Source: an uncultured Pseudomonadota bacterium
GTDB lineage: Bacteria; Myxococcota_A; UBA796; JAFGLY01
NCBI GenBank assembly: GCA_937912125.1
Contig: CALDOK010000280.1
Span: 1-64,000 of the forward strand
DNA: 64,000 nt
Direction of reading: 5' to 3'
The position numbers and the translations under genes were made by a program. The notes under the pieces are model-generated. The model saw only the letters and a program-made list of their open reading frames with translations. It did not search any database and had not been told where the DNA came from. Below are positions 1 to 64,000 of this stretch, in pieces; positions within the stretch are counted from its first letter, which is position 1; each line of letters begins with the position of its first letter.

Positions 1-135
1 CGCGCCATACGCCCGGGGCTCGGCTCACCCTCCCACCTTCGGCGCGCGTGGCGCGGGTCCCCTGACGCGCTTGGTGCTCGAGGCGCCGCCGTGGGGGAGC
101 GTCACTCAGCTGGTAGGCTGTGGCTGGAGGTTCCC

Positions 136-390
136 ATGCGCACGCTCCTCATCGCCCTCCCGCTGTCCCTCTCTTCCTGCGCCTGGACCTGGGACAAGGC
201 GGACCACTGCGACACGGACGGCTGCGACGAGTGCGTCTCCGACGACGACTGCGTGGTGGGCTACTCGTGCTGCGGGGAGGTCTTCTACTGCCTGCACCAG
301 GACGAGCAGCTGGTGACCTGCCAGCTGGCCTGCATGGTGCCGCGGGAACCCGCGTGCCGGTGCGACGAGGGAGTCTGCAGCTTCGAGTGA
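136..390 (+). CDS. small Cys-rich lipoprotein, unknown function
   Basis: An 84-residue protein with a short hydrophobic leader ending in a lipobox (LSLSSC, Cys15), so it is probably lipidated and held in the cell envelope. The mature part is very rich in Cys (pairs such as SCCGEVF and CRCDEGVC) and Asp, suggesting a small disulfide-stabilised domain like those in many myxobacterial secreted proteins. I chose ATG 136 because a GGAGG lies just upstream and the signal peptide starts there; an upstream in-frame start at 91 would add a hydrophilic stretch before the leader. No partner or pathway is visible; it is separated from the next gene by 200 bases. Function unknown. Confidence 0.6.
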   Translation: MRTLLIALPLSLSSCAWTWDKADHCDTDGCDECVSDDDCVVGYSCCGEVFYCLHQDEQLVTCQLACMVPREPACRCDEGVCSFE

Positions 391-496
391 TGCGATCCCC
401 CGACCCCACAGCGCACCGATCCCCGGCATCATCCAGCGCCGTTCACCCCTATCCCGTTGTGGCGCATCGGTAGAGTCGCGACGCCGTGGTGTGACC

Positions 497-523
497 GTGA
501 GCACGCTCAGGAAGTGTGCTCAC
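497..523. promoter_or_regulatory. inverted repeat upstream of acyl-CoA synthetase
   Basis: Perfect 8-base arms GTGAGCAC (497-504) and GTGCTCAC (516-523) around an 11-base spacer, 67 bases before the ATG at 591 and in the only gap between two plus-strand genes. It could be a repressor operator or a short hairpin ending the upstream gene; there is no T-tract, so an operator is slightly favoured. The rest of 391-590 shows nothing else I can name. Confidence 0.35.
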
Positions 524-590
524 CCCCATCGCCATGATCGTGATCGGGGTCTAGCTTGGCCACGCATAGCTCCGCACCCAGGATGCCGGA

Positions 591-2690
591 ATGAACCTCC
601 AGCGCTTCTTCAGCCCCCGCACCGTCGCCGTCGTCGGCGCGTCCGCCGACCCCGGCAAGGTCGGGTACGCGGTCTTCCACAACCTGCAGTCCTACCGAGA
701 CGGCACGGTCTACGGTGTGAACCCGCGGGCTGAGGAGATCCAGGGCCAGCCCACCTGGGCCAACCTGGCGTCCCTGCCCGAGGTGCCTGAGCTGATCGTG
801 GTCTGCATCCCCGCCGAGGGTGTGCCCGCGCTGATCCGCTCCGCGGGCCGGCTGGGCGTCAAGGCCGCGGTGGTGATCTCGGCGGGCTTCGAAGAGGCCG
901 GGGACGAGGGCGTGCGCCTGGGCCGGGAGCTGGCGTCCGCCGGCCGCATGGCGGGGGTGGAGATCATCGGGCCCAACACCCTGGGGATCATCAACGCTCG
1001 CAACGGGCTGAACGCCTCCATCGGCGGCGCCCTGCCGCTGCCGGGCGAGGTGGCGCTGGTCTCCCAGTCCGGTGCCCTCTGCACGGGCCTGGTGGATCTG
1101 GCCACCGCTCGGAACGTCGGCCTGTCCAAGGTGGTGTCCATGGGCAACAAGGCCGACCTGGACGAGACCGACTACCTCGAGGCCCTGTCCGACGACGACG
1201 ACACGCTGCTCATCGCTGGCTACCTCGAGGCCATCGAGGACGGCGCCCGCTTCATCCGACGCGCCAGCCGCATCGCCCGTAAGAAACCCATCATCCTGGT
1301 CAAGGCGGGCAACACGGCGGCGGGCGCGCGGGCCGCCTCCATCCACACGGGTGGGAGGGCCAGCACCGAGGTGGCCTACGACTGCGCGTTCCGCATCGCC
1401 GGTATCGTGCGCGCCAGCGGCATCGAGGACCTGTTCGACCTCACTCAGGGCCTGGCTTGGCAGCCCCTCCCTCGGGGAGAGCGGGTGGCCGTGATCACCA
1501 ACGCTGGCGGCGCGGGCACCCTGGGCGCCGACGCGGTGGAGAGCCGGGGCATGGAGCTCGCCGAGCTCTCCCAGGGCACCCGCGACGCCCTGGCAGCGTT
1601 CCTGCCCAGGGGGGCCAGCGACATGAACCCGGTGGACCTGCTGGGGGATGCCGACGCCGACCGCTACAGCCAGGCCCTGGCCTGCGTGGCCGCCGACCCG
1701 GGGGTGGACGCGGTGCTGGTGTTGCACTCCCCCCAGGTGGTGGCGGGACCCCTGGAGATCGCTAGAAGCATCGTGTCGGTGGTGCGAGACCTGGACAAGC
1801 CGGTGCTGGTCAACTTCCTCGGTGCCGGCTCCGTGGCCGAGGCGGCCGCCCACCTGCAGGCGTGTCGGGTGCCCCACTACACGTCACCGGAGCGGGCGGC
1901 GCAGACCCTGCGGGCCATGGCGGATCACCGGGCCTGGCTGGCCGCCCCCGAGCGCACCATCCGTCGCATCCCGGTCAACACCAACAAGGTCCGCAAGATC
2001 ATCAAGAACTACCGGCGGCAGGGTCTGCAAGACATGCGCGAGCAGGACGCCAAGGCGGTGCTCGAGGCCTATGGCATCGCCATCCCCAGCGGCGCCTTCG
2101 CCACCTCGGCCGAGCAGGCCGTCGCGGCCGCCGACAAGCTGGGCTACCCCGCGGTCATGAAGGTGGTGGCCCGGGAGGTCACCCTCAAGCGCGAGGTGGG
2201 CGGCGTGCGCGCGGGGCTTGGCAACGCCCGGGAGGTCGAGGACGCCTTCGACCTGATGCAGCTGCGCATCCCTCGGCGGGTGCCGGGTGCCCACATCGAG
2301 GGCGTCTTGATTGAGGAGACGCATGGGGAAGGCCGCGAGGTCATCTTGGGCATGACCCGGGATCCAATGTTCGGGCCGATGCTCAAGTTCGGCCTGGGCG
2401 GCGTCTACGTGGAGGTGCTCGAGGACTTCACCTTCCACCTGGCCCCCATCACCCTGGCCGAGGCTATGGAGATGCTCTCCAGCACCAAGACCTTCGCCCT
2501 CCTCGAGGGCGTGCGCGGGCAGCAGGGCGTGGACGTGGAGTCCATCGCCGCCTGCCTGCAGCGCATCGCACAGCTCGGTGTGGACTTCCCCGAGATCGCC
2601 GAGCTCGAGATCAACCCCCTACGGGTGGGGCAGCGCCGCGGCGACACCGTCGCGCTGGATGCCTCCATCACCCTCAGCCCCCAGGGCTAG
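591..2690 (+). CDS. ADP-forming acyl-CoA (acetyl-CoA) synthetase, alpha-beta fusion
   Basis: 699 residues carrying the whole NDP-forming acyl-CoA synthetase in one chain: an N-terminal CoA-binding Rossmann domain (VAVVGASADPGKVG near residue 13), a succinyl-CoA-ligase-like region with the phosphohistidine motif SIHTGG (His252), and a C-terminal ATP-grasp domain from about residue 475. Such enzymes interconvert acyl-CoA, ADP and phosphate with the free acid, CoA and ATP, usually for acetate. Unlike the Pat-type protein acetyltransferases, this chain has no GNAT domain; instead a GNAT domain sits on the next gene. The stop codon overlaps the AGGAG ribosome binding site of that gene, so the two are almost certainly co-transcribed. 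The substrate is inferred, not shown. Confidence 0.9.
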   Translation: MNLQRFFSPRTVAVVGASADPGKVGYAVFHNLQSYRDGTVYGVNPRAEEIQGQPTWANLASLPEVPELIVVCIPAEGVPALIRSAGRLGVKAAVVISAGFEEAGDEGVRLGRELASAGRMAGVEIIGPNTLGIINARNGLNASIGGALPLPGEVALVSQSGALCTGLVDLATARNVGLSKVVSMGNKADLDETDYLEALSDDDDTLLIAGYLEAIEDGARFIRRASRIARKKPIILVKAGNTAAGARAASIHTGGRASTEVAYDCAFRIAGIVRASGIEDLFDLTQGLAWQPLPRGERVAVITNAGGAGTLGADAVESRGMELAELSQGTRDALAAFLPRGASDMNPVDLLGDADADRYSQALACVAADPGVDAVLVLHSPQVVAGPLEIARSIVSVVRDLDKPVLVNFLGAGSVAEAAAHLQACRVPHYTSPERAAQTLRAMADHRAWLAAPERTIRRIPVNTNKVRKIIKNYRRQGLQDMREQDAKAVLEAYGIAIPSGAFATSAEQAVAAADKLGYPAVMKVVAREVTLKREVGGVRAGLGNAREVEDAFDLMQLRIPRRVPGAHIEGVLIEETHGEGREVILGMTRDPMFGPMLKFGLGGVYVEVLEDFTFHLAPITLAEAMEMLSSTKTFALLEGVRGQQGVDVESIAACLQRIAQLGVDFPEIAELEINPLRVGQRRGDTVALDASITLSPQG

Positions 2691-2699
2691 GAGCACGAC

Positions 2700-4574
2700 A
2701 TGGACCCGACCCCCTTCGACTGGAGAGAGCGCTTCGCCGACAAGCTGATGAACGCCCGCTCGGCCATGCAGCTGGTGAGCCCGGGTGAGCACGTCTTCAT
2801 CGGCACCGGCTGCGCCGAGCCCCAGCACCTGGTGCGCGCACTGACCACTCAGGCCTCCCACCTGGCGGACACGGAGATCCTGCACCTGCTCACCATGGGC
2901 GTGGCCCCCTACGCCGAGCCCCAACATGCCGAGCGCTTCCGGTTCAACAGCTTCTTCATCGCCGACAACGTGCGCGGCGCGGTGCAAGCCGGCCTGGGGG
3001 ACTACACCCCCATCTTCCTCTCGGAGATCCCGCGCCTGTTCGACTCCGGGCGCATGCCCCTGGACGTGGCCCTCATCCAGGTCACGCCCCCGGATCGCAG
3101 CGGCCTGTGCAGCCTGGGGGTGTCCGTGGACATCGTCATGGCCGCCGTGCGCAACGCGGTGACCGTCATCGCTCAGGTCAACGACCGGATGCCCTGGACC
3201 ATGGGCGACGCCATGGTGCATGTGAACGATCTCGACGCCTTGGTGGAGTTCAGCGAGGAGCTCCCCCAGCCCCAGGTGGCCGAGCGCGGCGACGTGGTGG
3301 AGGACATCGCCCGCCACATCGCCAAGCTCATCGACGACGGCGCCACCCTCGAGCTCGGCATCGGGGCCATCCCCCAGGCGGTGCTCACCTACCTCACCGA
3401 GAAGAAGGACCTGGGCATCCACACGGAGATGTTCACCGACGGCATCATCGATCTCATCGAGGCGGGGGTCATCACGGGCCGCCGCAAGACCCTCAACCCC
3501 GGCAAGATCGTGGCCAGCTTCTGCATGGGGACGGAGCGCCTGTACCGCTACATCGATCGCAACCCCGTCTTCGAGATGCACCCCACCGAGTACGTCAACG
3601 ATCCCATGATCATCGCCAAGCACGACGACATGGTGGCGATCAACGTGGGCATCGAGGTGGACCTCACGGGGCAGGTCTGCGCCGACTCCCTGGGCACCCG
3701 CTTCTACTCGGGCTTCGGCGGGCAGGTGGACTTCATCCGTGGGGCGGCGGCGTCCCGGGGCGGCAAGCCCATCATCGCGCTGCCGTCCGTCACCCGCGAT
3801 GGCAAACACTCCCGCATCGCCGCCACCCTCAAGCCCGGGGCTGGCGTGGTCACCACCCGGGGGGACGTACACTGGGTGGTGACGGAGTACGGCGTGGCCT
3901 ACCTGCACGGCAAGAGCGTGCGGGAGCGCGCTATGGCCCTGATCCAGATCGCCCACCCCAAGTTCCGGCAGGAGCTCCTCGAGCAGGCCAAGGCCCTGAA
4001 CTACGTCTACAAGGATCAGCTCGCGGTGCCCTGGGACCAGATGGCCTATCCCGAGGAGCTGGAGACTCATCACACTCTGGCGGACGGCACCGAGATCCTG
4101 GTCAGGCCCGTCAAGCCCACCGACGAGGAGCTGCTGAAGGACCTCTTCTACAGCCTGTCGGAGCAGAGCCGCTACCAACGGTTCTTCTCGCGCATGGCCT
4201 TCATGCCGCACCGCACCCGCCAGCCCTACGTGAACATCAACTACAACGACCAGGTGGGCCTGGCCTGCGTGGTGGAGCACGCCAGCGGGGAGCAGCTGGT
4301 GGGGCTGGGGCAGTACATCAAGCTCCCCAACCAGCCCAAGGCGGAGTTCGCGCTGCTCATCTCCGATGAGTGGCAGCAGCGGGGCCTGGGCTCCTGGCTC
4401 ACCAAGTACGTGGTGCGCATCGCCAGGCAGTCCGGGATCACCGGCTTCCACGCCGAAGTCCTTGCGGTGAACAAGGGGATGCTCGCGGTGTTCCAGTCGC
4501 TCCCGTACGAGCTGCGCATGAAGCTGGACGACGGGTCCTACAACATCGCCTTCGACTTCGTGAGCCCCGGCTGA
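2700..4574 (+). CDS. acetyl-CoA hydrolase/CoA-transferase fused to GNAT acetyltransferase
   Basis: 624 residues. About 15-440 form an acetyl-CoA hydrolase/4-hydroxybutyrate CoA-transferase type enzyme, with the Glu-containing motif IHTEMFTDG, the glycine-rich SGFGGQVDF and the late motif VVTEYGVAYLHGKS. About 455-620 form a GNAT acetyltransferase domain (ISDEWQQRGLGSWL is the acetyl-CoA loop). Family knowledge: the first part moves CoA between acids or hydrolyses acyl-CoA; the second acetylates an amine, often a protein lysine. Lies nine bases after the ADP-forming synthetase, so both probably control the acyl-CoA pool, with the GNAT domain possibly acting as sensor or regulator. Full length, no sign of decay. 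Confidence 0.9.
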   Translation: MDPTPFDWRERFADKLMNARSAMQLVSPGEHVFIGTGCAEPQHLVRALTTQASHLADTEILHLLTMGVAPYAEPQHAERFRFNSFFIADNVRGAVQAGLGDYTPIFLSEIPRLFDSGRMPLDVALIQVTPPDRSGLCSLGVSVDIVMAAVRNAVTVIAQVNDRMPWTMGDAMVHVNDLDALVEFSEELPQPQVAERGDVVEDIARHIAKLIDDGATLELGIGAIPQAVLTYLTEKKDLGIHTEMFTDGIIDLIEAGVITGRRKTLNPGKIVASFCMGTERLYRYIDRNPVFEMHPTEYVNDPMIIAKHDDMVAINVGIEVDLTGQVCADSLGTRFYSGFGGQVDFIRGAAASRGGKPIIALPSVTRDGKHSRIAATLKPGAGVVTTRGDVHWVVTEYGVAYLHGKSVRERAMALIQIAHPKFRQELLEQAKALNYVYKDQLAVPWDQMAYPEELETHHTLADGTEILVRPVKPTDEELLKDLFYSLSEQSRYQRFFSRMAFMPHRTRQPYVNINYNDQVGLACVVEHASGEQLVGLGQYIKLPNQPKAEFALLISDEWQQRGLGSWLTKYVVRIARQSGITGFHAEVLAVNKGMLAVFQSLPYELRMKLDDGSYNIAFDFVSPG

Positions 4575-4719
4575 GAGCGGAAAAAAAAACCGACGGGCTG
4601 ACCGGGTTTTCACTTGCCGCAGCGCATGCTTCCATCTAAAGTGCGGAGCGTGGCCGGCGAGTGAAATCCCCGGCAAAGTGCCTTCCCCCCCTGCCTTTCC
4701 CCAAAGCCTCGCCGTGACC

Positions 4720-5478
4720 ATGTCCCAGGTGTCTCCACAAGTGCGCGCGGCGCACAGTCCGCTCTCGAAGTTGCTCGTCGGATGGAATGCGAGTGAGCAA
4801 AAGGTGCGGTTTCCGGTCACTTTCGCGGTTGAGCGCGAGACGTCCAGCGTGTGGTCGCTGCGCATGGTGCCCGCGGGCATCGCTCAGCTGGCGCCTGCGC
4901 TGACCCTCAACGCCGCGGATCGCCTCGTGCTGCTGTCCGGTGGCGGTGTCGGCGCGGTCTATGCTCCGCGTGTTCGGCGTGGGGTGCCGGTAGTGCCATC
5001 CACGCTGCTGCCGCGCCTGGTGGCGCCCGTCGAGCTGATCCATGTGGCCCGCGGCCGCGCTGGGTCCATCCGCGCGGAAGACATCCCCACCTGCCTGCTG
5101 TCGGACCCCGAGGCCGCGCTCCCGGAGTCCTGGGGAAGCCGCTTCGCCTTGAGCATCCAGGATGGCTGCCACGGCATCATCTACTCCCGCGAGCGCGCCC
5201 TGCTGCGCTCCTGCCTGCGGGCCTATCTCCGGTCCTACCAGCGCTCGGTGCTGGGCGAGCACGGCCAGCTCCCGCCCCTGCCCGACGCCCTGCTGGATCC
5301 CCTGCTCGAGCCCCACTCCCCCGACACCTACGTCGAGGTGCTCTTCCAGCCCTCGGATCGGTACTGGACCCTCGAGCTGCGGCTGCTCCAGGCGGGCTCC
5401 GAGGTCCCCCTCGACGAGTCCCTCCGCTGGGTCTGCGAGGGCGAGGGCGGCACCTGGCGCTCCGGCTGGTCCTGGTAG
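4720..5478 (+). CDS. conserved-looking protein of unknown function
   Basis: About 252 residues, soluble, no signal peptide or membrane segment and no motif I recognise. It is mixed alpha/beta by appearance, with a valine-rich strand region (PVTFAVERETSSVWSLRMVP) near the start and an acidic, Trp-containing tail. Codon use fits the neighbours and the opposite strand has no better candidate, so it is probably real. The start is uncertain: GTG 4678 adds 14 proline-rich residues and neither start has a good Shine-Dalgarno sequence. The gap before it (4575-4719) begins with a run of nine A residues and holds no clear hairpin. It may share a transcript with the membrane protein 71 bases downstream. 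Confidence 0.6.
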   Translation: MSQVSPQVRAAHSPLSKLLVGWNASEQKVRFPVTFAVERETSSVWSLRMVPAGIAQLAPALTLNAADRLVLLSGGGVGAVYAPRVRRGVPVVPSTLLPRLVAPVELIHVARGRAGSIRAEDIPTCLLSDPEAALPESWGSRFALSIQDGCHGIIYSRERALLRSCLRAYLRSYQRSVLGEHGQLPPLPDALLDPLLEPHSPDTYVEVLFQPSDRYWTLELRLLQAGSEVPLDESLRWVCEGEGGTWRSGWSW

Positions 5479-5549
5479 TCGCCCAGTCGCGAGCTCCGAT
5501 GGCCGGGCCCTTGTGGCCTGTGCCCCCCCCGCCGGAGTAGCTGTCGTGC

Positions 5550-6692
5550 ATGAGCCAGCTGCCCCCGCCCTCTGAAGCCGCGCCCGAAGCCGCCGCCGCC
5601 TCGGAGGCTCTCGCCGAGCTGCAGGTCGCCCGGGTGGTTCCTCGGGGCCTGCTGCTGGCCGCGGGCTGGTTGGTGGTCTTCGTGCTCCTCAGCCTCGCCC
5701 TGCTGCGAGGCATGGTGGACCGGGAGCAGCTGGATCTGCTCTGGTCCCAGGCGCGCCTGGCGCCCCTGCTGGGCAGCTTCGTGCTGCTCTTTGGCGGGCT
5801 GGTGTTCATGGGGCTGCGCTGGCGGGCGCTCATGCCCGAGCCGGCTCGGGTAGGCCGTGCTGGCATGGTCGGCATCTGCGCCTCGGGCCAGCTGCTCAAC
5901 ATGGCCCTGCCCGGCCCCGTGGGGGAACTGGTGGCCGCGGGGCTGGTGCAGCGGCGCTACGGGGTCGAGGCGCCGGTGGCCCTGGCCGCCAGCCTCCACG
6001 CCCGCTTCGTCGGTGTCGTCAGCGCGGCGGTGATCACCCTGCTGGTCTGGCTCGCCGCCCCGATGCCCGTGCCCGAGAACGCCCGGCCCTTCATCCTGGG
6101 CGCGGTGGTGATGGTGGGGCTCTGGGGAGCCGCCCTGGGTCTCGTGGCCCTCTGGCCAGGGCTCTTCCTGGGTCCTGCCGCCGCCCTGCGGCGCCGGATT
6201 CCCGCACAGCGTCCCGGGCGCGTGCTTGGGGGACTGGACCGCTTCTTGGCCCTCGGGTCCCGGTTTGGCGAGTCCCTGTCCTCCATGACGCGGAACATGG
6301 GCTGGCCCCATGTGGTGGCGGTGGGCTGGAACCTGCTCGGGGTGGCCTCCATCTCCCTGGGGGCCTGGAGCGCCTCGTGGGCGCTGGGGGTTCCAGGGAG
6401 CCTGGCGGGCATGGTGTTCTCCCAGTGCGCGGTCACCGCGGGCGCCGTGGTGCTCTTCGCCATGCCCGGGATGCAGGTGGGCTGGGACGCGGCCTTCGCC
6501 ACCCTGATGGTCACCGCGGTGGGGCTGCCCCTCGAGTTCGCCCTTGCCATCACTGTGCTGGTGCGCTGTCAGCAGCTGGTGGTGGTGTCCGTGGGCGCTC
6601 TGGTCCTGGCGGTGATGCTGCGCCGCCCCGCGGTCGTGCTCCGGGTTTCATCCGCGGCGCGGCGGAGTGCAGGGGTGGATGGATCCGGTTAG
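5550..6692 (+). CDS. UPF0104/lysylphosphatidylglycerol synthase-type membrane protein
   Basis: 380 residues with about eight hydrophobic segments after a 30-residue Ala/Pro/Glu-rich cytoplasmic start. The pattern, with a loop containing ICASGQLLNMALPGPVGELV followed by a conserved RFVG, is that of the UPF0104 family (related to the flippase domain of MprF and to YbhN). Members are thought to move lipids or lipid-linked sugars across the inner membrane, but few have known substrates. A second, more typical member follows two genes later (7613-8626) with a lipoprotein gene in between, so the pair may act on the same lipid. ATG 5550 was taken because the charged N-terminus precedes the first membrane segment. 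Confidence 0.75.
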   Translation: MSQLPPPSEAAPEAAAASEALAELQVARVVPRGLLLAAGWLVVFVLLSLALLRGMVDREQLDLLWSQARLAPLLGSFVLLFGGLVFMGLRWRALMPEPARVGRAGMVGICASGQLLNMALPGPVGELVAAGLVQRRYGVEAPVALAASLHARFVGVVSAAVITLLVWLAAPMPVPENARPFILGAVVMVGLWGAALGLVALWPGLFLGPAAALRRRIPAQRPGRVLGGLDRFLALGSRFGESLSSMTRNMGWPHVVAVGWNLLGVASISLGAWSASWALGVPGSLAGMVFSQCAVTAGAVVLFAMPGMQVGWDAAFATLMVTAVGLPLEFALAITVLVRCQQLVVVSVGALVLAVMLRRPAVVLRVSSAARRSAGVDGSG

Positions 6693-6727
6693 GCTCGGCG
6701 CGCAACAGCCTCCCGGGAGAGAGACAC

Positions 6728-7435
6728 ATGCGTGGTTCCAGCTGGATTTTCGCCCTTGGTTTCGCCACCGCCTGCGGTGAGAAGGCCCCGCCGCAGGTCG
6801 CCGCAGAGCCCACCCAGGCCGCCCCGGAAGCCGCCGCTCCGGTCGTCGAGGCTCCCCCGGTTCAGGAGCCCATGGTCGAAGAGCCCTCGTCGGCGCTGCC
6901 CTCCTCCAACGCCGATCTGCAGGTGTCCGTCACCCGCAACGACGGCACCACCCAGGCCGGCCATGTGTGGCTTGTCGAGCGCAGCAGCGACTGGTACGCC
7001 GAGGGCGGATGGATCGCCGATACCAGCGACGCCAAGCTCCAGCTCGAGGGCAACGGCACGGAGATCAAGGCCGAGTGGTCCGAGATCAAGAAGATCAGCG
7101 TCACCATCGCCAAGGTGTCGGAGTCTTCCGACTGCACCTACGACAGCGACTTCTCGCCGTGGATGTACGACTGCACCCTGCGCAACAAGGGCACCGCGGT
7201 CACCACCGACGGCCGCAGCTGGGAGATCACGGATCGCCACAAGTGGCGCTTGAGCTTCGACGGCGGCGCCACCAGCGAGTTCTGGCTGTACAAGCACCCC
7301 GCCCGCGAGCAGGACTCCCAGACCGTCGGGCTCGACTCCTCCGGCGAGAACTACGATCTGTATGTCAGCCTGCAGGACCGCCTCCGCGAAGAGGTGAAGA
7401 CCATGGTCACCGGGGTTACCGTCTCGGCCCCCTAG
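6728..7435 (+). CDS. envelope lipoprotein, unknown function
   Basis: 235 residues. The leader ends in the lipobox FATAC (Cys16), then comes an Ala/Pro/Glu/Val linker of roughly 45 residues, typical of lipoproteins that reach through the periplasm. The folded part (about 60-235) has alternating polar/hydrophobic strands with several Trp and two Cys pairs, suggesting a beta domain; no catalytic motif seen. The ATG at 6728 has a GGGAGAGAG ribosome binding site and starts the leader, while the longer open frame upstream overlaps the preceding gene in another frame and is rejected. Lies 35 bases after one UPF0104 protein and 177 before another. Confidence 0.7.
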   Translation: MRGSSWIFALGFATACGEKAPPQVAAEPTQAAPEAAAPVVEAPPVQEPMVEEPSSALPSSNADLQVSVTRNDGTTQAGHVWLVERSSDWYAEGGWIADTSDAKLQLEGNGTEIKAEWSEIKKISVTIAKVSESSDCTYDSDFSPWMYDCTLRNKGTAVTTDGRSWEITDRHKWRLSFDGGATSEFWLYKHPAREQDSQTVGLDSSGENYDLYVSLQDRLREEVKTMVTGVTVSAP

Positions 7436-7491
7436 GCCTCCCGTAGCAGGGACCCCCAGTGCACCGCCCCAGCGACTCCCCTCCTCGGTCA

Positions 7492-7505
7492 CATGTCGCG
7501 ACATG
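7492..7505. promoter_or_regulatory. 14-bp perfect palindrome before UPF0104 gene
   Basis: CATGTCGCGACATG is its own reverse complement. It sits in a 177-base gap between two same-direction genes, 57 bases after one stop and 107 before the next start. Perfect spacer-free symmetry fits a dimeric repressor site better than a terminator, which would need a loop. The rest of 7436-7612 shows nothing else. Confidence 0.35.
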
Positions 7506-7612
7506 CTCCCTCGTCGGGTAGCCCCTGGGACGGCACCTTGAGCACCCCTGCTCGGTCCGGCTTCTGCTTCCAACCAGCCCTGATCCAGGGCGGTACGTCT
7601 GGCAGGTGAATC

Positions 7613-8626
7613 ATGCCCGAGGCTCCGCGCTCTGATCTGGTGCAGCGCTTCCGTCGTTGGCTCGTCTGGGGCGTCGCCATCGCTGTGTTGCTGTACCTGG
7701 CCGGCTCCATCTACGCCGGCATCGGTGAGGTGGGCTCCGCGCTGGCGACCTTCGCCTGGTGGCTCATGGCGCCGGTGCTGCTGCTGGTGCTGTGCAACTA
7801 CTTCATGCGCTTCCTCAAGTGGCACTACTTCCTGGGCCGCCTGGGGGTGAAGGTCGGCTTCAGGGACAACCTGATGATCTTCGGCGCGGGGCTCGCCATG
7901 GTCATCTCCCCCGGCAAGGCCGGGGAGCTGCTCAAGCCCTACCTGGTGCGGGTGCGCACGGGGGCCAACATGGCCACCACCATCCCCGCCCTGGTGGCCG
8001 AGCGCCTCACCGACGCCATCGCGATGCTCGCCCTCGCGGGGTTGTCGGTCTCCGCCTACGCGGGCGACAAGGTGCACTACATCGCCATCCCTGCCGTGCT
8101 CACGGTGGGTGGCCTGGTCGTGCTGGCGTGGAAGGGGCTCTCCCTGGCCATCCTCGGCGTCATCTCTCGGCTGCCGGTGATCGGGCGCTTCGGCGCGAAG
8201 CTCGAGGAGATGTACCTGGCCATGCGCACCTGCCTGGCGCCGGTGCCCCTGGTCGCCACGGTGCTGATCTCGGTGGCGGCCTGGTGGGCCGAGTGCGTGG
8301 CCTACTGGCTCATCTTTCGGGGCTTCGACGTGGCCGCCAGCCTGGACGTCTCCACCTTCCTCTACGCCTTCGCCACCGTGGCCGGCGGCGCCATGCCCGG
8401 TGGCCTGGGTGTGGCCGACGGCGCCCTGGGCGGCGGCGCCCTCACGCTCATCCCGGACATCACCGAAGCTCAGGCCGTGGCCTCGGCGCTGCTCATCCGG
8501 GTCACCACCCTCTGGTTCGGCGTTGGCCTTGGCGCCCTGGCCTTGTTCCGGGTGGGCGGTCTGCTGGAGGCCGGGGTGGCGCAGGATAGCGCTGCTGCCG
8601 AAGCCGAGGCCGCCGACCAGGACTGA
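7613..8626 (+). CDS. UPF0104 flippase-like membrane protein
   Basis: 337 residues, about eight membrane segments. The family signature is clear: MISPGKAGELLKPYL with the following AERLTDAIAM in the first half and AGGAMPGGLGVADGALGGGA in the second. Proteins of this type (YbhN, AglD, the MprF membrane half) are linked to lipid or lipid-sugar translocation. It ends with a short Ala/Glu-rich cytoplasmic tail. Fourteen bases separate it from the amidase gene, so these are probably one transcript. Substrate unknown. Confidence 0.82.
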   Translation: MPEAPRSDLVQRFRRWLVWGVAIAVLLYLAGSIYAGIGEVGSALATFAWWLMAPVLLLVLCNYFMRFLKWHYFLGRLGVKVGFRDNLMIFGAGLAMVISPGKAGELLKPYLVRVRTGANMATTIPALVAERLTDAIAMLALAGLSVSAYAGDKVHYIAIPAVLTVGGLVVLAWKGLSLAILGVISRLPVIGRFGAKLEEMYLAMRTCLAPVPLVATVLISVAAWWAECVAYWLIFRGFDVAASLDVSTFLYAFATVAGGAMPGGLGVADGALGGGALTLIPDITEAQAVASALLIRVTTLWFGVGLGALALFRVGGLLEAGVAQDSAAAEAEAADQD

Positions 8627-8640
8627 ACCCCGGAGCCGTC

Positions 8641-9465
8641 ATGTACCTCGCCGCCTGCGTCCAGCTTCGCTCCACCGCTGATGTCGAGCGCAACGTGATC
8701 GAGGTCGAGCGACTGATCCGGCGTGCTGCGGGCTACGGCGCGTCCCTGGTCGCGACCCCCGAGTGCACCGTCTACCTGGGCCCCTGGGACGAGCGGGCCC
8801 GCATCGCGGAGTCCCTCGACGGCCCTCTGGCCTCCCACTTCGGCGCCCTGGCTTGCAGCCTGGGGATCCACCTGCTCATCGGGAGCTTCCCCGAGCGGGT
8901 GCTCAGCGCCGACGGCAGCCCGGACCTGGAGCGCACCTACAACAGCTCCCTGCTGTTCGGGCCCGACGGTCGGCTGCTCTGCTCCTACCGCAAGCTCCAC
9001 CTCTTCGACGTGGACGTGCCCGGAGGGGTCAGCCTGCAGGAGTCCCGCACCACCCTGCCCGGCGACGAGGTGGTCACCTGCGACACCGCGCTGGGCACCC
9101 TGGGCCTCTCCATCTGCTACGACCTGCGCTTCCCCGAGCTCTACCGCGCCCTGGTGGATCGGGGGGCCGAGCTGATCACCATCCCCGCGGCCTTCACCCT
9201 GGACACCGGCAAGGATCACTGGCACGCGCTGGTGCGTGCCCGGGCCATCGAGACCCAGAGCTGGGTGCTCGCCCCCGGGCAGTGGGGTCGCCACGGAGAC
9301 CAGGGCATCCGCCGCAGCTATGGCCACTCCCTGATCGTGGACCCCTGGGGAGCGGTGGTCGCCGAGTGCGGCGACGGTGAGGGCCTGTGCCTTGCCGAGA
9401 TCCGGCGCGACCGGGTGCAGGCCGTGCGCCGGGGTATTCCGGTGGCGCAGCACCGGCGGCTCTGA
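8641..9465 (+). CDS. Nit-type carbon-nitrogen hydrolase (deaminated glutathione amidase-like)
   Basis: 274 residues, a complete nitrilase-superfamily domain with its catalytic triad: Glu41 (TPECTVY), Lys118 (YRKLHLFDVD) and Cys159 (SICYDLRFPELYR). The block YRKLHLFDVDVPG and the RARAIETQSWV region match the Nit1/NitA branch, which hydrolyses deaminated glutathione, a repair reaction for a side product of transaminases; other amide substrates remain possible. Cytoplasmic, no signal peptide. It follows a UPF0104 gene by 14 bases and ends a few bases before a convergent SDR gene. Confidence 0.85.
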   Translation: MYLAACVQLRSTADVERNVIEVERLIRRAAGYGASLVATPECTVYLGPWDERARIAESLDGPLASHFGALACSLGIHLLIGSFPERVLSADGSPDLERTYNSSLLFGPDGRLLCSYRKLHLFDVDVPGGVSLQESRTTLPGDEVVTCDTALGTLGLSICYDLRFPELYRALVDRGAELITIPAAFTLDTGKDHWHALVRARAIETQSWVLAPGQWGRHGDQGIRRSYGHSLIVDPWGAVVAECGDGEGLCLAEIRRDRVQAVRRGIPVAQHRRL

Positions 9466-9470
9466 AGGCG

Positions 9471-10292
9471 TCAGTCGGCGCGGGGAAGCCGCAGCACCGC
9501 CCGGACCAGGCGCTCGTAGATCGCCCCAGGGAGCAGACGCGGGGCGAGGACCTCGGCGCGGGCGCTGGCCGTGGGGAAGATGCGCAGGGGAGGCGATGGG
9601 TGCTCGAGGGCCTGGATGATGCTGCGGACGGCGGTGTCCACGGGGGCACCTTGGCCTTCCTTCTGCTTGTGCAGGGCCTCGAGCCGGCGGGTGATGGCCC
9701 CGTAGGCGTCGATGCCCACGCGGCGTCCGCGGACCCGGGCCTGGTGGAAGCCGCTCTGGGTGAGGCCCGGCTCGACGAGCACCACGGGCACTCCGAAGGG
9801 CTGCAGCTCGAAGCGCAGGGCCTCGGCCCAGCCCTCGAGGGCGAACTTCGAGCAGTTGTAGGCGCTCGAGCCTGGTGCGGCGCGGCGCCCGGCGATGGAG
9901 CCCACGACCACCAGGCGTCCGTGGCGCTGCCGCAGGGACGGGAGCGCGGCCCGGGCGCAGGCGACGGTGCCGAAGAGGTTGACCTCGAGCTGCTGGCGCC
10001 ACTCGTCGGGATCCAGGTCCTCGAAGCAGCCGAACAGGCCATAGCCAGCGTTGGCCACCAGGGCGTCGATCCCGCCAGCCCCGTGGATGATGGCCCGGAC
10101 GCGGGCCTCGGGCCCATCGAGCAGATCCAGTGTGGCGACCTGGACCCCGGCGCCCTCGAGGGCGGCGCGGCCGGCGTCGTCCCGGGTGGTGGCGAACACC
10201 CGCCAGCCGCGCTGGGCAAGGGCGATGGCGGCGTGGTGGCCGATGCCGCGGCTGCAGCCTGTGATCAGGACCGTGCGGGGTGTCTTGTTCAT
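9471..10292 (-). CDS. short-chain dehydrogenase/reductase
   Basis: 273 residues with a classical SDR core: nucleotide-binding TGCSRGIG near the N-terminus, NAG (VANAGYG), catalytic Ser and the YxxxK pair (SSAYNCSKFALEGWAEAL). The fit is closest to NADP-linked SDRs of the type that reduce ketones or act on lipids; substrate cannot be read. Start chosen at ATG 10292, which overlaps the stop of the upstream lipoprotein as ATGA, implying translational coupling; the longer frame lacks sense upstream. It converges with the amidase gene, leaving only five bases between them. Confidence 0.88.
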   Translation of the reverse strand: MNKTPRTVLITGCSRGIGHHAAIALAQRGWRVFATTRDDAGRAALEGAGVQVATLDLLDGPEARVRAIIHGAGGIDALVANAGYGLFGCFEDLDPDEWRQQLEVNLFGTVACARAALPSLRQRHGRLVVVGSIAGRRAAPGSSAYNCSKFALEGWAEALRFELQPFGVPVVLVEPGLTQSGFHQARVRGRRVGIDAYGAITRRLEALHKQKEGQGAPVDTAVRSIIQALEHPSPPLRIFPTASARAEVLAPRLLPGAIYERLVRAVLRLPRAD

Positions 10293-11314
10293 GGGCCCCA
10301 GATCTCCTTGGCCTTCTGCTCGATCTCCTGGTGGGCGCGCACCATGATGTCGGTCAGGGCCGCATCCCCCGGGATGTCGGGGTCGAGCTCCACCTTGCGG
10401 TCCAGCGCCTGCACCACCCGGCCGTCCTCGATCCACAGGCGCAGCTCACCCAGGCGCTGGGTCTGGTGGTGGGACTTGACCCAGATGGCCTCGCCCACCG
10501 TGAAGGGGGGCACGGACTCGTGGTGGCCGAAGGCGTCCACCACCACGCTGATCTCCGGGTGATCCTGGGCCAGCTCGCGGGCTTCGTCGATGGTCTGGAA
10601 GGCCAGCAGTACCACCAGGTCCACCTGGCCGCGCATCTGGTCGAGCACCACCTCGAGGGCTGGGCCCGGCTGCTCCACCGCGTACTGCGGGGTGGGCACG
10701 AAGCTCACCCCTGGGGTGGTGATGCCGGTGATGCCCAGGGTAAGCTCGCCCGCCTGGACCTTCAGCCAGGGCTGGATGGGCGCCACGTCTTCGGACCGGG
10801 CGCGGATGTTGGCGCTCACCAGGGGCAGGGCGGGGAAGGCCTGGCCCAGCTCGACGATGCCGGGCAGGTCCACATAGCCGGGGTTGATGGCGGTCCAGCT
10901 GCCCTGCTCGGCCAGGCCGTGCACCATCCAGCGGTTGCTCAGGGGTACGTCGGCGCGTAGCTCGCCCCCCAGCCCGATGGCGTCATCGAGGAAGTAGCCG
11001 GCGTTGAGCAGCACCCAGGGGGTCTCCGGGTTCGCGGCGATGGAGGCATCCAGGTAGGCCTGCAGGCGAGGGATGCTGCCGCGAGGCTCCTTGGGGCAGC
11101 CGCAGGGCTCGAGGGAGCCCTTCTGCTCCGAGGCGTAGAAGATCACCAGCTGTGCGTCGTCGGTGACCAGGCGATCCTGGATGGTGCCCTCGGTGGCGCG
11201 CTCGGCGGCCAGGGTGGCGGTCGAGCCCTGCACGGGCTGCACGGGGGGAGGACCGCTGGCGCGGGGGCAGGCGCTGAGTCCGAGGGCGGCCAGGAGGAGG
11301 GCTGTTCGCTGCAC
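10289..11314 (-). CDS. lipoprotein with degenerate 5'-nucleotidase-like metallophosphoesterase domain
   Basis: 341 residues, lipobox LGLSAC (Cys16). The body follows the UshA/5'-nucleotidase order of elements (an early strand then glycine turn, a VSANI strand, later ITGITTPG and a GHHE stretch) but the usual D-x-H and GNHD metal motifs are missing; in place of the first is KGSLEPCGCPKEPRGS. Cys-Gly-Cys variants of this kind occur in metallophosphatases near multihaem cytochrome or copper genes, but none are here. It is probably a non-catalytic or altered member in the envelope. Its stop overlaps the SDR start, so the two form an operon. Confidence 0.7.
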   Translation of the reverse strand: MQRTALLLAALGLSACPRASGPPPVQPVQGSTATLAAERATEGTIQDRLVTDDAQLVIFYASEQKGSLEPCGCPKEPRGSIPRLQAYLDASIAANPETPWVLLNAGYFLDDAIGLGGELRADVPLSNRWMVHGLAEQGSWTAINPGYVDLPGIVELGQAFPALPLVSANIRARSEDVAPIQPWLKVQAGELTLGITGITTPGVSFVPTPQYAVEQPGPALEVVLDQMRGQVDLVVLLAFQTIDEARELAQDHPEISVVVDAFGHHESVPPFTVGEAIWVKSHHQTQRLGELRLWIEDGRVVQALDRKVELDPDIPGDAALTDIMVRAHQEIEQKAKEIWGP

Positions 11315-11336
11315 GGTAGCTCCGGGATCCGGGAGG

Positions 11337-11363
11337 CTGGCTCGGCCTGGTGGCTCGAGCCAG
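11337..11363. promoter_or_regulatory. inverted repeat in divergent promoter region
   Basis: Perfect 8-base arms CTGGCTCG (11337-11344) and CGAGCCAG (11356-11363) with an 11-base spacer, inside the 103-base gap between the minus-strand lipoprotein gene and the plus-strand glycosyltransferase gene. Its position between two divergent starts makes a shared operator plausible. No convincing -35/-10 pair was found in the gap. Confidence 0.35.
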
Positions 11364-11417
11364 TAGCCTCGCGCCCTGGAGGGAATACAAGGGCACCACC
11401 CCTTATCCGAGGCCTCC

Positions 11418-12761
11418 GTGAAGCGCGCACTCCCTTGGCTGCTGCTGGCTTGCTTCGTCGTCTACGGCGTGCAGGCCCTCGGCCCGTGGAAGGCGCGCAC
11501 CTGGAGAGCGGACAGCGCGCGGGACTTCGCCAGCTACTACTACGCGGTGCAGGTGGCGGCTGATGGCGGCGATCCCTACGCCAAGCGGGCGCTCACCGTC
11601 CGGGCCCGGGAGGACGGCACCCGAAAGGGGGGCGTACACCCCTTCTTCTACCCGCCGCCCTTCCTGCTGAGCTTCGCCTGGGTGCTGCCCCTGGATCTGC
11701 AAGCAGCCTTCCACACCTGGTTCTGGGTGGAGCACCTGTTCCTGCTCGCGGTGATGTTGGCCCTGTGGCGCTGGCACCCCAGCCGGCCCATGGCCCTGGC
11801 GCTCGGGGTCATGGCGGCCAGCTTCTCGCCCATTCCGGACAACGACTGGATGGGGCAGGCCAACCTCTTCGTGCTCGCCTGCGTCGTGCCGGGGCTGCTG
11901 CTGGTGGAGCGCGGGCGCTGGCGCCTGGGAGGGGCCCTGGTGGGGCTGGGCTGCATGCTCAAGATGAGCCCCGCCTTGCTGGTGGCCTGGTGGTTGCTCC
12001 AGGGGCGCTGGCGCCCGGTGCTGGCGGCGGTGATCACCGCCCTGGCCCTCAGCCTGGCCAGCCTGCCGCTGGTGGGCGTCGACGTGCAGTGGCGGTTCTT
12101 CACCGAGGTGCTGCCCGGCTTCGGCAGCGGTGACTACAACGGGCTGACGGTGCCCATCACCCTCACCCACAACCACAGCATCCCTTCGCTGCTGCACGAG
12201 CTCTTCGGGGGAGGCGCGACCACCAGCCTGGAGCCCACGGCCGGTTGGGTCTCCAGGTTCATCACCCTGGCCCTGCTGGGGCTGCTCGGCTGGCGCTTCC
12301 GTCGCCCAGGCGCCGACCCCCTGGCCGCCCTGTGCCAGGTGGGGGTGGTCGTGGTGCTCATGCTGGTGCTGCCGGTCTACACCTACGAGCACCACATGGT
12401 GTGGATGCTCGTACCCTACGCCGCGGCCTTCGCGGCGTTGGCGGCGGGTCGGCTGGGCAAGCTGTGGTGGGTCCTGCTGGTGCTGGCCTACCTCGTGCAG
12501 GCCCTGCCCCTGGACTGGCTCAAGGAGCTCTACTCGGAGCTCCGGGTGTTGGGCGGGCTCCGGGAGCCGGCCTACTACCTGCTGCGGGAGAGCAAGTTCA
12601 TCGCGGCCCTGCTCACGGGCCTGGCCTGCGTCCTGGCGGCTGGGCGGGGGGCGGGCAGGCTCGGTCGGACTCGACCTCGGCATGACGCTGGCCGGTCCCT
12701 GGCTCCTGCTCGCGCTCCCGCTGCTGCTGCGGGCTCTGCCCTGGGGCAAGGGGACGCCTGA
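11418..12761 (+). CDS. GT87-type polyprenol-dependent glycosyltransferase, integral membrane
   Basis: 447 residues with about ten membrane segments. The N-terminal periplasmic motif DFASYYYAVQVAADGGDPYA and later HPFFYPPPFLL are characteristic of family GT87 (DUF2029) mannosyl/arabinosyl transferases, which use lipid-linked sugars on the outer face of the inner membrane. Begins with GTG 11418 after CGAGG. The last ~30 residues are low-complexity (Ala, Pro, Arg) and overlap the next gene by 80 bases in another frame, so the C-terminus is probably unimportant for function. Likely makes an envelope glycan or glycolipid with the following gene. Confidence 0.8.
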   Translation: MKRALPWLLLACFVVYGVQALGPWKARTWRADSARDFASYYYAVQVAADGGDPYAKRALTVRAREDGTRKGGVHPFFYPPPFLLSFAWVLPLDLQAAFHTWFWVEHLFLLAVMLALWRWHPSRPMALALGVMAASFSPIPDNDWMGQANLFVLACVVPGLLLVERGRWRLGGALVGLGCMLKMSPALLVAWWLLQGRWRPVLAAVITALALSLASLPLVGVDVQWRFFTEVLPGFGSGDYNGLTVPITLTHNHSIPSLLHELFGGGATTSLEPTAGWVSRFITLALLGLLGWRFRRPGADPLAALCQVGVVVVLMLVLPVYTYEHHMVWMLVPYAAAFAALAAGRLGKLWWVLLVLAYLVQALPLDWLKELYSELRVLGGLREPAYYLLRESKFIAALLTGLACVLAAGRGAGRLGRTRPRHDAGRSLAPARAPAAAAGSALGQGDA

Positions 12762-14229
12762 ACGCCCCCCCTCTTGGCGGCTCGATCTGCCCATCGCGCT
12801 GGGCCTGGGGCTGACGGTGGCGCTGCTGTGCACGGCGCTGCTGTCCCAGGCTCTCACCGAGTACTTTCCGCTCTCGGCGGCGGACTTCGACCACTACTGT
12901 GGGCTGGTGGGGCGGGTCGCCGAGGGGAACCTGCAGTCGGAGCCGGGGGTGCGTATGCCCGCCCCCGCCTGGCTGCCCGCGGCCGCCAGCCACAGCCTGG
13001 GGCTCATCGACGGCCTCGCACTGCAGTCGTTCCTGGCTCTGGTGGCCACCTGCGCGGGGCTCTACCTGTGGGGCCTGACCCTCCGCGGCCGGCTGGCGGG
13101 CACACTCGCGGCCCTGCTGGCGGGCACCATCGGCCCCTTGGCCTTCCTGGCCCGCGACCTGAGCTTCTACCCGGTGGTGGTGGCGGGGTCGGTGGTGCTG
13201 GCGGCCGCGGTGGTGGCGAGCGTCCGCTTCCGGGGGGTGGGCCCCTCGGCGCTGGCGGGCGTGGCCGCGGCGGTGCTGTTGCTGGCCGACGTTCGCGGCG
13301 TGCTGTTCGCGGCACCCCTGGTGGGGGTAGGGCTGGCCTTCGCGGTGCTTCGAGCCCGGCGCTGGCCGGCCGCGCTGCTGCGGGTGGGCCTGCTGGCGGC
13401 GCCGGTGGTGGCCTCCTGGTTCATCGCCCACGCCGTGGTCCCAGCACAGCTCACCGGCCTCGAAGCCCAGGCCGTGATGTACGCCGATCAGGCCCTGCGC
13501 AACGCGGGGGAGTCTCCGGATCTGCTCGCGCGGGAGCAGGCCGCGACCCGCCACTCGCCGGGCTTCGTCTGGGGGCATGCGTCGCCGACGGCGCTGCCTG
13601 GCGCCTTCCTGTTCCTCGGCAGGCTCACGGATCGCGTCCCGCCCGCGGCGCGCGACAGCCAACAGAACGTGGAGCTGCGGGCCCGACACCTCGTGCCCTG
13701 GGCGGCTCCCGGCCTGATCGCCCTGGCCATCTGTCTGGTGGGGCTCGCGCGCAAGCCATGGAGGCTCGTGGCCCTAGGCCTCTGCGCGGCGCCCTTCCTG
13801 GGTATGCTCTGGGCCACCGGTCAGGTCCTGCCTCAGGAACGGCACCTGGCCACCGGTCTGGCAGTGCTTCCGGTCCTGCTGGGGGTGGCTGCGGCCGTGC
13901 TGGCCGAGGCTACTCCCCCTGTGGACGCTGGCTCGGCCCGGCCGCCGGGGGTGCTGTCCTGGCGCCAGGCGCTGCTGGTGGGCGCCATCGCAGCGGCGAT
14001 GTTGGGGCTCCCTCCCAGCTGGCTGGACTACCAGGCCGGCTGGCGCAAGGGCATCGTCCAGTCCGAGCCTCGGACCCTCCTGCAGCGGGTGAAGGACCAC
14101 CGGAGCATCCCCTCCAACCCCTGCACGCGGGCGCTGGGCCAGGGTGTCGCGGACCCCTGGTGGCCCTCGCGGCTCTACCCCCGCGCGCGGCGGGTGCTGG
14201 ACGGCTCCGACACCTGGGCGCCGGACTAG
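12682..14229 (+). CDS. multi-membrane glycosyltransferase-like protein (GT39/ArnT type by layout)
   Basis: 515 residues, about ten membrane segments with a large extracytoplasmic C-terminal part. The layout, an early loop ending in FDHYCGLVGRVAEG followed by repeated hydrophobic hairpins, is like that of lipid-sugar-dependent transferases of the PMT/ArnT group, but I see no exact family signature. It starts at ATG 12682, inside the last 80 bases of the GT87 gene; later starts would remove the first membrane segment, so the long overlap seems real and suggests coupled expression. Acceptor and sugar unknown. Confidence 0.6.
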   Translation: MTLAGPWLLLALPLLLRALPWGKGTPERPPSWRLDLPIALGLGLTVALLCTALLSQALTEYFPLSAADFDHYCGLVGRVAEGNLQSEPGVRMPAPAWLPAAASHSLGLIDGLALQSFLALVATCAGLYLWGLTLRGRLAGTLAALLAGTIGPLAFLARDLSFYPVVVAGSVVLAAAVVASVRFRGVGPSALAGVAAAVLLLADVRGVLFAAPLVGVGLAFAVLRARRWPAALLRVGLLAAPVVASWFIAHAVVPAQLTGLEAQAVMYADQALRNAGESPDLLAREQAATRHSPGFVWGHASPTALPGAFLFLGRLTDRVPPAARDSQQNVELRARHLVPWAAPGLIALAICLVGLARKPWRLVALGLCAAPFLGMLWATGQVLPQERHLATGLAVLPVLLGVAAAVLAEATPPVDAGSARPPGVLSWRQALLVGAIAAAMLGLPPSWLDYQAGWRKGIVQSEPRTLLQRVKDHRSIPSNPCTRALGQGVADPWWPSRLYPRARRVLDGSDTWAPD

Positions 14230-14367
14230 AACGTCTGCCCTCGGGGGTCAGCCCGGCCATGACCCAGGCCTCGGCCACACGGCAAGTACTCGGCCTCGAA
14301 GGCGCGGGAGCGCCGGTCGCCGCAGGCGAGTGCAGCCTCGGAAAGGTCGGTGTCGGGCCTGGATAGG

Positions 14368-14390
14368 GGGGGAAGAATCTGTCTTCCCCC
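14368..14390. terminator. bidirectional terminator-like hairpin
   Basis: Nine-base perfect stem GGGGGAAGA / TCTTCCCCC with a five-base loop, between the convergent glycosyltransferase and enoyl-CoA hydratase genes. It is followed by TAAACAA on the plus side rather than a clean T-run, so intrinsic termination is plausible but not certain. The rest of the 217-base gap is featureless. Confidence 0.6.
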
Positions 14391-14446
14391 TAAACAATGG
14401 GCGAGGTCCTCGTTGAGGCCGTGGCCGAAACGTGGACCGTAGCCGG

Positions 14447-15148
14447 TCAGCCCTGCTGCTTGCGGCTGTAGAGCAGGGCCTCGGCCACCCGCTCGGCTTG
14501 CAGGCTGGGCTTGTCATCTGCGAGGTCGATGACCTGCTTGGCCAGGCGAAGGGCCACCCTGTCGCGTCCGGCGATGCGGGCAGCCCAGACCTGGGCCTCC
14601 TGGCGAGGCTCGGGCACCAGGGCCGCCAGCAGCCCCCAGTCCAGGGCGGTGCGGGCGTCCAGGTCCATGCCAGCCAGGATCAGCTGCTTGGCCCGGGCGG
14701 GCCCCACCAGGCGGGTGAGTCGGGTGCAGCCGCCGGCCGAGGGGATGAGGCCCAGGGCGGTCTCGGGCAGGCTGAAGCGGGCCTTGGGGCTGGCGATCCT
14801 GAGGTCGCAGGCCAGCGCCAGCTCGAACCCGCCCGCTACCGCGGCGCCGTGGATGGCCGCCACAGACACCAGGGGCGCCCGCGCGATGCGGTCGAAGACA
14901 GCCTGGGAGCGCAGGTCCAGGGCGTCGAGGGGGTCGGCTTGCTGCATCTGGGCCAGGTCGGCGCCTCCGCAGAAGGCGCCCTCGCCGGTGGACTCCACCA
15001 CCAGCGCGCCCACCTGCCGGTCGGCCAGCACCTGGTCCAGCGCGCTGTCGAGGGCCTCGAGCAGGGCGAGATCGTAGGCGTTGGCCCGCGCGGGGCGGTC
15101 CAGCACGATGCGGGCCACGGGGCCATCACGTTCCAGGCGTACGGTCAT
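14447..15148 (-). CDS. enoyl-CoA hydratase/isomerase family protein
   Basis: 233 residues, one crotonase domain and slightly short for the family (usually about 255). The oxyanion-hole block AAIHGAAVAGGFELALACDL and the second active-site block SLPETALGLIPSAGGCTRL are intact, including the Glu of PETALG. Such enzymes add water to enoyl-CoA or shift double bonds; whether this one serves fatty-acid oxidation or another acyl-CoA route is open. It is a single gene, divergent from adenylate kinase with a 176-base gap that holds a good promoter for the latter. Confidence 0.88.
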   Translation of the reverse strand: MTVRLERDGPVARIVLDRPARANAYDLALLEALDSALDQVLADRQVGALVVESTGEGAFCGGADLAQMQQADPLDALDLRSQAVFDRIARAPLVSVAAIHGAAVAGGFELALACDLRIASPKARFSLPETALGLIPSAGGCTRLTRLVGPARAKQLILAGMDLDARTALDWGLLAALVPEPRQEAQVWAARIAGRDRVALRLAKQVIDLADDKPSLQAERVAEALLYSRKQQG

Positions 15149-15236
15149 GGATACCTCGGACTCGGGCGCTGGCGGAGGCCCGCGGGGGATGGTCCCGCAC
15201 GGCCGTCAGCTTTCGGGCAGGAGCCTCCAGCATAGC

Positions 15237-15265
15237 TTGACTGGGCGCTGAGGAGGCCCTACTTT
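15237..15265 (+). promoter_or_regulatory. sigma70-type promoter of adenylate kinase gene
   Basis: TTGACT (15237-15242), a 17-base spacer, then TACTTT (15260-15265), 60 bases before the ATG at 15325. The -35 matches five of six consensus bases, the -10 three of six, with ideal spacing. Transcription would start near 15272. Confidence 0.5.
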
Positions 15266-15324
15266 GCGCCACCTTGGCCCCCTCGAGGGGCTCGGATTCC
15301 CACCCCTCGCACCTGAGGAACCCC

Positions 15325-16134
15325 ATGGCAAAGCAGCTTCGCAACATCGTAGTGACCGGCAAGAGCGGCGCTGGCAAGCAGCCGCGCATCGACGTGCTGT
15401 GCGAGGTCTTCGGCCTCACCCAGCTCAGCACCGGCAACATCTTTCGCGAGTACCTCGGCGCGTACGCCAAGGTGCGCGAGGGCGTGGACGCCCAGGCCTT
15501 CTACCAGGGCGACGGCTTCGCGCCCGACGCCGACATCCAGGCCGTCTTGGCGCCCGCCTGCGCCGCCGCGGGGGTCGCGCCTGGTGCCGCCGTGCTGGGC
15601 CTCAAGGCCGCCCGCTACGTCGATGGCGGCGTGTTCGTGCCCGACGACATCACCAACGAGCTGCTGGCCTCGGCGTTCCACGCCGCCGACGGCGCTGGCC
15701 TGGTGCTCGACGGCTACCCTCGGACTCCCGACCAGAGCCGCTTCCTGTTGGCCCTGGTGGAGCAGGCGGGCACGCCGCTGGATCTCATCCTGTTGGTGGA
15801 CAACGAGGACGAGGCCATCGTGGCCCGCACCACTGGTCGGCGCATCTGCCCGAACAAGGCCTGCGCCAAGGTCTTCCACGTCCAGTACAAGCCCGCGCGG
15901 GATGGCAGGTTCTGCACCGCCTGCGGCGCCGAGGTGGTCCAGCGCTCCGACGACACCGAGGCCAAGATCCGCACCCGCCTGGCCGAGTTCCAGAACAAGG
16001 CCCTGCCGGGCGTGCGCGTGCTCCAGGATGCCGGCATCCCCATGGTCACCGTCGAGGGCAACCTGCCCGTCTTCACCGACGAGGCCGTGCGCGCGTCGGT
16101 GATGGAGGCTCTGGCCCCGGTGCTCGAGGCCTAG
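15325..16134 (+). CDS. adenylate kinase-like nucleoside monophosphate kinase, variant P-loop
   Basis: 269 residues, longer than ordinary adenylate kinase (about 215). Hallmarks present: LSTGNIFRE (AMP site), LVLDGYPRT, a four-Cys zinc lid (CPNKAC ... CTACG) and a RSDDTEAKIRTRL block. Two oddities: the P-loop reads GKSGAGKQP (residues 12-20) instead of GxPGAGKGT, and about 35 extra residues separate the P-loop/STG part from VPDDITNEL. The extra length lies in the AMP-binding domain. ATG 15325 has TGAGGA upstream. It may be the cell's only adenylate kinase or a divergent paralogue with another nucleotide preference. The next gene follows closely. Confidence 0.8.
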   Translation: MAKQLRNIVVTGKSGAGKQPRIDVLCEVFGLTQLSTGNIFREYLGAYAKVREGVDAQAFYQGDGFAPDADIQAVLAPACAAAGVAPGAAVLGLKAARYVDGGVFVPDDITNELLASAFHAADGAGLVLDGYPRTPDQSRFLLALVEQAGTPLDLILLVDNEDEAIVARTTGRRICPNKACAKVFHVQYKPARDGRFCTACGAEVVQRSDDTEAKIRTRLAEFQNKALPGVRVLQDAGIPMVTVEGNLPVFTDEAVRASVMEALAPVLEA

Positions 16135-16202
16135 CCTCTGACCTCGCGCTGTCGCCCTCGGCGCGCTCCGGGATAGCCTCTCCACAGAGGTGCCCCCTGG
16201 AA

Positions 16203-16907
16203 GTGCTGGTGCGCGATGAGCTGGAGCCTTGTGTCTACCTGGACGACCGGGTGGCCAGGCTGCCCCTGCGCTGGCAGCTGCGCCCGGTGCCGCCGGAGCG
16301 CCTGGACGAGTTGCTCGTGCTGGGCGATCGCCGCGTGGGCCGGGCGCTGTATCGGCCCAGCTGCCCGGACTGCCGTGGCTGCGAGACCATCCGCATTCCG
16401 CTGGCGGACTTCCGGCGGTCCCGCACTCAGCAGCGGGTCTGGAGGCGGGGGCAGCGCGAGCTTCGGGTGGAGCTGCACGCGCCCACCGTGAGCCCAGACC
16501 ATGTGGCGCTGTTCAACCGTCACCGGCGGCTGCGGGACCTGGCCCGCAACGAGCAGGACATGCCCATCCAGGGCTACGACTCCTGGCTCGTGCAGACCTG
16601 CTGCGAGTCGGTGGAGATCCGCTACCTGCGGGGCCGACAGCTGGTGGGTGTGGCCATCGCCGACCTGGGGGCCATCGCGGCCTCGGCTGTCTACACCTAC
16701 TTCGACCCCGCACACAGCGATCTGAGCCCCGGCGTCTACTCGGTGCTCTGGCAGATCGACTGGGCGCAGCGCATGGGGCTGCGCCACCTGTACCTGGGCC
16801 TGTACATCGCTGGGAACAGACACATGGCCTACAAGCTGTGCTTCAAGCCCCACGAGCGACGCTCCGCAGGCGAGCCGGCGCCCGAGTGGGGGCGCTTCGA
16901 GCGATAG
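16203..16907 (+). CDS. bpt: aspartate/glutamate leucyltransferase (Bpt, N-end rule)
   Basis: 234 residues, typical of bacterial Bpt. Features seen: an N-terminal CVYL, the Cys-rich YRPSCPDCRGCETIRIP, the RSRTQQRVWRR stretch and the C-terminal GNAT-like half with YDSWL and PGVYSVLWQIDWAQ. Family role: transfers Leu from Leu-tRNA to proteins beginning with Asp or Glu, marking them for ClpAPS degradation. No upstream ATG fits; GTG 16203 gives the normal length, with GTG 16209 as alternative. Lies 68 bases after the adenylate kinase-like gene and ends directly against the convergent transpeptidase gene. Confidence 0.88.
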   Translation: MLVRDELEPCVYLDDRVARLPLRWQLRPVPPERLDELLVLGDRRVGRALYRPSCPDCRGCETIRIPLADFRRSRTQQRVWRRGQRELRVELHAPTVSPDHVALFNRHRRLRDLARNEQDMPIQGYDSWLVQTCCESVEIRYLRGRQLVGVAIADLGAIAASAVYTYFDPAHSDLSPGVYSVLWQIDWAQRMGLRHLYLGLYIAGNRHMAYKLCFKPHERRSAGEPAPEWGRFER

Positions 16908-17582
16908 CTATGGCAGGATCAGCACATCCGTGCGCTTGTCCGCGGGCAGGAAGCTGCGGAAGGCGTCGTTGTCGTCGTCGTCGAAGGCCACGCAGCCCCA
17001 GGTCCAGTCGTAGGGGCTGCCGCCGCCGTGAAACAGGATCTCGCCTCCCAGGCGTGTCTTCTGGGAGGGCTTGCGGTCCGCGGCCACCGCGGCCTCGATG
17101 GCGCTGGCCTGCTCGGCGCTGACGAGGCCGGCCGCCAGCCCGGCCCGGGCGTCGGCGGCGTTGGGGTAGTGGATGGCCACGGCGGGCGCGAAGCCCGACC
17201 AGGGCTTGTCCGACGTGCGATACCAGCCGTGGGGCGTCTTGCGGTCGCCCCGTCGGCGCTTGGGTCCATGGGGGTGCTCACCGGTCGCGTCAACCCCCAG
17301 GGCAACGGGCCAACAGGCCGGCGCGCCGTCGCCGCCATCCGCCTGCGCGAGCTTGCCGCCCTGGAAGACCATGGTGCGCCGCGCAGCCTCCAGCACCACC
17401 ACGAGGGCATCACCGCGCAGGCGTGGGTCGCGCGCGTCGAACAGAGGTGAGGCGGTCAGCTGCTCGACCTGGGCCAGGCATCCCTCCGGGAGCGAAGGTG
17501 CTTGCTGTGCTTCGGCGTCATGGACGAGCTGTGAGGGGCTCGCTGCCAGCAGCAGCGGGAGCAGGAGATGTGCGGCGGTCAT
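16908..17582 (-). CDS. exported L,D-transpeptidase (YkuD)-domain protein
   Basis: 224 residues with a cleavable signal (MTAAHLLLPLLLAASPSQL). The C-terminal half carries the YkuD-type active-site layout: ILFHGGG (His), then about 13 residues later WGCVAF (catalytic Cys), then an acidic DDDDNDAF. Middle region GDRKTPHGWYRTSD is also typical. Such enzymes cross-link peptidoglycan 3-3 or attach lipoproteins; YafK/ErfK-like members with isolated domains also trim linkages. ATG 17582 is chosen because it begins the signal; the longer frame upstream overlaps the divergent promoter. Its stop abuts the stop of bpt. Confidence 0.83.
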   Translation of the reverse strand: MTAAHLLLPLLLAASPSQLVHDAEAQQAPSLPEGCLAQVEQLTASPLFDARDPRLRGDALVVVLEAARRTMVFQGGKLAQADGGDGAPACWPVALGVDATGEHPHGPKRRRGDRKTPHGWYRTSDKPWSGFAPAVAIHYPNAADARAGLAAGLVSAEQASAIEAAVAADRKPSQKTRLGGEILFHGGGSPYDWTWGCVAFDDDDNDAFRSFLPADKRTDVLILP

Positions 17583-17663
17583 GAGCCTCCCGGGGCGGTC
17601 TCTCAGTCCTCCGACAGCGCGCGTGGCCAGCGGTTCCCGGGCGGCTCGATGCCGGCTCGAGGC

Positions 17664-17679
17664 TGGCCTCACGAGGCCA
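17664..17679. promoter_or_regulatory. 16-bp palindrome between divergent envelope genes
   Basis: TGGCCTC-AC-GAGGCCA, perfect seven-base arms around two bases, in the 160-base gap between the transpeptidase (start 17582, minus) and the MopE-like lipoprotein (start 17743, plus). A candidate site for a dimeric regulator serving both. No clear promoter hexamers found. Confidence 0.35.
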
Positions 17680-17742
17680 TGGACCCTGCGCGTGGCATGG
17701 ACTATGATGAATCCCGGTACGGACCGGAACTCGGAGGTCTCC

Positions 17743-18642
17743 ATGCTCGCCAATGCCCCCCGTGGCCTCGCCTTGCTCATCACCCTGGCCCTGGTGGGCT
17801 GCCCCAATGGCGGCGGTCCCATCGTCTGGGACGATGGTGGTGACAACAACACCGGGCCTTCGGGGCCCCCCATCCTGTCGGTGGGCATCACGCTGATCGA
17901 CTTCGGTAGCGTCATCTACGGGCAGAGCTACAGCGAGCAGCTGCACGTCGAGAACGTGGGCGGCGACGATCTCCACCTCACCGACATCACTGCCACGGCC
18001 CCGTTCTCGGTCAACTACGCCAGCGGCGTCACGGTCACCCCGGGTGGCTCCACCACCCTGGTCGTGCGCTACCAGCCCACCGAGTACGCCGACCACGACG
18101 GCAGCTTCAGCTTCGACTGGAACGCGCCCTCCGAGGTCGAGGGCGACACCGCGGTCGTCTTGACCCACTTCGAGCTGCCCCTGTACGGCGCGGTCATCAC
18201 CGACGAAGACGGCGACGGCCACGACTGCGAGGGCGCGGGCGGCGACGACTGCGACGACGAAGACGACCACACCTACCCCAACGCCGCCGAGGAATGGTAC
18301 GACGGCGACGATCAGGACTGCCAAGGCGACGACGACTACGACCAGGACGGCGACGGGTACCAGATCAGCTACTGGAACTCCGACAGCGGCAGCGGTGGCG
18401 GCGACTGCAACGACGCCAACCCCGACGTCTACCCGGGCGCCCCCGACGAGTGGTACGACAACGTCGACTCCAACTGCGACGGCCGCGACGACTGGGACCA
18501 GGACGGCGACGGCTACCGCACCACCCTGGGTGACCGTGGCAACGACTGCAACGACCTCGACGCCGCCATCAGCCCCGGGGCCGAAGAAGACGCCACCAAC
18601 GAGATCGACGACGACTGCGACGGTCGCATCGACGAGTCGTAG
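17743..18642 (+). CDS. MopE-like Asp-rich lipoprotein with HYDIN-type Ig domain
   Basis: 299 residues. Lipobox LALVGC (Cys20), then an Asp/Asn linker, an Ig-like choice-of-anchor/HYDIN domain (about 45-160; LIDFGSVIYGQSYSEQLHVENVG, written in parts: IDFGSV then LHVENVG), then three Asp-rich repeats of the MopE metal-binding type: DEDGDGH...DCDD, DQDGDGY...DCND...YPGAPD, DQDGDGY...DCND, ending DNEIDDDCDGR-like. Each repeat has a DxDxDG calcium-loop core and paired Cys. ATG 17743 follows GGAGG. Common in Myxococcota surface proteins; role probably calcium-dependent adhesion or folding, not demonstrated. Confidence 0.85.
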   Translation: MLANAPRGLALLITLALVGCPNGGGPIVWDDGGDNNTGPSGPPILSVGITLIDFGSVIYGQSYSEQLHVENVGGDDLHLTDITATAPFSVNYASGVTVTPGGSTTLVVRYQPTEYADHDGSFSFDWNAPSEVEGDTAVVLTHFELPLYGAVITDEDGDGHDCEGAGGDDCDDEDDHTYPNAAEEWYDGDDQDCQGDDDYDQDGDGYQISYWNSDSGSGGGDCNDANPDVYPGAPDEWYDNVDSNCDGRDDWDQDGDGYRTTLGDRGNDCNDLDAAISPGAEEDATNEIDDDCDGRIDES

Positions 18643-18680
18643 GGCGCGCAGCGAGTCTCAGGGCGTCGGGCCTCGGCGCT

Positions 18681-19517
18681 TCAGGACATCACGCCCGGTA
18701 GCCCCAGCAGCAGCAGCCGGACCAGGACGTCACCGAAGAACAGGGTGACCAGTGCGCCCAGTGCCAGGAAGGGGCCGAAGGGGATGGCGGTGCGCAGGCC
18801 CCGGCCTCGCAGCACGATGTGGCCGATCCCCACGATGCTGCCGATGATGCTGGAGAGCAGCATGACCAGGAACAGGGCGGGGAAGGCGCCCAGGAAGCTC
18901 CCGATCATGGCCAGCAGCTTGACGTCGCCCAGGCCGATGCCTTCCTCGCGGCGGATGAGCCAGTAGACCCCCGCCACGGCCAGCAGGAAGCCTCCGCCCA
19001 CCAGCGCGCCCACCAGCGCCTGCTTCCAGCTTGGCGCCAGCTCCGGGGCCAGCAGGCCGATGCCCAGGGCGCCGAGCACGCCTACGGGGACCGCGTAGAT
19101 GCTGAACTCATCGGGGATGATGTAGTGGTCCAGGTCGATGAAGGTCAGCGCCACCAGCATGCACACGAAGGTGGCGTGGTAGGCGAACAGGGCGATGTGC
19201 GCGGCGTCGAGGGCCTCGACCCCGGGGATGGCCTGGCGCCAGCAGAGCAGCACCAGCAGCCCGGTGGCGGCCTCGATCAGGGGGTAGGTGGCGGCGATGC
19301 CGTTGCCGCAGCTGCGGCAGCGAGCGCGCAGCAGCAGCCAGCTCAGGATGGGGATGTTGTCGTACCAGGCGATGCCGCTGCCGCAGTGAGGGCAGTGGCT
19401 GGGGGGCGAGACCACCGAGCGGTCGTCGGGCATGCGAGCGATGCAGACATTCAAGAAGCTGCCCAGGCAGAGCCCCAGGATGAGCACGAAGACTTGGAGG
19501 ACGATCCAGAGGTTCAT
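18681..19517 (-). CDS. pilD: prepilin peptidase / N-methyltransferase (PilD)
   Basis: 278 residues, seven to eight membrane segments. The cytoplasmic N-terminal domain has the two zinc-binding pairs CPHC and CRSC after GSFLNVCIARMP; the two aspartyl active-site motifs are DLDHYIIPDE and GLGDVKLL. It cleaves and N-methylates type IV pilins and pseudopilins at the inner membrane. Last gene of an eight-gene minus-strand run; its ATG (19517) overlaps the aminotransferase stop as ATGA. The pilus motor gene pilT is far away at 38432. Confidence 0.92.
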   Translation of the reverse strand: MNLWIVLQVFVLILGLCLGSFLNVCIARMPDDRSVVSPPSHCPHCGSGIAWYDNIPILSWLLLRARCRSCGNGIAATYPLIEAATGLLVLLCWRQAIPGVEALDAAHIALFAYHATFVCMLVALTFIDLDHYIIPDEFSIYAVPVGVLGALGIGLLAPELAPSWKQALVGALVGGGFLLAVAGVYWLIRREEGIGLGDVKLLAMIGSFLGAFPALFLVMLLSSIIGSIVGIGHIVLRGRGLRTAIPFGPFLALGALVTLFFGDVLVRLLLLGLPGVMS

Positions 19518-20587
19518 GGGCGGAACTCCTGCAGGGCCGAGCACACGCGCTCCACCTGCTCGTCCGAGAGCTCGGCGTGGCAGGGGATCGACAGGCTCTC
19601 GTCGCACCAGCGCTGGGCGTTGGGGCAGGGGGCCTGGGGCTGCAGCGCGGGCTGGGCGGAGAGTGGGCGCGGGTAGTAGACCGCGGTGCTGACCAGGCGC
19701 TCGGCCAGCCAGGCGCCGAGGCGGTCGCGGCGGGGTGATCGCAGGATGTAGTGGTGGATGGGGTCGCCGGAGTGGCGGTCCAGCGCCGTGCAGCCTGCCG
19801 GGAGGGCCTGGTCGTAGGCGGCCGCGATGGCCCGCCGGCGCGCGACGCGGCGGGGCAGGTCGCCCATGTGTACGCCGAGCACAGCGGCCTGCACGGCGTC
19901 GAGCCGGCTGTTGAGGCCAACGTGGCCGGCGACCCGCTGGTGAAGGTGGGGCTGGCCGGGCACGCCCCCGTGGTTGGCGAGCAGGCGCATGCTCTGCGCC
20001 AGTTGGGGATCGTCGGTGGCCACCAGGCCGGCATCCCCCGCCGCGCTCAGGGTCTTGGTGGGGTAGAAGCTGGCGGCGGTGATCACCCCGAGGCGCGCGG
20101 GGGGAGCCCAGCCCGCGGCCTGTGCGGCGTCCTCGATGAGGGGCACCGGAAGCTGGGGGTCCGGGCAGCGCATGCCGAAGAGGTGGACCGGGATCGCGGC
20201 CCGGGTGCGAGGGCCCATGGCGGCCTGCGCGGCCTGGGGAGCCATCAGGGGGCGGTCCGGGAGCACGTCCACGACCACGGGACACGCGCCGACCCTGACC
20301 ACGGCGCCCGCCGTGGCGAAGAAGCTCAGGGCGGGCACCAGGACCTCGTCACCAGGCTGGACGCCCAGGGCCAGCAAGGCCAGGATCAGGGCGTCGGTGC
20401 CGCTGTTGACCCCCAGGCCGTGGGCGCGGCCGAACAGGGCCGCCCCCCTGACCTCGACGGCCTGGACCACGGGCCCGCCGACCCACTGCCCGGAGCGCAG
20501 CACCGCGAGCACGGCGGCTTCGGTGGCGGCGGCCAGGCGCAGGTGCCTGGCGGCCAGATCGACCATGGGGATGGGGGTGAGGGCCAT
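19514..20587 (-). CDS. DegT/DnrJ/EryC1-type aminotransferase
   Basis: 357 residues, a complete PLP-dependent sugar aminotransferase. Motifs: GVNSGTDALILALLALGV, DAAQAAG, the PLP lysine in SFYPTKTLSAAGDAG, NSRLDAVQAAVL and LPRRVARRRAIA. Family role: transfers an amino group to a keto sugar nucleotide during lipopolysaccharide, exopolysaccharide or antibiotic sugar making. Only three bases separate it from the ABC permease and it is coupled to pilD, so it is expressed with the radical SAM/exporter genes. Substrate unknown. Confidence 0.88.
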   Translation of the reverse strand: MALTPIPMVDLAARHLRLAAATEAAVLAVLRSGQWVGGPVVQAVEVRGAALFGRAHGLGVNSGTDALILALLALGVQPGDEVLVPALSFFATAGAVVRVGACPVVVDVLPDRPLMAPQAAQAAMGPRTRAAIPVHLFGMRCPDPQLPVPLIEDAAQAAGWAPPARLGVITAASFYPTKTLSAAGDAGLVATDDPQLAQSMRLLANHGGVPGQPHLHQRVAGHVGLNSRLDAVQAAVLGVHMGDLPRRVARRRAIAAAYDQALPAGCTALDRHSGDPIHHYILRSPRRDRLGAWLAERLVSTAVYYPRPLSAQPALQPQAPCPNAQRWCDESLSIPCHAELSDEQVERVCSALQEFRP

Positions 20588-20590
20588 GCC

Positions 20591-21358
20591 CTACTTGAAG
20601 TCCCGCTGCTGGAACACCACGACGGCGGCGATGAGCACCACCGTGGAGTAGGCGAGCCCGTAGCCTGTGGCCGTGGCGACCCGCGCCCAGCCGATGGCCA
20701 GCTCGTGGGTGGCCTCGGGCTGCACGTTGAAGATCTCGAAGTTGGGCAGCGCCCAGTAGAGGAACTCGGAGAGGCGCTGGACCCAGGGGCTCTCGGCCTG
20801 TTGTCCGAACGACCAGATGTCGTCGGCCAGGTGCCCGATCACGAAGACGGCGAGGGTGAAGGCGCTGGCCGTGGTGGGGCCGGAGTAGGTGGAGAACAGG
20901 GTGGCCCACGCTGTGAGCAGCATCAGCTCGACGAACAGCAGCGCCAGGAACGCCAGCAGTGAGGGGTGGGGCATGCCCAGCCGCAGCCCCATGATCACCA
21001 AGTACAGCAGCGCCATGATGCCCAGGTTGACCGCGAGGGTGAGCAGGAGGCCGAAGTACTTGCCCATCACGAACATCCAGCGGGGGATGGGCTTGGCGGC
21101 GATGGTGTAGATGGTCTTGCGTTCGAGCTCCTTGTAGACCAGGGAGACCCCCAGGAACATGGCGATGACCGAGCTGAACAGCGAGATGGCGCCCATGGCG
21201 GTGCCTCGCATGATCTTCTCCTGGTCGCCGATGGTGATCTCCTCGGTGACCAGGGAGGCCACCAGCATCACGCAGGCGAAGAAGAGCAGCGAGTAGAGCA
21301 CGCGGTCCCGGATGGCCTCGCGGTGGGTGTTCTTGGCGATGGCCCAGATGCGGTTCAA
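20591..21358 (-). CDS. ABC-2 type transporter permease
   Basis: 255 residues, six membrane segments, with the ABC-2 pattern (TAMGAISLFSSVIAMFLGVSL, ELERKTIYTIAAKPIPRW). Start is TTG 21358, fused to the ATPase stop as TTGA. It probably exports a lipid, glycan or peptide together with the ATPase upstream. Similar pairs include gliding or multidrug types; substrate not readable. Part of the run that begins with the radical SAM genes, suggesting the exported material could be their product. Confidence 0.85.
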   Translation of the reverse strand: MNRIWAIAKNTHREAIRDRVLYSLLFFACVMLVASLVTEEITIGDQEKIMRGTAMGAISLFSSVIAMFLGVSLVYKELERKTIYTIAAKPIPRWMFVMGKYFGLLLTLAVNLGIMALLYLVIMGLRLGMPHPSLLAFLALLFVELMLLTAWATLFSTYSGPTTASAFTLAVFVIGHLADDIWSFGQQAESPWVQRLSEFLYWALPNFEIFNVQPEATHELAIGWARVATATGYGLAYSTVVLIAAVVVFQQRDFK

Positions 21359-22320
21359 GGGGACACCCCCGGGGGCGTCGTCGGATCGTTGCGGCCCAGC
21401 TCGGAGAGCAGGAGGTCCTCGAGGGTCTTGCGGTTGGGGATCACCTGCACGACCTGGCCGCCAGCCTGGCGCACCTGGACCAGCAGGTCGTCCAGCTGCT
21501 CGGGAGGCAAGCGGACGATGCGCTCGTCCCCGCGGCTGGTGACGGCTTCGCCCAGCAAGGGAACCTGGGGTGGCACTCGCACCGTGCAGTCCACGTGCTG
21601 CACCTGTTCGGAGAGCAGCTCGTCGATGGAGCCGATGGCGCGCAGGCGCCCGCCCGCGATCAGGCCGACCCGATGGCAGATGCTCTGGACGTCGGACAGA
21701 ACGTGGCTGGAGAAGAACACCGTGCGTCCGCGGCGGCCCTCTTCGAGCATCAGATCGCGGATGAGCATGCGCCCGAGGGGGTCCAGGCCGCTCATGGGCT
21801 CATCGAGGATGATGAGCTGGGGATCGTTGATCAGCGCCTGGGCCACACCGGCGCGCTGGAGCATGCCCTTGGAGTAGGTGTGGAGGGGTTTGTCGGCCAC
21901 CCGCTCCAGATCGACCCGGGCTAGCAGCGCGTCGGTGCGCTGGCGCCGGAGGGCGGCGGGGATGTCGAAGAGCTGACCGTAGAAGTCCAGGAACTCCCGG
22001 GCGGTGAGGTGCTGGTAGAAGTAGGGCCGCTCAGGCAGGAAGCCCAGCGGTCGCCTCGCTTCGGGGCTGCCGATGGGCTGGCCCAGCAGGAAGGCGTGGC
22101 CTGCGGTGGGGTACTGCAGGCCCACCAGGCACTTGATGGTGGTGGTCTTGCCTGCGCCGTTGGGGCCGATGAAGCCGAAGATCTCTCCCTTGGGGACCTC
22201 GAGATCCAGGCTCTCCAGGCCCCTGCTGGGGCGCCGGAAGAAGCCCGAGTAGTAGGTCTTCTGCAGGCCTCGGATCTCGATGGCCAGGTCAGGCGCAGCG
22301 ATGGGCTGTGCACCGGTCAT
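21355..22320 (-). CDS. ABC transporter ATP-binding protein
   Basis: 321 residues: nucleotide-binding domain with Walker A GPNGAGKTTT, signature YSKGMLQRAG, Walker B LIILDEPMSGLDP and H-loop SSH, followed by an extra ~85-residue C-terminal regulatory domain. The SKGM signature and C-terminal extension are common in ABC-2 exporters of the NatA/Gld type. Pairs with the permease immediately downstream (4-base overlap) and lies 39 bases after the SPASM protein gene. Confidence 0.92.
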   Translation of the reverse strand: MTGAQPIAAPDLAIEIRGLQKTYYSGFFRRPSRGLESLDLEVPKGEIFGFIGPNGAGKTTTIKCLVGLQYPTAGHAFLLGQPIGSPEARRPLGFLPERPYFYQHLTAREFLDFYGQLFDIPAALRRQRTDALLARVDLERVADKPLHTYSKGMLQRAGVAQALINDPQLIILDEPMSGLDPLGRMLIRDLMLEEGRRGRTVFFSSHVLSDVQSICHRVGLIAGGRLRAIGSIDELLSEQVQHVDCTVRVPPQVPLLGEAVTSRGDERIVRLPPEQLDDLLVQVRQAGGQVVQVIPNRKTLEDLLLSELGRNDPTTPPGVSP

Positions 22321-22359
22321 GGAAGCCTTTGGGTGCGAGGAAGGAGGGCTGAGCCGATC

Positions 22360-22701
22360 CTATTCGCTTTCTTCGTGGGGTCCAGGGATCGGCGGCGGGA
22401 GCGGTGTGTCTTGGCTGGCTTCGAGGTACTCGCGCACCTTGTCGGGGGGGTAGGAGCCGGCGCTGCGCCAGTTGCAGCGGCAGCAGTAGGGCCCGGAGTC
22501 TTCGAAGCGTCCATGGATCTGGGCCACGCGCCAGCGGTGGATGGTCGGTCCCCACCACAGCTCGGCGATGCTGGCATCGGCCAGGTTGCCCAGCACGTTC
22601 TCCATGTGCTCATCGAGACAGCAGGTGGTCAGGCGCCCGTCGGTGTGGACCATGGGCGTGTTCCACAGGCCGGCGCAGGGGGGGCGGCGCGGGGCGCTCA
22701 T
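22360..22701 (-). CDS. free-standing SPASM-domain protein
   Basis: 113 residues, essentially only the C-terminal auxiliary iron-sulfur (SPASM) domain normally fused to radical SAM enzymes: CAGLWNTPM, then DGRLTTCCLDEH, GNLADASIAELWWG and finally CCRCNW. No radical SAM core of its own. The matching core lacking such a domain is encoded one gene upstream (23381-24148). The 4-base overlap with the lipoprotein stop makes co-translation likely. It probably supplies auxiliary clusters in trans; alternatively it is a remnant of a split gene still under selection, since no frameshift is evident. Confidence 0.8.
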   Translation of the reverse strand: MSAPRRPPCAGLWNTPMVHTDGRLTTCCLDEHMENVLGNLADASIAELWWGPTIHRWRVAQIHGRFEDSGPYCCRCNWRSAGSYPPDKVREYLEASQDTPLPPPIPGPHEESE

Positions 22702-23381
22702 GGGCTGTCCACCTCGAGGTAGGGGTTGCCCGAGTCTTCGCGGCCGTCGGGCAACCCGGCGCCGAACAGGTCGAGGTAGTCCAGCAGGTTGCCGCTGCCG
22801 CTCGGACAGGGCTTGGTGGAGAAGGTGCCGGAGACGTCCAGGCTGTCCAGGCTGAAGCGCCCCGTGAGCGCGTCATCCTCCACCTGGATGTCCACGTTCC
22901 CCGGGGACTCCACGGGGATGACCTGCTGCTCGACCACGGGCACGTACTCCCGGTACAGGCCGTCCTCCTCGGACACCTCGGCCTCCCACACCGCCCGGTA
23001 GGCCGCCAGGGCCACCCTGGGCTCCACCTCGTCCAGGCCGTAGGGCGAGGCGGCCTCGCTCACCGGGTAGCTGCCGTCCCAGGAGGCGTCGTCCCAGGTG
23101 AAGAGGACGAAGGCCATGACCACGGAGCCCTCGCGGTTCCAGGCCAGGTAGTAGTCACGCTCGGCGGCGGTGATGGCGTCGGGATCGGGCTGGGAGGGCA
23201 GGGCGCAGGGGAAGTGGCTGTTGGAGATGACGACCGCGGTCGCGGGAGAGCCGTACATGTCGGTGGCGATGTGGAAGGCCGTGCGGATCCGATCGCTGCC
23301 GTGCTGTGTGCGGATCCAGCCGTTGGGGGCGCAGCCCGTAGCAGCGGCGACCAGGACGGAGAGGAGCGGGAGGCGGCCCAT
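22698..23381 (-). CDS. lipoprotein of unknown function inside radical SAM operon
   Basis: 227 residues with lipobox AAATGC (Cys17). The mature protein has a central stretch rich in Asp/Glu/Tyr/Trp (FTWDDASWDGSYP) and a C-terminal half with alternating strands (VDIQVEDDALTGRFSLDSLD), suggesting a beta domain. I do not recognise the family. Its start overlaps the stop of the radical SAM gene (TGATG) and its stop overlaps the SPASM gene start, so it sits exactly between the two halves of what is usually one enzyme. Could be a partner or target of the enzymes, but this is inference. Confidence 0.7.
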   Translation of the reverse strand: MGRLPLLSVLVAAATGCAPNGWIRTQHGSDRIRTAFHIATDMYGSPATAVVISNSHFPCALPSQPDPDAITAAERDYYLAWNREGSVVMAFVLFTWDDASWDGSYPVSEAASPYGLDEVEPRVALAAYRAVWEAEVSEEDGLYREYVPVVEQQVIPVESPGNVDIQVEDDALTGRFSLDSLDVSGTFSTKPCPSGSGNLLDYLDLFGAGLPDGREDSGNPYLEVDSP

Positions 23382-24148
23382 CAGAAGGACTCGGGGGCGC
23401 GCAGCACGTCGCCCTCCTTGGCGATGCCCAGCCGCACGCAGGCGGCGGCGTGCATGGCGTCGGCGGCGGCCTGATCGGCGCAGTTCAGGGGGCGGATGTA
23501 GATGGCGTCGCGCTCGTGGGAGGGCCAGTCAGCGGTGAGGTCCCAGGGCCTACCCGTGCCCCCGAGCAGCGCGGCCCACTGCTCCACGAAGCGCTCGACC
23601 TCGTGTACGTTCTGGGGCTGGACCACGAAGGCGATGTGGGCGCGGGGCCACAGGCTGCCGGCGGTCTCGCGGGCCTGGACGAAGGCTCGCAGGTTGTCGG
23701 CCACGCGCTGGTAGTGGTCGGCGCCCTTGACGGCGACGTAGGTGGTGGCCGAGGCGGCGTCGAAGCTCCAGTGGACGGTGGTGAAGGTGTCCGCGGCCTG
23801 ATGGGGTGAGGCGGCCAGGCGGATGAGCAGCCGCGAGCGCTGGGGCTGCAGCAGCACGCCGTTGGTGTGGAGCTTGAAGGTTCGGAACAAGCGGTTGTCC
23901 CGGTTCATGGCGAAGGCGTACTCCACCATCCGGTCGAAGTCGGGATGCACCGTGGGCTCCCCCAGCCAGTGGGGGCAGAGGTGGATCTCGTCGGGGGCGT
24001 CCGCCAGCCCGGCGAGGACCCGACGCCAGGTGTCCCAGGCCATGAAGCTCTTGGCCTCCCCGTGGGCCAGGCTGCGCAGAGACTGGCTGCACATGGGGCA
24101 GCAGACGTTGCAGTGATCCGTGAGCTCGAGGTTGAGGTTGACCGCCAT
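23381..24148 (-). CDS. radical SAM protein, core domain only
   Basis: 255 residues. The radical SAM cluster motif CxxxCxxC is CNVCCPMC near residue 13, followed by FKLHTNGVLL, WSFDAASATTYVAVKG and HIAFVVQPQNVHEV, in the order seen in SPASM-type maturases. The chain stops before the SPASM Cys motifs, which are found in the separate 113-residue protein two genes on. Together the lengths equal one normal enzyme. Nine bases after the larger radical SAM/SPASM gene. It likely modifies a peptide, protein or sugar; substrate unknown. Confidence 0.85.
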   Translation of the reverse strand: MAVNLNLELTDHCNVCCPMCSQSLRSLAHGEAKSFMAWDTWRRVLAGLADAPDEIHLCPHWLGEPTVHPDFDRMVEYAFAMNRDNRLFRTFKLHTNGVLLQPQRSRLLIRLAASPHQAADTFTTVHWSFDAASATTYVAVKGADHYQRVADNLRAFVQARETAGSLWPRAHIAFVVQPQNVHEVERFVEQWAALLGGTGRPWDLTADWPSHERDAIYIRPLNCADQAAADAMHAAACVRLGIAKEGDVLRAPESF

Positions 24149-24157
24149 GGGGTGATC

Positions 24158-25255
24158 CTACACGAGGCCGCGGACCACGCGCTCGTGGGCCAGGATGTTG
24201 GCGGAGCACTCGCTGCAGCGCGGGGGCGGGGTGCCGGCGAGCATGGCCGCGCGGATCTCCTCGAGAAAGTCGCCGCTGCGCCAGACATCGACCAGGCTGC
24301 GCTGCTCCACGGACTCGCCCTGGCCCGCGAGCACGCAGCAGGGGCTGGTGCGGCCGTCGGCCTGGACCACGATGTAGTGCCAGGCCTTGAGGCAGGGCGC
24401 GCGGCGCAGCTGGGACAGCATGTCGTCGGCCCCGTGGGCCGGGGCAGGGGTCTCGACCACCAGGGCGCCCTGGTCACTGCCTCGGTGGAGGTTGCGGGGG
24501 TCCAGGAAGTGCTCGAGGGTGGTGGCGATGCCCAGGCGCTCGGCCAGGGCCATGGCGCGCCGGGCCAGTGCGGGGACCTGGGCCTGCTCGTGGGGCTGGA
24601 GGGCCAGCGCCAGCTGCTCGGGCTGGTAGGCGATCAGGGCGTCGAAGTCGATGCGGAAGGCGCCCAGGGTGTGGCCCAGGCGCACCATGTCCTCGAGGGT
24701 GTGGAAGTTGGTGCGGGTGAGCACGAAGTGCAAGGCGATGCGGGGGAGCTGGGCGCCCCGCTTGTCCCGCAGGGCCCGCAGCCTGCAGATCTTGGTGACC
24801 ACCCGGCGGAAGCAGCCCGGTTGCCCCCGCAGGCCGTCGTGGATGGCGGCGGTGGGGCCGTCGACGGAGAAGTGCACCTCGTCCCACCCGGTGCTCACCA
24901 GCTGCTCGCGCAGCTCCGGTCCCATCAGGGTGCCGTTTGTGGTGAGGATGCCTTCCATGCCCAGCGCCTTGGCGCGGGCCATCAGGGCTGGGGTGAGGGC
25001 GCGGGCCGCGAGGGGTTCGCCGCCGCCGAGCAGGAACAGGCGCTGCACGCCAAGCTCGGCGGCTTCCTCGAGCAGCTCCAGCTGCCGCTGGGCGCTGAGC
25101 TCGGGCAACCCGGGCCGGTGGCGCTCGGTGGTGTCGCAGAAGCGGCAGTCCAGGTTGCAGCGCAGCGTGGGGTAGAGCTCGAGGGTCAGGGGCCCCTGGA
25201 CTCCATGCTCGGGCCAGCGGCGGATGCGCTCTGCGATGGTGACGGGGTCGGGCAC
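24158..25255 (-). CDS. radical SAM/SPASM domain protein
   Basis: 365 residues: radical SAM core with CNLDCRFC (about residue 33), the S-adenosylmethionine GGGEP (LLGGGEPLAARALTP), FSVDGPTAAIHDGLRG, and a C-terminal SPASM with CLKAWHYIVVQADGRTSPCC and CSECSAN. Full-length maturase type. The start GTG 25255 puts the first strand 20 residues before the Cys motif; a longer frame to 25471 would overlap the divergent gene's start and is proline/arginine rich, so it is rejected. First gene of the eight-gene run ending with pilD. Confidence 0.87.
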   Translation of the reverse strand: MPDPVTIAERIRRWPEHGVQGPLTLELYPTLRCNLDCRFCDTTERHRPGLPELSAQRQLELLEEAAELGVQRLFLLGGGEPLAARALTPALMARAKALGMEGILTTNGTLMGPELREQLVSTGWDEVHFSVDGPTAAIHDGLRGQPGCFRRVVTKICRLRALRDKRGAQLPRIALHFVLTRTNFHTLEDMVRLGHTLGAFRIDFDALIAYQPEQLALALQPHEQAQVPALARRAMALAERLGIATTLEHFLDPRNLHRGSDQGALVVETPAPAHGADDMLSQLRRAPCLKAWHYIVVQADGRTSPCCVLAGQGESVEQRSLVDVWRSGDFLEEIRAAMLAGTPPPRCSECSANILAHERVVRGLV

Positions 25256-25469
25256 CGGCGCAACGTAGCATGCTCCCACGGTGGGCGGCCCCGCCTTCGC
25301 ACCCTCCCCCCTGGCGGATGGTTGCGGCCTCCACGCCGTGGGACACTCCGGGAATCCGGCTTCATCACGGTGTGTCGATGGATCCACTTTTCCTCGAATG
25401 CTCGCGGTCTCCGGCCCGTCGATGCGCTCGCCCCGGCCGAGCTGTGCCGGATCACTCGAGGACCAAGCC

Positions 25470-26159
25470 ATGCGTCACCTCCCGCCCCTGCTCGCCTGCC
25501 TCGCGCTCATGGCGCTGGCCCCGCTCCCCGCAGGCGCGGCGCGCCATCGTCATCACGCACATCGGACGCCCCCTCCGCCGCCGGTGGCGCGGGTGGTCGT
25601 GCGCCACGCCGTCCATGTGCCAGTGCAGCGCTGCCCCGGCGCTGGCACTGTCTGGGTCTCAGGGCACCCGGGCCAGGGAGGCCACTGGGTCTCGGGCCAC
25701 TGCCAGCAGGTGGGGCCTGCGCCCCGAGCGGGCTGGTCTTATGTCTCGGGCTACTGGGACGGGAGGGTCTGGGTGACGGGCTTCTGGCGTCCTTCGGCGC
25801 GGGTGGGCTTCACCTGGGTCGAGGCCCACGTCACCGATAGTGAAGAGTACGTGACCGGCTACTGGGAGCCCGAGGGCGCCTCCCCAGACGGGATGATGTG
25901 GCGGCCCGGCTACTTCGACGGAAACGACTGGGTCGCGGGGGGCTGGGTTCCCAGCGAGCGCTACAGCGCCTACGACGATGACGGTGAGCTGGTCTTCTTC
26001 GCGGTGGGCGACGGCCACGTCGAGGAGCTGGCCATCCCGGAGATCGGTGGCCTCGAGATGGAGCGCGGTAGCAGCGATCCCGGCGATCTCGCCGCCGATG
26101 CCGAGCTGGGCGAGCCCCAGGACGGCCCGCAGGAGCGCCACGCCGGCGTGCCTGACTAG
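25470..26159 (+). CDS. secreted WxxGxW-repeat protein
   Basis: 229 residues with a signal peptide (LACLALMALAPLPAGAA) followed by His/Pro-rich linker. Then at least five copies of an aromatic motif of the form Trp/Tyr-V-x-G-x/Tyr-W: VWVSGHP, HWVSGHC, SYVSGYW, VWVTGFW, YVTGYW, DWVAGGW. This repeat type occurs in many proteobacterial envelope proteins and is thought to give small beta-hairpin units; no function assigned. Acidic tail. ATG 25470 starts the signal. The 214-base divergent gap 25256-25469 shows no clear promoter. The stop overlaps the sensor kinase stop by four bases. Confidence 0.75.
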   Translation: MRHLPPLLACLALMALAPLPAGAARHRHHAHRTPPPPPVARVVVRHAVHVPVQRCPGAGTVWVSGHPGQGGHWVSGHCQQVGPAPRAGWSYVSGYWDGRVWVTGFWRPSARVGFTWVEAHVTDSEEYVTGYWEPEGASPDGMMWRPGYFDGNDWVAGGWVPSERYSAYDDDGELVFFAVGDGHVEELAIPEIGGLEMERGSSDPGDLAADAELGEPQDGPQERHAGVPD

Positions 26160-28384
26160 GCCGAGGTGTCGCGAGTGCTCGGAGCGCGGGGTGTCGGGCC
26201 TGGTCGCTCGGCCGGCGAGGGCCGAGCCGGGTCAACGCCAGACGGTATCAGGGGCAGCAACACCGTGAAGCGGGCACCGCCCCCTGGGCGGGCCGAGACC
26301 TCGAGCTCGCCGCCGTGTGCGTGGACGATGCGGCGGCACAGGGCCAGGCCCAGGCCGGTGCCTCCGCTGCGGCGGGTGTAGAAGGGGATGAAGACCTTGT
26401 CGCGGTCCTGCTCCGGGATGCCGGGGCCGGTGTCCTCCACCACGATGTCCACCGTGGATGGGCCGCTGCCGTGACCGAATGCATGGCCTAGGCGGGTGTG
26501 CAGCCGGACGCGTCGCTCGGCTTCGGGGGGCCGCGCCTGCGCCAGGGCTTGCACGGCGTTCTGGAGCAGGTTCTCGAGCACCTGAGCCAGCAGGGTGGCG
26601 TCCCCGGGAGGTTGGGGCAGAGGCTCGGTCAAGGCCAGCTCCACCACCACATCGCTGGGGAGCCCCTGGCGCTGCAGCAGCTCCAGGGTGCGGGTGGCCA
26701 GCTGGTTGACGTCCAGGGCGGCGGGCTGGAGGACCAGTGGCCGCGCGTAGTCCAGGAAGCGCTCCACCACGCGGTTGAGGCGGTCCACCTCCTCGATGAT
26801 GATGCCGACGAACTCGGCGGGGCTGTCCTCGTCGCTGGGGTCGCAGGCGGTGGTGGGGCCCTCGAGGTACTGGGCCGCGCCCTTGATGGCGGCGAGGGGG
26901 TTGCGGATCTCATGGGCGAGGCCTGCGGCCATGGTGCCCAGGGCCGCCAGCCGGTGCTGCTCTTCGAGCTGGTGGAAGCCGTGGACGTTCTCCACCACCA
27001 CGGTGAGCTGGTCCGCGACAAGGCGCAGGCGCGCCAGCTCTTCTTGGGAGAAGCCGTCGGCACCGGGCTCGTCCGCCAGCCCCAGCCAGCCCAGGACCAG
27101 ATCCCCGCTGGACAAGGGCAGCAGGACCTCCATGCTCAAGGCCTTGAGCAAGCGCGCCCGCTGGCCGGCCTGCTCTGACCCCGCCAGGCCCCGCCGTGCT
27201 GCGCGCACCAGCTCGCCGCGCACCAGCCAGGCCCCGACCCGGCCACGCGGATCCATCAGGTCCACCGGAGGCACGGCCTCGAGGGGCTCCAGGCTGGGCT
27301 CACCCCGGGCGGCTGCGCGCGCGAAGTGACCTCGATCCTGGTCCCACAGGTAGATGGCTGAGTAGGGCACGCGCCCGCTGGCCACCAGCGGCTGGAGCAT
27401 GGCCTCGTAGGCCGAGGCCAGCCCGATGGCCTTGGGCAGGGCGTCGCCTACCTCGGCCAGGGAGTGGGCCAGGAGCTGGCCGCGCTGGTTGAGGCGGGCG
27501 CTCAGGCGTTGCTCCACCCCGCGGCGCAGCGGGTCGTACAGCGCCAGGAAGAGCACCGTGGCCACCAACATGAGCCAGGTGCTGTGCAGGGGGCTGCGGG
27601 TGGCGGTGTCGCTCCAGGCCACCGCCAGCAGCTGCAGGCCCACCAACAGCGCGGCGCAGATGGCCAGGGTGAGGGTGCGGCTGAAGATCTCGTGCAGGTC
27701 CAGCAGGCGGTACAGGACCAGGACCTGGTGCATGAAGTAGACCAGCACTCCGGTGAAGAGCACGCCCACGGGGGGCAGGGCGCCCTGTAGGAGCACGGGG
27801 GCGCTGAAGAGGTCCAGGCTGCTGGGCTCGGGGAAGCCCTGGATGGTGCGGGCCAGGACCTCGATGGCGCTGAACGCCACGGCACCGCCCATCAGCCCCA
27901 GCAGGTAGGCCAGGCGGGCGCGGGTGACCCGCTGAGTGGTGCGCCGGTAGTGCTCCACGACCAGGACCAGATCGAAGCCCAGCCCCGAGAAGGTCCACAG
28001 CCCCAGCAGCACTGCGGCTGGGCTGCCGTGGGGCCTTGTGGGGAACAGGACACACTGAGCCAGCACATAGGCCAGGGCCACGCCGGTGCAGGCCCAAGCC
28101 AGCCGGGCGCGGAGGCGACCGTCGGTGGGGATGGGACGCCGCAGCATGGTGGCCAGGAAGCCGTAGAGGGTCACCGGCAGGAATGCCGCCCCCGCCCCGT
28201 AGGCCAGGTCCCAGCCGGGCAGGCCGGTGACCAGGTAGCCGGCGAAGCTGCCGTAGACCCATGCCAGGTTCAGGCCGAGCATGGCGAAGGCCGCCCGGAG
28301 GCGGCTGGCGCGGTCCTGGAGCCACACGCGCAGGGGAAGCGCGATGGAGAGTACAGCCACGGAAGCGTAGATGAGGGTGTTCAT
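26156..28384 (-). CDS. membrane sensor histidine kinase (7TM-like + GAF + kinase)
   Basis: 742 residues. Residues about 1-300 hold nine or so hydrophobic segments; about 330-470 look like a GAF domain; then the dimerisation/phosphoacceptor helix with HEIRNPLAAIKGAAQYL (His491), an N-box (LENLLQNAVQALAQA), G1 (DTGPGIPEQD), F (FIPFYTRRSGGTG) and G2 (GLGLAL). All kinase motifs are intact. Start ATG 28384; the track of possible starts further upstream lies in the divergent region. No response regulator is adjacent, so the partner is elsewhere. Signal not known. Confidence 0.9.
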   Translation of the reverse strand: MNTLIYASVAVLSIALPLRVWLQDRASRLRAAFAMLGLNLAWVYGSFAGYLVTGLPGWDLAYGAGAAFLPVTLYGFLATMLRRPIPTDGRLRARLAWACTGVALAYVLAQCVLFPTRPHGSPAAVLLGLWTFSGLGFDLVLVVEHYRRTTQRVTRARLAYLLGLMGGAVAFSAIEVLARTIQGFPEPSSLDLFSAPVLLQGALPPVGVLFTGVLVYFMHQVLVLYRLLDLHEIFSRTLTLAICAALLVGLQLLAVAWSDTATRSPLHSTWLMLVATVLFLALYDPLRRGVEQRLSARLNQRGQLLAHSLAEVGDALPKAIGLASAYEAMLQPLVASGRVPYSAIYLWDQDRGHFARAAARGEPSLEPLEAVPPVDLMDPRGRVGAWLVRGELVRAARRGLAGSEQAGQRARLLKALSMEVLLPLSSGDLVLGWLGLADEPGADGFSQEELARLRLVADQLTVVVENVHGFHQLEEQHRLAALGTMAAGLAHEIRNPLAAIKGAAQYLEGPTTACDPSDEDSPAEFVGIIIEEVDRLNRVVERFLDYARPLVLQPAALDVNQLATRTLELLQRQGLPSDVVVELALTEPLPQPPGDATLLAQVLENLLQNAVQALAQARPPEAERRVRLHTRLGHAFGHGSGPSTVDIVVEDTGPGIPEQDRDKVFIPFYTRRSGGTGLGLALCRRIVHAHGGELEVSARPGGGARFTVLLPLIPSGVDPARPSPAERPGPTPRAPSTRDTSA

Positions 28385-28454
28385 GGGGAGGGTGTGGTAT
28401 CCCATGAAACCCTTCGGTTCCCGCTCTCCTCGGGGAATGGGATAGAACCCTCCC
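28385..28454. promoter_or_regulatory. mirror-symmetric divergent control region (kinase / selA)
   Basis: The 70 bases between the two starts are arranged as a long imperfect inverted repeat: GGGAGGG (28386-28392), TATCCCAT (28398-28405), then ATGGGATA (28437-28444) and CCCTCCC (28448-28454). Hence both genes begin with nearly the same leader, ATGGGATA plus three to five bases plus CCCTCCC and ATG. It may combine promoter elements and an operator; the CCCTCCC also replaces a normal Shine-Dalgarno sequence. Confidence 0.5.
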
Positions 28455-29840
28455 ATGCCTCCTTCCAAGCCGCCCCTCGCCTCGCTCCCCTCGGTGGATC
28501 GGCTGCTCCACCATACCGAGCTGGCGGATCTTCCGCGCCCGCTGGCCCTGCGCGCTGCCCGTGAGCAGCTCGAGCTGATCCGGGCCCGGGTGCTCCAGCA
28601 GGGCGGCCAGGTCCCTGACGAGGACGCCATCGTCGCGGCGATCCAGGGGCAGGTCGCCGCCGACTGCGAGCCCGCGGTGAGCGAGGTGCTCAACGCCACG
28701 GGGGTCATCCTCCACACCAACCTGGGCCGCGCGCCCCTGGCCCCTGCAGCCCAGGCGGCGGTGGCCACCGCTGCGCGGGGCTACGCCACCGTCGAGATGG
28801 ACATGGCCAGCGGGCAGCGGGGTGATCGCCTCACGGTGCTACAGCGGCGTCTGTGCCGACTCACAGGGGCCGAAGACGCGGTGGTCGTCAACAACAACGC
28901 CGCCGCCGTGCTGCTGATGCTCACCGCCCTGGCCCACGGGCGCTCCGTGGTGGTCAGCCGCGGCGAGCTGGTGGAGATCGGTGGTTCCTTCCGCATCCCA
29001 GAGGTCGCCGAGGCCGGCGGGGCCAGCCTGCTCGAGGTGGGCGCCACCAACCGCACCCGCGCCGCGGACTACGCGCGGGCCGTGGAGCGCAGCGATCCCC
29101 CCCCCGTGGGGCTGCTCAAGGTCCACCGCTCGAACTTCCGCATCGTGGGCTTCACCGAGGATCCGGATCGCGGTGAGCTGGCCCAGCTGGCCGAGCAGCA
29201 CGGCCTGTGGCTGGCCGAGGACCTCGGCTCCGGCAACCTCCTGCCCGAGATCACCGACGAGCCCACGGTGGCCCAGGTGCTCGCCTCCGGCGTCCACCTG
29301 GTGTCCTTCAGCGGCGACAAGCTGCTCGGTGGGCCCCAGGCTGGCATCATCGTCGGGCGGGCCGCGCTGGTGCGGCGGCTGCGGCGTCACCCCCTGTACC
29401 GCGCCCTGCGGCTGGACAAGCTCGTCATCGCCGCGCTGGACGCCACCCTGCAGCTCTACGAGCAGGACCGGGTCGGCGAGCTCACCGCGGTGGCCATGAT
29501 GCGGGCTCAGCCCGCTCAGCTCGAGCCCCGCTGCCACGCCATCCTCGCCCGAGTCGCGCGCCCGGATCTCGACCTGCGGGTCGAGCCTGTGGATGGCCGC
29601 GCCGGGGCCGGCGCGCTCCCCGAGCTTCCCCTGCGCTCTGTGGCCATCGTGGTCCGGGGCCTTCCTCCCCACGAGCTGGCCGCGGCGCTCCGTCGCGCGC
29701 GGCCTGCGGTCATCGGTCGCCAAGCCCACGACGCGCTGCTGCTCGATCCGCGCACCCTGCTGCCCGATCGAGACGCGGTGCTGGCCGACGCCCTGCGCCA
29801 TGCTCTCCACACCCTGGCCCCGTCCCCAGAGGCCCCATGA
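28455..29840 (+). CDS. selA: L-seryl-tRNA(Sec) selenium transferase
   Basis: 461 residues, full length. Typical SelA blocks: VLNATGVILHTNLGRAPL, ATVEMDMASGQRGDR, VVVNNNAAAVLLML, SRGELVEIGGSFRIPEV, VHRSNFRIVGF and the PLP lysine in FSGDKLLGGPQAG. The enzyme converts Ser-tRNA(Sec) to Sec-tRNA(Sec) using selenophosphate from SelD. Neither selB nor selC nor an obvious selenoprotein is seen in this window, which is unusual because selA and selB are often adjacent. The following gene starts inside its stop codon (ATGA). Confidence 0.95.
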   Translation: MPPSKPPLASLPSVDRLLHHTELADLPRPLALRAAREQLELIRARVLQQGGQVPDEDAIVAAIQGQVAADCEPAVSEVLNATGVILHTNLGRAPLAPAAQAAVATAARGYATVEMDMASGQRGDRLTVLQRRLCRLTGAEDAVVVNNNAAAVLLMLTALAHGRSVVVSRGELVEIGGSFRIPEVAEAGGASLLEVGATNRTRAADYARAVERSDPPPVGLLKVHRSNFRIVGFTEDPDRGELAQLAEQHGLWLAEDLGSGNLLPEITDEPTVAQVLASGVHLVSFSGDKLLGGPQAGIIVGRAALVRRLRRHPLYRALRLDKLVIAALDATLQLYEQDRVGELTAVAMMRAQPAQLEPRCHAILARVARPDLDLRVEPVDGRAGAGALPELPLRSVAIVVRGLPPHELAAALRRARPAVIGRQAHDALLLDPRTLLPDRDAVLADALRHALHTLAPSPEAP

Positions 29841-30694
29841 AGACCACCTTCTACGAGATCCTGCTGGTGCCTCCCGAGGCCGACGAGCAGCTGCTCCAGC
29901 ATGCCTACGAGCACACCCTGTCCACCCTGTCCAAGCGGCTGCGCGCCGCCCGGCAGCGGGGCCTGGACACCCTCGGCCTCGAGGACGAGCGCGTCGCCCT
30001 CGAAGAGGCCTGGCGCGTAGTGTCGGATCCCGCCCGCCGCGCCCGCTACGATCGTTTTCTGCAGCTGGCGGGCGAGCGTCCGGCTCAGGAGGCCGACGAG
30101 CTCTGGGCCCGGGTCTCCCCCGCGTTGCTCGAGCCCACCGCCCACGCCACCCTCGAGCTGGTGCGCCTGCTCACCCACCTGCCCGTGGGCGATGTCCCCC
30201 AGCGCGCGGGGACCATTCCGGCCCCGGCCCCGCCGCCCCCAGCCACCTCCCAGCCGGTCAGGGTCAAGCCGGTGGTGGCCCCCAAGCCCGCTCCGGCGCC
30301 CACCGCGGCCGCCCCGCAGCCCACGCCGCGCCCGGCCGCTGCGCCAGCCCCCAGCAACGGGCCCGTGCGCATCCCCATCTCCAGCACCAAGCCCGCGGCC
30401 GCACCGGCCGCGCCCAAGCCGGCCCCCTCCGACGATCTGCCCACCATGATCTTCGAGCTGGGCTTCTCCGGAGCCCTGATCCGCCGCATGCGCGAGCGCA
30501 AGGGGCTGAGCCTCGACGACGTCGCCTCCTCCACCCGCATCGCCCGGCGCTACCTCGAGGCCATCGAGGCCGATGAGTTCTCGCGCCTGCCTGCTGCCAC
30601 CTTCGTGCGCGGCTACCTGCGCTCGCTGGCTAGGCTGCTGGAGGTCGACCCCGAGCGCCTCTCCAGCGGCTACCTCGCGCGCATGGGCCGCTGA
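29837..30694 (+). CDS. J-domain-like / RodZ-type HTH fusion protein
   Basis: 285 residues. The first ~70 residues have a DnaJ-like pattern (TTFYEILLVPPEADEQLLQHAY ... DEARRARYDRFL-like end, here PARRARYDRFLQ) but the HPD that activates Hsp70 is absent. A long Pro/Ala linker (about 130-210) leads to a C-terminal helix-turn-helix of the RodZ/Cro type: IRRMRERKGLSLDDVASSTRI then YLEAIEADEFSRLPAATFVRGYL. Similar fusions occur in deltaproteobacteria. Possibly a cytoskeletal/DNA adaptor that has lost chaperone function. Starts within the selA stop, and rluD follows 13 bases later. Confidence 0.75.
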   Translation: MKTTFYEILLVPPEADEQLLQHAYEHTLSTLSKRLRAARQRGLDTLGLEDERVALEEAWRVVSDPARRARYDRFLQLAGERPAQEADELWARVSPALLEPTAHATLELVRLLTHLPVGDVPQRAGTIPAPAPPPPATSQPVRVKPVVAPKPAPAPTAAAPQPTPRPAAAPAPSNGPVRIPISSTKPAAAPAAPKPAPSDDLPTMIFELGFSGALIRRMRERKGLSLDDVASSTRIARRYLEAIEADEFSRLPAATFVRGYLRSLARLLEVDPERLSSGYLARMGR

Positions 30695-30707
30695 GGCGCC
30701 CGCCAAA

Positions 30708-31661
30708 GTGACCCCAACGAACGATCATGAGTTCGAAGCGCCTCCTTGCGCCGGCCGCCTGGACCGCTTCCTGGCCGACCTGCTGCCCGACCTGTCCAGA
30801 GCCAAGCTCCAGACGCTGATCAGGTCCGGCCACATCCGCGTCGACGGCGACAAGGTGCGACCCTCCGCCCAGCTCAAGGGTGGTGAGCAGGTGGTGGTCC
30901 GGGTGCCGCCCCCCGAACCCTCCCTGCTGGTGGCCGAGGACATCCCCCTGGACGTCCTGCACCAGGACGATGATCTCGTGGTGCTGTGCAAGCCGGTGGG
31001 CATGGTGGTGCACCCTGCCAAGGGACACCGCACCGGCACGCTGGTGCATGCGCTGCTGCACGCGCTGCCCGAGCTCGAGGGTCACCAGGAGGGTGAGCGT
31101 CCCGGGATCGTACACCGGCTGGACAAGGGCACCAGCGGTGTGCTGGTGGTGGCCCGCAACGAGCTGGCCCTGCGGCGGCTGCAGGCCGCCTTCTCGGTGC
31201 ATGACATCCATCGAGAGTACCTGGCCGTAGTGCACGGCGAGCCACGCTTTCTCGAGGGCACCATCCGCTCCGAGCTTGGGCGTCACGCCAACGACCGCGT
31301 GCGCTTCGCGTCGGTGAGCGAGGGGGGCAAGAGCGCCGTCACGCACTGGCGTCGTCTGGCCACTGGGCCCAGCGTCGCGTTGCTGTCCTGTCGACTCGAG
31401 ACGGGCCGCACCCATCAGATCAGGGTGCACCTGAGCGAGCAGGGTCACGCGGTGGTGGGTGATCGCCTGTACTCGGGCGGAAACCACCTCAGCGCCGGTC
31501 TGAGGCACTGGGAGGCCAAGCTGGACCACCAGCTGCTCCATGCCCACCAGCTGGGCTTCGATCACCCCATCAGCGGTGAGCACCTGCACTTTACGGCGCC
31601 GCCCCCGGCCGAGTTCCTGGCCTTCTGCCAAGAGGCAGGCCTCGAGGTTCCTGGGCCCTGA
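30708..31661 (+). CDS. rluD: RluD-type 23S rRNA pseudouridine synthase
   Basis: 317 residues. An N-terminal S4 RNA-binding domain (about 20-80: RLDRFLADLLPDLSRAKLQTL, listed here as key region) precedes the synthase domain with the catalytic-Asp motif HRLDKGTSGVLVVAR, then EYLAVVHG and TGRTHQIRVHL. RluD modifies three uridines of 23S rRNA helix 69 and aids ribosome assembly. GTG 30708 is chosen because it follows TGAGGCG and gives normal length. Third gene in the selA operon; ends before a strong hairpin. Confidence 0.88.
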   Translation: MTPTNDHEFEAPPCAGRLDRFLADLLPDLSRAKLQTLIRSGHIRVDGDKVRPSAQLKGGEQVVVRVPPPEPSLLVAEDIPLDVLHQDDDLVVLCKPVGMVVHPAKGHRTGTLVHALLHALPELEGHQEGERPGIVHRLDKGTSGVLVVARNELALRRLQAAFSVHDIHREYLAVVHGEPRFLEGTIRSELGRHANDRVRFASVSEGGKSAVTHWRRLATGPSVALLSCRLETGRTHQIRVHLSEQGHAVVGDRLYSGGNHLSAGLRHWEAKLDHQLLHAHQLGFDHPISGEHLHFTAPPPAEFLAFCQEAGLEVPGP

Positions 31662-31668
31662 AGCGAGA

Positions 31669-31698
31669 AGCCCGCCCGCGCCGAAGCGCGAGCGGGCT
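31669..31698. terminator. bidirectional terminator hairpin
   Basis: AGCCCGC (31669-31675) pairs with GCGGGCT (31692-31698), and after one C/A mismatch CGCGC pairs with GCGCG around a CGAA tetraloop. It lies in the 59 bases between convergent rluD and the lipoprotein gene, so it can stop both. No long T-tract, as usual in very GC-rich genomes. Confidence 0.7.
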
Positions 31699-31720
31699 GC
31701 AGCTGCCAGAGGCAGAGAGC

Positions 31721-32707
31721 TTATTCGACGCAGTCGGGGTGCGTGCCGGACTCGGTGACGATCTCCAGGACCTGACCCGGGTTCTCCTCGGCGACGATCT
31801 GGTCGGCGCGCAGGGAGAGGCAGGCCTCGACGCCATCTTCGCAGGCGATGCAGGGAGCGCCGAAGGAGGTGGTGAGGTTGCAGGCGTCTTCCCAGGTGTC
31901 GACCTCGTCGATCATCTCGACGATGTCACGGGCGTCGACCATGCCGGCCAGGACGCCACCACCGAAGTAGGAGCCGTCGGCCGCGAAGGTGCCGCTGACT
32001 TCGAAGTTCTGCAGCGGGATGGTGTAGCCGGCCACGGACAGCTCGATGGAGTCGGCGGCGATCACGAAGAACGGCGCCTCGCTGAAGTCGGCCGTGAGGT
32101 CGAAGGTCGGGGTGCAGAAGTCCTGATCGGTGCCACCATCGACGGACAGGGCGCCCATCATGGTGAGGTCGGAGCCGTCGATGGCGGCCACGCCGACGAG
32201 GACGTTCATGGTGACGAACTCACCGATGAGCTCGCCGACACCAGCGGGCTCGACGAAGCGAGCGGACGCCAGGTCGATCACGTAGGTGTGCGCGAGGATG
32301 TCGGCCTCGAGGGCCTCGCCCAGGGAGTTGGTGGTGAAGTCGATGGTGGCGTCGCCCACACAGTAGGTGAGGGTGGCCTCGTAGGTGGTCGAGGGTGCCA
32401 GCGGGGAGTCGGGGGTGAAGTAGACGGTCTCGAGATCCTCGGAGACCCAGCTGGAGCCGGCCACTTCGGTGCCGCCCTGGGTGAGGACGATGCTGGGGCT
32501 GGACTCGTCGGGATCGTCGAGCATGAACTCGACATCGGCGCGCCAGTACGCGTCGGTGGCGCCCGTCTCGGGGACGGTCTCGTCGATGCCGTTCTCACAG
32601 CCGGGGTCCACGACGGGACCCGTGTCGTCTTCCTTGTCGCCGCAGGCGGCCACAGTCAGAGAGAGAGCGCACAGGCCGAAGAGGCCAATCTTCAGGTTAG
32701 AAGCCAT
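31721..32707 (-). CDS. lipoprotein with Ig-like domain, unknown function
   Basis: 328 residues, lipobox TVAACG (Cys22), Asp-rich linker (DKEDDTGPVVDPG). The next ~90 residues (WVSEDLETVYFTPDSPLAPSTTYEATLTY) resemble the SbsA/Ig-like domain seen in many surface proteins; the rest is a beta-rich part with several Cys including CNLTTSFGAPCIACEDGVEACL. No enzymatic motif. ATG 32707 follows GGAGG, and an excellent promoter lies 55-83 bases further upstream. Probably an abundant surface or periplasmic lipoprotein. The minus-strand gap 32708-32873 contains only this promoter. Confidence 0.78.
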   Translation of the reverse strand: MASNLKIGLFGLCALSLTVAACGDKEDDTGPVVDPGCENGIDETVPETGATDAYWRADVEFMLDDPDESSPSIVLTQGGTEVAGSSWVSEDLETVYFTPDSPLAPSTTYEATLTYCVGDATIDFTTNSLGEALEADILAHTYVIDLASARFVEPAGVGELIGEFVTMNVLVGVAAIDGSDLTMMGALSVDGGTDQDFCTPTFDLTADFSEAPFFVIAADSIELSVAGYTIPLQNFEVSGTFAADGSYFGGGVLAGMVDARDIVEMIDEVDTWEDACNLTTSFGAPCIACEDGVEACLSLRADQIVAEENPGQVLEIVTESGTHPDCVE

Positions 32708-32761
32708 CTTTCCTCCATCAGCCGAAGCCAACGCGGCCTCGGTCACACGTGATGCGACCGA

Positions 32762-32790
32762 AAGATACCGACGCAGTTGGCCGATGTCAA
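32762..32790 (-). promoter_or_regulatory. sigma70-type promoter of lipoprotein gene
   Basis: On the minus strand: TTGACA (32790-32785), 17-base spacer, TATCTT (32767-32762). The -35 is perfect and the -10 matches four of six. Predicted start about 32755, leaving a leader of some 48 bases before ATG 32707 with GGAGG at 32716-32712. Confidence 0.7.
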
Positions 32791-32873
32791 CCGGAGAAAC
32801 AGCCCTCTGTCCCGCTGCTACGCCCTTAGAGAGGGTTTCGCACCGCTGGAGGGAGGGAGCGGGGTGGGTTGGA

Positions 32874-33161
32874 TCAGCCCTTGCGGGTGGCCGCGAGGTA
32901 GCTCATGCGCACCTCGTACAGAAGCGTCGAGAGCAGCTTGGTCTCTTCGTCGTCGAGATTGCCAGCGGTCTTGCACTCGAGCATCTCGAGCAGGTTGATG
33001 GACTGCTGGGCCAGCTGGTGGTGGTCATCGGCGCTGCTGGGCTGCGCCTCGGCCTGGCCGAGCTGGTCCATCACCGCCTGCGCCAGGCTGAGCACGAAGG
33101 TCGCGAAGGTGATGGGGGGAGCCTTGCAGGGGCCGGAGCTGGCGGGCTTGGTCTCGGACAT
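32874..33161 (-). CDS. DUF1844 domain protein
   Basis: 95 residues matching DUF1844: PPITFATFVLSLAQAVMDQLG, then QQSINLLEMLECKTAGNLDDEE and LLSTLLYEVRMSYLAA. Small helical cytoplasmic protein found mainly in delta-type proteobacteria and Acidobacteria; role unknown. ATG 33161 gives the typical start MSETKPA. Lies 35 bases after the HtrA gene and likely in its transcript. Confidence 0.87.
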   Translation of the reverse strand: MSETKPASSGPCKAPPITFATFVLSLAQAVMDQLGQAEAQPSSADDHHQLAQQSINLLEMLECKTAGNLDDEETKLLSTLLYEVRMSYLAATRKG

Positions 33162-33196
33162 CGGGGACTCCACTGGGACGAACGGGGGGGGAGGGT

Positions 33197-34648
33197 TCAG
33201 AGAGAAACTTCGACATGGCCGCGGTAGGGACCGCGCTGGACCGTGATCAGCACAGCATCTCGGTGGCTGGCCAGGGCGCGGAGCAGGGCCGTCTCGAGCT
33301 GGTCGATCTCTGCGACGGACTGGCCGTGGACCGCGAGGATCACATCGCCGGCCCGGAGCCCTGCCCGGGCGAAGGTGCCGGCGGCGGCGGTGTCGATGAC
33401 CAGCAGGCCCGTGCTGGCCCGCAGCCGCAGCTCACGGGCGGCCTGAGGGTCGACGGAGCGCACGGTCTGCACCTGGACGCCCAGGGTGCCCACCAACACC
33501 TCGCGCCCGAGATCGTCAGGGCAGGACGAGGTGGTGATGGTCGCCTCGAAGGGCTGGCCGTCGCGCAGACCGGACAGCTGCACGGTGTCGCCGGGCTTCT
33601 TGGAGGCCAGGCGCAGGTTGAGGTCGGCGCGGGAGAAGATGCTGCGAGCATCGATCTTCAGGATGATGTCGTCCTTGGTCAAGCCGGCGACGGTGGAGCC
33701 GCCCTGGGCGAACACCTGCTCCACGAGCAGGGCGCCGTCGGCGATGGGGGTGCCCTCGTAGCGGGGCCCGCCGATGTCGGACACCGCGACGCCGAGCCAG
33801 GGTGCCCGGACCGACCCGTAGCGCAGCAGATCCCGGGCCACCTTGGCGGCTCGATCCACTGGGATGGCGAAGCCGATGGCCTCGGCGTCCCGCCGGATGG
33901 CGGAGTTGATGCCGATGAGCTCGCCGTGGATGTTGAGCAGGGGGCCGCCGGAGTTGCCAGGGTTGATGCCCGCGTCGGTCTGGATGTAGTCCTGGAACAC
34001 CCGCTCGCTGACCTCGAGGGTGCGCGAGCGGCTGCTGATTACGCCGGTGGTGACGGTGTGGCCCAGGCCGAAGGGGTTGCCGATGGCGATGACCGTCTCG
34101 CCCAGCATCAGGTCGCTCGAGGTGCCCAGGGGGATGGTGGGCAGGCCCTGGGCGCCCTCGAGCTGCAGGACCGCGAGGTCGAGGTCTGCGTCCAGGCCCA
34201 CCACCGAGGCTTCGTAGGAGGTCTCATCGGGCAGGGTGGCGGTGATGCGGGTGGCGCTGTTGACCACGTGGGCGTTGGTGAGCACCACGCCGTCGGCGCG
34301 GATCACGGCGCCGGAGCCCTGGGAGCTCGAGGTGGACTGGCCCCCGTAGAAGATGTGGAAGGGGGACTGGCTGGGGACCTCGCAGTTGATGCTCACCACC
34401 GCCGGGGCGGCGCGGGCGACGGCTGCCACCACCGGGTTGGTGCGAGAGTCTGCGTGGAAGCGTTCTGCGCTGACCGGCAGGACCGGATCCTCGGCAGTGA
34501 CGGGCTCGGCGGTGGCGGCGGCGCCGGCGAGGGTGGGCTGGGGGCCTGGACAGCCCAGCTCGTGGCCGCCCACCGAGAAGACGGCGCCCAGCACAAACCC
34601 AGCGAGGGCAGCGATGGGTGTGCGCCAGCGCTTGTCGTGGTCCAGCAT
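33197..34648 (-). CDS. HtrA/DegP-type periplasmic serine protease
   Basis: 483 residues: an N-terminal membrane anchor (about 12-32), a trypsin-like domain with the triad His (LTNAHVVNS), Asp (DADLDLAVLQ) and Ser (GINPGNSGGPLL), and two PDZ domains (WLGVAVSDIGG onwards, then LGVQVQTVRSVD). The anchor plus double PDZ fits DegS/DegP-like quality-control proteases. Followed by the DUF1844 gene; divergent from the bamD-like gene. Promoter candidate at 34694-34721. Confidence 0.92.
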   Translation of the reverse strand: MLDHDKRWRTPIAALAGFVLGAVFSVGGHELGCPGPQPTLAGAAATAEPVTAEDPVLPVSAERFHADSRTNPVVAAVARAAPAVVSINCEVPSQSPFHIFYGGQSTSSSQGSGAVIRADGVVLTNAHVVNSATRITATLPDETSYEASVVGLDADLDLAVLQLEGAQGLPTIPLGTSSDLMLGETVIAIGNPFGLGHTVTTGVISSRSRTLEVSERVFQDYIQTDAGINPGNSGGPLLNIHGELIGINSAIRRDAEAIGFAIPVDRAAKVARDLLRYGSVRAPWLGVAVSDIGGPRYEGTPIADGALLVEQVFAQGGSTVAGLTKDDIILKIDARSIFSRADLNLRLASKKPGDTVQLSGLRDGQPFEATITTSSCPDDLGREVLVGTLGVQVQTVRSVDPQAARELRLRASTGLLVIDTAAAGTFARAGLRAGDVILAVHGQSVAEIDQLETALLRALASHRDAVLITVQRGPYRGHVEVSL

Positions 34649-34693
34649 CTCGGCTCTGCCTCGGCCCTCGGCCCGGTCCGGACGGTGGCCACA

Positions 34694-34721
34694 AAGCTAC
34701 CCACGGGCGCTCGGGTGTCAA
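34694..34721 (-). promoter_or_regulatory. promoter candidate for HtrA gene
   Basis: Minus strand TTGACA (34721-34716), 16-base spacer, TAGCTT (34699-34694), about 46 bases before ATG 34648. The -35 is perfect; the -10 matches three of six. Confidence 0.45.
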
Positions 34722-34788
34722 ACCTCCAGCGCGCCAGGCAGGCACCTTTCGCCTGCGGTGTTAAGGGCAGCGACCCCGGAGGTTCCCC

Positions 34789-35538
34789 GTGTTCAGGCGC
34801 CCCTTGCCCTTCCTCGCCGCCCTGGTGTTGGCCGCCCTGCTGGGCGCCGCGCCGGCCGATGCGGCTCGCAGCAGTCGCCTGGGGCCCACCGAGCGCTACG
34901 AGCTGGGCCTCAAGTACATGAAGCGGGGCTACTACACCAAGGCCCTCGAGCAGTTCAACCGCGTGCGGAACTACCACCGCGACGATCCCCACGCCGTCTT
35001 GGCCGAGCTGGCCATCGCCGATCTGTACTTCCGCAAGGCCGAGTGGGACCAGGCTCGCCTGGCCTACGAAGACTTCCAGCGCATGCATCCCCACCACGAT
35101 CAGACCGACTACGTGGTCTTTCGCATGGGGCTGTGCCTGTGGCGCAAGGCCCCCTCGGTGGCCGCTCGCGACCAGGTCTGGACCCGCCAGGCCGTGAACA
35201 CCTGGTCCGGCTTCGCGGCGCGCTATCCCGACAGCGAGATGCTGCCCGAGGTCCAGGAACACTTGGGCGAAGGCCGCGATCGTCTGGCGCACAAAGAGTT
35301 CATCATCGGCAAGTTCTACCTGCGCCGCCATGCGTGGGTCGCTGCAGCGGGGCGCTTCGAGGGCCTCCTCCGCAGCTACCCCCAGTCCGCCGATCGCGAG
35401 CTCGCCCTGGCCTACCTGGGCCAGTGCCAGGCCCAGCTGGGCGACATCGAGGCCGCCCGTGCCACCCTGCGCAAGCTCGACGACGAGCAGCTCAACGGCC
35501 GCCAGGTCAAGGAGCTGCGCAAGCTGATCGGGCCCTAG
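34789..35538 (+). CDS. BamD-like tetratricopeptide outer-membrane assembly protein
   Basis: 249 residues: signal peptide (PFLAALVLAALLGAAPADA) then TPR helices typical of BamD/YfiO: ERYELGLKYMKRGYYTKALEQF, ADLYFRKAEWDQARLAYEDFQ, FYLRRHAWVAAAGRFEGLLR. BamD helps insert beta-barrels into the outer membrane. No lipobox Cys is present, so if it is BamD it is a soluble variant; a general TPR periplasmic protein is the alternative. GTG 34789 follows GGAGG. Confidence 0.75.
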   Translation: MFRRPLPFLAALVLAALLGAAPADAARSSRLGPTERYELGLKYMKRGYYTKALEQFNRVRNYHRDDPHAVLAELAIADLYFRKAEWDQARLAYEDFQRMHPHHDQTDYVVFRMGLCLWRKAPSVAARDQVWTRQAVNTWSGFAARYPDSEMLPEVQEHLGEGRDRLAHKEFIIGKFYLRRHAWVAAAGRFEGLLRSYPQSADRELALAYLGQCQAQLGDIEAARATLRKLDDEQLNGRQVKELRKLIGP

Positions 35539-35621
35539 CGGGGCCGTAGCTGGGCGTCAGGTCCTAATGAGGGTGACTTGTAGTTCACGCTGAAGCGAGC
35601 CCTGCCGCGCGCGGTGAGGCT

Positions 35622-35656
35622 GCCGCAGCGGCCAGCTCTCCCGGCAGCGCTGCGGC
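35622..35656. terminator. inverted repeat between convergent genes
   Basis: Perfect nine-base arms GCCGCAGCG (35622-35630) and CGCTGCGGC (35648-35656) with a 17-base loop, between the bamD-like gene and alaS, which converge. A bidirectional terminator is possible; the long loop and lack of a T-tract keep this tentative. Confidence 0.35.
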
Positions 35657-35683
35657 GTGTGAGCCGCTGTGTCCGATCGATGC

Positions 35684-38317
35684 TTAGGCCGGCAACACCA
35701 GCTCGTAGACCGACGCCAGGGCGTCCGCCAGCTTCTCGGGCTTTCGGCCGCCGGCCATGGCCATGTCGGGGCGGCCGCCGCCACCTCCGCCCACCTGCTC
35801 GGCCACCTGCTTGACCAGGTTGCCGGCGTGTACGCGCTTGCCCGCGATGGCCTTGGAGACGCAGGCCACCAGCTGGACCCGGCCGCCCGCGCTGGCGGCG
35901 CCCAGCACCACCACGGCGCGCTCGCCTAGCTTGTCGCGCAGGCGCTCGGCCTCTTCCCGCATGGTGGCGGGATCGCCCTCGAGCTGGGCCGCGAGCACGG
36001 TGAGGTCGTGGACCTGGCGCGCCTGGTCCATGAGGTCGCCCGAAGCCTCGCGGGCGGCCTCGCGCTTGATGGCGTCCAGCTCCTTCTGCAGGGCCCTCTT
36101 CTCGGCCAGCAGGCGCTCGAGCTGCTCGGCGAGCTTCTCGGGGCTGGTGCGCAGGGCCTCGGCAGCCGCGTCCAGGGCGGCCTCGCGCTCGCGAACCCAG
36201 CGCAGGGCGCCGGTGCCGGTCTGGGCCTCGATGCGACGCACGCCCGCGGCGATGCCGCCCTCGGAGATGACGCGGAAGGGGCCGATGTCGCCGGTGCGGG
36301 CCACGTGGGTGCCGCCGCACAGCTCGACGGTGCCAGCGGCCTGCACCACGCGCACACGATCACCGTACTTCTCGCCGAACAGGGCCTTGGCTCCGGCAGC
36401 GCGGGCCTGGTCGATGGGCATGACCTGGGTGGTCACGGCGTCGTTGGCCAGCACCCGAGCGAGCACGTCGTCCTCCACCGCGCGCAGCTGCTCGGCGGTG
36501 ACGGGCTTGTGGTGGGAGAAGTCGAAGCGCAGGCGCTCCGGCCCGACCAGAGAGCCCTTCTGCTGCACGTGGGACCCCAGGACGGCCTCGAGGGCAGCAT
36601 GGAGCAGGTGGGTGGCGGTGTGGTTCTGGCGGATCCGAGCGCGGTGGCCGCCGTCGACCTCGAGCTCCACAGCTTGGCCCACGGCCACGCGGCCTTGCTG
36701 CACGACCACGTGATGGACCACCAGATCGGCGTGGGGCCGGCTGGTGTCGGTGACCTCGAGCATGGAGCCGCCGGGGCCCCGGATGACGCCCCGGTCGCCC
36801 ACCTGACCACCCGACTCGCCGTAGAACGGGGTGGTGGTGGTGATCAGCTCGCCCTGCTGCCCTTGATCGAGGGCCTGGACCAGCTCGCCATCGCGGAGCA
36901 GGGCATGGACGCTCGAGCTGGCGCTGAGGTCGTGGTAGCCGGTGAACTGGATGGTGGCGTCGCCGGCGAGCTGCTTGTGCAGGCCGGCCACAGCGTGACC
37001 ACCCGAGCCCTTCCAGGCGGCTCGTCCCAAGGCGCGCTGGTGCTCCATGGCGGCCTTGTAGCCTTGGTCGTCCACGCCCACACCTCGCTCCTCGGCGATG
37101 AGCCGGGTGAGGTCCAGGGGGAAGCCATAGGTGTCGTAGAGCTCGAAGGCCAGGGCGCCGTCGAGTACGGGTGCTTCGCGGTCGGCCAGCGCGTCGAGGT
37201 GATCGCTCAGGCGGGCCAGGCCTTGCTGGAGGGTCTCGGCGAAGCGCTGTTCTTCAGTGCGGATCACGTCGAGCACGAAGTCCCGCCGCTGCAGCAGCTC
37301 GGGGTAGGCAGCGCCCATCTGCTCCATGACCACCTCGGCCATCTGCCACATGAAGGCCTGGTTCAGCTCGAGCTTGACGCCGTAGCGGATGGCGCGGCGC
37401 AGGATGCGGCGCAGGATGTAGCCCCGGTCTTCGTTGGAAGGCATGACGCCGTCGGCCACCAGGAAGGTGGATGAGCGAGCGTGATCGGCGATGACCCGCA
37501 GCGCAGCGTCGCCTTCGTCGCTGGCGCCCAGGCGCACGCCGGACAGCTCGCTGGCCTTCTGGATGAGGGCCGTGAACACGTCGATGTCGTAGTTCCAGTA
37601 CACGCCCTGCAGCACCGCCGCGATGCGCTCGAGGCCGGCGCCGGTGTCGATGGAGGGTCGGGGCAGGGGGGTGATGGAGCCGTCGGCGTGGCGCTCGGAC
37701 TGCATGAACACCAGGTTCCAGATCTCCACGTAGCGGTCGCTCTCGCTGGCGGGGCCGCCGCCTGCCGGGTCGATGGCGGGACCGTGATCGTAGTGGATCT
37801 CGGAGCAGGGGCCGCAGGGGCCGGTGTCGCCCATGGACCAGAAGTTGTCCTTGTCACCCAGGCGCTGGATGCGCTCGGCGGGCACGCCCACCATGTCGCG
37901 CCACAGCGCGTAGGCTTCATCGTCACTGTGGTGGACGGTGATCCAGAGCTTGTCTGCGGGGATGCCGAGCTCGCGGGTGAGGAAGTCCCAGGCCCAGGTG
38001 ATGGCCTCGCGCTTGAAGTAGTCACCGAAGGAGAAGTTCCCGAGCATCTCGAAGAAGGTGTGGTGCCGTGGCGTGCGCCCTACGTTCTCGAGGTCGTTGT
38101 GCTTGCCGCTGACCCGGAGACACTTCTGCACGCTCACCGCGCGGGAGTAGGAGCGCTTCTCGGCACCTGTGAAGGTGTCCTTGAACGGCACCATGCCTGC
38201 GTTGACGAAGAACAGGGTGGGATCGTTGGAGGTGACCAGGGGGGCGGAGCCCACCAGCTGGTGCTCGCGCTGTGCGAAGTAGTCCAGGAAGCGCTTGCGG
38301 ATCTCGGTGACCTTCAC
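35684..38317 (-). CDS. alaS: alanyl-tRNA synthetase
   Basis: 877 residues, the standard length. Catalytic core with RKRFLDYFAQREHQLV at the start, motif 2/3 regions, editing domain with the zinc motifs HTATH (near residue 570) and CGGTHV (near 670), then the C-terminal DHHA1-type domain ending GGGGGGRPDMA. Charges tRNA(Ala). GTG 38317 is preferred since GGAGG lies five bases upstream and the protein then begins with the usual sequence. Nothing unusual. Confidence 0.96.
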   Translation of the reverse strand: MKVTEIRKRFLDYFAQREHQLVGSAPLVTSNDPTLFFVNAGMVPFKDTFTGAEKRSYSRAVSVQKCLRVSGKHNDLENVGRTPRHHTFFEMLGNFSFGDYFKREAITWAWDFLTRELGIPADKLWITVHHSDDEAYALWRDMVGVPAERIQRLGDKDNFWSMGDTGPCGPCSEIHYDHGPAIDPAGGGPASESDRYVEIWNLVFMQSERHADGSITPLPRPSIDTGAGLERIAAVLQGVYWNYDIDVFTALIQKASELSGVRLGASDEGDAALRVIADHARSSTFLVADGVMPSNEDRGYILRRILRRAIRYGVKLELNQAFMWQMAEVVMEQMGAAYPELLQRRDFVLDVIRTEEQRFAETLQQGLARLSDHLDALADREAPVLDGALAFELYDTYGFPLDLTRLIAEERGVGVDDQGYKAAMEHQRALGRAAWKGSGGHAVAGLHKQLAGDATIQFTGYHDLSASSSVHALLRDGELVQALDQGQQGELITTTTPFYGESGGQVGDRGVIRGPGGSMLEVTDTSRPHADLVVHHVVVQQGRVAVGQAVELEVDGGHRARIRQNHTATHLLHAALEAVLGSHVQQKGSLVGPERLRFDFSHHKPVTAEQLRAVEDDVLARVLANDAVTTQVMPIDQARAAGAKALFGEKYGDRVRVVQAAGTVELCGGTHVARTGDIGPFRVISEGGIAAGVRRIEAQTGTGALRWVREREAALDAAAEALRTSPEKLAEQLERLLAEKRALQKELDAIKREAAREASGDLMDQARQVHDLTVLAAQLEGDPATMREEAERLRDKLGERAVVVLGAASAGGRVQLVACVSKAIAGKRVHAGNLVKQVAEQVGGGGGGRPDMAMAGGRKPEKLADALASVYELVLPA

Positions 38318-38383
38318 GGTGACCTCCGGCGTCGGTGGGGCTGCGCGGACGATTTGCCCACGAGAGGCGCCCCAGCCTAACAA

Positions 38384-38420
38384 CGAGCCCGCCCGCAGCA
38401 AGGCGGCACAGCGGGGCTCG
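38384..38420. terminator. hairpin after pilT
   Basis: CGAGCCC (38384-38390) and GGGCTCG (38414-38420), seven perfect pairs flanking a GC-rich 23-base interior, between the pilT stop and the alaS start on the minus strand. It would separate the two transcripts. No T-tract. Confidence 0.4.
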
Positions 38421-38431
38421 CGGCGCGGGGA

Positions 38432-39541
38432 TCAGGACATGGAGCCGATGCCGCTGAGCCTGAGGCTGAGGTTGTCGGGGCTGGTGGCGTAGCGCATGGC
38501 GTCTGGGACCGTGATGGTCTGCTGCTCGATGAACGCGAACAGCGCCTGGTCGAAGGTCTGGCTGCCGTATTGCTCGTGGCCTTCGGCGATCAGATCCGGG
38601 ATCTCCTTGGTGCGGGTGGCATCGACGATGCACTCGTAGACCGAGCCCGTGTTGAGCATGATCTCGAGGGCCGCGATGCGTCCGCCGCCCTGGCGTGGCA
38701 CCAGGCGCTGGGAGATGATGGCCCGCACCGTGGCGCCAAGCTGGCGCCGCACCTGGGGTTGGGCGTGGGGCTCGAAGAAGCCCACGATGCGGTTGATGGT
38801 CTCGGGTGCGTTCATGGAGTGGATGGTGGAGAGCACCAGGTGCCCGGTCTCGGCCGCAGCCAGAGCGATCTCGAGGGAGGCGTGGTCGCGCAGCTCGCCC
38901 ACCAGGATGGTGTCGGGGTCTTGACGCAGGGCTGCGCGCAGGGCGGTGGGGAAGTCGGCCGTGTCCACCCCGATCTCGCGCTGGTTGATGACGCTGCGCT
39001 GATCGCGGAAGGCGAACTCGATGGGATCTTCGATGGTGAGGATGTGGCTGGCGCGGGTGCGGTTGATCTGCTCGACGATGGCGGCCAGGGTGGTGCTCTT
39101 GCCGGAGCCGGTGGTGCCGGTGACCAGCACCAGGCCGCGGGGCTCGGACGCGATCTTCTCCAGCACGTCGGGCAGCCCGAGCTCGGCGATGGTCATGACC
39201 GTGCCAGGGATGGCCCGCAGGACCATGCCGATCTGCTGACGCTGGCGGAACACGTTGACGCGGAAGCGCCCCAGCCCGGGAATGGACCAGGAGAAGTCGA
39301 TGTCGTTGGTGCGCTTGAAGCGCTCGCGCTGGCCCTTGGACATGATGTCCCAGGCCATCTTGGCGCAGTGCTCCTTGTCGAGGGCGCCGACGCGCGGCAT
39401 GACCTCGAGCTGCCCGTTCACGCGCAGCAAGGGCGGGCTGCCGGCCTTGAAGTGGATGTCGGACGCACCCGCGTTGCTGGCGGCCCGACAGATGTTCTGG
39501 AGCGCTGTGATGGTAGAGGACGACGCTTCGGGTGCGGACAA
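38432..39541 (-). CDS. pilT: PilT-type twitching motility ATPase
   Basis: 369 residues. Secretion ATPase with Walker A GTTGSGKST, Asp box / Walker B DTILVGELRD, His box HSMNAPETINRIVGFF and the PilT C-terminal region that carries the AIRNLIRE equivalent (RTKEIPDLIAEGHEQY). It powers pilus retraction. TTG 39541 is preferred: GAGG lies six bases upstream and the protein then starts near the usual N-terminus; GTG 39604 would add 21 residues without a good ribosome site. The gene is flanked by housekeeping genes. Confidence 0.9.
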   Translation of the reverse strand: MSAPEASSSTITALQNICRAASNAGASDIHFKAGSPPLLRVNGQLEVMPRVGALDKEHCAKMAWDIMSKGQRERFKRTNDIDFSWSIPGLGRFRVNVFRQRQQIGMVLRAIPGTVMTIAELGLPDVLEKIASEPRGLVLVTGTTGSGKSTTLAAIVEQINRTRASHILTIEDPIEFAFRDQRSVINQREIGVDTADFPTALRAALRQDPDTILVGELRDHASLEIALAAAETGHLVLSTIHSMNAPETINRIVGFFEPHAQPQVRRQLGATVRAIISQRLVPRQGGGRIAALEIMLNTGSVYECIVDATRTKEIPDLIAEGHEQYGSQTFDQALFAFIEQQTITVPDAMRYATSPDNLSLRLSGIGSMS

Positions 39542-39638
39542 GGACGACCTCGCTGCGGAGAGGCGGGGCCGGGGCCCGGAAAGTGCTGTATGGCAGCCTA
39601 TCACAGCGCCTGGTCCGGCGGGCCCTCGGCCCTCGAGC

Positions 39639-40718
39639 CTAGGCCTCGGCTGCCTTGGAGGCCTTGGCCGTCTTGGTTGCCTTGGAGGCCGTGGCGTCGT
39701 CGTCGTCCTCGGGCGCGGGTGCGGGGGCCAAGCCGAAGTGGACCATCAGGGACTGGTCGAGCCACGCCTTGCGATCGGGGTGCTCGTTGAGGAAGACGAT
39801 GGCGTTGTCGCGGCCCTGGCCCATGCGCTCGTCGCCCAGGGAGTACCAGGAGCCGGCCTTGCGCACGAGGTTGGCCTGGATGCCGAGGTCGATGAGCTCG
39901 CCGTCGCGGTTGATGCCCTTGCCGAAGGTGATGTCGAACTCGACCTTGCGGAAGGGGGGAGCCAGCTTGTTCTTGACCACCTTGACCCGGCAGCGGTTGC
40001 CCACGTCTTCGGTACCGTTCTTGATGCTGGCGATGCGGCGGATCTCGAGGCGCACCGAGGCGTAGAACTTCAGGGCGTTGCCCCCGCTGGTGACCTCGGG
40101 GTTGCCGTACATCACGCCGATCTTGTGCCGGACCTGGTTGATGAAGACCATGGCGCAGTTGGACTTGTGGATGCTGCCGGTGAGCTTGCGGAGGGCCTGG
40201 GACATGAGCCGGGCCTGGAGGCCGGGCTGCATGTCGCCCATGTCGCCTTCGATCTCGGCCCTGGGGACCAGGGCCGCCACGGAGTCGACCACGATGATGT
40301 CGATGGCACCGGAGCGCACGAGGGTGTCGGCGATCTCGAGCGCCTGCTCGGCGTAGTCTGGCTGGGAGATGAGGAGCTCTTCGGTGTTGATGCCCAGGGC
40401 GCGGGCGTAGGACACATCCAGCGCATGCTCGGCGTCGATGATGGCGGCCACGCCGCCCGCCATCTGGCACTGGGCGATGGCGTGGAGGGCAAGGGTGGTC
40501 TTGCCGGAGGCCTCTGGGCCGTAGATCTCGGTGACGCGGCCCTTGGGGATGCCGCCGACGCCCAGCGCCAGATCGAGGGCGAAGGAGCCGGTGGGGATCA
40601 CGGGCACGCTGGTGTCGAACGAGGCCTCGAGCCGCATGATCGCGCCCTTGCCGAAGTTGCGCTGGATGGTCTGGATGGCGGCGTCGATGGCCTTGCTGCG
40701 CTGGGGATCGATGGGCAT
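39639..40718 (-). CDS. recA: recombinase A
   Basis: 359 residues, full RecA: Walker [44 protein letters not shown], the L2 loop and [15 protein letters not shown], with an acidic DDDD tail followed by a Lys/Ala-rich end ([14 protein letters not shown]). Catalyses strand exchange and activates LexA cleavage. Start ATG 40718 has GGAG seven bases upstream. Regulated probably from the promoter at 40766-40794 with a LexA-like box over the -10. Confidence 0.97.
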
Positions 40719-40752
40719 GGAGAGCTCCGGGCGGGGATAGATGAAGAGGTGT

Positions 40753-40769
40753 CTTGAACATCCGTGCAA
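40753..40769 (-). promoter_or_regulatory. LexA-like SOS box upstream of recA
   Basis: Minus-strand TTGCACGGATGTTCAAG matches 13 of 17 positions of the myxobacterial LexA consensus as I recall it (CTRHAMRYBYGTTCAGS), with the GTTCA core intact. It overlaps the downstream end of the recA -10 element, where a repressor would block transcription. Confidence 0.45.
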
Positions 40770-40794
40770 TATCGAATGTGCCACTTTCAGTCAA
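40766..40794 (-). promoter_or_regulatory. recA promoter
   Basis: Minus strand TTGACT (40794-40789), exactly 17 bases, TATTGC (40771-40766). The -35 matches five of six. Transcription would start near 40759, giving a leader of about 40 bases. Confidence 0.55.
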
Positions 40795-40905
40795 GGACAG
40801 ATGCTGTCCGCATGGGCCTGGAGGCATGGGTCCCCGTCGGCTCGCACATGCGACTTATGGTATGAGTAGTAAGCAAATTCACTGGCCAGCGACAGAGAGG
40901 GTGGT

Positions 40906-42600
40906 GTGTACAGGCGGTGGGTCGAACGGATCGGGGCGCTCTTGATCGGCTTGGTGGTGCTCCTGACGCTGGTGGAGTCCGGCCTGAGGATCGCGGGCTG
41001 GCTCGCGCTCCAGCGGCGGGACGCCCCAAGGGCCGCAGATCTGACCGTGCTTTGCGTGGGCGACTCCTACACCTACGGGCTTGGGGCGCCCATGGGGCAG
41101 GGCTATCCGGGGCAGCTCGAGGAGCTGCTGGCCCAGGCGGCCGGTGGGCGGAGCGTCGCGGTGATCAACCGCGGCATCCCCTCCGCCACCAGCGCCAGGG
41201 TGCTCCGAGAGCTGCAGCAGTCTCTGCCAGGCGGGGGCTTCGACGCCGTCGTGGTGTTGGCCGGCGGCACGACCACCATCCTCCCCTCGCTGCCGCTGCC
41301 CACCCACCCCTCGAAGGCCCAGGCCGTGGCTGGCCTTCGCCTGGCGCGTCTGCTGCCCATGCTAGGCCGCGACCTCCAGGGTGAGCGGCTGCGGCGTATG
41401 CTCCCCAGGGACCGCCTGGGGCCTGGGCTCGCGGGCATCGTCGAGCGGTTCTCGGTGGGCGCTGGCCCCGACTCGCCCCCCGAACCTTCCTGTGGCCAGC
41501 GGGCGCAGCGGCACTGCGCGCGCGCCGCGGGCCTGCTCGAGCTGGGTTGGGTGGGCAGCGCCGAGGCCGTCTACCGCCAGGCGGTCCAGGTGGAGCCCAG
41601 CTGTGGCTGTGGCCACCGGGGCCGGCTGCTCGCCGCGGTCAGCGCCAACGATCCCGTCGCTGTGGACGCGGCCAGCCTGGGCTGGCTGGCGGCTTCGCCC
41701 GGGGATCCCATGCTGCACGATGTCCGCATGTCCTACCTGATCGAGACCGGGCGGATCGCCGACGCCTCGGCCTGGCTCGACGACAACGGCGCTCGGTTCC
41801 CGGATCACCTGCAGCCCGCCTGGCTGCGCGCCGATCTGCACCTGCGTCTGGGTGACCTGGATCGGGCCGAGGCGGCCTACACGGCCTTGCTCGATGACCC
41901 TGGTATGCAATGCCAGGGCCTGCTCGGGCTGGTGCGGGTGTCGCTCACCCAGGGTGACAGAGTCGGGGCTGGGCAGTGGATGGAGCGCCTGCTGGAGCAG
42001 CCGGGTCCCTCATGCGCCCGCCCGGCACAGCTGGTGTCACTGAGCTGCTCCCTCGGCATGCACGATCATGCCATGGAGCAGTTCCGGATCAAGCTCGTAG
42101 AAGACCCCGCGTCGTGGATGGGCGCGCTCTTTGCCCTCGCGCCATGCGTCCAGGAGAGCGACCTCACCGAGCTTCGGTGGCTGCTCACCAACTCCGGGGT
42201 CTCGATGGCCGATGTCGAGGAAGTCATGGGTGGCGTCAGCGCCGATGGCAGGCTGCGCGCGGGGGGACACGCAGCTGTCCGTGCCGACCTCGCGCGGATG
42301 CAGGCTCTGGCGGCCCAGGCTGGCGTCCCGATGATCTTGACGACCTACCCATACCCGAGCCGTGTCAACACGATGATCCGCGAGCTCGCCCAGGCCCAGG
42401 GCATCGGCTTGGCCGACAGCGCCCTGGCCTTCGAGGGCCTGTGGGCCCGCGGTGAGCCCAGGGCACGCTACTTCGTGGGGGATGGCGACGATCCTGTGCT
42501 CGGCAACGACCACTGCTCCGAGGCAGGCTACGGCGTCATGGCCGAGGTCTTGCTCGGGGCCCTCGAGGCCGCCGGCGTGCTGGACGCTCAGGATCAGTAG
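40906..42600 (+). CDS. membrane-anchored SGNH-hydrolase-like protein with TPR-like middle
   Basis: 564 residues. One N-terminal membrane segment (RIGALLIGLVVLLTLVESGL), then an SGNH/GDSL block I CVGDSYTYGLGAP with the nucleophile Ser, a helical repeat region (about 190-430) with TPR-like spacing, and a C-terminal block V HCSEAGYGVMAE. The Asp usually three residues before that His is instead next to it, so activity is uncertain. SGNH proteins of this shape act in glycan acetylation or deacetylation. Start GTG 40906 after AGAGAGG. The stop overlaps the stop of the convergent CapA gene by seven bases. Confidence 0.7.
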   Translation: MYRRWVERIGALLIGLVVLLTLVESGLRIAGWLALQRRDAPRAADLTVLCVGDSYTYGLGAPMGQGYPGQLEELLAQAAGGRSVAVINRGIPSATSARVLRELQQSLPGGGFDAVVVLAGGTTTILPSLPLPTHPSKAQAVAGLRLARLLPMLGRDLQGERLRRMLPRDRLGPGLAGIVERFSVGAGPDSPPEPSCGQRAQRHCARAAGLLELGWVGSAEAVYRQAVQVEPSCGCGHRGRLLAAVSANDPVAVDAASLGWLAASPGDPMLHDVRMSYLIETGRIADASAWLDDNGARFPDHLQPAWLRADLHLRLGDLDRAEAAYTALLDDPGMQCQGLLGLVRVSLTQGDRVGAGQWMERLLEQPGPSCARPAQLVSLSCSLGMHDHAMEQFRIKLVEDPASWMGALFALAPCVQESDLTELRWLLTNSGVSMADVEEVMGGVSADGRLRAGGHAAVRADLARMQALAAQAGVPMILTTYPYPSRVNTMIRELAQAQGIGLADSALAFEGLWARGEPRARYFVGDGDDPVLGNDHCSEAGYGVMAEVLLGALEAAGVLDAQDQ

Positions 42601-44606
42601 GCGTTCACCGGCATCACGCGACGGCGCAGGGTGCAGGTGGCGTCGCCGTGTACGCGGAGGGTGTCGTAGCGCGTGGTGTCCTCGGGGTGGGCGGGTGCCC
42701 ACTCCACAAGGCGCAGGGCGTCGATGTCAGCGTGGGCCCGGCCCCGCTCGGGTGGCTGGAGCTTCAGGTACAGGTTGACCGCGTGAGCGCCGGGAGGAGG
42801 CTCGAGATCCAGGCTGAACGGGGTCCAGTCCTGGGTGGCGTCGAGGCTGTGGTAGCTCTGCTCGAAGCTGGAGCCGCTGCTGCCCTCGTACCAGGAGACC
42901 TGAAGCTCGACCTGGCCTCGGGTGCGGAGCTGACCAGCCACGGTGAGGGAGGACCCCTCCGCGACGGGGATCCGGTGGGCGGGCTGCGTCCAGACCGCCT
43001 GAGTGTGGGAGGCGTCGCGGCTCAGGCGCAGGCCGTAGGAGCCGCTGTAGGCGGCCTGGTCGCTGATCCACTCGTAGGAGGAGTCCAGGGTCCAGAGGAA
43101 GCCCTCGGCCAGATCGTCGTCGACGTCGATGTCCTCGAAGTCTCCGACCCGCAGCAGGTCCACGCCCAGCTGCCAGTCGTCTGCGCCCTGGACCTGGCCG
43201 AGCCAGCCGTCGCGCAGGTCCGCGGGGTAGGACCATGCGTCTCCCCGCGCGGTCAGCTCGAGCTGTCGCTCCTCGAGCACCGAGCGGCCATGCAGGTCGA
43301 CCTCGAGGGCCCCGCCGTCGAGAGCCATCCCGGCGGCGGAGGCGCCGAGCAGGTCGCGGGCGATGCGCTGGCGCGGCCAATCGACCACGGCCATGGGGCT
43401 CAGGCTGTCCCGCATCAGCGGCTCGAGGAACATGCGCTTCAGCGTGCCATCGCGGTCCACGTGGACCTCGATCAGCGCCGAAGGGAAGCTGTCCCAGAGC
43501 GCCAGATCCGTGGCGAAGGGTCCCAGAGACTCGATCACCACGCCCTGGCCGCGGATGGACAGGCCGCCCGCCACCCGAGGGTGGTGGTTGATGACCAGAT
43601 CCGCGCCCCCTTCCAGGGCTCGCTCGGTGAGGCTGGCCATGGCCTGGGTGGGCTCGGGATCCCCCGAGAGGCCACCGTGGATCTGCAGCACCACGAAGTC
43701 TGCCTGCTCGGAGGCCAGGGCCAGCTGCGCATCCAGCCAGCGCCAGTCGCAGGCGGCGGCCCCCCCGTGGCCCTGCTCGTCGTCGGCCACCAGGCCGATG
43801 GCGTAGTCGCTGCCGGTGACGGTGGTGCAGCCCAGCAAGGCCAGCCGCAGATCGCCCACGTCCCGGTAGGCGGGTTGCCAGGCCGCGGCTTGGTCCAGGC
43901 CCGCGCCCTGGCTGGACAGCCCGGCGTTCTCGATGGTGGCCAGGGTCTCCACCAGGCCATGCTCCAGCAGGTCGTAGACGTGGTCGTTGGCCAGGTGCAA
44001 GAAGTCGATGCCGGCGCGAGCCAGGCCGAGGGCCGCCAGCGGTTGGTTGCGGTAGATGGCGGACTTCTCGGGGTGCTGCTCGGGGTGGGCGCTCAGGGGG
44101 CCCTCGAGGGCCAGGTTGCTGAGCTGAACCCCCTCGAGCATGGGCAGCACGCCCTGGAGGGTAGCGGGGATGTCGGTGATCTCGTGCCCGCTGCGGATGC
44201 TGCCAGTGTGGGCGGGGTCGTAGAAGCCGGGGCCGAAGGTGGTGGAGCCCAGGAAGCTGAGCCGAACGGTGCCGCCGTCGCTCTCGGACAGCCGAAACAG
44301 CGCCGCCTCGGCGGGCCCAGCGGGGCGCACCCTGGACAGGTAGCCGTCGGCCTCGACCATCAGCCAGTGGTTGCCCTGGAGCCTGGAGGTCTCGAAGATG
44401 CCCTGGGCGTCGCTGGTGACCTGATAGTCCCAGGAGCCGTCGTCGAGCACAGAGACCCGCGCGCCCCCGAGGGGATCGCCGTCCATGTCCACGATCTGGC
44501 CGGTGATGCGCCCCGCGGCGGGGTCGACGCCGTAGATGTCAGCGTTGCAGCCGACGCTGGCGAGGGCGAGGGCGAGGAGCGCGATGGGGTGGGGCCTGCG
44601 GAACAT
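42594..44606 (-). CDS. CapA/PgsA-like lipoprotein (poly-gamma-glutamate system)
   Basis: 670 residues. Lipobox LASVGC (Cys20); residues ~25-110 look like a carboxypeptidase-regulatory-like beta domain (GRITGQIVDMDGDPLGGARV); then a CapA metallophosphoesterase-like domain: FLGSTTFGPG (normally GDxML, so the first Asp is Ser), LANDHVYD, LQIHGG, INHHPRVAGG and ESLGPF; the last ~200 residues are a beta-sandwich carbohydrate-binding-like domain. PgsA/CapA is needed to make and export poly-gamma-glutamate. The chain is about twice the usual length. Eight bases after the response regulator gene. Confidence 0.8.
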   Translation of the reverse strand: MFRRPHPIALLALALASVGCNADIYGVDPAAGRITGQIVDMDGDPLGGARVSVLDDGSWDYQVTSDAQGIFETSRLQGNHWLMVEADGYLSRVRPAGPAEAALFRLSESDGGTVRLSFLGSTTFGPGFYDPAHTGSIRSGHEITDIPATLQGVLPMLEGVQLSNLALEGPLSAHPEQHPEKSAIYRNQPLAALGLARAGIDFLHLANDHVYDLLEHGLVETLATIENAGLSSQGAGLDQAAAWQPAYRDVGDLRLALLGCTTVTGSDYAIGLVADDEQGHGGAAACDWRWLDAQLALASEQADFVVLQIHGGLSGDPEPTQAMASLTERALEGGADLVINHHPRVAGGLSIRGQGVVIESLGPFATDLALWDSFPSALIEVHVDRDGTLKRMFLEPLMRDSLSPMAVVDWPRQRIARDLLGASAAGMALDGGALEVDLHGRSVLEERQLELTARGDAWSYPADLRDGWLGQVQGADDWQLGVDLLRVGDFEDIDVDDDLAEGFLWTLDSSYEWISDQAAYSGSYGLRLSRDASHTQAVWTQPAHRIPVAEGSSLTVAGQLRTRGQVELQVSWYEGSSGSSFEQSYHSLDATQDWTPFSLDLEPPPGAHAVNLYLKLQPPERGRAHADIDALRLVEWAPAHPEDTTRYDTLRVHGDATCTLRRRVMPVNAY

Positions 44607-44614
44607 GGCGTGGT

Positions 44615-45019
44615 TCAGGGGAGGAGGCCGCGTTCTGCGACGATGGACTCGAGCCGCTGCGCCAGGCCGGCCATGGTGAACGGCTTGCAGATCAGCCCGT
44701 GGGCGCCTGAGCGCTCCACCAGCTCTGCGCCTACGGTGCGGGCTGCGGAGGTGACGAAGACGATGGTGGGCGAGGGAGCCTCGGCGCCCAGGGCGGCGCG
44801 CCAGGTCTGAAACTCGCGGACTACGTCGAAGCCGTCCTTGCCGGGCAGGAGCAGGTCGACCAGCATGAGGTCCCAGCGCTCTCCGCGGGCCCTGGCGAGG
44901 CCCTCGTTGCCGTCGGGCGCCACGGTGACCTCGGCGGCCCCCATGCGGCGCAGGGTGAGATCGAGGACGCTGGCGACGTCGGGATCGTCCTCGATGATCA
45001 GCACGCGTCCGAGCTGCAT
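44615..45019 (-). CDS. receiver-only response regulator (CheY-like)
   Basis: 134 residues, a single receiver domain: acidic pair IEDDPDVASVL, phosphoacceptor Asp in LMLVDLLLPGKDGF, Thr/Ser switch VTSAART and Lys in CKPF. No output domain, so it works by binding. ATG 45019 has a strong GGGAGG. It lies between the CapB-like and CapA-like genes and could be the partner of the sensor at the head of the locus. Confidence 0.88.
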   Translation of the reverse strand: MQLGRVLIIEDDPDVASVLDLTLRRMGAAEVTVAPDGNEGLARARGERWDLMLVDLLLPGKDGFDVVREFQTWRAALGAEAPSPTIVFVTSAARTVGAELVERSGAHGLICKPFTMAGLAQRLESIVAERGLLP

Positions 45020-45091
45020 GGAACCTCCCTGTGGCCTGGACATGGCTGCACACCCGTATCCCTGCTGCGCCATCCCGCCACCCGAGGGCCC

Positions 45092-48000
45092 CTATGGGAG
45101 CAGGCCGGTTTCGGGGCTGGCGTCCTCGTGGCGCTGGCGCTGGGCGATCTTGGCGAGCTCCCGTGCTGCGCGCGCGTGGGAGATGCGCGTGGCGGCCAGG
45201 TCGCGCCAGATGCGGTCGGCATGCCAGCGACGGAAGAGCGCGTCGAAGGGGTCCCAGACCAGCCAGGCCATGTCCACCACCCAGCTGCGCAGGGAGAAGG
45301 TCTGCACCCGCATCTGGAGCTGGGTCCGTCTGCGCTCGAGCTCGCTGCCCACCAGCTCCTGCACCGAGGATCGCGCCTGGGAGGTGTTGCCGTCGGCGCC
45401 CATGGCGGCCAGGGCTCGCAGGACCTCCTGGCAGGTGGGGATGGACCACTCGCGCCACCGCTCGAGGCGGGACAGCGCGGCCAGCTGGACGGAACGATCC
45501 GGGTGGAAGAGGTCCTCGGCCCAGCGCAGGGGCTGCGCGGAGTGGACCCAGCGGTAGACGAAGTCCAGGCCGGTGCCCTTGATGTTCTGGATGCCCATCA
45601 CCCGCAGGGTGGCGCCGGCGGGGCAGGAACGGGCCACCACATCGATGATCTGGTCGCCGCTGGCGTCGGCCGAAGGCACGAACACCAGGTGGCTCTGGAA
45701 GATGCCGCGGAACAGGGACCTGGCGGCCCTGCGGAGCTCCAGCTGGCGCTCCTGGGATAGTGGGCGCGCCTGGGAACTCTCCACCAGCAGCGAGCGGGGC
45801 TCGGGTACATCCTGGACCATGACCTGGGCCGGAGTAGCCCCGAAGAGTGGGAAGTCCAGCCCAGGGTCGGTGTCCTCGGCGGGCAGCGCGGCGATGACCT
45901 CTTCGTCTTCCGGTCCGGACCAGAACAGGGCCTCGGCGTGGCTGACCTCGTCCTCCTCGAGCAGCTCGGTGACGTCGTCGTCCATGGGCGGCAGCGCCAC
46001 GGCGGGTGGAGGTGGTGGCGCGCTGACGCCGGGAGACTCCTGACCCATGCAGGCCAGGCGGAGGGAGGCGAAGGCGAGGGCCTCGGCCGCCAGCCCGAGC
46101 CAGAGGTCCGCCAGCCTGTCCAGGCCCCGGTGGTGATCCTGCTCGTCGTGGAACAGGGGCGCGTCCAGGCGTGGGGTGACCGCAGAGCTGGTGGGGGAGC
46201 TGAGCTGGTCGAAGACGCCGCCGGCCTTTGCGGCCAAGGCCTCGAAGGCCGGCTGCAGGTGTGCGAGGCGCTCTCGGGCGCTGCCCAGGCCCATGGGCTC
46301 GGCCGGGGCGGCCTGCAAGGCGGCCTCCAGGGCGTCGGCGGCGCGGGTGACCTCGGCCGGGGGCAGGCCCAGCCCGCTGGCGGTGGCCCGGAGCATGGCC
46401 CCCGGGTCCACGATGCGCAGGAAGTCCGCCATGGCGTCGAGCCGGTCGCCGATGGACGGCAGCCCGCCCGCGAAGGGGTCCAGGCGCTCGAGCCGCTGCT
46501 CCAGGGCCTCGGCCAGGTAGCTCTTCAGCCCCTCGAGGTTCGAGCCGATGATGACGTGGCGGTGGGCGGGCGCGTCGTTGGCCATGATCTCGGCGAAGAT
46601 GCGCGAGCGCGGGACCCGGTCGCGCCGGTTGTTGACCACGGTGACCAGGAAGGTGTCGGCCTGGGTGCGGGGGTTCCAGGAGGAGAAGCCGGCGCGCTGC
46701 CAGTTGTTCAAGAAGCCCGTGCGCTCGTTGGCGGACATGCCGTTGACCAGCTCCACCACGCGCCCCAGGTGCCGCATCGGGCCGTAGCTGGCCAGGGCGC
46801 CGAGATCCGGCACCACGTGATCGGCCATCATCACGATGGCCTCTTCGGGGGGGATGCCGAGGACCTCGGCCATGCTGGCCACCAGCGCTACGTTGGCGGG
46901 GTGCTCCTGGTAGGGGATGCGCGAGAGCAGGTCGCTGGGCAGGCTCGAGACGTGCTCCTCGGTGAGCGCGACGAGGTGGGTGTCGCGCTGTGCGCAGCGG
47001 TCTCGCAGCACGGGGAGCATCTGCTGCTCGGTGCTGATGAGCAGGCTCTTGCTGGGCACGAAGCTGGCGATGGTCTCGGCGACGTGGCGGCCCGTGGGGC
47101 CCTGCACGTCTTCGTGGTCCGGGTAGGTGTTGGTGATGGTGGAGAGATCGTCCCGGGTCCACCACAGCTGCAGCTGCTCGACGTAGTCGGGCCGCAGAGC
47201 CATGCACTCCCACAGGAAGATGGGCGAGCCCAGCCGTGAGGCCAGATCCAGGGTGTCGGCGTGCTCCCAGATGGTGGCGCGCTCGTAGGGCCGGTAGAGG
47301 AACAGCTCCGTGGCGCGCCCGCCCGGGGGCGCGTGCAGCAGCATGGCCTCGCAGCCGGTGGTCTTGCAGATGGCGTCGTAGCCTAGCCCCTGGAACACGG
47401 CGGCCTTGAGGCGCTCCGTGCCGCTCTTGCCGCGGGTGCCCCAGCCGCCCATCACCAGGGGGATGCTCTTGCGCGCCCTGCGGGTGCGGTGGAGGTACCA
47501 GCTGAGGCGCCCGAAGAAGACCACCGCCAGCGCGACGCAGACCGTGGCCAGCTCGGAGGGCAGGTTGTGGCGCACGCCCACCAGCGAGCGGAAGCTCTCC
47601 CACAGCAGGGGGGCGCCTACGCCCAGCACGCGGATGCTGCGGCCCGGATCGGCCCCCCCAGAGCCGTCGCCGGAGGGGTCGGGGTCGGGCTGCTCGAAGT
47701 ACTGGAACAAGCCTGCGTAGACCTGCGGCTGGTCGTCGTGTGCGTCGAAGTGGGTGTGGTAGCCGTGGCGCTCCAGGCGCTGCACGTAGCGGAAGCGCTC
47801 CCGGTGCTCGTTGGCGGCCAGGGCGTGCTGGCGCTGTAGGTCCAGTCCGCTCATGCTCCAGGTGAACCAGAAGGCGTTGATGAGCCGGCGGCCCCAGTTG
47901 GCAGGAGACTGGATGGTGGTCACGCCCTCGCGGGACACCACCACAGTGCTGCCGTGACCCAGGGCGTCGAGGTAGTCCTCGGGCTGGGGCAGCCAGGGCG

Positions 48001-49546
48001 CCCAGCTGCCCCAGGCCGCGGAGAACACCCGCTGGTTGGGGACGCCGGTGGCGCTGACCTCGGCCATGCGGGCTGGCGGCACGCGGATGGCGCCGTGCAT
48101 GGTGGCCCCAGAGACGTGGTCGCCCACCTGCCGCTTGGCGGGGCCGGGGTGCCTGAGCTCGTGGATCATGCGCCACAAGCGCGGCACGGGCGCGACGCCG
48201 CGGTACACGGTCACCCGGCCTCTGCGGCGGGGTTGGATGGAGAAGCCGTGGTCGTGCTCGGCCCAGGGCAGCAGCGCCCGGGCCAGGTCGACAGGATCGG
48301 CTTCGTCGGGCAGCTGCAGGGTGCGGGACCGACCCTGGGTGATGCGCGCGGCTTCCTGCGCCAGGGCTGCCAGCTCGGCGTCCAGGGCATCTCCGCGGCC
48401 CGCGCCTGGCCGCGGTCGGCTGGTGTCTGCGGGATCGGGGATGTCTCGGGGGTCGCCCTCGCCCCGGCGCTGACCCAGGCGAGCGCGTGCATGCAGCCTC
48501 ACGGTCAGGGCCGGATCTTCCCGCGCCATGCGCTCGAGCTCGGTGATGGAGCCGTGATCCGTGCGCTTGGCCAGCCCGTCGGCCAGGGCGCAGCGGACGG
48601 TCTCGGAGGGGTCCCTTCTGGCCAGGGTGGCGGCGCGGCGCGCCACGGTGGTGGGTGCTTGCTGGCTGATGCGCGCAGCCTCGGCTCGGACCAGGAAGTC
48701 GTCCCGCGCCCAGGCGGCCAGCACCACATGGCCTTCCTCGGCAGCGCGCTGCTCAGCGGGGGTGAGCCGCTCGAGCAGCATGGCCTCCTGCTCGTCCGGC
48801 GCGACCACGAGCAGCACCCGGAGCGCCCGGCGGGCGGTGAGGGGATCGCCCTGACGCTGGCGCGCCACCTGCAGCAGCTGCCGGAGCAGCTCGGAGGGCA
48901 CGGCCTGCAGGCCGCCCACCTGGATGTGGTCGACCACCCAGGTGGTCAAGCAGGACACGGCGGCCCGCCGGGTGGGCAGGCGCGGGTCCGCCAGGAGGTG
49001 GCGTAGCAGGCCCACGCCCTGCTCCCGCAGGGGCAGCCCCTCGAGCAGGCAGCAGATGATCTCGAGCTCCACGCCCAGGTGCTCGATGCCTGCGTCCATG
49101 CGCTCGACCAGAGCGTCGGCGTCCAGCCAGCGCTTCATGGCCCGCAGGTCGCGGCGCAGGTCCATGCCGCCGCGGGTGGTGCGCAGGTGGTGGCGGAGCA
49201 GGGCCTGCAGGGCCAGGGTGTCCGGGGCGCGCCGCACCGCCTTGAGGAAGCCGGTGCGCGTGCGTTCGGCGTCCCGCCGCTGCTCGAGCACGCGCAGGCC
49301 TTCGCTGGTGAGCAGGTCGGCGATCTGGCTGACCACCTGCCCAGGCTGGCCTACGCGGGTGGGGGCGTCGTCGTCGCTGCTGGTGGGCTCGGGCAAGGCG
49401 CCGGTGGGAGAGGCCTGGGCCAGGCGTGCCGCGATCTCGTCGAGCTGCGGACCGCGCAGGCGGGCGAGCAGGGGGGGCAGCCGGCGGGCCAAGAGCTGGC
49501 CACCAGGGCTGGTGGGGCCGCCGCCGGGACGAACGAAGGGATTCAT
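45092..49546 (-). CDS. giant PgsB/CapB-like Mur-ligase protein with HEAT-repeat N-terminus
   Basis: 1484 residues. About 100-420 are helical HEAT/ARM-like repeats; a membrane segment (about 663-683, VCVALAVVFFGRLSWYL) then leads to a PgsB/CapB domain: P-loop GGWGTRGKSGTERL (Lys707), ICKTTGCEA, WECMALRPDY (near 778) and TNTYPDHEDVQGPT (near 804). In Bacillus, PgsB starts with the same membrane helix and P-loop and joins glutamates through gamma-amide bonds using ATP. The other ~400 C-terminal residues are acidic then helical and unassigned. ATG 49546 overlaps the stop of the 1352-residue protein as ATGA. Enzyme substrate inferred by homology only. Confidence 0.83.
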   Translation of the reverse strand: MNPFVRPGGGPTSPGGQLLARRLPPLLARLRGPQLDEIAARLAQASPTGALPEPTSSDDDAPTRVGQPGQVVSQIADLLTSEGLRVLEQRRDAERTRTGFLKAVRRAPDTLALQALLRHHLRTTRGGMDLRRDLRAMKRWLDADALVERMDAGIEHLGVELEIICCLLEGLPLREQGVGLLRHLLADPRLPTRRAAVSCLTTWVVDHIQVGGLQAVPSELLRQLLQVARQRQGDPLTARRALRVLLVVAPDEQEAMLLERLTPAEQRAAEEGHVVLAAWARDDFLVRAEAARISQQAPTTVARRAATLARRDPSETVRCALADGLAKRTDHGSITELERMAREDPALTVRLHARARLGQRRGEGDPRDIPDPADTSRPRPGAGRGDALDAELAALAQEAARITQGRSRTLQLPDEADPVDLARALLPWAEHDHGFSIQPRRRGRVTVYRGVAPVPRLWRMIHELRHPGPAKRQVGDHVSGATMHGAIRVPPARMAEVSATGVPNQRVFSAAWGSWAPWLPQPEDYLDALGHGSTVVVSREGVTTIQSPANWGRRLINAFWFTWSMSGLDLQRQHALAANEHRERFRYVQRLERHGYHTHFDAHDDQPQVYAGLFQYFEQPDPDPSGDGSGGADPGRSIRVLGVGAPLLWESFRSLVGVRHNLPSELATVCVALAVVFFGRLSWYLHRTRRARKSIPLVMGGWGTRGKSGTERLKAAVFQGLGYDAICKTTGCEAMLLHAPPGGRATELFLYRPYERATIWEHADTLDLASRLGSPIFLWECMALRPDYVEQLQLWWTRDDLSTITNTYPDHEDVQGPTGRHVAETIASFVPSKSLLISTEQQMLPVLRDRCAQRDTHLVALTEEHVSSLPSDLLSRIPYQEHPANVALVASMAEVLGIPPEEAIVMMADHVVPDLGALASYGPMRHLGRVVELVNGMSANERTGFLNNWQRAGFSSWNPRTQADTFLVTVVNNRRDRVPRSRIFAEIMANDAPAHRHVIIGSNLEGLKSYLAEALEQRLERLDPFAGGLPSIGDRLDAMADFLRIVDPGAMLRATASGLGLPPAEVTRAADALEAALQAAPAEPMGLGSARERLAHLQPAFEALAAKAGGVFDQLSSPTSSAVTPRLDAPLFHDEQDHHRGLDRLADLWLGLAAEALAFASLRLACMGQESPGVSAPPPPPAVALPPMDDDVTELLEEDEVSHAEALFWSGPEDEEVIAALPAEDTDPGLDFPLFGATPAQVMVQDVPEPRSLLVESSQARPLSQERQLELRRAARSLFRGIFQSHLVFVPSADASGDQIIDVVARSCPAGATLRVMGIQNIKGTGLDFVYRWVHSAQPLRWAEDLFHPDRSVQLAALSRLERWREWSIPTCQEVLRALAAMGADGNTSQARSSVQELVGSELERRRTQLQMRVQTFSLRSWVVDMAWLVWDPFDALFRRWHADRIWRDLAATRISHARAARELAKIAQRQRHEDASPETGLLP

Positions 49547-52500
49547 CGTTCCTCCAGGGGCAGATCCAGGGCGGTGCCGAAGACCTGGTCGAAGGGGGAC
49601 TGATCCCGCAGGCCTCGACCGTTGCTGTATAGGATGTTCACGCCGACGCTGCCCTCGATGCTGCCCTCGAGGGGGTACCAGTTGGCGTTGCCGCCGACCT
49701 CCCAGCGCAGGGTGCGGCCGCGGTACCAGCTGTGGGCCAGGCCGGTGCGCAGGGACGGCCGGGCGTAGCTGTGCTGGCGGTTGTCGTCGACGAAGCGCAG
49801 GGTGAGCTCGGGGCCGAGCTTGAGCCAGGTCATTCCCCACACCAGGGTGTCGGTGCGCAGGCCGAAGTGAACCCCGTCAGGGGAGAGGTTCGGGTTGCTG
49901 TCGAGCTCGGTGTACAGCCTCACGCGCAGGTCGCGCATGGGGCGCCAGTCGGCGTGGAGGCCGAGGTCGGCGCCGAAGAAGTGTTGGGACGCGTAGGCGT
50001 TCCAGGCGTTGGGGTCCACCGCCTGGCCTGGAGCGTCGGACCACCAGCCACCGTGGAGGTGGGCGAAGGGCTGGAGGCTCCACCATGGGCCCACCGTGTG
50101 CAGATAGCGCCAGGTGGCCCGGGCGGAGGCATGGCCTGCGCCGCCGGAGCCGGCGAGCTCGGCCTGGACTCGGACCTGGTGGTGCCCAGGGGAGTGGACC
50201 CACTGGCCGCCCACCAGGGCGCCTGCGGGGCCATCGACGCTGGCGCGGCCGTCCGCCATCACCGAGAGCCAGTGGTCGCGGCCGTCGAGGCGCTGGTACC
50301 AGCCGGCGCCAGCCCCCAGGTAGCGGTAGTGCTGGCTGGTGTCGCGCACGCCCGTGGCGTCGTCGCCGCCCTGGACCCAGCCGCCGATGCTGCCACCACG
50401 CTGCATGGGCTCGTGCAGGGTCACGGCTGGGGCCGCGACCTCCCGCATCCACATGTCCGTGGCCCAGGTGGCCTTGGGTAGCGGCAGGTTGTGGTCGAGG
50501 GAGCGAGGCAGGGGGCCGATCTCTTCCTCGGGGCTGCCACAGACCTGGAGCCTGCTGAGGGTGACCGTGGACTCGGGAGGGCCCTGCACCGCGATGGACA
50601 CCGGCCCGGTGGAGGCGATGGGGATGACCAGCTCTTCGTCCACCTGCAGGGTGTTCCCCTCGACCTGGACCGTGACCGGCCCGTGCTCGTGCAGCCTGAT
50701 CCGCACCAGCCCAGGACCCGCCACCGTGGCCTTCAGGCCCTGGTAGCCCAGGCGGTGGACCGTGAACTCGGTCTGGGGAGGGAGCAGCTGGCCGTCGAGG
50801 GCGGCGCGCACGGCCAGGGCTTGGCCTTGGTCGGGCAGGGGGCCGATGGACACCTCGTGCTCACCAGGACCCAGGGGGAAGCGCAGGGTCTCGAGGGAGG
50901 ACTCGGGCAGCTCGAGCTGCTGGGCCTGACCGTCGACCACCAGGGTGGGCGCGCAGGGGGGAGGCTCGACCGCGAAGGACTCATCGCGGCAGATGAGCTG
51001 CAGCTGGAGGGTGCCTTCTCCGTCGAGCTGTAGGACGTCGCGCTTCTCGTGGCGGATCACGGAGTAGCTGTTTCGGGCCCAGGGGACCCCCAGGGAGAGC
51101 TCGCGCAGGTAGGCCACCAGGCCGTCGGCCAGCTCAGGCGACGTGCGCAGCACCCGGCGTCGGAAGGTGCCGCCGTCCAGGTCCACGCGGGTGAGGCCAT
51201 GCCAGTCGCCCGCGTCGGCGGCCTTGAGCCGCGCGACTCGTCCGAGGGGCCCGGCCTTCTCGGCCTGGACCCACGCCTCGACGATCCGACCCTCGTCCAG
51301 GTAGCAGCGAGACGCCTCCTCGTGGACGGGCCAGGACACCGGGGGCAGCAAGCCGCCGGCGATGGCCACCAGCTCTTCGCAGCTGTCGGCCTGCTGGTGG
51401 GGAACCTGGGCCCAGGCCAGGGCCGCGTCCACCGTGACCGGGCCGGGGAACTCGGCGGTGTGCACTGGAGGGACGGTGTTGCGGTACAGGGCCATGCCCA
51501 CGGCCCGCTGGTCCGCGGTGGCCAGGGGCATGGCGGCGACCGCGCGGGCTTCCCGCTGGGCCGAGACCACCAGGCCCAGCACATGGTACGAGGCCGCCCG
51601 CCGCAGCCTGAGATCGGCTCGGTCCAGCGCATCGGGGTGGTCGATGAGGCCGCGGCTCGCGTCCCAGAAGTACTCGAGGGGATCCGGCCATGGGCCGGGG
51701 ACGGCAGGGTGCTGCTCGACGCTGTTGCGGCGCATGGCCAGGCCCACCAGGGTGCCCTTGGGGCCGCCGATGCGCAGCTCGCCCGCGTTGGGCCCCACCT
51801 GGATGACCGCCCGGGTGAGCCCGGGGCCCCCCTGAGGATCCGGGGAGCTCTCGAGGGTCTGGATCTGGCCGTCGTTGGCGCTGATCACCAGCGAGCCGCC
51901 TTCACCCCACACCAGGATCTCCACCTCACCGGGCGCGCCCTGGTCCGGAAGGAGCCAGCGGTTGGGGAGGGCGCCGACGGCCTTGTCGCGTACGGGCTCC
52001 CCGCCTGAGATCAGCGCCGCGTCCAGCAGGATCAGGCGCCCCGTCTCGACCTCGATCTGGTGGCTGCCCGGAGCGAGGGCCTCTTCGAGGGCGCCCTGAC
52101 CTTCGCGCGGCGAGCCGTCGACCCGGTAGCGCACGTTGGAGGAGGCCTCCATGCGCAGGACAGGGAAGCGGCCCTCGATGGCGGACTCGGGAAGCACAGC
52201 TGTGGCGCTCTGGCCCTCGCTGACCTGGACGCGGGCCAAGCCGCCGCCGGTGCCGGGCACCCGCAGGCGCCCGCGGGAACCCTCGGGAGCCAGCTGGGTC
52301 CAGCGGGAGGGATCGGTGCCGGGGGAGCTGTAGCCGGCGAGGGCGCGGATGGCGCGGCCTCGGGGCCGCACGAAGCCCTGGGGCAGCGCGTCTGCGATGT
52401 CGGCCAGCAGGCCAGGATCCGTGGGGAGCAGATCGGCGGCCTCGAGGAGCAGGGCTGGATCCACGTCCCGTCGGTCCCGCCAGCGCTGGGCCATGGCCAG

Positions 52501-53601
52501 GGCGGTCATGGGGCTGTAGGGCTGCGCGAAGAAGACCGTGGTGGCGTCCTGAGGGCTGTCCAGGTGCTGGATCAGGCGCGCCCGCGCGAGCTCGTCGGCG
52601 GGTCCGTCCCGCAGCAGCTGGGCCAGCTGGACGGGGTCGCCCTGGCCGGTGAGGTGGGCGACCTCGAGGGCTCCCACGGCCCCCATGGTGCCGCGCTGGT
52701 CCAGATCGCGGGTGTGGGGGAAGGTGAGCAAGAAGCGCAGCATGGAGGGCCGCTGGTGCTCGAGCACGGACTCCACCTGCACCACGGTGAGATCGTCGTC
52801 CGCACTGAGCCGGTAGGCCAGCTCGTGTCGTCCCGGTGGGATGGCGACGCTGGTGCTGCGGGGCCAGCCCCAGCCCGGCATGCCCAGCTCGTCTTCGGTG
52901 GTGAAGAGCTGGTGCTCGCCCAGGGGGGCGCCGTCGCGCTGGAGCCAGAGGCCGTAGCGGCGGTAGCTCTGCTCCTCCATCAAGGCCCGCGTGCGCAGGG
53001 TGAGGACCCCCGGCCCCTCGACCTCGAGGGTGGCGGTCTCACCCGCGGTGATCCAGCCCTGATCGGTGTGCCGTGGGCCGTGGTCGGGCCAGGATCGGGC
53101 GCGAGTGGTCTCGAGCTCGTACAGGGCGGCCAGGAACAGCAGGTCGGGATCGATCTCACCCGCCGCGGCCATGGCGCGGCGGCGGGCATTCCACTCCACC
53201 TCGAGGGCGGGGATGGCCGCCGGCGCCGAGGGCAGCGCGCCGCCGTCCCGCGCCCAGCGGAACAGCTCGCGCTCGTAGAGATCCCAGGCCTGGGCCTCAC
53301 CCACGCTGCTCTCGCGCCACCAGGCCAGCTCGATGGCTTCGCTGGCCTGGAGCTGCAGCTGGCGGGCCACGTCTTGGCTCGGGATCAGCCAGGTGTCACC
53401 CGGACCCTCGCGCAGGGGCAGGCGCAGCGCGCCCACCCAGGCCTCGAGATCGGCGTCCCTGGGTTGGACCTGCAGCAGGATTCGAGAGGACCCGCTCTGC
53501 TCCACCAGCCAGGGCGTGTCGGGCTGCAGCTCCACCGGCACCTGGGGGATCCATTGTCCCGCGAGGGCAGAGGTACAGAGCAGCAGCCAGGGAGCGATCA
53601 T
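49543..53601 (-). CDS. very large exported protein with probable outer-membrane barrel
   Basis: 1352 residues: signal peptide (APWLLLCTSALAG|QW) then a long periplasmic part with beta-domains and a stretch of helices (about 380-620), and a last ~300 residues with the alternating aromatic/polar pattern of transmembrane strands (HHQVRVQAELAG, WRYLHTVGPWWSLQPFAHLHG, LRVRLYTELDSNPNLS, LTLRFVDDNRQHSYARPSL, LRWEVGGNANWYPL). It ends LPLEER rather than in an aromatic residue, so a typical BAM signal is lacking. Coupled by ATGA overlaps to the genes on both sides. Likely the outer-membrane step of polymer export. Confidence 0.7.
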   Translation of the reverse strand: MIAPWLLLCTSALAGQWIPQVPVELQPDTPWLVEQSGSSRILLQVQPRDADLEAWVGALRLPLREGPGDTWLIPSQDVARQLQLQASEAIELAWWRESSVGEAQAWDLYERELFRWARDGGALPSAPAAIPALEVEWNARRRAMAAAGEIDPDLLFLAALYELETTRARSWPDHGPRHTDQGWITAGETATLEVEGPGVLTLRTRALMEEQSYRRYGLWLQRDGAPLGEHQLFTTEDELGMPGWGWPRSTSVAIPPGRHELAYRLSADDDLTVVQVESVLEHQRPSMLRFLLTFPHTRDLDQRGTMGAVGALEVAHLTGQGDPVQLAQLLRDGPADELARARLIQHLDSPQDATTVFFAQPYSPMTALAMAQRWRDRRDVDPALLLEAADLLPTDPGLLADIADALPQGFVRPRGRAIRALAGYSSPGTDPSRWTQLAPEGSRGRLRVPGTGGGLARVQVSEGQSATAVLPESAIEGRFPVLRMEASSNVRYRVDGSPREGQGALEEALAPGSHQIEVETGRLILLDAALISGGEPVRDKAVGALPNRWLLPDQGAPGEVEILVWGEGGSLVISANDGQIQTLESSPDPQGGPGLTRAVIQVGPNAGELRIGGPKGTLVGLAMRRNSVEQHPAVPGPWPDPLEYFWDASRGLIDHPDALDRADLRLRRAASYHVLGLVVSAQREARAVAAMPLATADQRAVGMALYRNTVPPVHTAEFPGPVTVDAALAWAQVPHQQADSCEELVAIAGGLLPPVSWPVHEEASRCYLDEGRIVEAWVQAEKAGPLGRVARLKAADAGDWHGLTRVDLDGGTFRRRVLRTSPELADGLVAYLRELSLGVPWARNSYSVIRHEKRDVLQLDGEGTLQLQLICRDESFAVEPPPCAPTLVVDGQAQQLELPESSLETLRFPLGPGEHEVSIGPLPDQGQALAVRAALDGQLLPPQTEFTVHRLGYQGLKATVAGPGLVRIRLHEHGPVTVQVEGNTLQVDEELVIPIASTGPVSIAVQGPPESTVTLSRLQVCGSPEEEIGPLPRSLDHNLPLPKATWATDMWMREVAAPAVTLHEPMQRGGSIGGWVQGGDDATGVRDTSQHYRYLGAGAGWYQRLDGRDHWLSVMADGRASVDGPAGALVGGQWVHSPGHHQVRVQAELAGSGGAGHASARATWRYLHTVGPWWSLQPFAHLHGGWWSDAPGQAVDPNAWNAYASQHFFGADLGLHADWRPMRDLRVRLYTELDSNPNLSPDGVHFGLRTDTLVWGMTWLKLGPELTLRFVDDNRQHSYARPSLRTGLAHSWYRGRTLRWEVGGNANWYPLEGSIEGSVGVNILYSNGRGLRDQSPFDQVFGTALDLPLEER

Positions 53602-54494
53602 GGCGCGCGCTCCGCGAGCTGGGTGAGCGCTTGCCCCAGGGCGGCTCGACGCTGGAGGTCGGCCACCAGGACGCGCCTGGCGGGCAGGGACAGCTCGATG
53701 TGCAGGAAGCGGGCCTGGCCGGTGATGGCCTGGGCCTGAGCGTTGGTGCGGGCGGCGAGCTCGGGCACATCGTCGCCGGTGCCGAGGGAGCCGAAGCTGT
53801 CGAGCACTGGCTGCAGGACCTGGCGGGCGGCTTGGAGCTGGGAGTCGGGCTGGAAGGTGGCACCCTCGGAGAGCACCGCGGCGTAGGCTCCGTGGTCCGT
53901 GCCGAAGCCGTGGATCTGCACGACGAGCGGATCGTTGAGGGCATCGACCACGCCCAGGGTGGCGGCCTGGAACACCGACTCGGCCCGGTGAGCCACGTCG
54001 GCACCCAGCTGGCCCGCGTGGGCCGAAGCGTCCCCCTGGGAGGGGGCGTGGCGCTGGGCGCTGTTGAGCAGCAGGACTCGCCCGTAGCCGGCCTCGAACA
54101 GCGCGCAGGCCAGCTTGCCCGTGTCGAGGTCGAACCAGGCGTGGGGGGCCTGGATCACCAGGGGAGCTGCGACGGCGCCCTTGCGGACGACGTAGAAGCC
54201 GTCGGCCAGCTCGGGCTTGCTGGAGATCACGACCCAGCTCTCCTCCTCGCGGAGCACCAGGCCGGCGGCCTCGGCGCGCCGCTGGGCGCTGGCGGGGATG
54301 GTGCCGGTGGAGGCACCGCGGACGACATCGGCCATGACCGCCCGAACCTGGGCGCGACGCCAGGCGGAGGCGTCGGAGTAGCCATGGTCGTTGCGGAGCT
54401 GATCGACCTGCGGCCACAGGCTCGCGGCCCCGAAGGCGGCGGGCGTCAGCCCCAGGAGCACCAGCAGGGGGATGATCAGCGCGTGAGCTCGCAC
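53598..54494 (-). CDS. exported 298-residue protein, possible polymer hydrolase
   Basis: 298 residues, GTG start 54494, signal peptide LIIPLLVLLGLTPAAFG. The core has PLVIQAPHAW (His118) and, 77 residues on, VVQIHGFG (His195), with AHRAES between; this order resembles zinc amidohydrolases such as N-formylglutamate amidohydrolase or poly-gamma-glutamate hydrolase, but I cannot confirm the family. The same block seems to occur twice in the PgsC-like protein. Its stop overlaps the next start (ATGA); its start overlaps the preceding gene by 19 bases. Confidence 0.65.
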   Translation of the reverse strand: MRAHALIIPLLVLLGLTPAAFGAASLWPQVDQLRNDHGYSDASAWRRAQVRAVMADVVRGASTGTIPASAQRRAEAAGLVLREEESWVVISSKPELADGFYVVRKGAVAAPLVIQAPHAWFDLDTGKLACALFEAGYGRVLLLNSAQRHAPSQGDASAHAGQLGADVAHRAESVFQAATLGVVDALNDPLVVQIHGFGTDHGAYAAVLSEGATFQPDSQLQAARQVLQPVLDSFGSLGTGDDVPELAARTNAQAQAITGQARFLHIELSLPARRVLVADLQRRAALGQALTQLAERAP

Positions 54495-56956
54495 TTGACC
54501 TCCTTGGCCCAGTGTTCGGGGAGCGAGGGTTCTGCGTTGCCGTCGGTCGCCTCGAAGCGCAGGTAGACCGGCGTGGGGCGGTCGGTCTCGGCGATGTGCA
54601 CCGTGAGGATGTGCTGGCCGGGGACCAGATCGTCGCCCAGGACCAGGCGCACGCCCTCCCAGGCCACCAGATCGCCGAAGTCGCTGTCCTCGAGGCGCGC
54701 GATGCGCCCGGTGCGTGCGGGCTCGATGGTCCGGTTGGCCCGGGTGAGCACCGTGGAGGGGCCTCCGTGCCGGCGAGGGCGGCCCCCGTCGAGCTCGGTG
54801 ACGATGGTGGGCGGCTCGGCCCAGGTGGGTGTGTAGGGGCGCACGTAGACCACCGCCCGCCCGCTGCCATGGGCCTGCACTGGGAGCTCCAAGGTGGTGG
54901 CGTCGGCCCGGAACACCTGCCTGCGGGTCCAGCGGTCGCCATCGCCGGGAGCCCGGGCCAGGTAGGCGCCCATGGGGCCCTCGATGCTGCAGGTGTGCTC
55001 GCCGGGCGCGAGGCCCGCGAAGTGCAGGATCCCCGCGGAGGCGTCCAGGCGGAGCTGGACGCTGCGGTCGTCGCAGCTGAGGGTGGCGGCTTGGCCAGCG
55101 CTGCCGCTGGGCACGCGGAAGTCGACCGTCAGCTCGCCGGTGGGAGGGATGGTCAGATCGGTGTCGCCGGCGATCTGGGTGCGGTGCCAGGGCTGCCAGG
55201 CCGCGCCGTTGCGGAAGCGCTCCATCAGGGGGTAGCTGGGCGGCTCCCCCGTGGGCAGGAGCAGCTCGGTGGACAGCGCCTGGTAGCCGGCGCTGCGGCT
55301 GGAAGGCTCGATGCGCACGGTGGCGTCGATGCGCATCAGGCGCTGTTCTTCGATGAGCTGCTCGGAGTTCAGGGGCGCCAGCGAGATGTAGGGCGCCAGC
55401 TCCCAGGGCGCGAAGCGGCCGGTCCAGCCGTCTGGAAGATCGTAGGGCTCGGCGCGCTCGGGCTCGTTCTCGATGGGGACCAGGAAGCGCAGGTCCACCG
55501 GGCCGTCGGAGGAGAACTCGAGGGTCGTGGCCTGGAAGGGGTGGAAGAGGTGGACCTGGGTCTCCTCGGAGACCCACGGCCAGGGGTTCTCCACGTAGGT
55601 CTCGAAGGGAGCGTGCTCGAAGCGAGCCTCGAAGCTGCCTTCGCCCAGGTTGTGCCCCTCCTCGTCGTAGGCGGTGTAGCTGACGGTGACCGGAGGCATC
55701 TCGAGGGGGGCCTCGGCGCCGTCGAGATCGTCGGGATCCTTGGCGGGGTCGTGCCCGGGTCCGGCGCGCGCGACCCAGGCGTCCGGAGGCAGCGGCCGCG
55801 CGTCGACCCTCAGGGATCCCCAGTCGGCGCCGGTGGCTACGGGTACGACGATGGGCACGAGCCCGTGGTCGGAGCGGAAGTGGGCCAGGCGCCGCAGCTC
55901 GGGCGCTTGGGGTTGTTCGGCGCCGGCGCCGGGGGGCTCACCCCAGGAGTGACTCGCCGGGGGGCTGACCGTGAAGCGCATCAGGACGTCCTGCTGCTCC
56001 CACGGGTTGGTCCAGCGGATGCTCCACAGGGCACCTGCCGGGACGTCCCAGCGGAAGGCGCTGAGGTCCTGGTCGTCGAGCGCCTTGGGGCGCAGGGAGG
56101 CATCCACCAGCGAGGTGTCGAGGGGCACGCCCTTGGCATGCTGCCCGGGCTCGGGATCGGCCAGCTCGGTGGCCACGTTCAGGGTGCAGGGGCCCACGAG
56201 GTTCACGGCGGTGGCGTGGCCTGTGGGGAGCAGGAAGCCCTCGGTGGTGACCGTGGGCGCGGCCGAGGGGGGCGCCAGGCGATGCAGCGGCACGCTCTCC
56301 GCGGTCTGGGACTCGGCGTGCAGGCGCTCGCGAATCCAACCCATCACGTTGCTGCGCTCGGCAGGCTCGAGGTTGTCCCACTCGAAGGGGTAGACCGCCT
56401 GGGTGCGGACCTCTTGTTTCTCGGGGGATCCGAAGAGCCGGGTCTGCTCGAGGGGCTGGGTCTCCCGCTCGCGGTAGATGCGCAGCAGCAGGCGCTGGTC
56501 TTGCTGCTCGAGCAGCGGGCGCACCTTCAGCATCCCCCCTTCGGGGAGCAGGTGGCCCGGCTCGATCTCCAGGATGCGGCTGTCGGTGACCACGCGGTCG
56601 GCGTAGGGGGACTGCAGCGCCCGGGCCCCGTCCGGCAGGATGGTGCGGCGGGAGCGGGTCCAGTGCTCCCGGACCAGGGGCTCGCCGTCGGTGGGCTCGA
56701 GGGTGAGCTCGAGGCCGTACAGCCAGGTGAGGGTCTCGTCGTCCACGCCCGGGTCCGGGGTCTCGAGGTGGGCCAGGATGCGCAGCCTGGGCTCGTCGGC
56801 CAGCAAGCGGATGTCCACGTCCTGGCCAGGGGCCAAGGCGTAGTACAGCTCTCGCATGCCTGGAGGCTCGCGCTCCTTCTCGAGCTGTGCCATGGCCAGC
56901 AGCGCCACCAGGGTGCCCACCACCAACCAGCCCAGCAGGGGCAGGACGTGCCTCAT
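54476..56956 (-). CDS. inner-membrane-anchored beta-rich periplasmic protein
   Basis: 826 residues: an N-terminal membrane helix (VLPLLGWLVVGTLVALLAMA) and a large periplasmic part made of several beta domains, with regular patterns such as VDIRLLADEPRLRILAHLET and LPVQAHGSGRAVVYVRPY. No catalytic motif. Could be a scaffold linking the synthase in the inner membrane to the outer-membrane protein. Start ATG 56956 overlaps the PgsC-like stop as ATGA. Confidence 0.72.
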   Translation of the reverse strand: MRHVLPLLGWLVVGTLVALLAMAQLEKEREPPGMRELYYALAPGQDVDIRLLADEPRLRILAHLETPDPGVDDETLTWLYGLELTLEPTDGEPLVREHWTRSRRTILPDGARALQSPYADRVVTDSRILEIEPGHLLPEGGMLKVRPLLEQQDQRLLLRIYRERETQPLEQTRLFGSPEKQEVRTQAVYPFEWDNLEPAERSNVMGWIRERLHAESQTAESVPLHRLAPPSAAPTVTTEGFLLPTGHATAVNLVGPCTLNVATELADPEPGQHAKGVPLDTSLVDASLRPKALDDQDLSAFRWDVPAGALWSIRWTNPWEQQDVLMRFTVSPPASHSWGEPPGAGAEQPQAPELRRLAHFRSDHGLVPIVVPVATGADWGSLRVDARPLPPDAWVARAGPGHDPAKDPDDLDGAEAPLEMPPVTVSYTAYDEEGHNLGEGSFEARFEHAPFETYVENPWPWVSEETQVHLFHPFQATTLEFSSDGPVDLRFLVPIENEPERAEPYDLPDGWTGRFAPWELAPYISLAPLNSEQLIEEQRLMRIDATVRIEPSSRSAGYQALSTELLLPTGEPPSYPLMERFRNGAAWQPWHRTQIAGDTDLTIPPTGELTVDFRVPSGSAGQAATLSCDDRSVQLRLDASAGILHFAGLAPGEHTCSIEGPMGAYLARAPGDGDRWTRRQVFRADATTLELPVQAHGSGRAVVYVRPYTPTWAEPPTIVTELDGGRPRRHGGPSTVLTRANRTIEPARTGRIARLEDSDFGDLVAWEGVRLVLGDDLVPGQHILTVHIAETDRPTPVYLRFEATDGNAEPSLPEHWAKEVKCELTR

Positions 56957-59796
56957 GGGGCGTCCTCCCGCTGCAGGGCGGCCGTGCGGCCGTACAAGCG
57001 CACCTCGGCGCTGTCGGCGGGGTTGTCGGTCAGCTCGCCCCCGGCCCGGGCCAGGGCGGCCACCAGGCGGTGCTCGCGGCCCTCGATGACCAGGTAGGGC
57101 AGGCCATCGTCCCGATCCAGGAAGGCGCGCACCTGCATGCCCCGGGCGCGGGCGAGGCGCTGGAGCCGGTCCAGCTCGCCGGGATGCCCGGTGCGGGCGT
57201 TGCGCGCCAGGCTGGCCAGCAGGGGGCGGTACTCTTCGGCCGCGGCGGCGGTGTCCAGGGCGGGGGCCTGGAGCATGTCTTCGAGGACGCCATCACCGAG
57301 GCCGATGTGGGAGCCCTGCAGCAGGCTGCGCAGCGCCGAGGAGGTGTCGGGGGTGGAGAAGCGCTCCCGGAAAAGCGGGGAGAGGTAGACCGTGACGTAC
57401 TGGCCGCCGGTGTAGCGCACCACCTCGGCGCGAGGGTTGGAGGGGTCGTAGAAGCGGATGCGCTGGTAGTCGCCGTCGTACCAGACCACCGAGCCGCCGG
57501 AGCCCTCGACCAGCCTGCGCACGGGCTCGAGGTACTCGGGCACGCGGTCGCCGGTGCCCAGGGGGCGGCCGATGGAGATCACCGCGTCGGCGCCGGGGAA
57601 CTCATCCTCTCGGTAGGCGTCCACGGAGACCACCGTGGCGCCTGGGGTGTCCAGGGCCAGGGAGCGCAGCACGGACAGCTCCGGGCTGTGGGTGGCCGCC
57701 CGCTGCACGGCCTGGGCGTCCAGATCCGCGCCCGCGTCGTGTACCAGGATGGCCGAGGCCTGGGTGCCGGCCCACCAGGTGCGGGCGACCTCGACGGCCA
57801 GGTGATGGCGGTGGGCTGCGCGGACCTCGTAGATCACCGGATCACCGCCCACGCGGCGCAGCCAGAGGGTGTAGCGAGGCGGGGCCTTGTCCGAGGCCGG
57901 CCCCAGGGTGATCAGCTCGTCGTCGGCGCTGACCTCCAGCCCCAGGCGCTCGGCCTGGGCGGCGGCGAGACGCAGCCAGCGCGGATCGCCAAGGCGGGCC
58001 TGGAGCAGGGGCTCCACCACGGCGCGGCGCAGGAACAGCAGGTCGGGCACCCGATCGGCCTCGGACTCATCCTGGGCCGAGGGTGGGAAGGGTTGCCCGT
58101 TGGGGTCGTACAGGGCGATGCGCTCTGGAGCCAGCTGGCCGTCGAAGCGCCGCAGAGCCAGATCGAGGAGGGTGGGCTCGTCCACCAGCAACCTGGCATG
58201 GGCCGGGGCGTCGGAGGGCAGATCCCAGGCGGGCACCAGGTCGGGGATGACGGCGGAGAGGCGCTTGAGGTCGATGGCGTCGGGCAGGCGTCGCGCCACG
58301 GTGAAGGACGAGGCCGGAGCTGCGTGCAGCTCGAGTACGGCCATGCCCGGCTCCATGGCCTGGCGGCGCAGGGCGGAAGCGGGGGACAGCAGCAGGACGC
58401 TTGCGTCGAGGACCTCGGCCAGGGCCACGCCTGCCTCGGCCAAGCCCGGTGTGCTGGCGGCGTCGGGCACCACGACCATCAGCTGCAGGCCGGTGTGGCT
58501 GCGCAACCAGGCGGCGCCGAAGAGGTTGTGACCGCCGGAGTGCAGCACCACCCCGTCGGGGTACACGTCGGCGCGGAGGTAGTCGCCGGCGTAGGGGGCG
58601 CCGGTGCGGGCGACCTTCCACGCGTCTCGCAGCTCCACGAGCACGGTGGTGTCGGGGAACTCGGCGGGTGGCAGGGCCACCTCGGTGACCGCGGCCCAGG
58701 CTGGGCCCGCCCGCTGGTCGATGGCGGCCGTGATGCGGTCCTGGGGCAGGGGGCGCAGCTGCTCGAGCCCCACGCCCAGGGTGGTGCCCACCACGAAGGC
58801 GCCCAGGGAGATGAACAGGGCCGGGAAGATGACCCTGGGCAGGCTGCCGTACCGCCAGCAGCGCACGGCGATCAGCGCCGGGAGCAGGTAGCCGAAGCCG
58901 AACAGGTCGGTGATGCGCAGCCCTGGGTACTTGTCGGCGAGCCCGAAGGACAGCAGCAGCTTGACGGCGTAGCTGGCGGTGAACGCCAGCACCAGCGGGC
59001 GCATGCCGGTGAGGTTCGCCGTGCGCACCACGGGCAGGCGCTGGATGATGCGCAGCGCCCCCACGATCAGCAGGACCTCGACCAGGGTGGCCACCAGCTT
59101 CTCGGGGTGGACCCAGGTGATGGCCAGCAGGCCCGGGATGATGATGCCCCCGGCATCCCAGCCATACCGAACGGCCATGTGGGTGGCCATGAGCGCCCCC
59201 ACGAGCAGCAGCATGTAGGCGCGGGGGGAGGAGATGAAGTCCCGGCTGAGGTCTTCGTAGGTGAGCTCGAACTGGGCGAAGCTCAGGTTGGTGTGGGGGA
59301 GCAGGACCCAGAGCAGCAGCAGGTAGACCAGCAGCGTGGGCGCCGCCACCATGGGCAGCCCCTTGTACAGCCCGGTGCGCCAGATGGCGTTGGCGGTCAG
59401 GGGCACGAGCACCAGCCCCAGCGAGTTCAGGGGGGTGATCAGGGGCATGCCGGCCTGATCCATCAAGGACATGAAGGGGCCGCCCTCGACGAAGAGCCGG
59501 ACCCCGACCGACACCAGCAGGATGAGGAAGAAGCGGTTGCGCCCGAAGGCGCGGTCCAGGGGCACGATGCGCGGCAGCCCCTTGGCCAGCAGCGCGGCCA
59601 GCCCGTAGGTGAGCACCGCCTCGGCCAGCACCACCAGGCCTGCCCGGGGCTGGATGATGAACACGCCCGCCAGGTAGCCAGGGACCACCAGGCCAGACTG
59701 GGGCCACCCGTAGAGCTCGGTGAGAATCCAGATGACAAGCACGCCGATCAGCACAGCAGTGAGCAGGCTGTTGTCGACGTAGGCGCTCGGGAACAC
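56953..59796 (-). CDS. PgsC/CapC-like protein, duplicated membrane unit plus C-terminal domains
   Basis: 947 residues. Residues ~10-340 hold about nine membrane segments in two copies of a PgsC unit: GLVVPGYLAG (35-44) with LTYGLAALLAKGLPRIV, and GIIIPGLLAI (217-226) with VLLIVGALRIIQRLP. PgsC normally has one such unit (about 150 residues) and works with PgsB as the synthase. The remaining ~600 residues are soluble, probably periplasmic, with two weakly related blocks VVLHSGGHN ... LELH and VIYEVRAAHRHH ... VSVDAY. GTG start 59796. The fusion is far longer than any PgsC I know. Confidence 0.8.
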   Translation of the reverse strand: MFPSAYVDNSLLTAVLIGVLVIWILTELYGWPQSGLVVPGYLAGVFIIQPRAGLVVLAEAVLTYGLAALLAKGLPRIVPLDRAFGRNRFFLILLVSVGVRLFVEGGPFMSLMDQAGMPLITPLNSLGLVLVPLTANAIWRTGLYKGLPMVAAPTLLVYLLLLWVLLPHTNLSFAQFELTYEDLSRDFISSPRAYMLLLVGALMATHMAVRYGWDAGGIIIPGLLAITWVHPEKLVATLVEVLLIVGALRIIQRLPVVRTANLTGMRPLVLAFTASYAVKLLLSFGLADKYPGLRITDLFGFGYLLPALIAVRCWRYGSLPRVIFPALFISLGAFVVGTTLGVGLEQLRPLPQDRITAAIDQRAGPAWAAVTEVALPPAEFPDTTVLVELRDAWKVARTGAPYAGDYLRADVYPDGVVLHSGGHNLFGAAWLRSHTGLQLMVVVPDAASTPGLAEAGVALAEVLDASVLLLSPASALRRQAMEPGMAVLELHAAPASSFTVARRLPDAIDLKRLSAVIPDLVPAWDLPSDAPAHARLLVDEPTLLDLALRRFDGQLAPERIALYDPNGQPFPPSAQDESEADRVPDLLFLRRAVVEPLLQARLGDPRWLRLAAAQAERLGLEVSADDELITLGPASDKAPPRYTLWLRRVGGDPVIYEVRAAHRHHLAVEVARTWWAGTQASAILVHDAGADLDAQAVQRAATHSPELSVLRSLALDTPGATVVSVDAYREDEFPGADAVISIGRPLGTGDRVPEYLEPVRRLVEGSGGSVVWYDGDYQRIRFYDPSNPRAEVVRYTGGQYVTVYLSPLFRERFSTPDTSSALRSLLQGSHIGLGDGVLEDMLQAPALDTAAAAEEYRPLLASLARNARTGHPGELDRLQRLARARGMQVRAFLDRDDGLPYLVIEGREHRLVAALARAGGELTDNPADSAEVRLYGRTAALQREDAP

Positions 59797-59862
59797 TGTG
59801 AGCAGGACGAACCCCTGGCTACGGCACGACGGAGCCGTGCTGACGACCCATGCTACCGGATG

Positions 59863-59884
59863 CCCCTCGCTGAGCCAAGCGGGG
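59863..59884. terminator. hairpin between sensor and PgsC-like gene
   Basis: CCC-T-CGCT pairs with AGCG-GGG around a GAGCCA loop, one bulged T, in the 93-base gap between the sensor gene and the PgsC-like gene on the minus strand. It may be an attenuator lowering expression of the synthase genes relative to the sensor. No T-run. Nothing else visible in 59797-59889. Confidence 0.35.
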
Positions 59885-59889
59885 CCTCA

Positions 59890-62322
59890 TCACGCCTCGG
59901 ACAGCTGGATGCGGATGCGCGCTCCCTGTTCGCCGCCACCCTCGACTACGAAGCTGCCGCCCATGGCGGTGATCAGGCGAGCCGCTTGCGCTGAGCCCTG
60001 GTCCCTGGCGTCGGTGGCGAGGCGCTGAAGCACGTGCAGTGGAGGTGCATGGCCTTCGGTGCGCACCAGGATCTCCACCGCGCCCGCGGGGGCATGGAGC
60101 TCCACCAGCACCGCTTGTTCGGTGGTGGTGTCCCGAGCCAGCTCGTGGATCAGGGACATGAGCGCCCGGGCCAGATCGTGCCGGTTGGCCAGGGCGGGCG
60201 CCAGGGCCACAGGGGTGTTGATCAGCCGCACGCGGTGCTCGCCCAGGGTGCGGCGGGCGCCGGCGACGACCTCCTGGAGCAGATCGATGACCTGGATGGG
60301 CTCGGAGGCCCCGCCCTCGCCGGAGCGGGCGACATCCTCGTAGCGATCGAAGATCTCGGCCATCTCACCGCAGCGCGCGGCGATGCGGGGCGCGACCTCG
60401 GAAGCCTCTACCGCCCCTAGGGACAGCAGATCGGCGTAGCCGCGGATGGCCGCCAGGATGTTGTGCACGCGGTAGGAGATCATCTCGAGCAGGCCGGACT
60501 TCACGGTGTCCTGGGCCTGAAGCTCGGAGATGTCCACCAGCTCGACCCCCACGCCCAGGATTCGGTTCTGGTAGGTGCAGGGGTAGATCCAGCAGTCCAT
60601 GCCCACCCCCGGGAGGTCGAGGCTCTCCCGGATGGGCGCCCGGCCCGAGAGGGCCTGCACCAGGGAGCGCTCAGGCAGCTGCAGGGCTCGCCAGACCGTG
60701 GGGAGATTCGCCTCGAGGGGCACCGCCAAGCGCTCGAGGAGCTGGCGGAAGCCTTCGTCCACCAGCATGGGGAGTCCCAGCGGGTCGAACAGGGCGTGGG
60801 CCGTGCGGCTGTCCTGGTGGGATGCGAGCAGCAGGTCGCGCTGATCCAGCAGGTGCTCGAGGCTGGCGGTGAGCTCGTGCAGGCGCGCACGGATGCCCTG
60901 CTCGGCGACCACGCTCTGCATCGCGGCGCGGGTGCGGCCGCGGGCGGTGCGCAGGGCCGCCTGGTTGGCGAAGATCTGGAGGTTGTGGCGGCTGGCGGCC
61001 CCCAGGTCGATCAGCTCGCCGGTGCTGGTGGTGCGCGGGGCTTGATCGGCGGACCCGAGCAGGCGCACCAGCAGCAGGCCTCGGTTGCGGCCGTCGGCCC
61101 GCATGGGCACCGCCAGCAGGGGCCGGGGTTCGCCGGCGCCGGGGTTCGCGATGGGCCATGCAGGCAGATCGAGGGGGTCGGTGAGGTTGGCGTGGACGTG
61201 CTGATCGAGCTTGTCGGCCAGCTCGTCGGGCTGGGTGCCCGCCACGTCGCCCGCTCGTGCGCGGGGGACCAGGGAGGAGCCGCGGCGTTGGAAGACCCAG
61301 GCGGCGTCGGCCCCACCCCAGGACACCGCGGCCCGCGCTAGATCCTTCCACGCGGACTCGGGCTTGGCGGCGGTGCTGCCCAGGCCTTCGCCCAGGCGGC
61401 TGAGCAGGTTGTCCTGCAGGCGCTGCAGCTGCAGCTCCGCGTTCTGGTAGGTGGTGGCCCGCCAGGTGAAGGCCGAGGCGGCGATGCCGGCCAGCAGCAC
61501 CTCGACGGGCATCACGGTGCCCGCGTGCAGGAACGCAGCCGAGGCCGCGACGGCCGCCACGACGCAGCCGCCGAGGAAGGCCGTGCGTGCGCTGTTGGCC
61601 CGCAGCAGCAACAGGCTGAGGGTGAGCACCAGCGCCAGGATGCAGGCGATGAGCCCAGCCACCGGTGATGAGAGCACGGGGAGGTCGGGACCGGCCACCA
61701 CCCGCGCCACGGCCTCGGCCAGGGCCAGGCGGGCACCGGGCACGTCCACCGAAGGGCTGGCCCAGGGGTCGAGGGCTCCGACCACGGCGATCCTGCCCTC
61801 GAGAGCGGCGCTGTTGAGGCCGGCCACCTGGCCGTGGTCCAGGCTGGGGACCCCCACCGGGGCGATGGGGATGCGCTGTTGACGGCTGGGCACGGGCAGG
61901 CCCGCGGCCTCGAGGATGCGCGCGGGGAGGCTGGGGGAGCTGCCAACCATGGGCTGCCAGGTGCGGTAGCGGTGGTCCCAGTCGTAGGCGAAGCCGGACT
62001 CGGTGAGGGCCGAGCCCGGGCTGATGAGCTGGACGACGTCGTCGTCCGCCAGGACGGGGATGCTGTCGCCCACCAGCACTACGGCGGCCACACGGCCTTC
62101 CCGCAGCTGAGTGGCCATGCGGATCCATGCCCCCGGCGAGGCGTGGGCGTCCATCTCGACCAACAACACCTGTCGCTGCACCGCGGGGGCCAGATCCCAG
62201 CGCAGCATGAGGTCCGTGAGGGGCTGAGGCGACATCTGCAGCAGGCCGCCCAACAGGGCGGCGATGAGGGCCGCGATGGCGCTGCGGATGATCAGGGCTT
62301 TGAGGCGGAGCGAGCGGCGCAA
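59890..62322 (-). CDS. CHASE2-type membrane sensor, degenerate histidine kinase
   Basis: 810 residues. An N-terminal membrane helix, a CHASE2-like extracytoplasmic domain (about 45-215, YDWDHRYRTWQPM), three membrane helices, a GAF/PAS-like middle, then SYRVHNILAAIRGYADLL with the phosphoacceptor-type His620 followed by Asn not Glu. The ATPase part keeps the fold but lacks a normal N-box (SLIHELARDT) and the DxGxG (VRTEGHAPP), so ATP binding is doubtful. Probably a sensor or scaffold without kinase activity, or a very divergent kinase. TTG start 62322 with GAGGAG upstream. First gene of the locus. Confidence 0.82.
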   Translation of the reverse strand: MRRSLRLKALIIRSAIAALIAALLGGLLQMSPQPLTDLMLRWDLAPAVQRQVLLVEMDAHASPGAWIRMATQLREGRVAAVVLVGDSIPVLADDDVVQLISPGSALTESGFAYDWDHRYRTWQPMVGSSPSLPARILEAAGLPVPSRQQRIPIAPVGVPSLDHGQVAGLNSAALEGRIAVVGALDPWASPSVDVPGARLALAEAVARVVAGPDLPVLSSPVAGLIACILALVLTLSLLLLRANSARTAFLGGCVVAAVAASAAFLHAGTVMPVEVLLAGIAASAFTWRATTYQNAELQLQRLQDNLLSRLGEGLGSTAAKPESAWKDLARAAVSWGGADAAWVFQRRGSSLVPRARAGDVAGTQPDELADKLDQHVHANLTDPLDLPAWPIANPGAGEPRPLLAVPMRADGRNRGLLLVRLLGSADQAPRTTSTGELIDLGAASRHNLQIFANQAALRTARGRTRAAMQSVVAEQGIRARLHELTASLEHLLDQRDLLLASHQDSRTAHALFDPLGLPMLVDEGFRQLLERLAVPLEANLPTVWRALQLPERSLVQALSGRAPIRESLDLPGVGMDCWIYPCTYQNRILGVGVELVDISELQAQDTVKSGLLEMISYRVHNILAAIRGYADLLSLGAVEASEVAPRIAARCGEMAEIFDRYEDVARSGEGGASEPIQVIDLLQEVVAGARRTLGEHRVRLINTPVALAPALANRHDLARALMSLIHELARDTTTEQAVLVELHAPAGAVEILVRTEGHAPPLHVLQRLATDARDQGSAQAARLITAMGGSFVVEGGGEQGARIRIQLSEA

Positions 62323-62350
62323 GGGTCTCCTCGCCAGACAACGTGAGGCG

Positions 62351-62367
62351 CTCTGACCGTATCAGAG
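62351..62367. promoter_or_regulatory. operator-like repeat at head of PGA-like locus
   Basis: CTCTGA-CCGTA-TCAGAG: six-base perfect arms with a five-base spacer, 29-45 bases before the TTG of the sensor gene and 92 bases before the divergent glycosyltransferase ATG. A good place for a dimeric regulator. No clear -35/-10 seen. Confidence 0.4.
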
Positions 62368-62458
62368 GGGCCTGCCGCGGGCGAGCGCCGGGTGCTCGTG
62401 GCCGCTCATGGGATATGCGAGTCCTGTGGTCGCCGGCCTCCCCTCCAGACCAGGGCCC

Positions 62459-63928
62459 ATGCAAAGCACGCCTCCTGTCCACCCGCGCCTCACCGCCTTC
62501 GTCCTGCTCGCCGTGGGGGGCCTCGTCCTCATCCATCTGGCGCTGGGGGCAGCCTGGATCGGCGCGGATCTGCTGGTCTTCGACGGGGACGAGGCCGGCC
62601 ACGTGGGCGCCGCCGAGCTGCTGGCCGCCATGTGGAGCGAGGGCCGCTTCCTCGACGCCATCGGCACCACCTTCGCGGGCAAGCTGGGCGTCTACCCGCC
62701 CCTGTACGCTGGCCTGGTTGGCGGCTGGTGGGCCATGCTCGGCATGGGGGATCCCGGCCGCGTGGCGGTGCAAGGGATCAACCTGGCCTGGCCGGCCCTC
62801 ACCGCGCTGGCCGTAGCCTGGCTCGCCCGCCCCCTGGGCCCCCGCGCGGTGATCGCCGGCGTCGTCGCGGTGCTGGCCCTGCCCCTGCTGTGCGGCCTGG
62901 GGCGTCACTTCATGATCGAGGGGGCTCTCACCGCCGCGGTGGCCTGGTGCGTGGTGGCCGTGGAGTATGCGCGCGCCAAGCCCAGCGCCGGGCGCCTGGC
63001 CCTTGTGGGGCTGGCCTTGGGGTTGGCGTGGATGTTCAAGCAGACGGCGGTGCTGACCTTGCTCCCCGTGCTGGCCCTCCGCCTGCCTCGGCGCGCCAGC
63101 AGCCTGGCGGCCCTGGGCTGCGCCCTGATCGTGGCTGGGCCCTGGACCCTGCTGAACCTGGGCCAGCAGGTGGGCTACGGCGGTGAGAGCGCCGCGGGCA
63201 CGCCGGGGCTGGGCATGCTGCGCCACCTGGCGTTCTACCCCTGGTCCCTGCTGTGGGTCGCCGCAGGGCCACCCCTGGCGGTGCTGGGCCTGGCGGGGCT
63301 GGCCGCGGGGCTCGACCGCCGCGAGCCCGGCCGTCGCCAGGCCCTGGTGGTCGCCTCCGCCTGGTTGATCGGCTCCCTGCTGTTGTTGGTGCTGGTCCCT
63401 CGCAAGTACCCGCGCCTGCTGGCCCCGGCGCTGCCGGCTGTGGCGCTGTTGGTGGCCATCGCTGCCGCCCGCTGGCGGCGGGGTTGGGCAGCCTGGGCGG
63501 TGGCGCTGGGGCTCGCCGCCGCGGTGGCCTGGACGGGCTGGGGCTCCCTGCGGGCCCTCCCGGTTCCCGTCAGCGCGCGGGTGCTGGACGACCGCTGTCC
63601 GCAGATCTGGCTGCGCCCCCCCGTGGTGGACGATCTCGGCCTCGCGGCGGTGGTGGACGCCGTGCGCCACAGCCGGCCTGGCCCTGTGCGCGTCGTCGGC
63701 ACGGCCGAGATCCCCTGCACCCTGCAGACCACCCACGACTGGGCGTCGCACCTGGGGCCGAGCCTGCGCTACGGCGGCGTCGATCGGGAGCTGATCCAGG
63801 ACCCGGAGGATACTCGCGCTGCCGCGCTCGTGGTCTCCTGGGAGGGACCTGTCGAGGGCTATGTCGGGGAGCCGGTGGCCGTGCCCTCCCTCGAGGGCGT
63901 GCTCTGGATCGGCAGGCCCGAGCGCTAG
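62459..63928 (+). CDS. PMT/GT39-type membrane glycosyltransferase
   Basis: 489 residues, about eleven membrane segments. The first loop has DGDEAGHVGAAELL (acid pair of the catalytic base) and the late motif RKYPRLLAPALPAVALL matches the PMT/ArnT family, which move sugars from polyprenyl phosphate onto lipids or proteins on the periplasmic side. ATG 62459 chosen over ATG 62408, which adds 17 residues; neither has a clear ribosome site. Divergent from the PGA-like locus, so it may or may not belong to it. Confidence 0.8.
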   Translation: MQSTPPVHPRLTAFVLLAVGGLVLIHLALGAAWIGADLLVFDGDEAGHVGAAELLAAMWSEGRFLDAIGTTFAGKLGVYPPLYAGLVGGWWAMLGMGDPGRVAVQGINLAWPALTALAVAWLARPLGPRAVIAGVVAVLALPLLCGLGRHFMIEGALTAAVAWCVVAVEYARAKPSAGRLALVGLALGLAWMFKQTAVLTLLPVLALRLPRRASSLAALGCALIVAGPWTLLNLGQQVGYGGESAAGTPGLGMLRHLAFYPWSLLWVAAGPPLAVLGLAGLAAGLDRREPGRRQALVVASAWLIGSLLLLVLVPRKYPRLLAPALPAVALLVAIAAARWRRGWAAWAVALGLAAAVAWTGWGSLRALPVPVSARVLDDRCPQIWLRPPVVDDLGLAAVVDAVRHSRPGPVRVVGTAEIPCTLQTTHDWASHLGPSLRYGGVDRELIQDPEDTRAAALVVSWEGPVEGYVGEPVAVPSLEGVLWIGRPER

Positions 63929-64000
63929 TCCGCGTCGTCGGCGGCCAGGACCTTCTCGAGCTCCGCTGCCAGCCTCTCCTGGCTCATGCCCCCCACGACC
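63925..64000 (-). CDS. C-terminal end of a gene running off the window
   Basis: The last 24 codons of a minus-strand reading frame, ending GGMSQERLAAELEKVL and an acidic tail, with the stop overlapping the glycosyltransferase stop. The pattern is like the final helix of thioredoxin-fold proteins, but this is too short to identify. The rest lies outside the window. Confidence 0.45.
   Translation of the reverse strand, partial: VVGGMSQERLAAELEKVLAADDAD

What the first reader, a model, noticed from the sequence alone, without database searches (positions are those of the whole stretch)
42594..62322. Giant Gram-negative poly-gamma-glutamate-like synthesis and export locus
Eight consecutive minus-strand genes, most coupled by 4-base overlaps, include clear relatives of all three core PgsBCA proteins: PgsB/CapB (GTRGKS P-loop and ECMALRPDY in the 1484-residue protein), PgsC/CapC (947 residues) and CapA (670 residues). 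Around them are an 826-residue anchored periplasmic protein, an exported possible hydrolase, a 1352-residue protein with a probable barrel, a sensor and a receiver. Known PgsBCA systems in Bacillus need only small proteins; here every core protein is enlarged and there is a route through both membranes. This may be a distinct, undescribed amide-linked polymer system.
Basis: partly seen in the sequence, partly recalled or inferred. Interest (0 to 1): 0.88.

Follow-up and report, generated by a model that had tools for sequence, protein, structure and literature searches.

The report
Polyamide synthesis locus with outer-membrane exporter
This bacterium, like about one in eleven of the sampled genomes in its phylum, carries a conserved gene set that combines the enzymes known to make poly-gamma-glutamate-type polymers with a predicted outer-membrane export channel, a combination I found no description of; it probably makes an amide-linked surface polymer and sends it through both membranes.

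Summary
Eight minus-strand genes at 42594-62322 include a PgsB-type Mur ligase (1484 aa), a PgsC protein with two CapC domains (947 aa) and a CapA lipoprotein (670 aa), plus an anchored periplasmic protein, exported hydrolase, barrel protein, sensor and receiver. Only three of seven junctions are 4-base overlaps. The conserved unit is PgsC-Peri-Hyd-OMbarrel-PgsB, in this order on one strand in 12 genomes of at least 8 families; a CHASE2-type sensor precedes PgsC in many, CapA is optional, the receiver is local. Giant PgsB and double PgsC co-occur in 25 of 26 positive genomes among 284. This PgsB is a clade separate (100/100) from the canonical ~420-aa PgsB of the same phylum; three genomes carry both. 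Canonical loci lack all accessory genes. Structure prediction makes the 1352-aa protein a helical (TPR) region plus a 14-strand barrel (OmpG, PgaA, AlgE matches) and the hydrolase an M14/N-formylglutamate-amidohydrolase fold (also gamma-PGA hydrolase YndL). The PgsC tail is two catalytically decayed copies of that hydrolase. Most likely: a synthase-dependent-type secretion machine for an amide-linked polymer. The monomer is not shown. New variant of a known kind.

The parts
59890..62322 (-). sensor protein (810 aa; CHASE2-like N-terminal part, GAF-like and weak HisKA-like regions)
   Evidence: HisKA 0.004, GAF_2 0.008. The gene directly upstream of PgsC is related in many loci: Pfam CHASE2 in two such proteins; group-to-group profile comparison E 2e-8, probability 95
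56953..59796 (-). PgsC/CapC, 947 aa: two CapC membrane domains and a large C-terminal soluble part
   Evidence: PF14102 127.7 bits, two stretches; TIGR04011 59.1 bits; relatives of 765-1340 aa in 25 of 284 genomes
59362..59748 (-). CapC domain 1
   Evidence: PF14102 E 1.6e-19
58834..59202 (-). CapC domain 2
   Evidence: PF14102 E 4.6e-19
56956..58680 (-). PgsC C-terminal part: two tandem catalytically decayed copies of the Hyd fold, predicted periplasmic
   Evidence: hhalign against Hyd: whole part prob 98.8, E 1e-16; second copy prob 98.9, E 1e-17, first copy prob 91-95; positive-inside pattern
54476..56956 (-). Peri: 826-aa protein with one N-terminal membrane helix and a large predicted periplasmic part; no known family
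   Evidence: helix at residues 4-22; 20-row alignment A6; no convincing Pfam or PDB match
53598..54494 (-). Hyd: exported hydrolase, zinc-carboxypeptidase (M14) / N-formylglutamate-amidohydrolase-like fold
   Evidence: signal-like helix; GTG start behind AAGGAGGT; invariant H117, D165, H194, N250, H264, R272 and near-invariant D121, E266; AF2 pLDDT 86.6; Foldseek 2q7s, carboxypeptidases, YndL 5onj
49543..53601 (-). OMbarrel: 1352-aa exported protein with TPR-like helices and a C-terminal beta-barrel
   Evidence: TPR_9 in 3 of 15 members, best 7.9e-7; profile matches TPR proteins in PDB; AF2 model with 14 barrel strands; Foldseek OmpG, PgaA (4y25), AlgE
49624..50391 (-). predicted 14-strand outer-membrane barrel (residues 1071-1326)
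45092..49546 (-). giant PgsB: HEAT-containing N-terminal part, one membrane helix, Mur-ligase core, insertion, C-terminal PgsB motif
   Evidence: TIGR04012 186.9 bits; HEAT; 13-row alignment A5; core invariants shared with canonical PgsB
46508..47536 (-). PgsB Mur-ligase core (GGWGTRGKS P-loop, ECMALRPDY, PDHEDVQGP)
44615..45073 (-). single-domain response regulator; not conserved at other loci
   Evidence: PF00072 2.6e-18; only one further hit in the relatives' loci
42594..44606 (-). CapA: probable lipoprotein with carboxypeptidase-regulatory-like domain, PGA_cap domain and C-terminal extension
   Evidence: PF09587 1e-36, PF13620 3.3e-10; lipobox-like SVGC; related CapA near 7 other giant-type loci

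Best explanation
A trans-envelope machine that makes and exports an amide-linked polymer of the poly-gamma-glutamate type. Giant PgsB (Mur-ligase core, cytoplasmic face) activates and joins amino-acid monomers; the duplicated PgsC forms the inner-membrane part and carries two dead hydrolase-like domains into the periplasm, where they may hold the chain. Peri, anchored in the inner membrane, may bridge the periplasm. OMbarrel takes the chain with its TPR-like region and passes it through its outer-membrane barrel, as PgaA, BcsC and AlgK/AlgE do for polysaccharides. Hyd, an exported zinc-type amidohydrolase, trims or clears the chain, the role PgaB, AlgL or BcsZ play in those systems. The CHASE2-type sensor probably regulates synthesis. 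Shown by computation: families, folds, order, co-inheritance, distinct clade, periplasmic side of the PgsC tail. Inferred: polymer formation, direction of transport, role of each periplasmic part, identity of the monomer.
For: PgsB/PgsC/CapA family matches. 44 core positions conserved at 92% or more in both giant and canonical PgsB, including G703, RGK 705-707, D810, H811, D813, so the ligase chemistry should be kept. Five-gene order PgsC-Peri-Hyd-OMbarrel-PgsB in 12 genomes. Co-occurrence of giant PgsB and double PgsC in 25 genomes, one with PgsC only, none with PgsB only, 258 with neither (Fisher 6e-35, not corrected for kinship). Clade separate from canonical PgsB, 100/100 support; 12 canonical loci lack all accessory genes. 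OMbarrel TPR plus 14-strand barrel. Hyd fold. PgsC tail homologous to Hyd and predicted periplasmic.
Against: No chemistry exists for any member. TIGR04012 falls below its cut-off for all giant PgsB (175-221 bits against 222.7). 11 core positions are fixed differently from canonical PgsB, so the monomer may differ. Hyd is missing from the loci of G225, G271 and one of two copies in G262, and in G024, G034, G043 and G020 the genes are split or inverted. Hyd also resembles peptidoglycan amidases. pTM of the OMbarrel model is only 0.45 (domain placement uncertain; the barrel itself is confident). The 640-residue N-terminal part of PgsB ahead of a single membrane helix has an unexplained topology.
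Confidence: 0.7

Rival explanations
1. It is an ordinary poly-gamma-glutamate capsule system whose proteins have merely grown, with the same product as canonical PgsBCA. (This can be true together with the export mechanism of the best explanation; it differs on the product.)
For: Core motifs shared; CapA present; Hyd fold is related to gamma-PGA hydrolase YndL.
Against: Separate clade, different partners, 11 switched core positions, and three genomes keep both types, which argues against redundancy. The product could still be the same.
Confidence: 0.35
2. The machine modifies the cell envelope (adds amino acids to peptidoglycan or a lipid-linked acceptor) and makes no long exported polymer; the barrel serves another purpose and Hyd is a peptidoglycan amidase.
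For: Mur-ligase family; Foldseek also matches peptidoglycan amidases Rv3717 and Ami1.
Against: PgsC pairing, CapA and a TPR-barrel protein fit polymer export better; top PDB match of Hyd is N-formylglutamate amidohydrolase.
Confidence: 0.15
3. The polymer stays in the periplasm (osmoprotectant or storage); the barrel is a porin for nutrients or for releasing fragments made by Hyd.
For: Best barrel matches are general porins (OmpG), exporters come next.
Against: TPR plus barrel in one protein inside a synthase operon is the PgaA/BcsC pattern.
Confidence: 0.12

Closest known systems
PgsBCA/CapBCA poly-gamma-glutamate synthase (Bacillus)
   Same: PgsB Mur-ligase core with shared invariants, CapC domains, CapA domain
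   Different: PgsB 1300-1700 aa with HEAT part and insertion, PgsC duplicated with hydrolase-like tail, outer-membrane and periplasmic partners; bits under the PgsB equivalog cut-off
Canonical PgsB-PgsC loci of the same phylum (e.g. G116, G018, G103, G058)
   Same: PgsB next to PgsC
   Different: PgsB about 420 aa, a neighbour with one CapC-like domain (about 150 aa where the frame is clean), none of Peri, Hyd or OMbarrel; separate clade
Synthase-dependent exopolysaccharide secretion (PNAG PgaABCD, alginate AlgK/AlgE, cellulose BcsC, Pel)
   Same: inner-membrane synthase, periplasmic hydrolase, TPR plus outer-membrane barrel in one operon (PMC9384988 describes the TPR component as common to these operons; the other parts from general knowledge)
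   Different: the synthase is a Mur-type amide ligase with PgsC, not a glycosyltransferase; the hydrolase is of the M14/amidohydrolase fold; homology of the barrels not shown by sequence
Gamma-PGA hydrolases PghP/YndL and N-formylglutamate amidohydrolase
   Same: Hyd fold (Foldseek 2q7s E 4e-5, 5onj E 3e-4)
   Different: no Pfam match, own sequence family with APHxxFD, HGF and FLHxELS motifs

Membership tests
PgsB (NCBIfam TIGR04012) | score above the curated cut-off 222.7 | tested here: not met
   186.9 bits; all 26 giant PgsB 175-221 bits
PgsB (NCBIfam TIGR04012) | Mur-ligase P-loop and catalytic motifs | tested here: met
   44 positions conserved in both clades
PgsB | amino-acid-dependent ATPase / polyglutamate synthesis | not testable with these tools
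   needs enzymology
PgsC/CapC (PF14102) | CapC domain above gathering score | tested here: met
   two domains, 73 and 72 bits against 27
CapA (PF09587) | PGA_cap domain above gathering score | tested here: met
   127.2 bits against 27
PGA capsule operon as in CapsuleFinder (PMC5542703) | CapB and CapC together, CapA/CapE accessory | tested here: inconclusive
   CapB/CapC relatives together, CapA present; CapB below its equivalog score; their own models not run
Synthase-dependent exopolysaccharide system | TPR region plus outer-membrane beta-barrel exporter | tested here: met
   predicted:
Synthase-dependent exopolysaccharide system | processive glycosyltransferase | tested here: not met
   none in the five-gene unit; the PMT_2-like gene upstream is divergent
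M14/FGase-type amidohydrolase (Hyd) | fold | tested here: met
M14/FGase-type amidohydrolase (Hyd) | zinc ligands and catalytic glutamate | tested here: inconclusive
   candidates H117, D121, H194, E266 conserved; not mapped on coordinates

The most novel reading that the evidence does not exclude
A previously undescribed synthase-dependent secretion pathway, architecturally convergent with PNAG, alginate and cellulose export, that moves an amide-linked polymer other than poly-gamma-glutamate through both membranes, with a decayed hydrolase pair built into the PgsC protein as a chain holder.
Probability: 0.35. Interest if true: 0.87.

Novelty: new variant of a known kind. Interest (0 to 1): 0.72.

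Why it matters
How Gram-negative bacteria that carry PgsB/PgsC move a polyamide across the outer membrane appears to be open: surveys predict PgsB/PgsC systems in most phyla (PMC5542703), but the model used there names no outer-membrane part. This gene set supplies a concrete, testable candidate exporter and a named set of partners, shows that two PgsB types coexist in one genome, and suggests that the TPR-barrel export plan is not restricted to polysaccharides.

Tried and rejected
Mur-ligase structure by sequence in the PDB: no match to the core, only HEAT repeats. PgsC against PDB: none. Hyd profile against PDB and Pfam by sequence: chance hits only; the fold had to come from AF2. Plasmids: no Peri or OMbarrel relative. 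The single genome-contig scan returned only the G083 record CAJXRZ010000018.1, so spread beyond the phylum could not be tested. RNA families and tRNAs: none in the window. My first iterative Hyd profile swallowed the PgsC tail; I checked that this was real homology with clean separate alignments. Low-scoring hits of the PgsB profile in other genomes of the order lie mostly in the HEAT region and were ignored.
Full report
WHAT IS THERE. Eight minus-strand genes lie at 42594-62322, read from high to low coordinates: sensor, PgsC, Peri, Hyd, OMbarrel, PgsB, receiver, CapA. Exact 4-base overlaps join PgsC/Peri, Hyd/OMbarrel and OMbarrel/PgsB. Hyd starts at a GTG at 54494 behind a perfect AAGGAGGT. 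The contig is 64,663 bases long, so the window is almost the whole contig of a 9.27-Mb, 527-contig assembly.

FAMILIES. PgsC has two CapC domains (PF14102, E 1.6e-19 and 4.6e-19). CapA has PGA_cap (127 bits) and a carboxypeptidase-regulatory-like domain. PgsB matches TIGR04012 at 186.9 bits over residues 671-1013, below the curated cut-off 222.7, and no other ligase family. Hyd, Peri and OMbarrel of the window match no Pfam or NCBIfam family by themselves.

RECURRENCE. The PgsC protein was sought in 284 genomes of the phylum: 25 have close relatives of 765-1340 aa in most cases and one more (G003) a contig-end fragment. Around them, profiles built from the neighbours find the unit PgsC-Peri-Hyd-OMbarrel-PgsB consecutively on one strand in 12 genomes (window, G083, G030, G047, G058, G214, G223, G059, G035, G004, G044, G133; at least 8 families) and in pieces on broken contigs in most others. 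Exceptions: no Hyd at the loci of G225, G271 and one of two copies in G262; PgsB inverted in G020; the unit split in G024, G034 and G043. Related CapA genes lie near G083, G215, G004, G059, G044, G243 and G262. A sensor-like gene directly upstream of PgsC is shared by many loci: two groups match each other at E 1e-17, one of them matches the window/G083 pair at E 2e-8, the other does not match that pair convincingly; three more genomes match a joint model. Pfam sees CHASE2 in two of these proteins. The receiver is not conserved.

TWO KINDS OF PgsB. The TIGR04012 search over the same 284 genomes is bimodal: 41 genomes over the cut-off, mostly with an ordinary PgsB of about 400-440 aa (mostly 390-475 bits), and 25 genomes with a giant PgsB (26 proteins, 175-221 bits, mostly 1300-1700 aa). 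G058, G214 and G003 have both. Giant PgsB and double PgsC coincide: 25 genomes with both, one (G152, incomplete) with PgsC only, none with PgsB only, 258 with neither (Fisher 6e-35, kinship not corrected). A tree of the ligase core puts the 26 giant and 30 canonical proteins on two sides of one branch with 100/100 support. In 12 canonical loci PgsB has a neighbour with a single CapC-like domain wherever the contig continues (11 of 12), and no locus has any match to Peri, Hyd, OMbarrel or the PgsC tail. Between the two clades 44 core positions are conserved at 92% or more, including the P-loop and the DH.D motif; 11 positions are fixed but different. The canonical C-terminal motif GNIGGQGL has its counterpart in the giant QNIKGTGL (read by eye), so the extra length is an N-terminal part with HEAT repeats and an insertion before the last motif.

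THE PARTNERS. OMbarrel: three of 15 members match TPR_9 (best 7.9e-7), the family profile matches TPR proteins in the PDB, and an AlphaFold2 model of residues 640-1352 (pLDDT 79, barrel mostly around 90, pTM 0.45) shows a helical region, beta domains and 14 long strands. Foldseek ranks OmpG first, the PgaA-type entry 4y25 ('bacterial polysaccharide outer membrane secretin') fifth and AlgE further down. Hyd: model pLDDT 86.6; Foldseek gives N-formylglutamate amidohydrolase 2q7s, metallocarboxypeptidases, the gamma-PGA hydrolase YndL with bound PGA (5onj), and peptidoglycan amidases; viral zinc carboxypeptidases agree. Invariant or nearly invariant H117, D121, H194, E266 are candidate metal ligands and base (inference).

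PgsC TAIL. Clean, non-overlapping alignments of Hyd and of the PgsC tail are homologous (hhalign prob 98.8, E 1e-16). The tail holds two copies: the second prob 98.9, the first 91-95. In the window's second copy the positions of H117, D121, H194 and E266 read A, H, D and Y, so it should be inactive. In each CapC repeat the basic loops (3.7, 1.9, 3.7, 3.0 K+R on average over the family) alternate with uncharged or acidic ones, and the N-terminus, the link between repeats and the start of the tail are acidic; this places the tail in the periplasm, where the signal-bearing Hyd also goes.

MECHANISM. See the best explanation. PgsB plus PgsC suffice for polymer production in B. subtilis (PMC6029982), PgsA (CapA) being dispensable there, which fits the optional CapA here. 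PNAG, alginate, cellulose and Pel operons each encode an outer-membrane-associated TPR protein (PMC9384988). The present set has the same plan with an amide ligase in place of the glycosyltransferase. This likeness is of architecture; common descent of the exporters is not shown.

WHAT IS KNOWN. PgsB+PgsC pairs were listed in 250 species of 58 genera (PMC4497714), and PGA systems were predicted in most phyla with CapB and CapC as the mandatory parts (PMC5542703). Fusobacterium nucleatum is cited as the first Gram-negative polyglutamate producer (reference in PMC4497714). Searches of the open-access library found no paper on an outer-membrane exporter for such a polymer nor on this gene set; subscription journals are not covered and the supplementary lists of those surveys were not available, so giant PgsB proteins may sit in them unremarked.

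LIMITS. Most genomes are fragmented draft assemblies; the sample is one phylum; no experiment exists. Two structure jobs were available, so Peri, PgsB and PgsC were not folded; the statement that the P-loop protein is a Mur ligase rests on profile and motif evidence.

Noticed in passing
window 45092-49546 (residues 1-685): Giant PgsB has a 640-residue arginine-rich N-terminal part with HEAT repeats and a strongly conserved unknown stretch (RxWRxLHELRHPxPxKRQ) ahead of a single membrane helix next to the P-loop; how it sits in the membrane is unexplained.
   Followed up: partly
L129 1766-6074: In G003 the giant PgsB reads in two overlapping frames (755 and 699 aa), either a frameshift in the draft or a split gene.
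   Followed up: no
L051 and L119; L042 and L120: G262 carries two copies of the giant system on separate contigs, one with Hyd and one without.
   Followed up: partly
window 40906-42600 (+): GDSL lipase plus TPR gene, convergent with CapA and overlapping its stop by 7 bases; not seen as conserved at other loci.
   Followed up: partly
window 35684-40784 (-): alaS, a T2SSE-type ATPase gene and recA stand in a row next to the locus.
   Followed up: no
window 17173-18642; L041 5339-7081; L073 2080-3801; L040 1303-3921: Proteins with MopE-type copper-binding repeats in the window and beside several giant-type loci.
   Followed up: no
window 62408-63928 (+): Membrane glycosyltransferase (PMT_2-like, just under cut-off) divergent from the sensor gene.
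   Followed up: no
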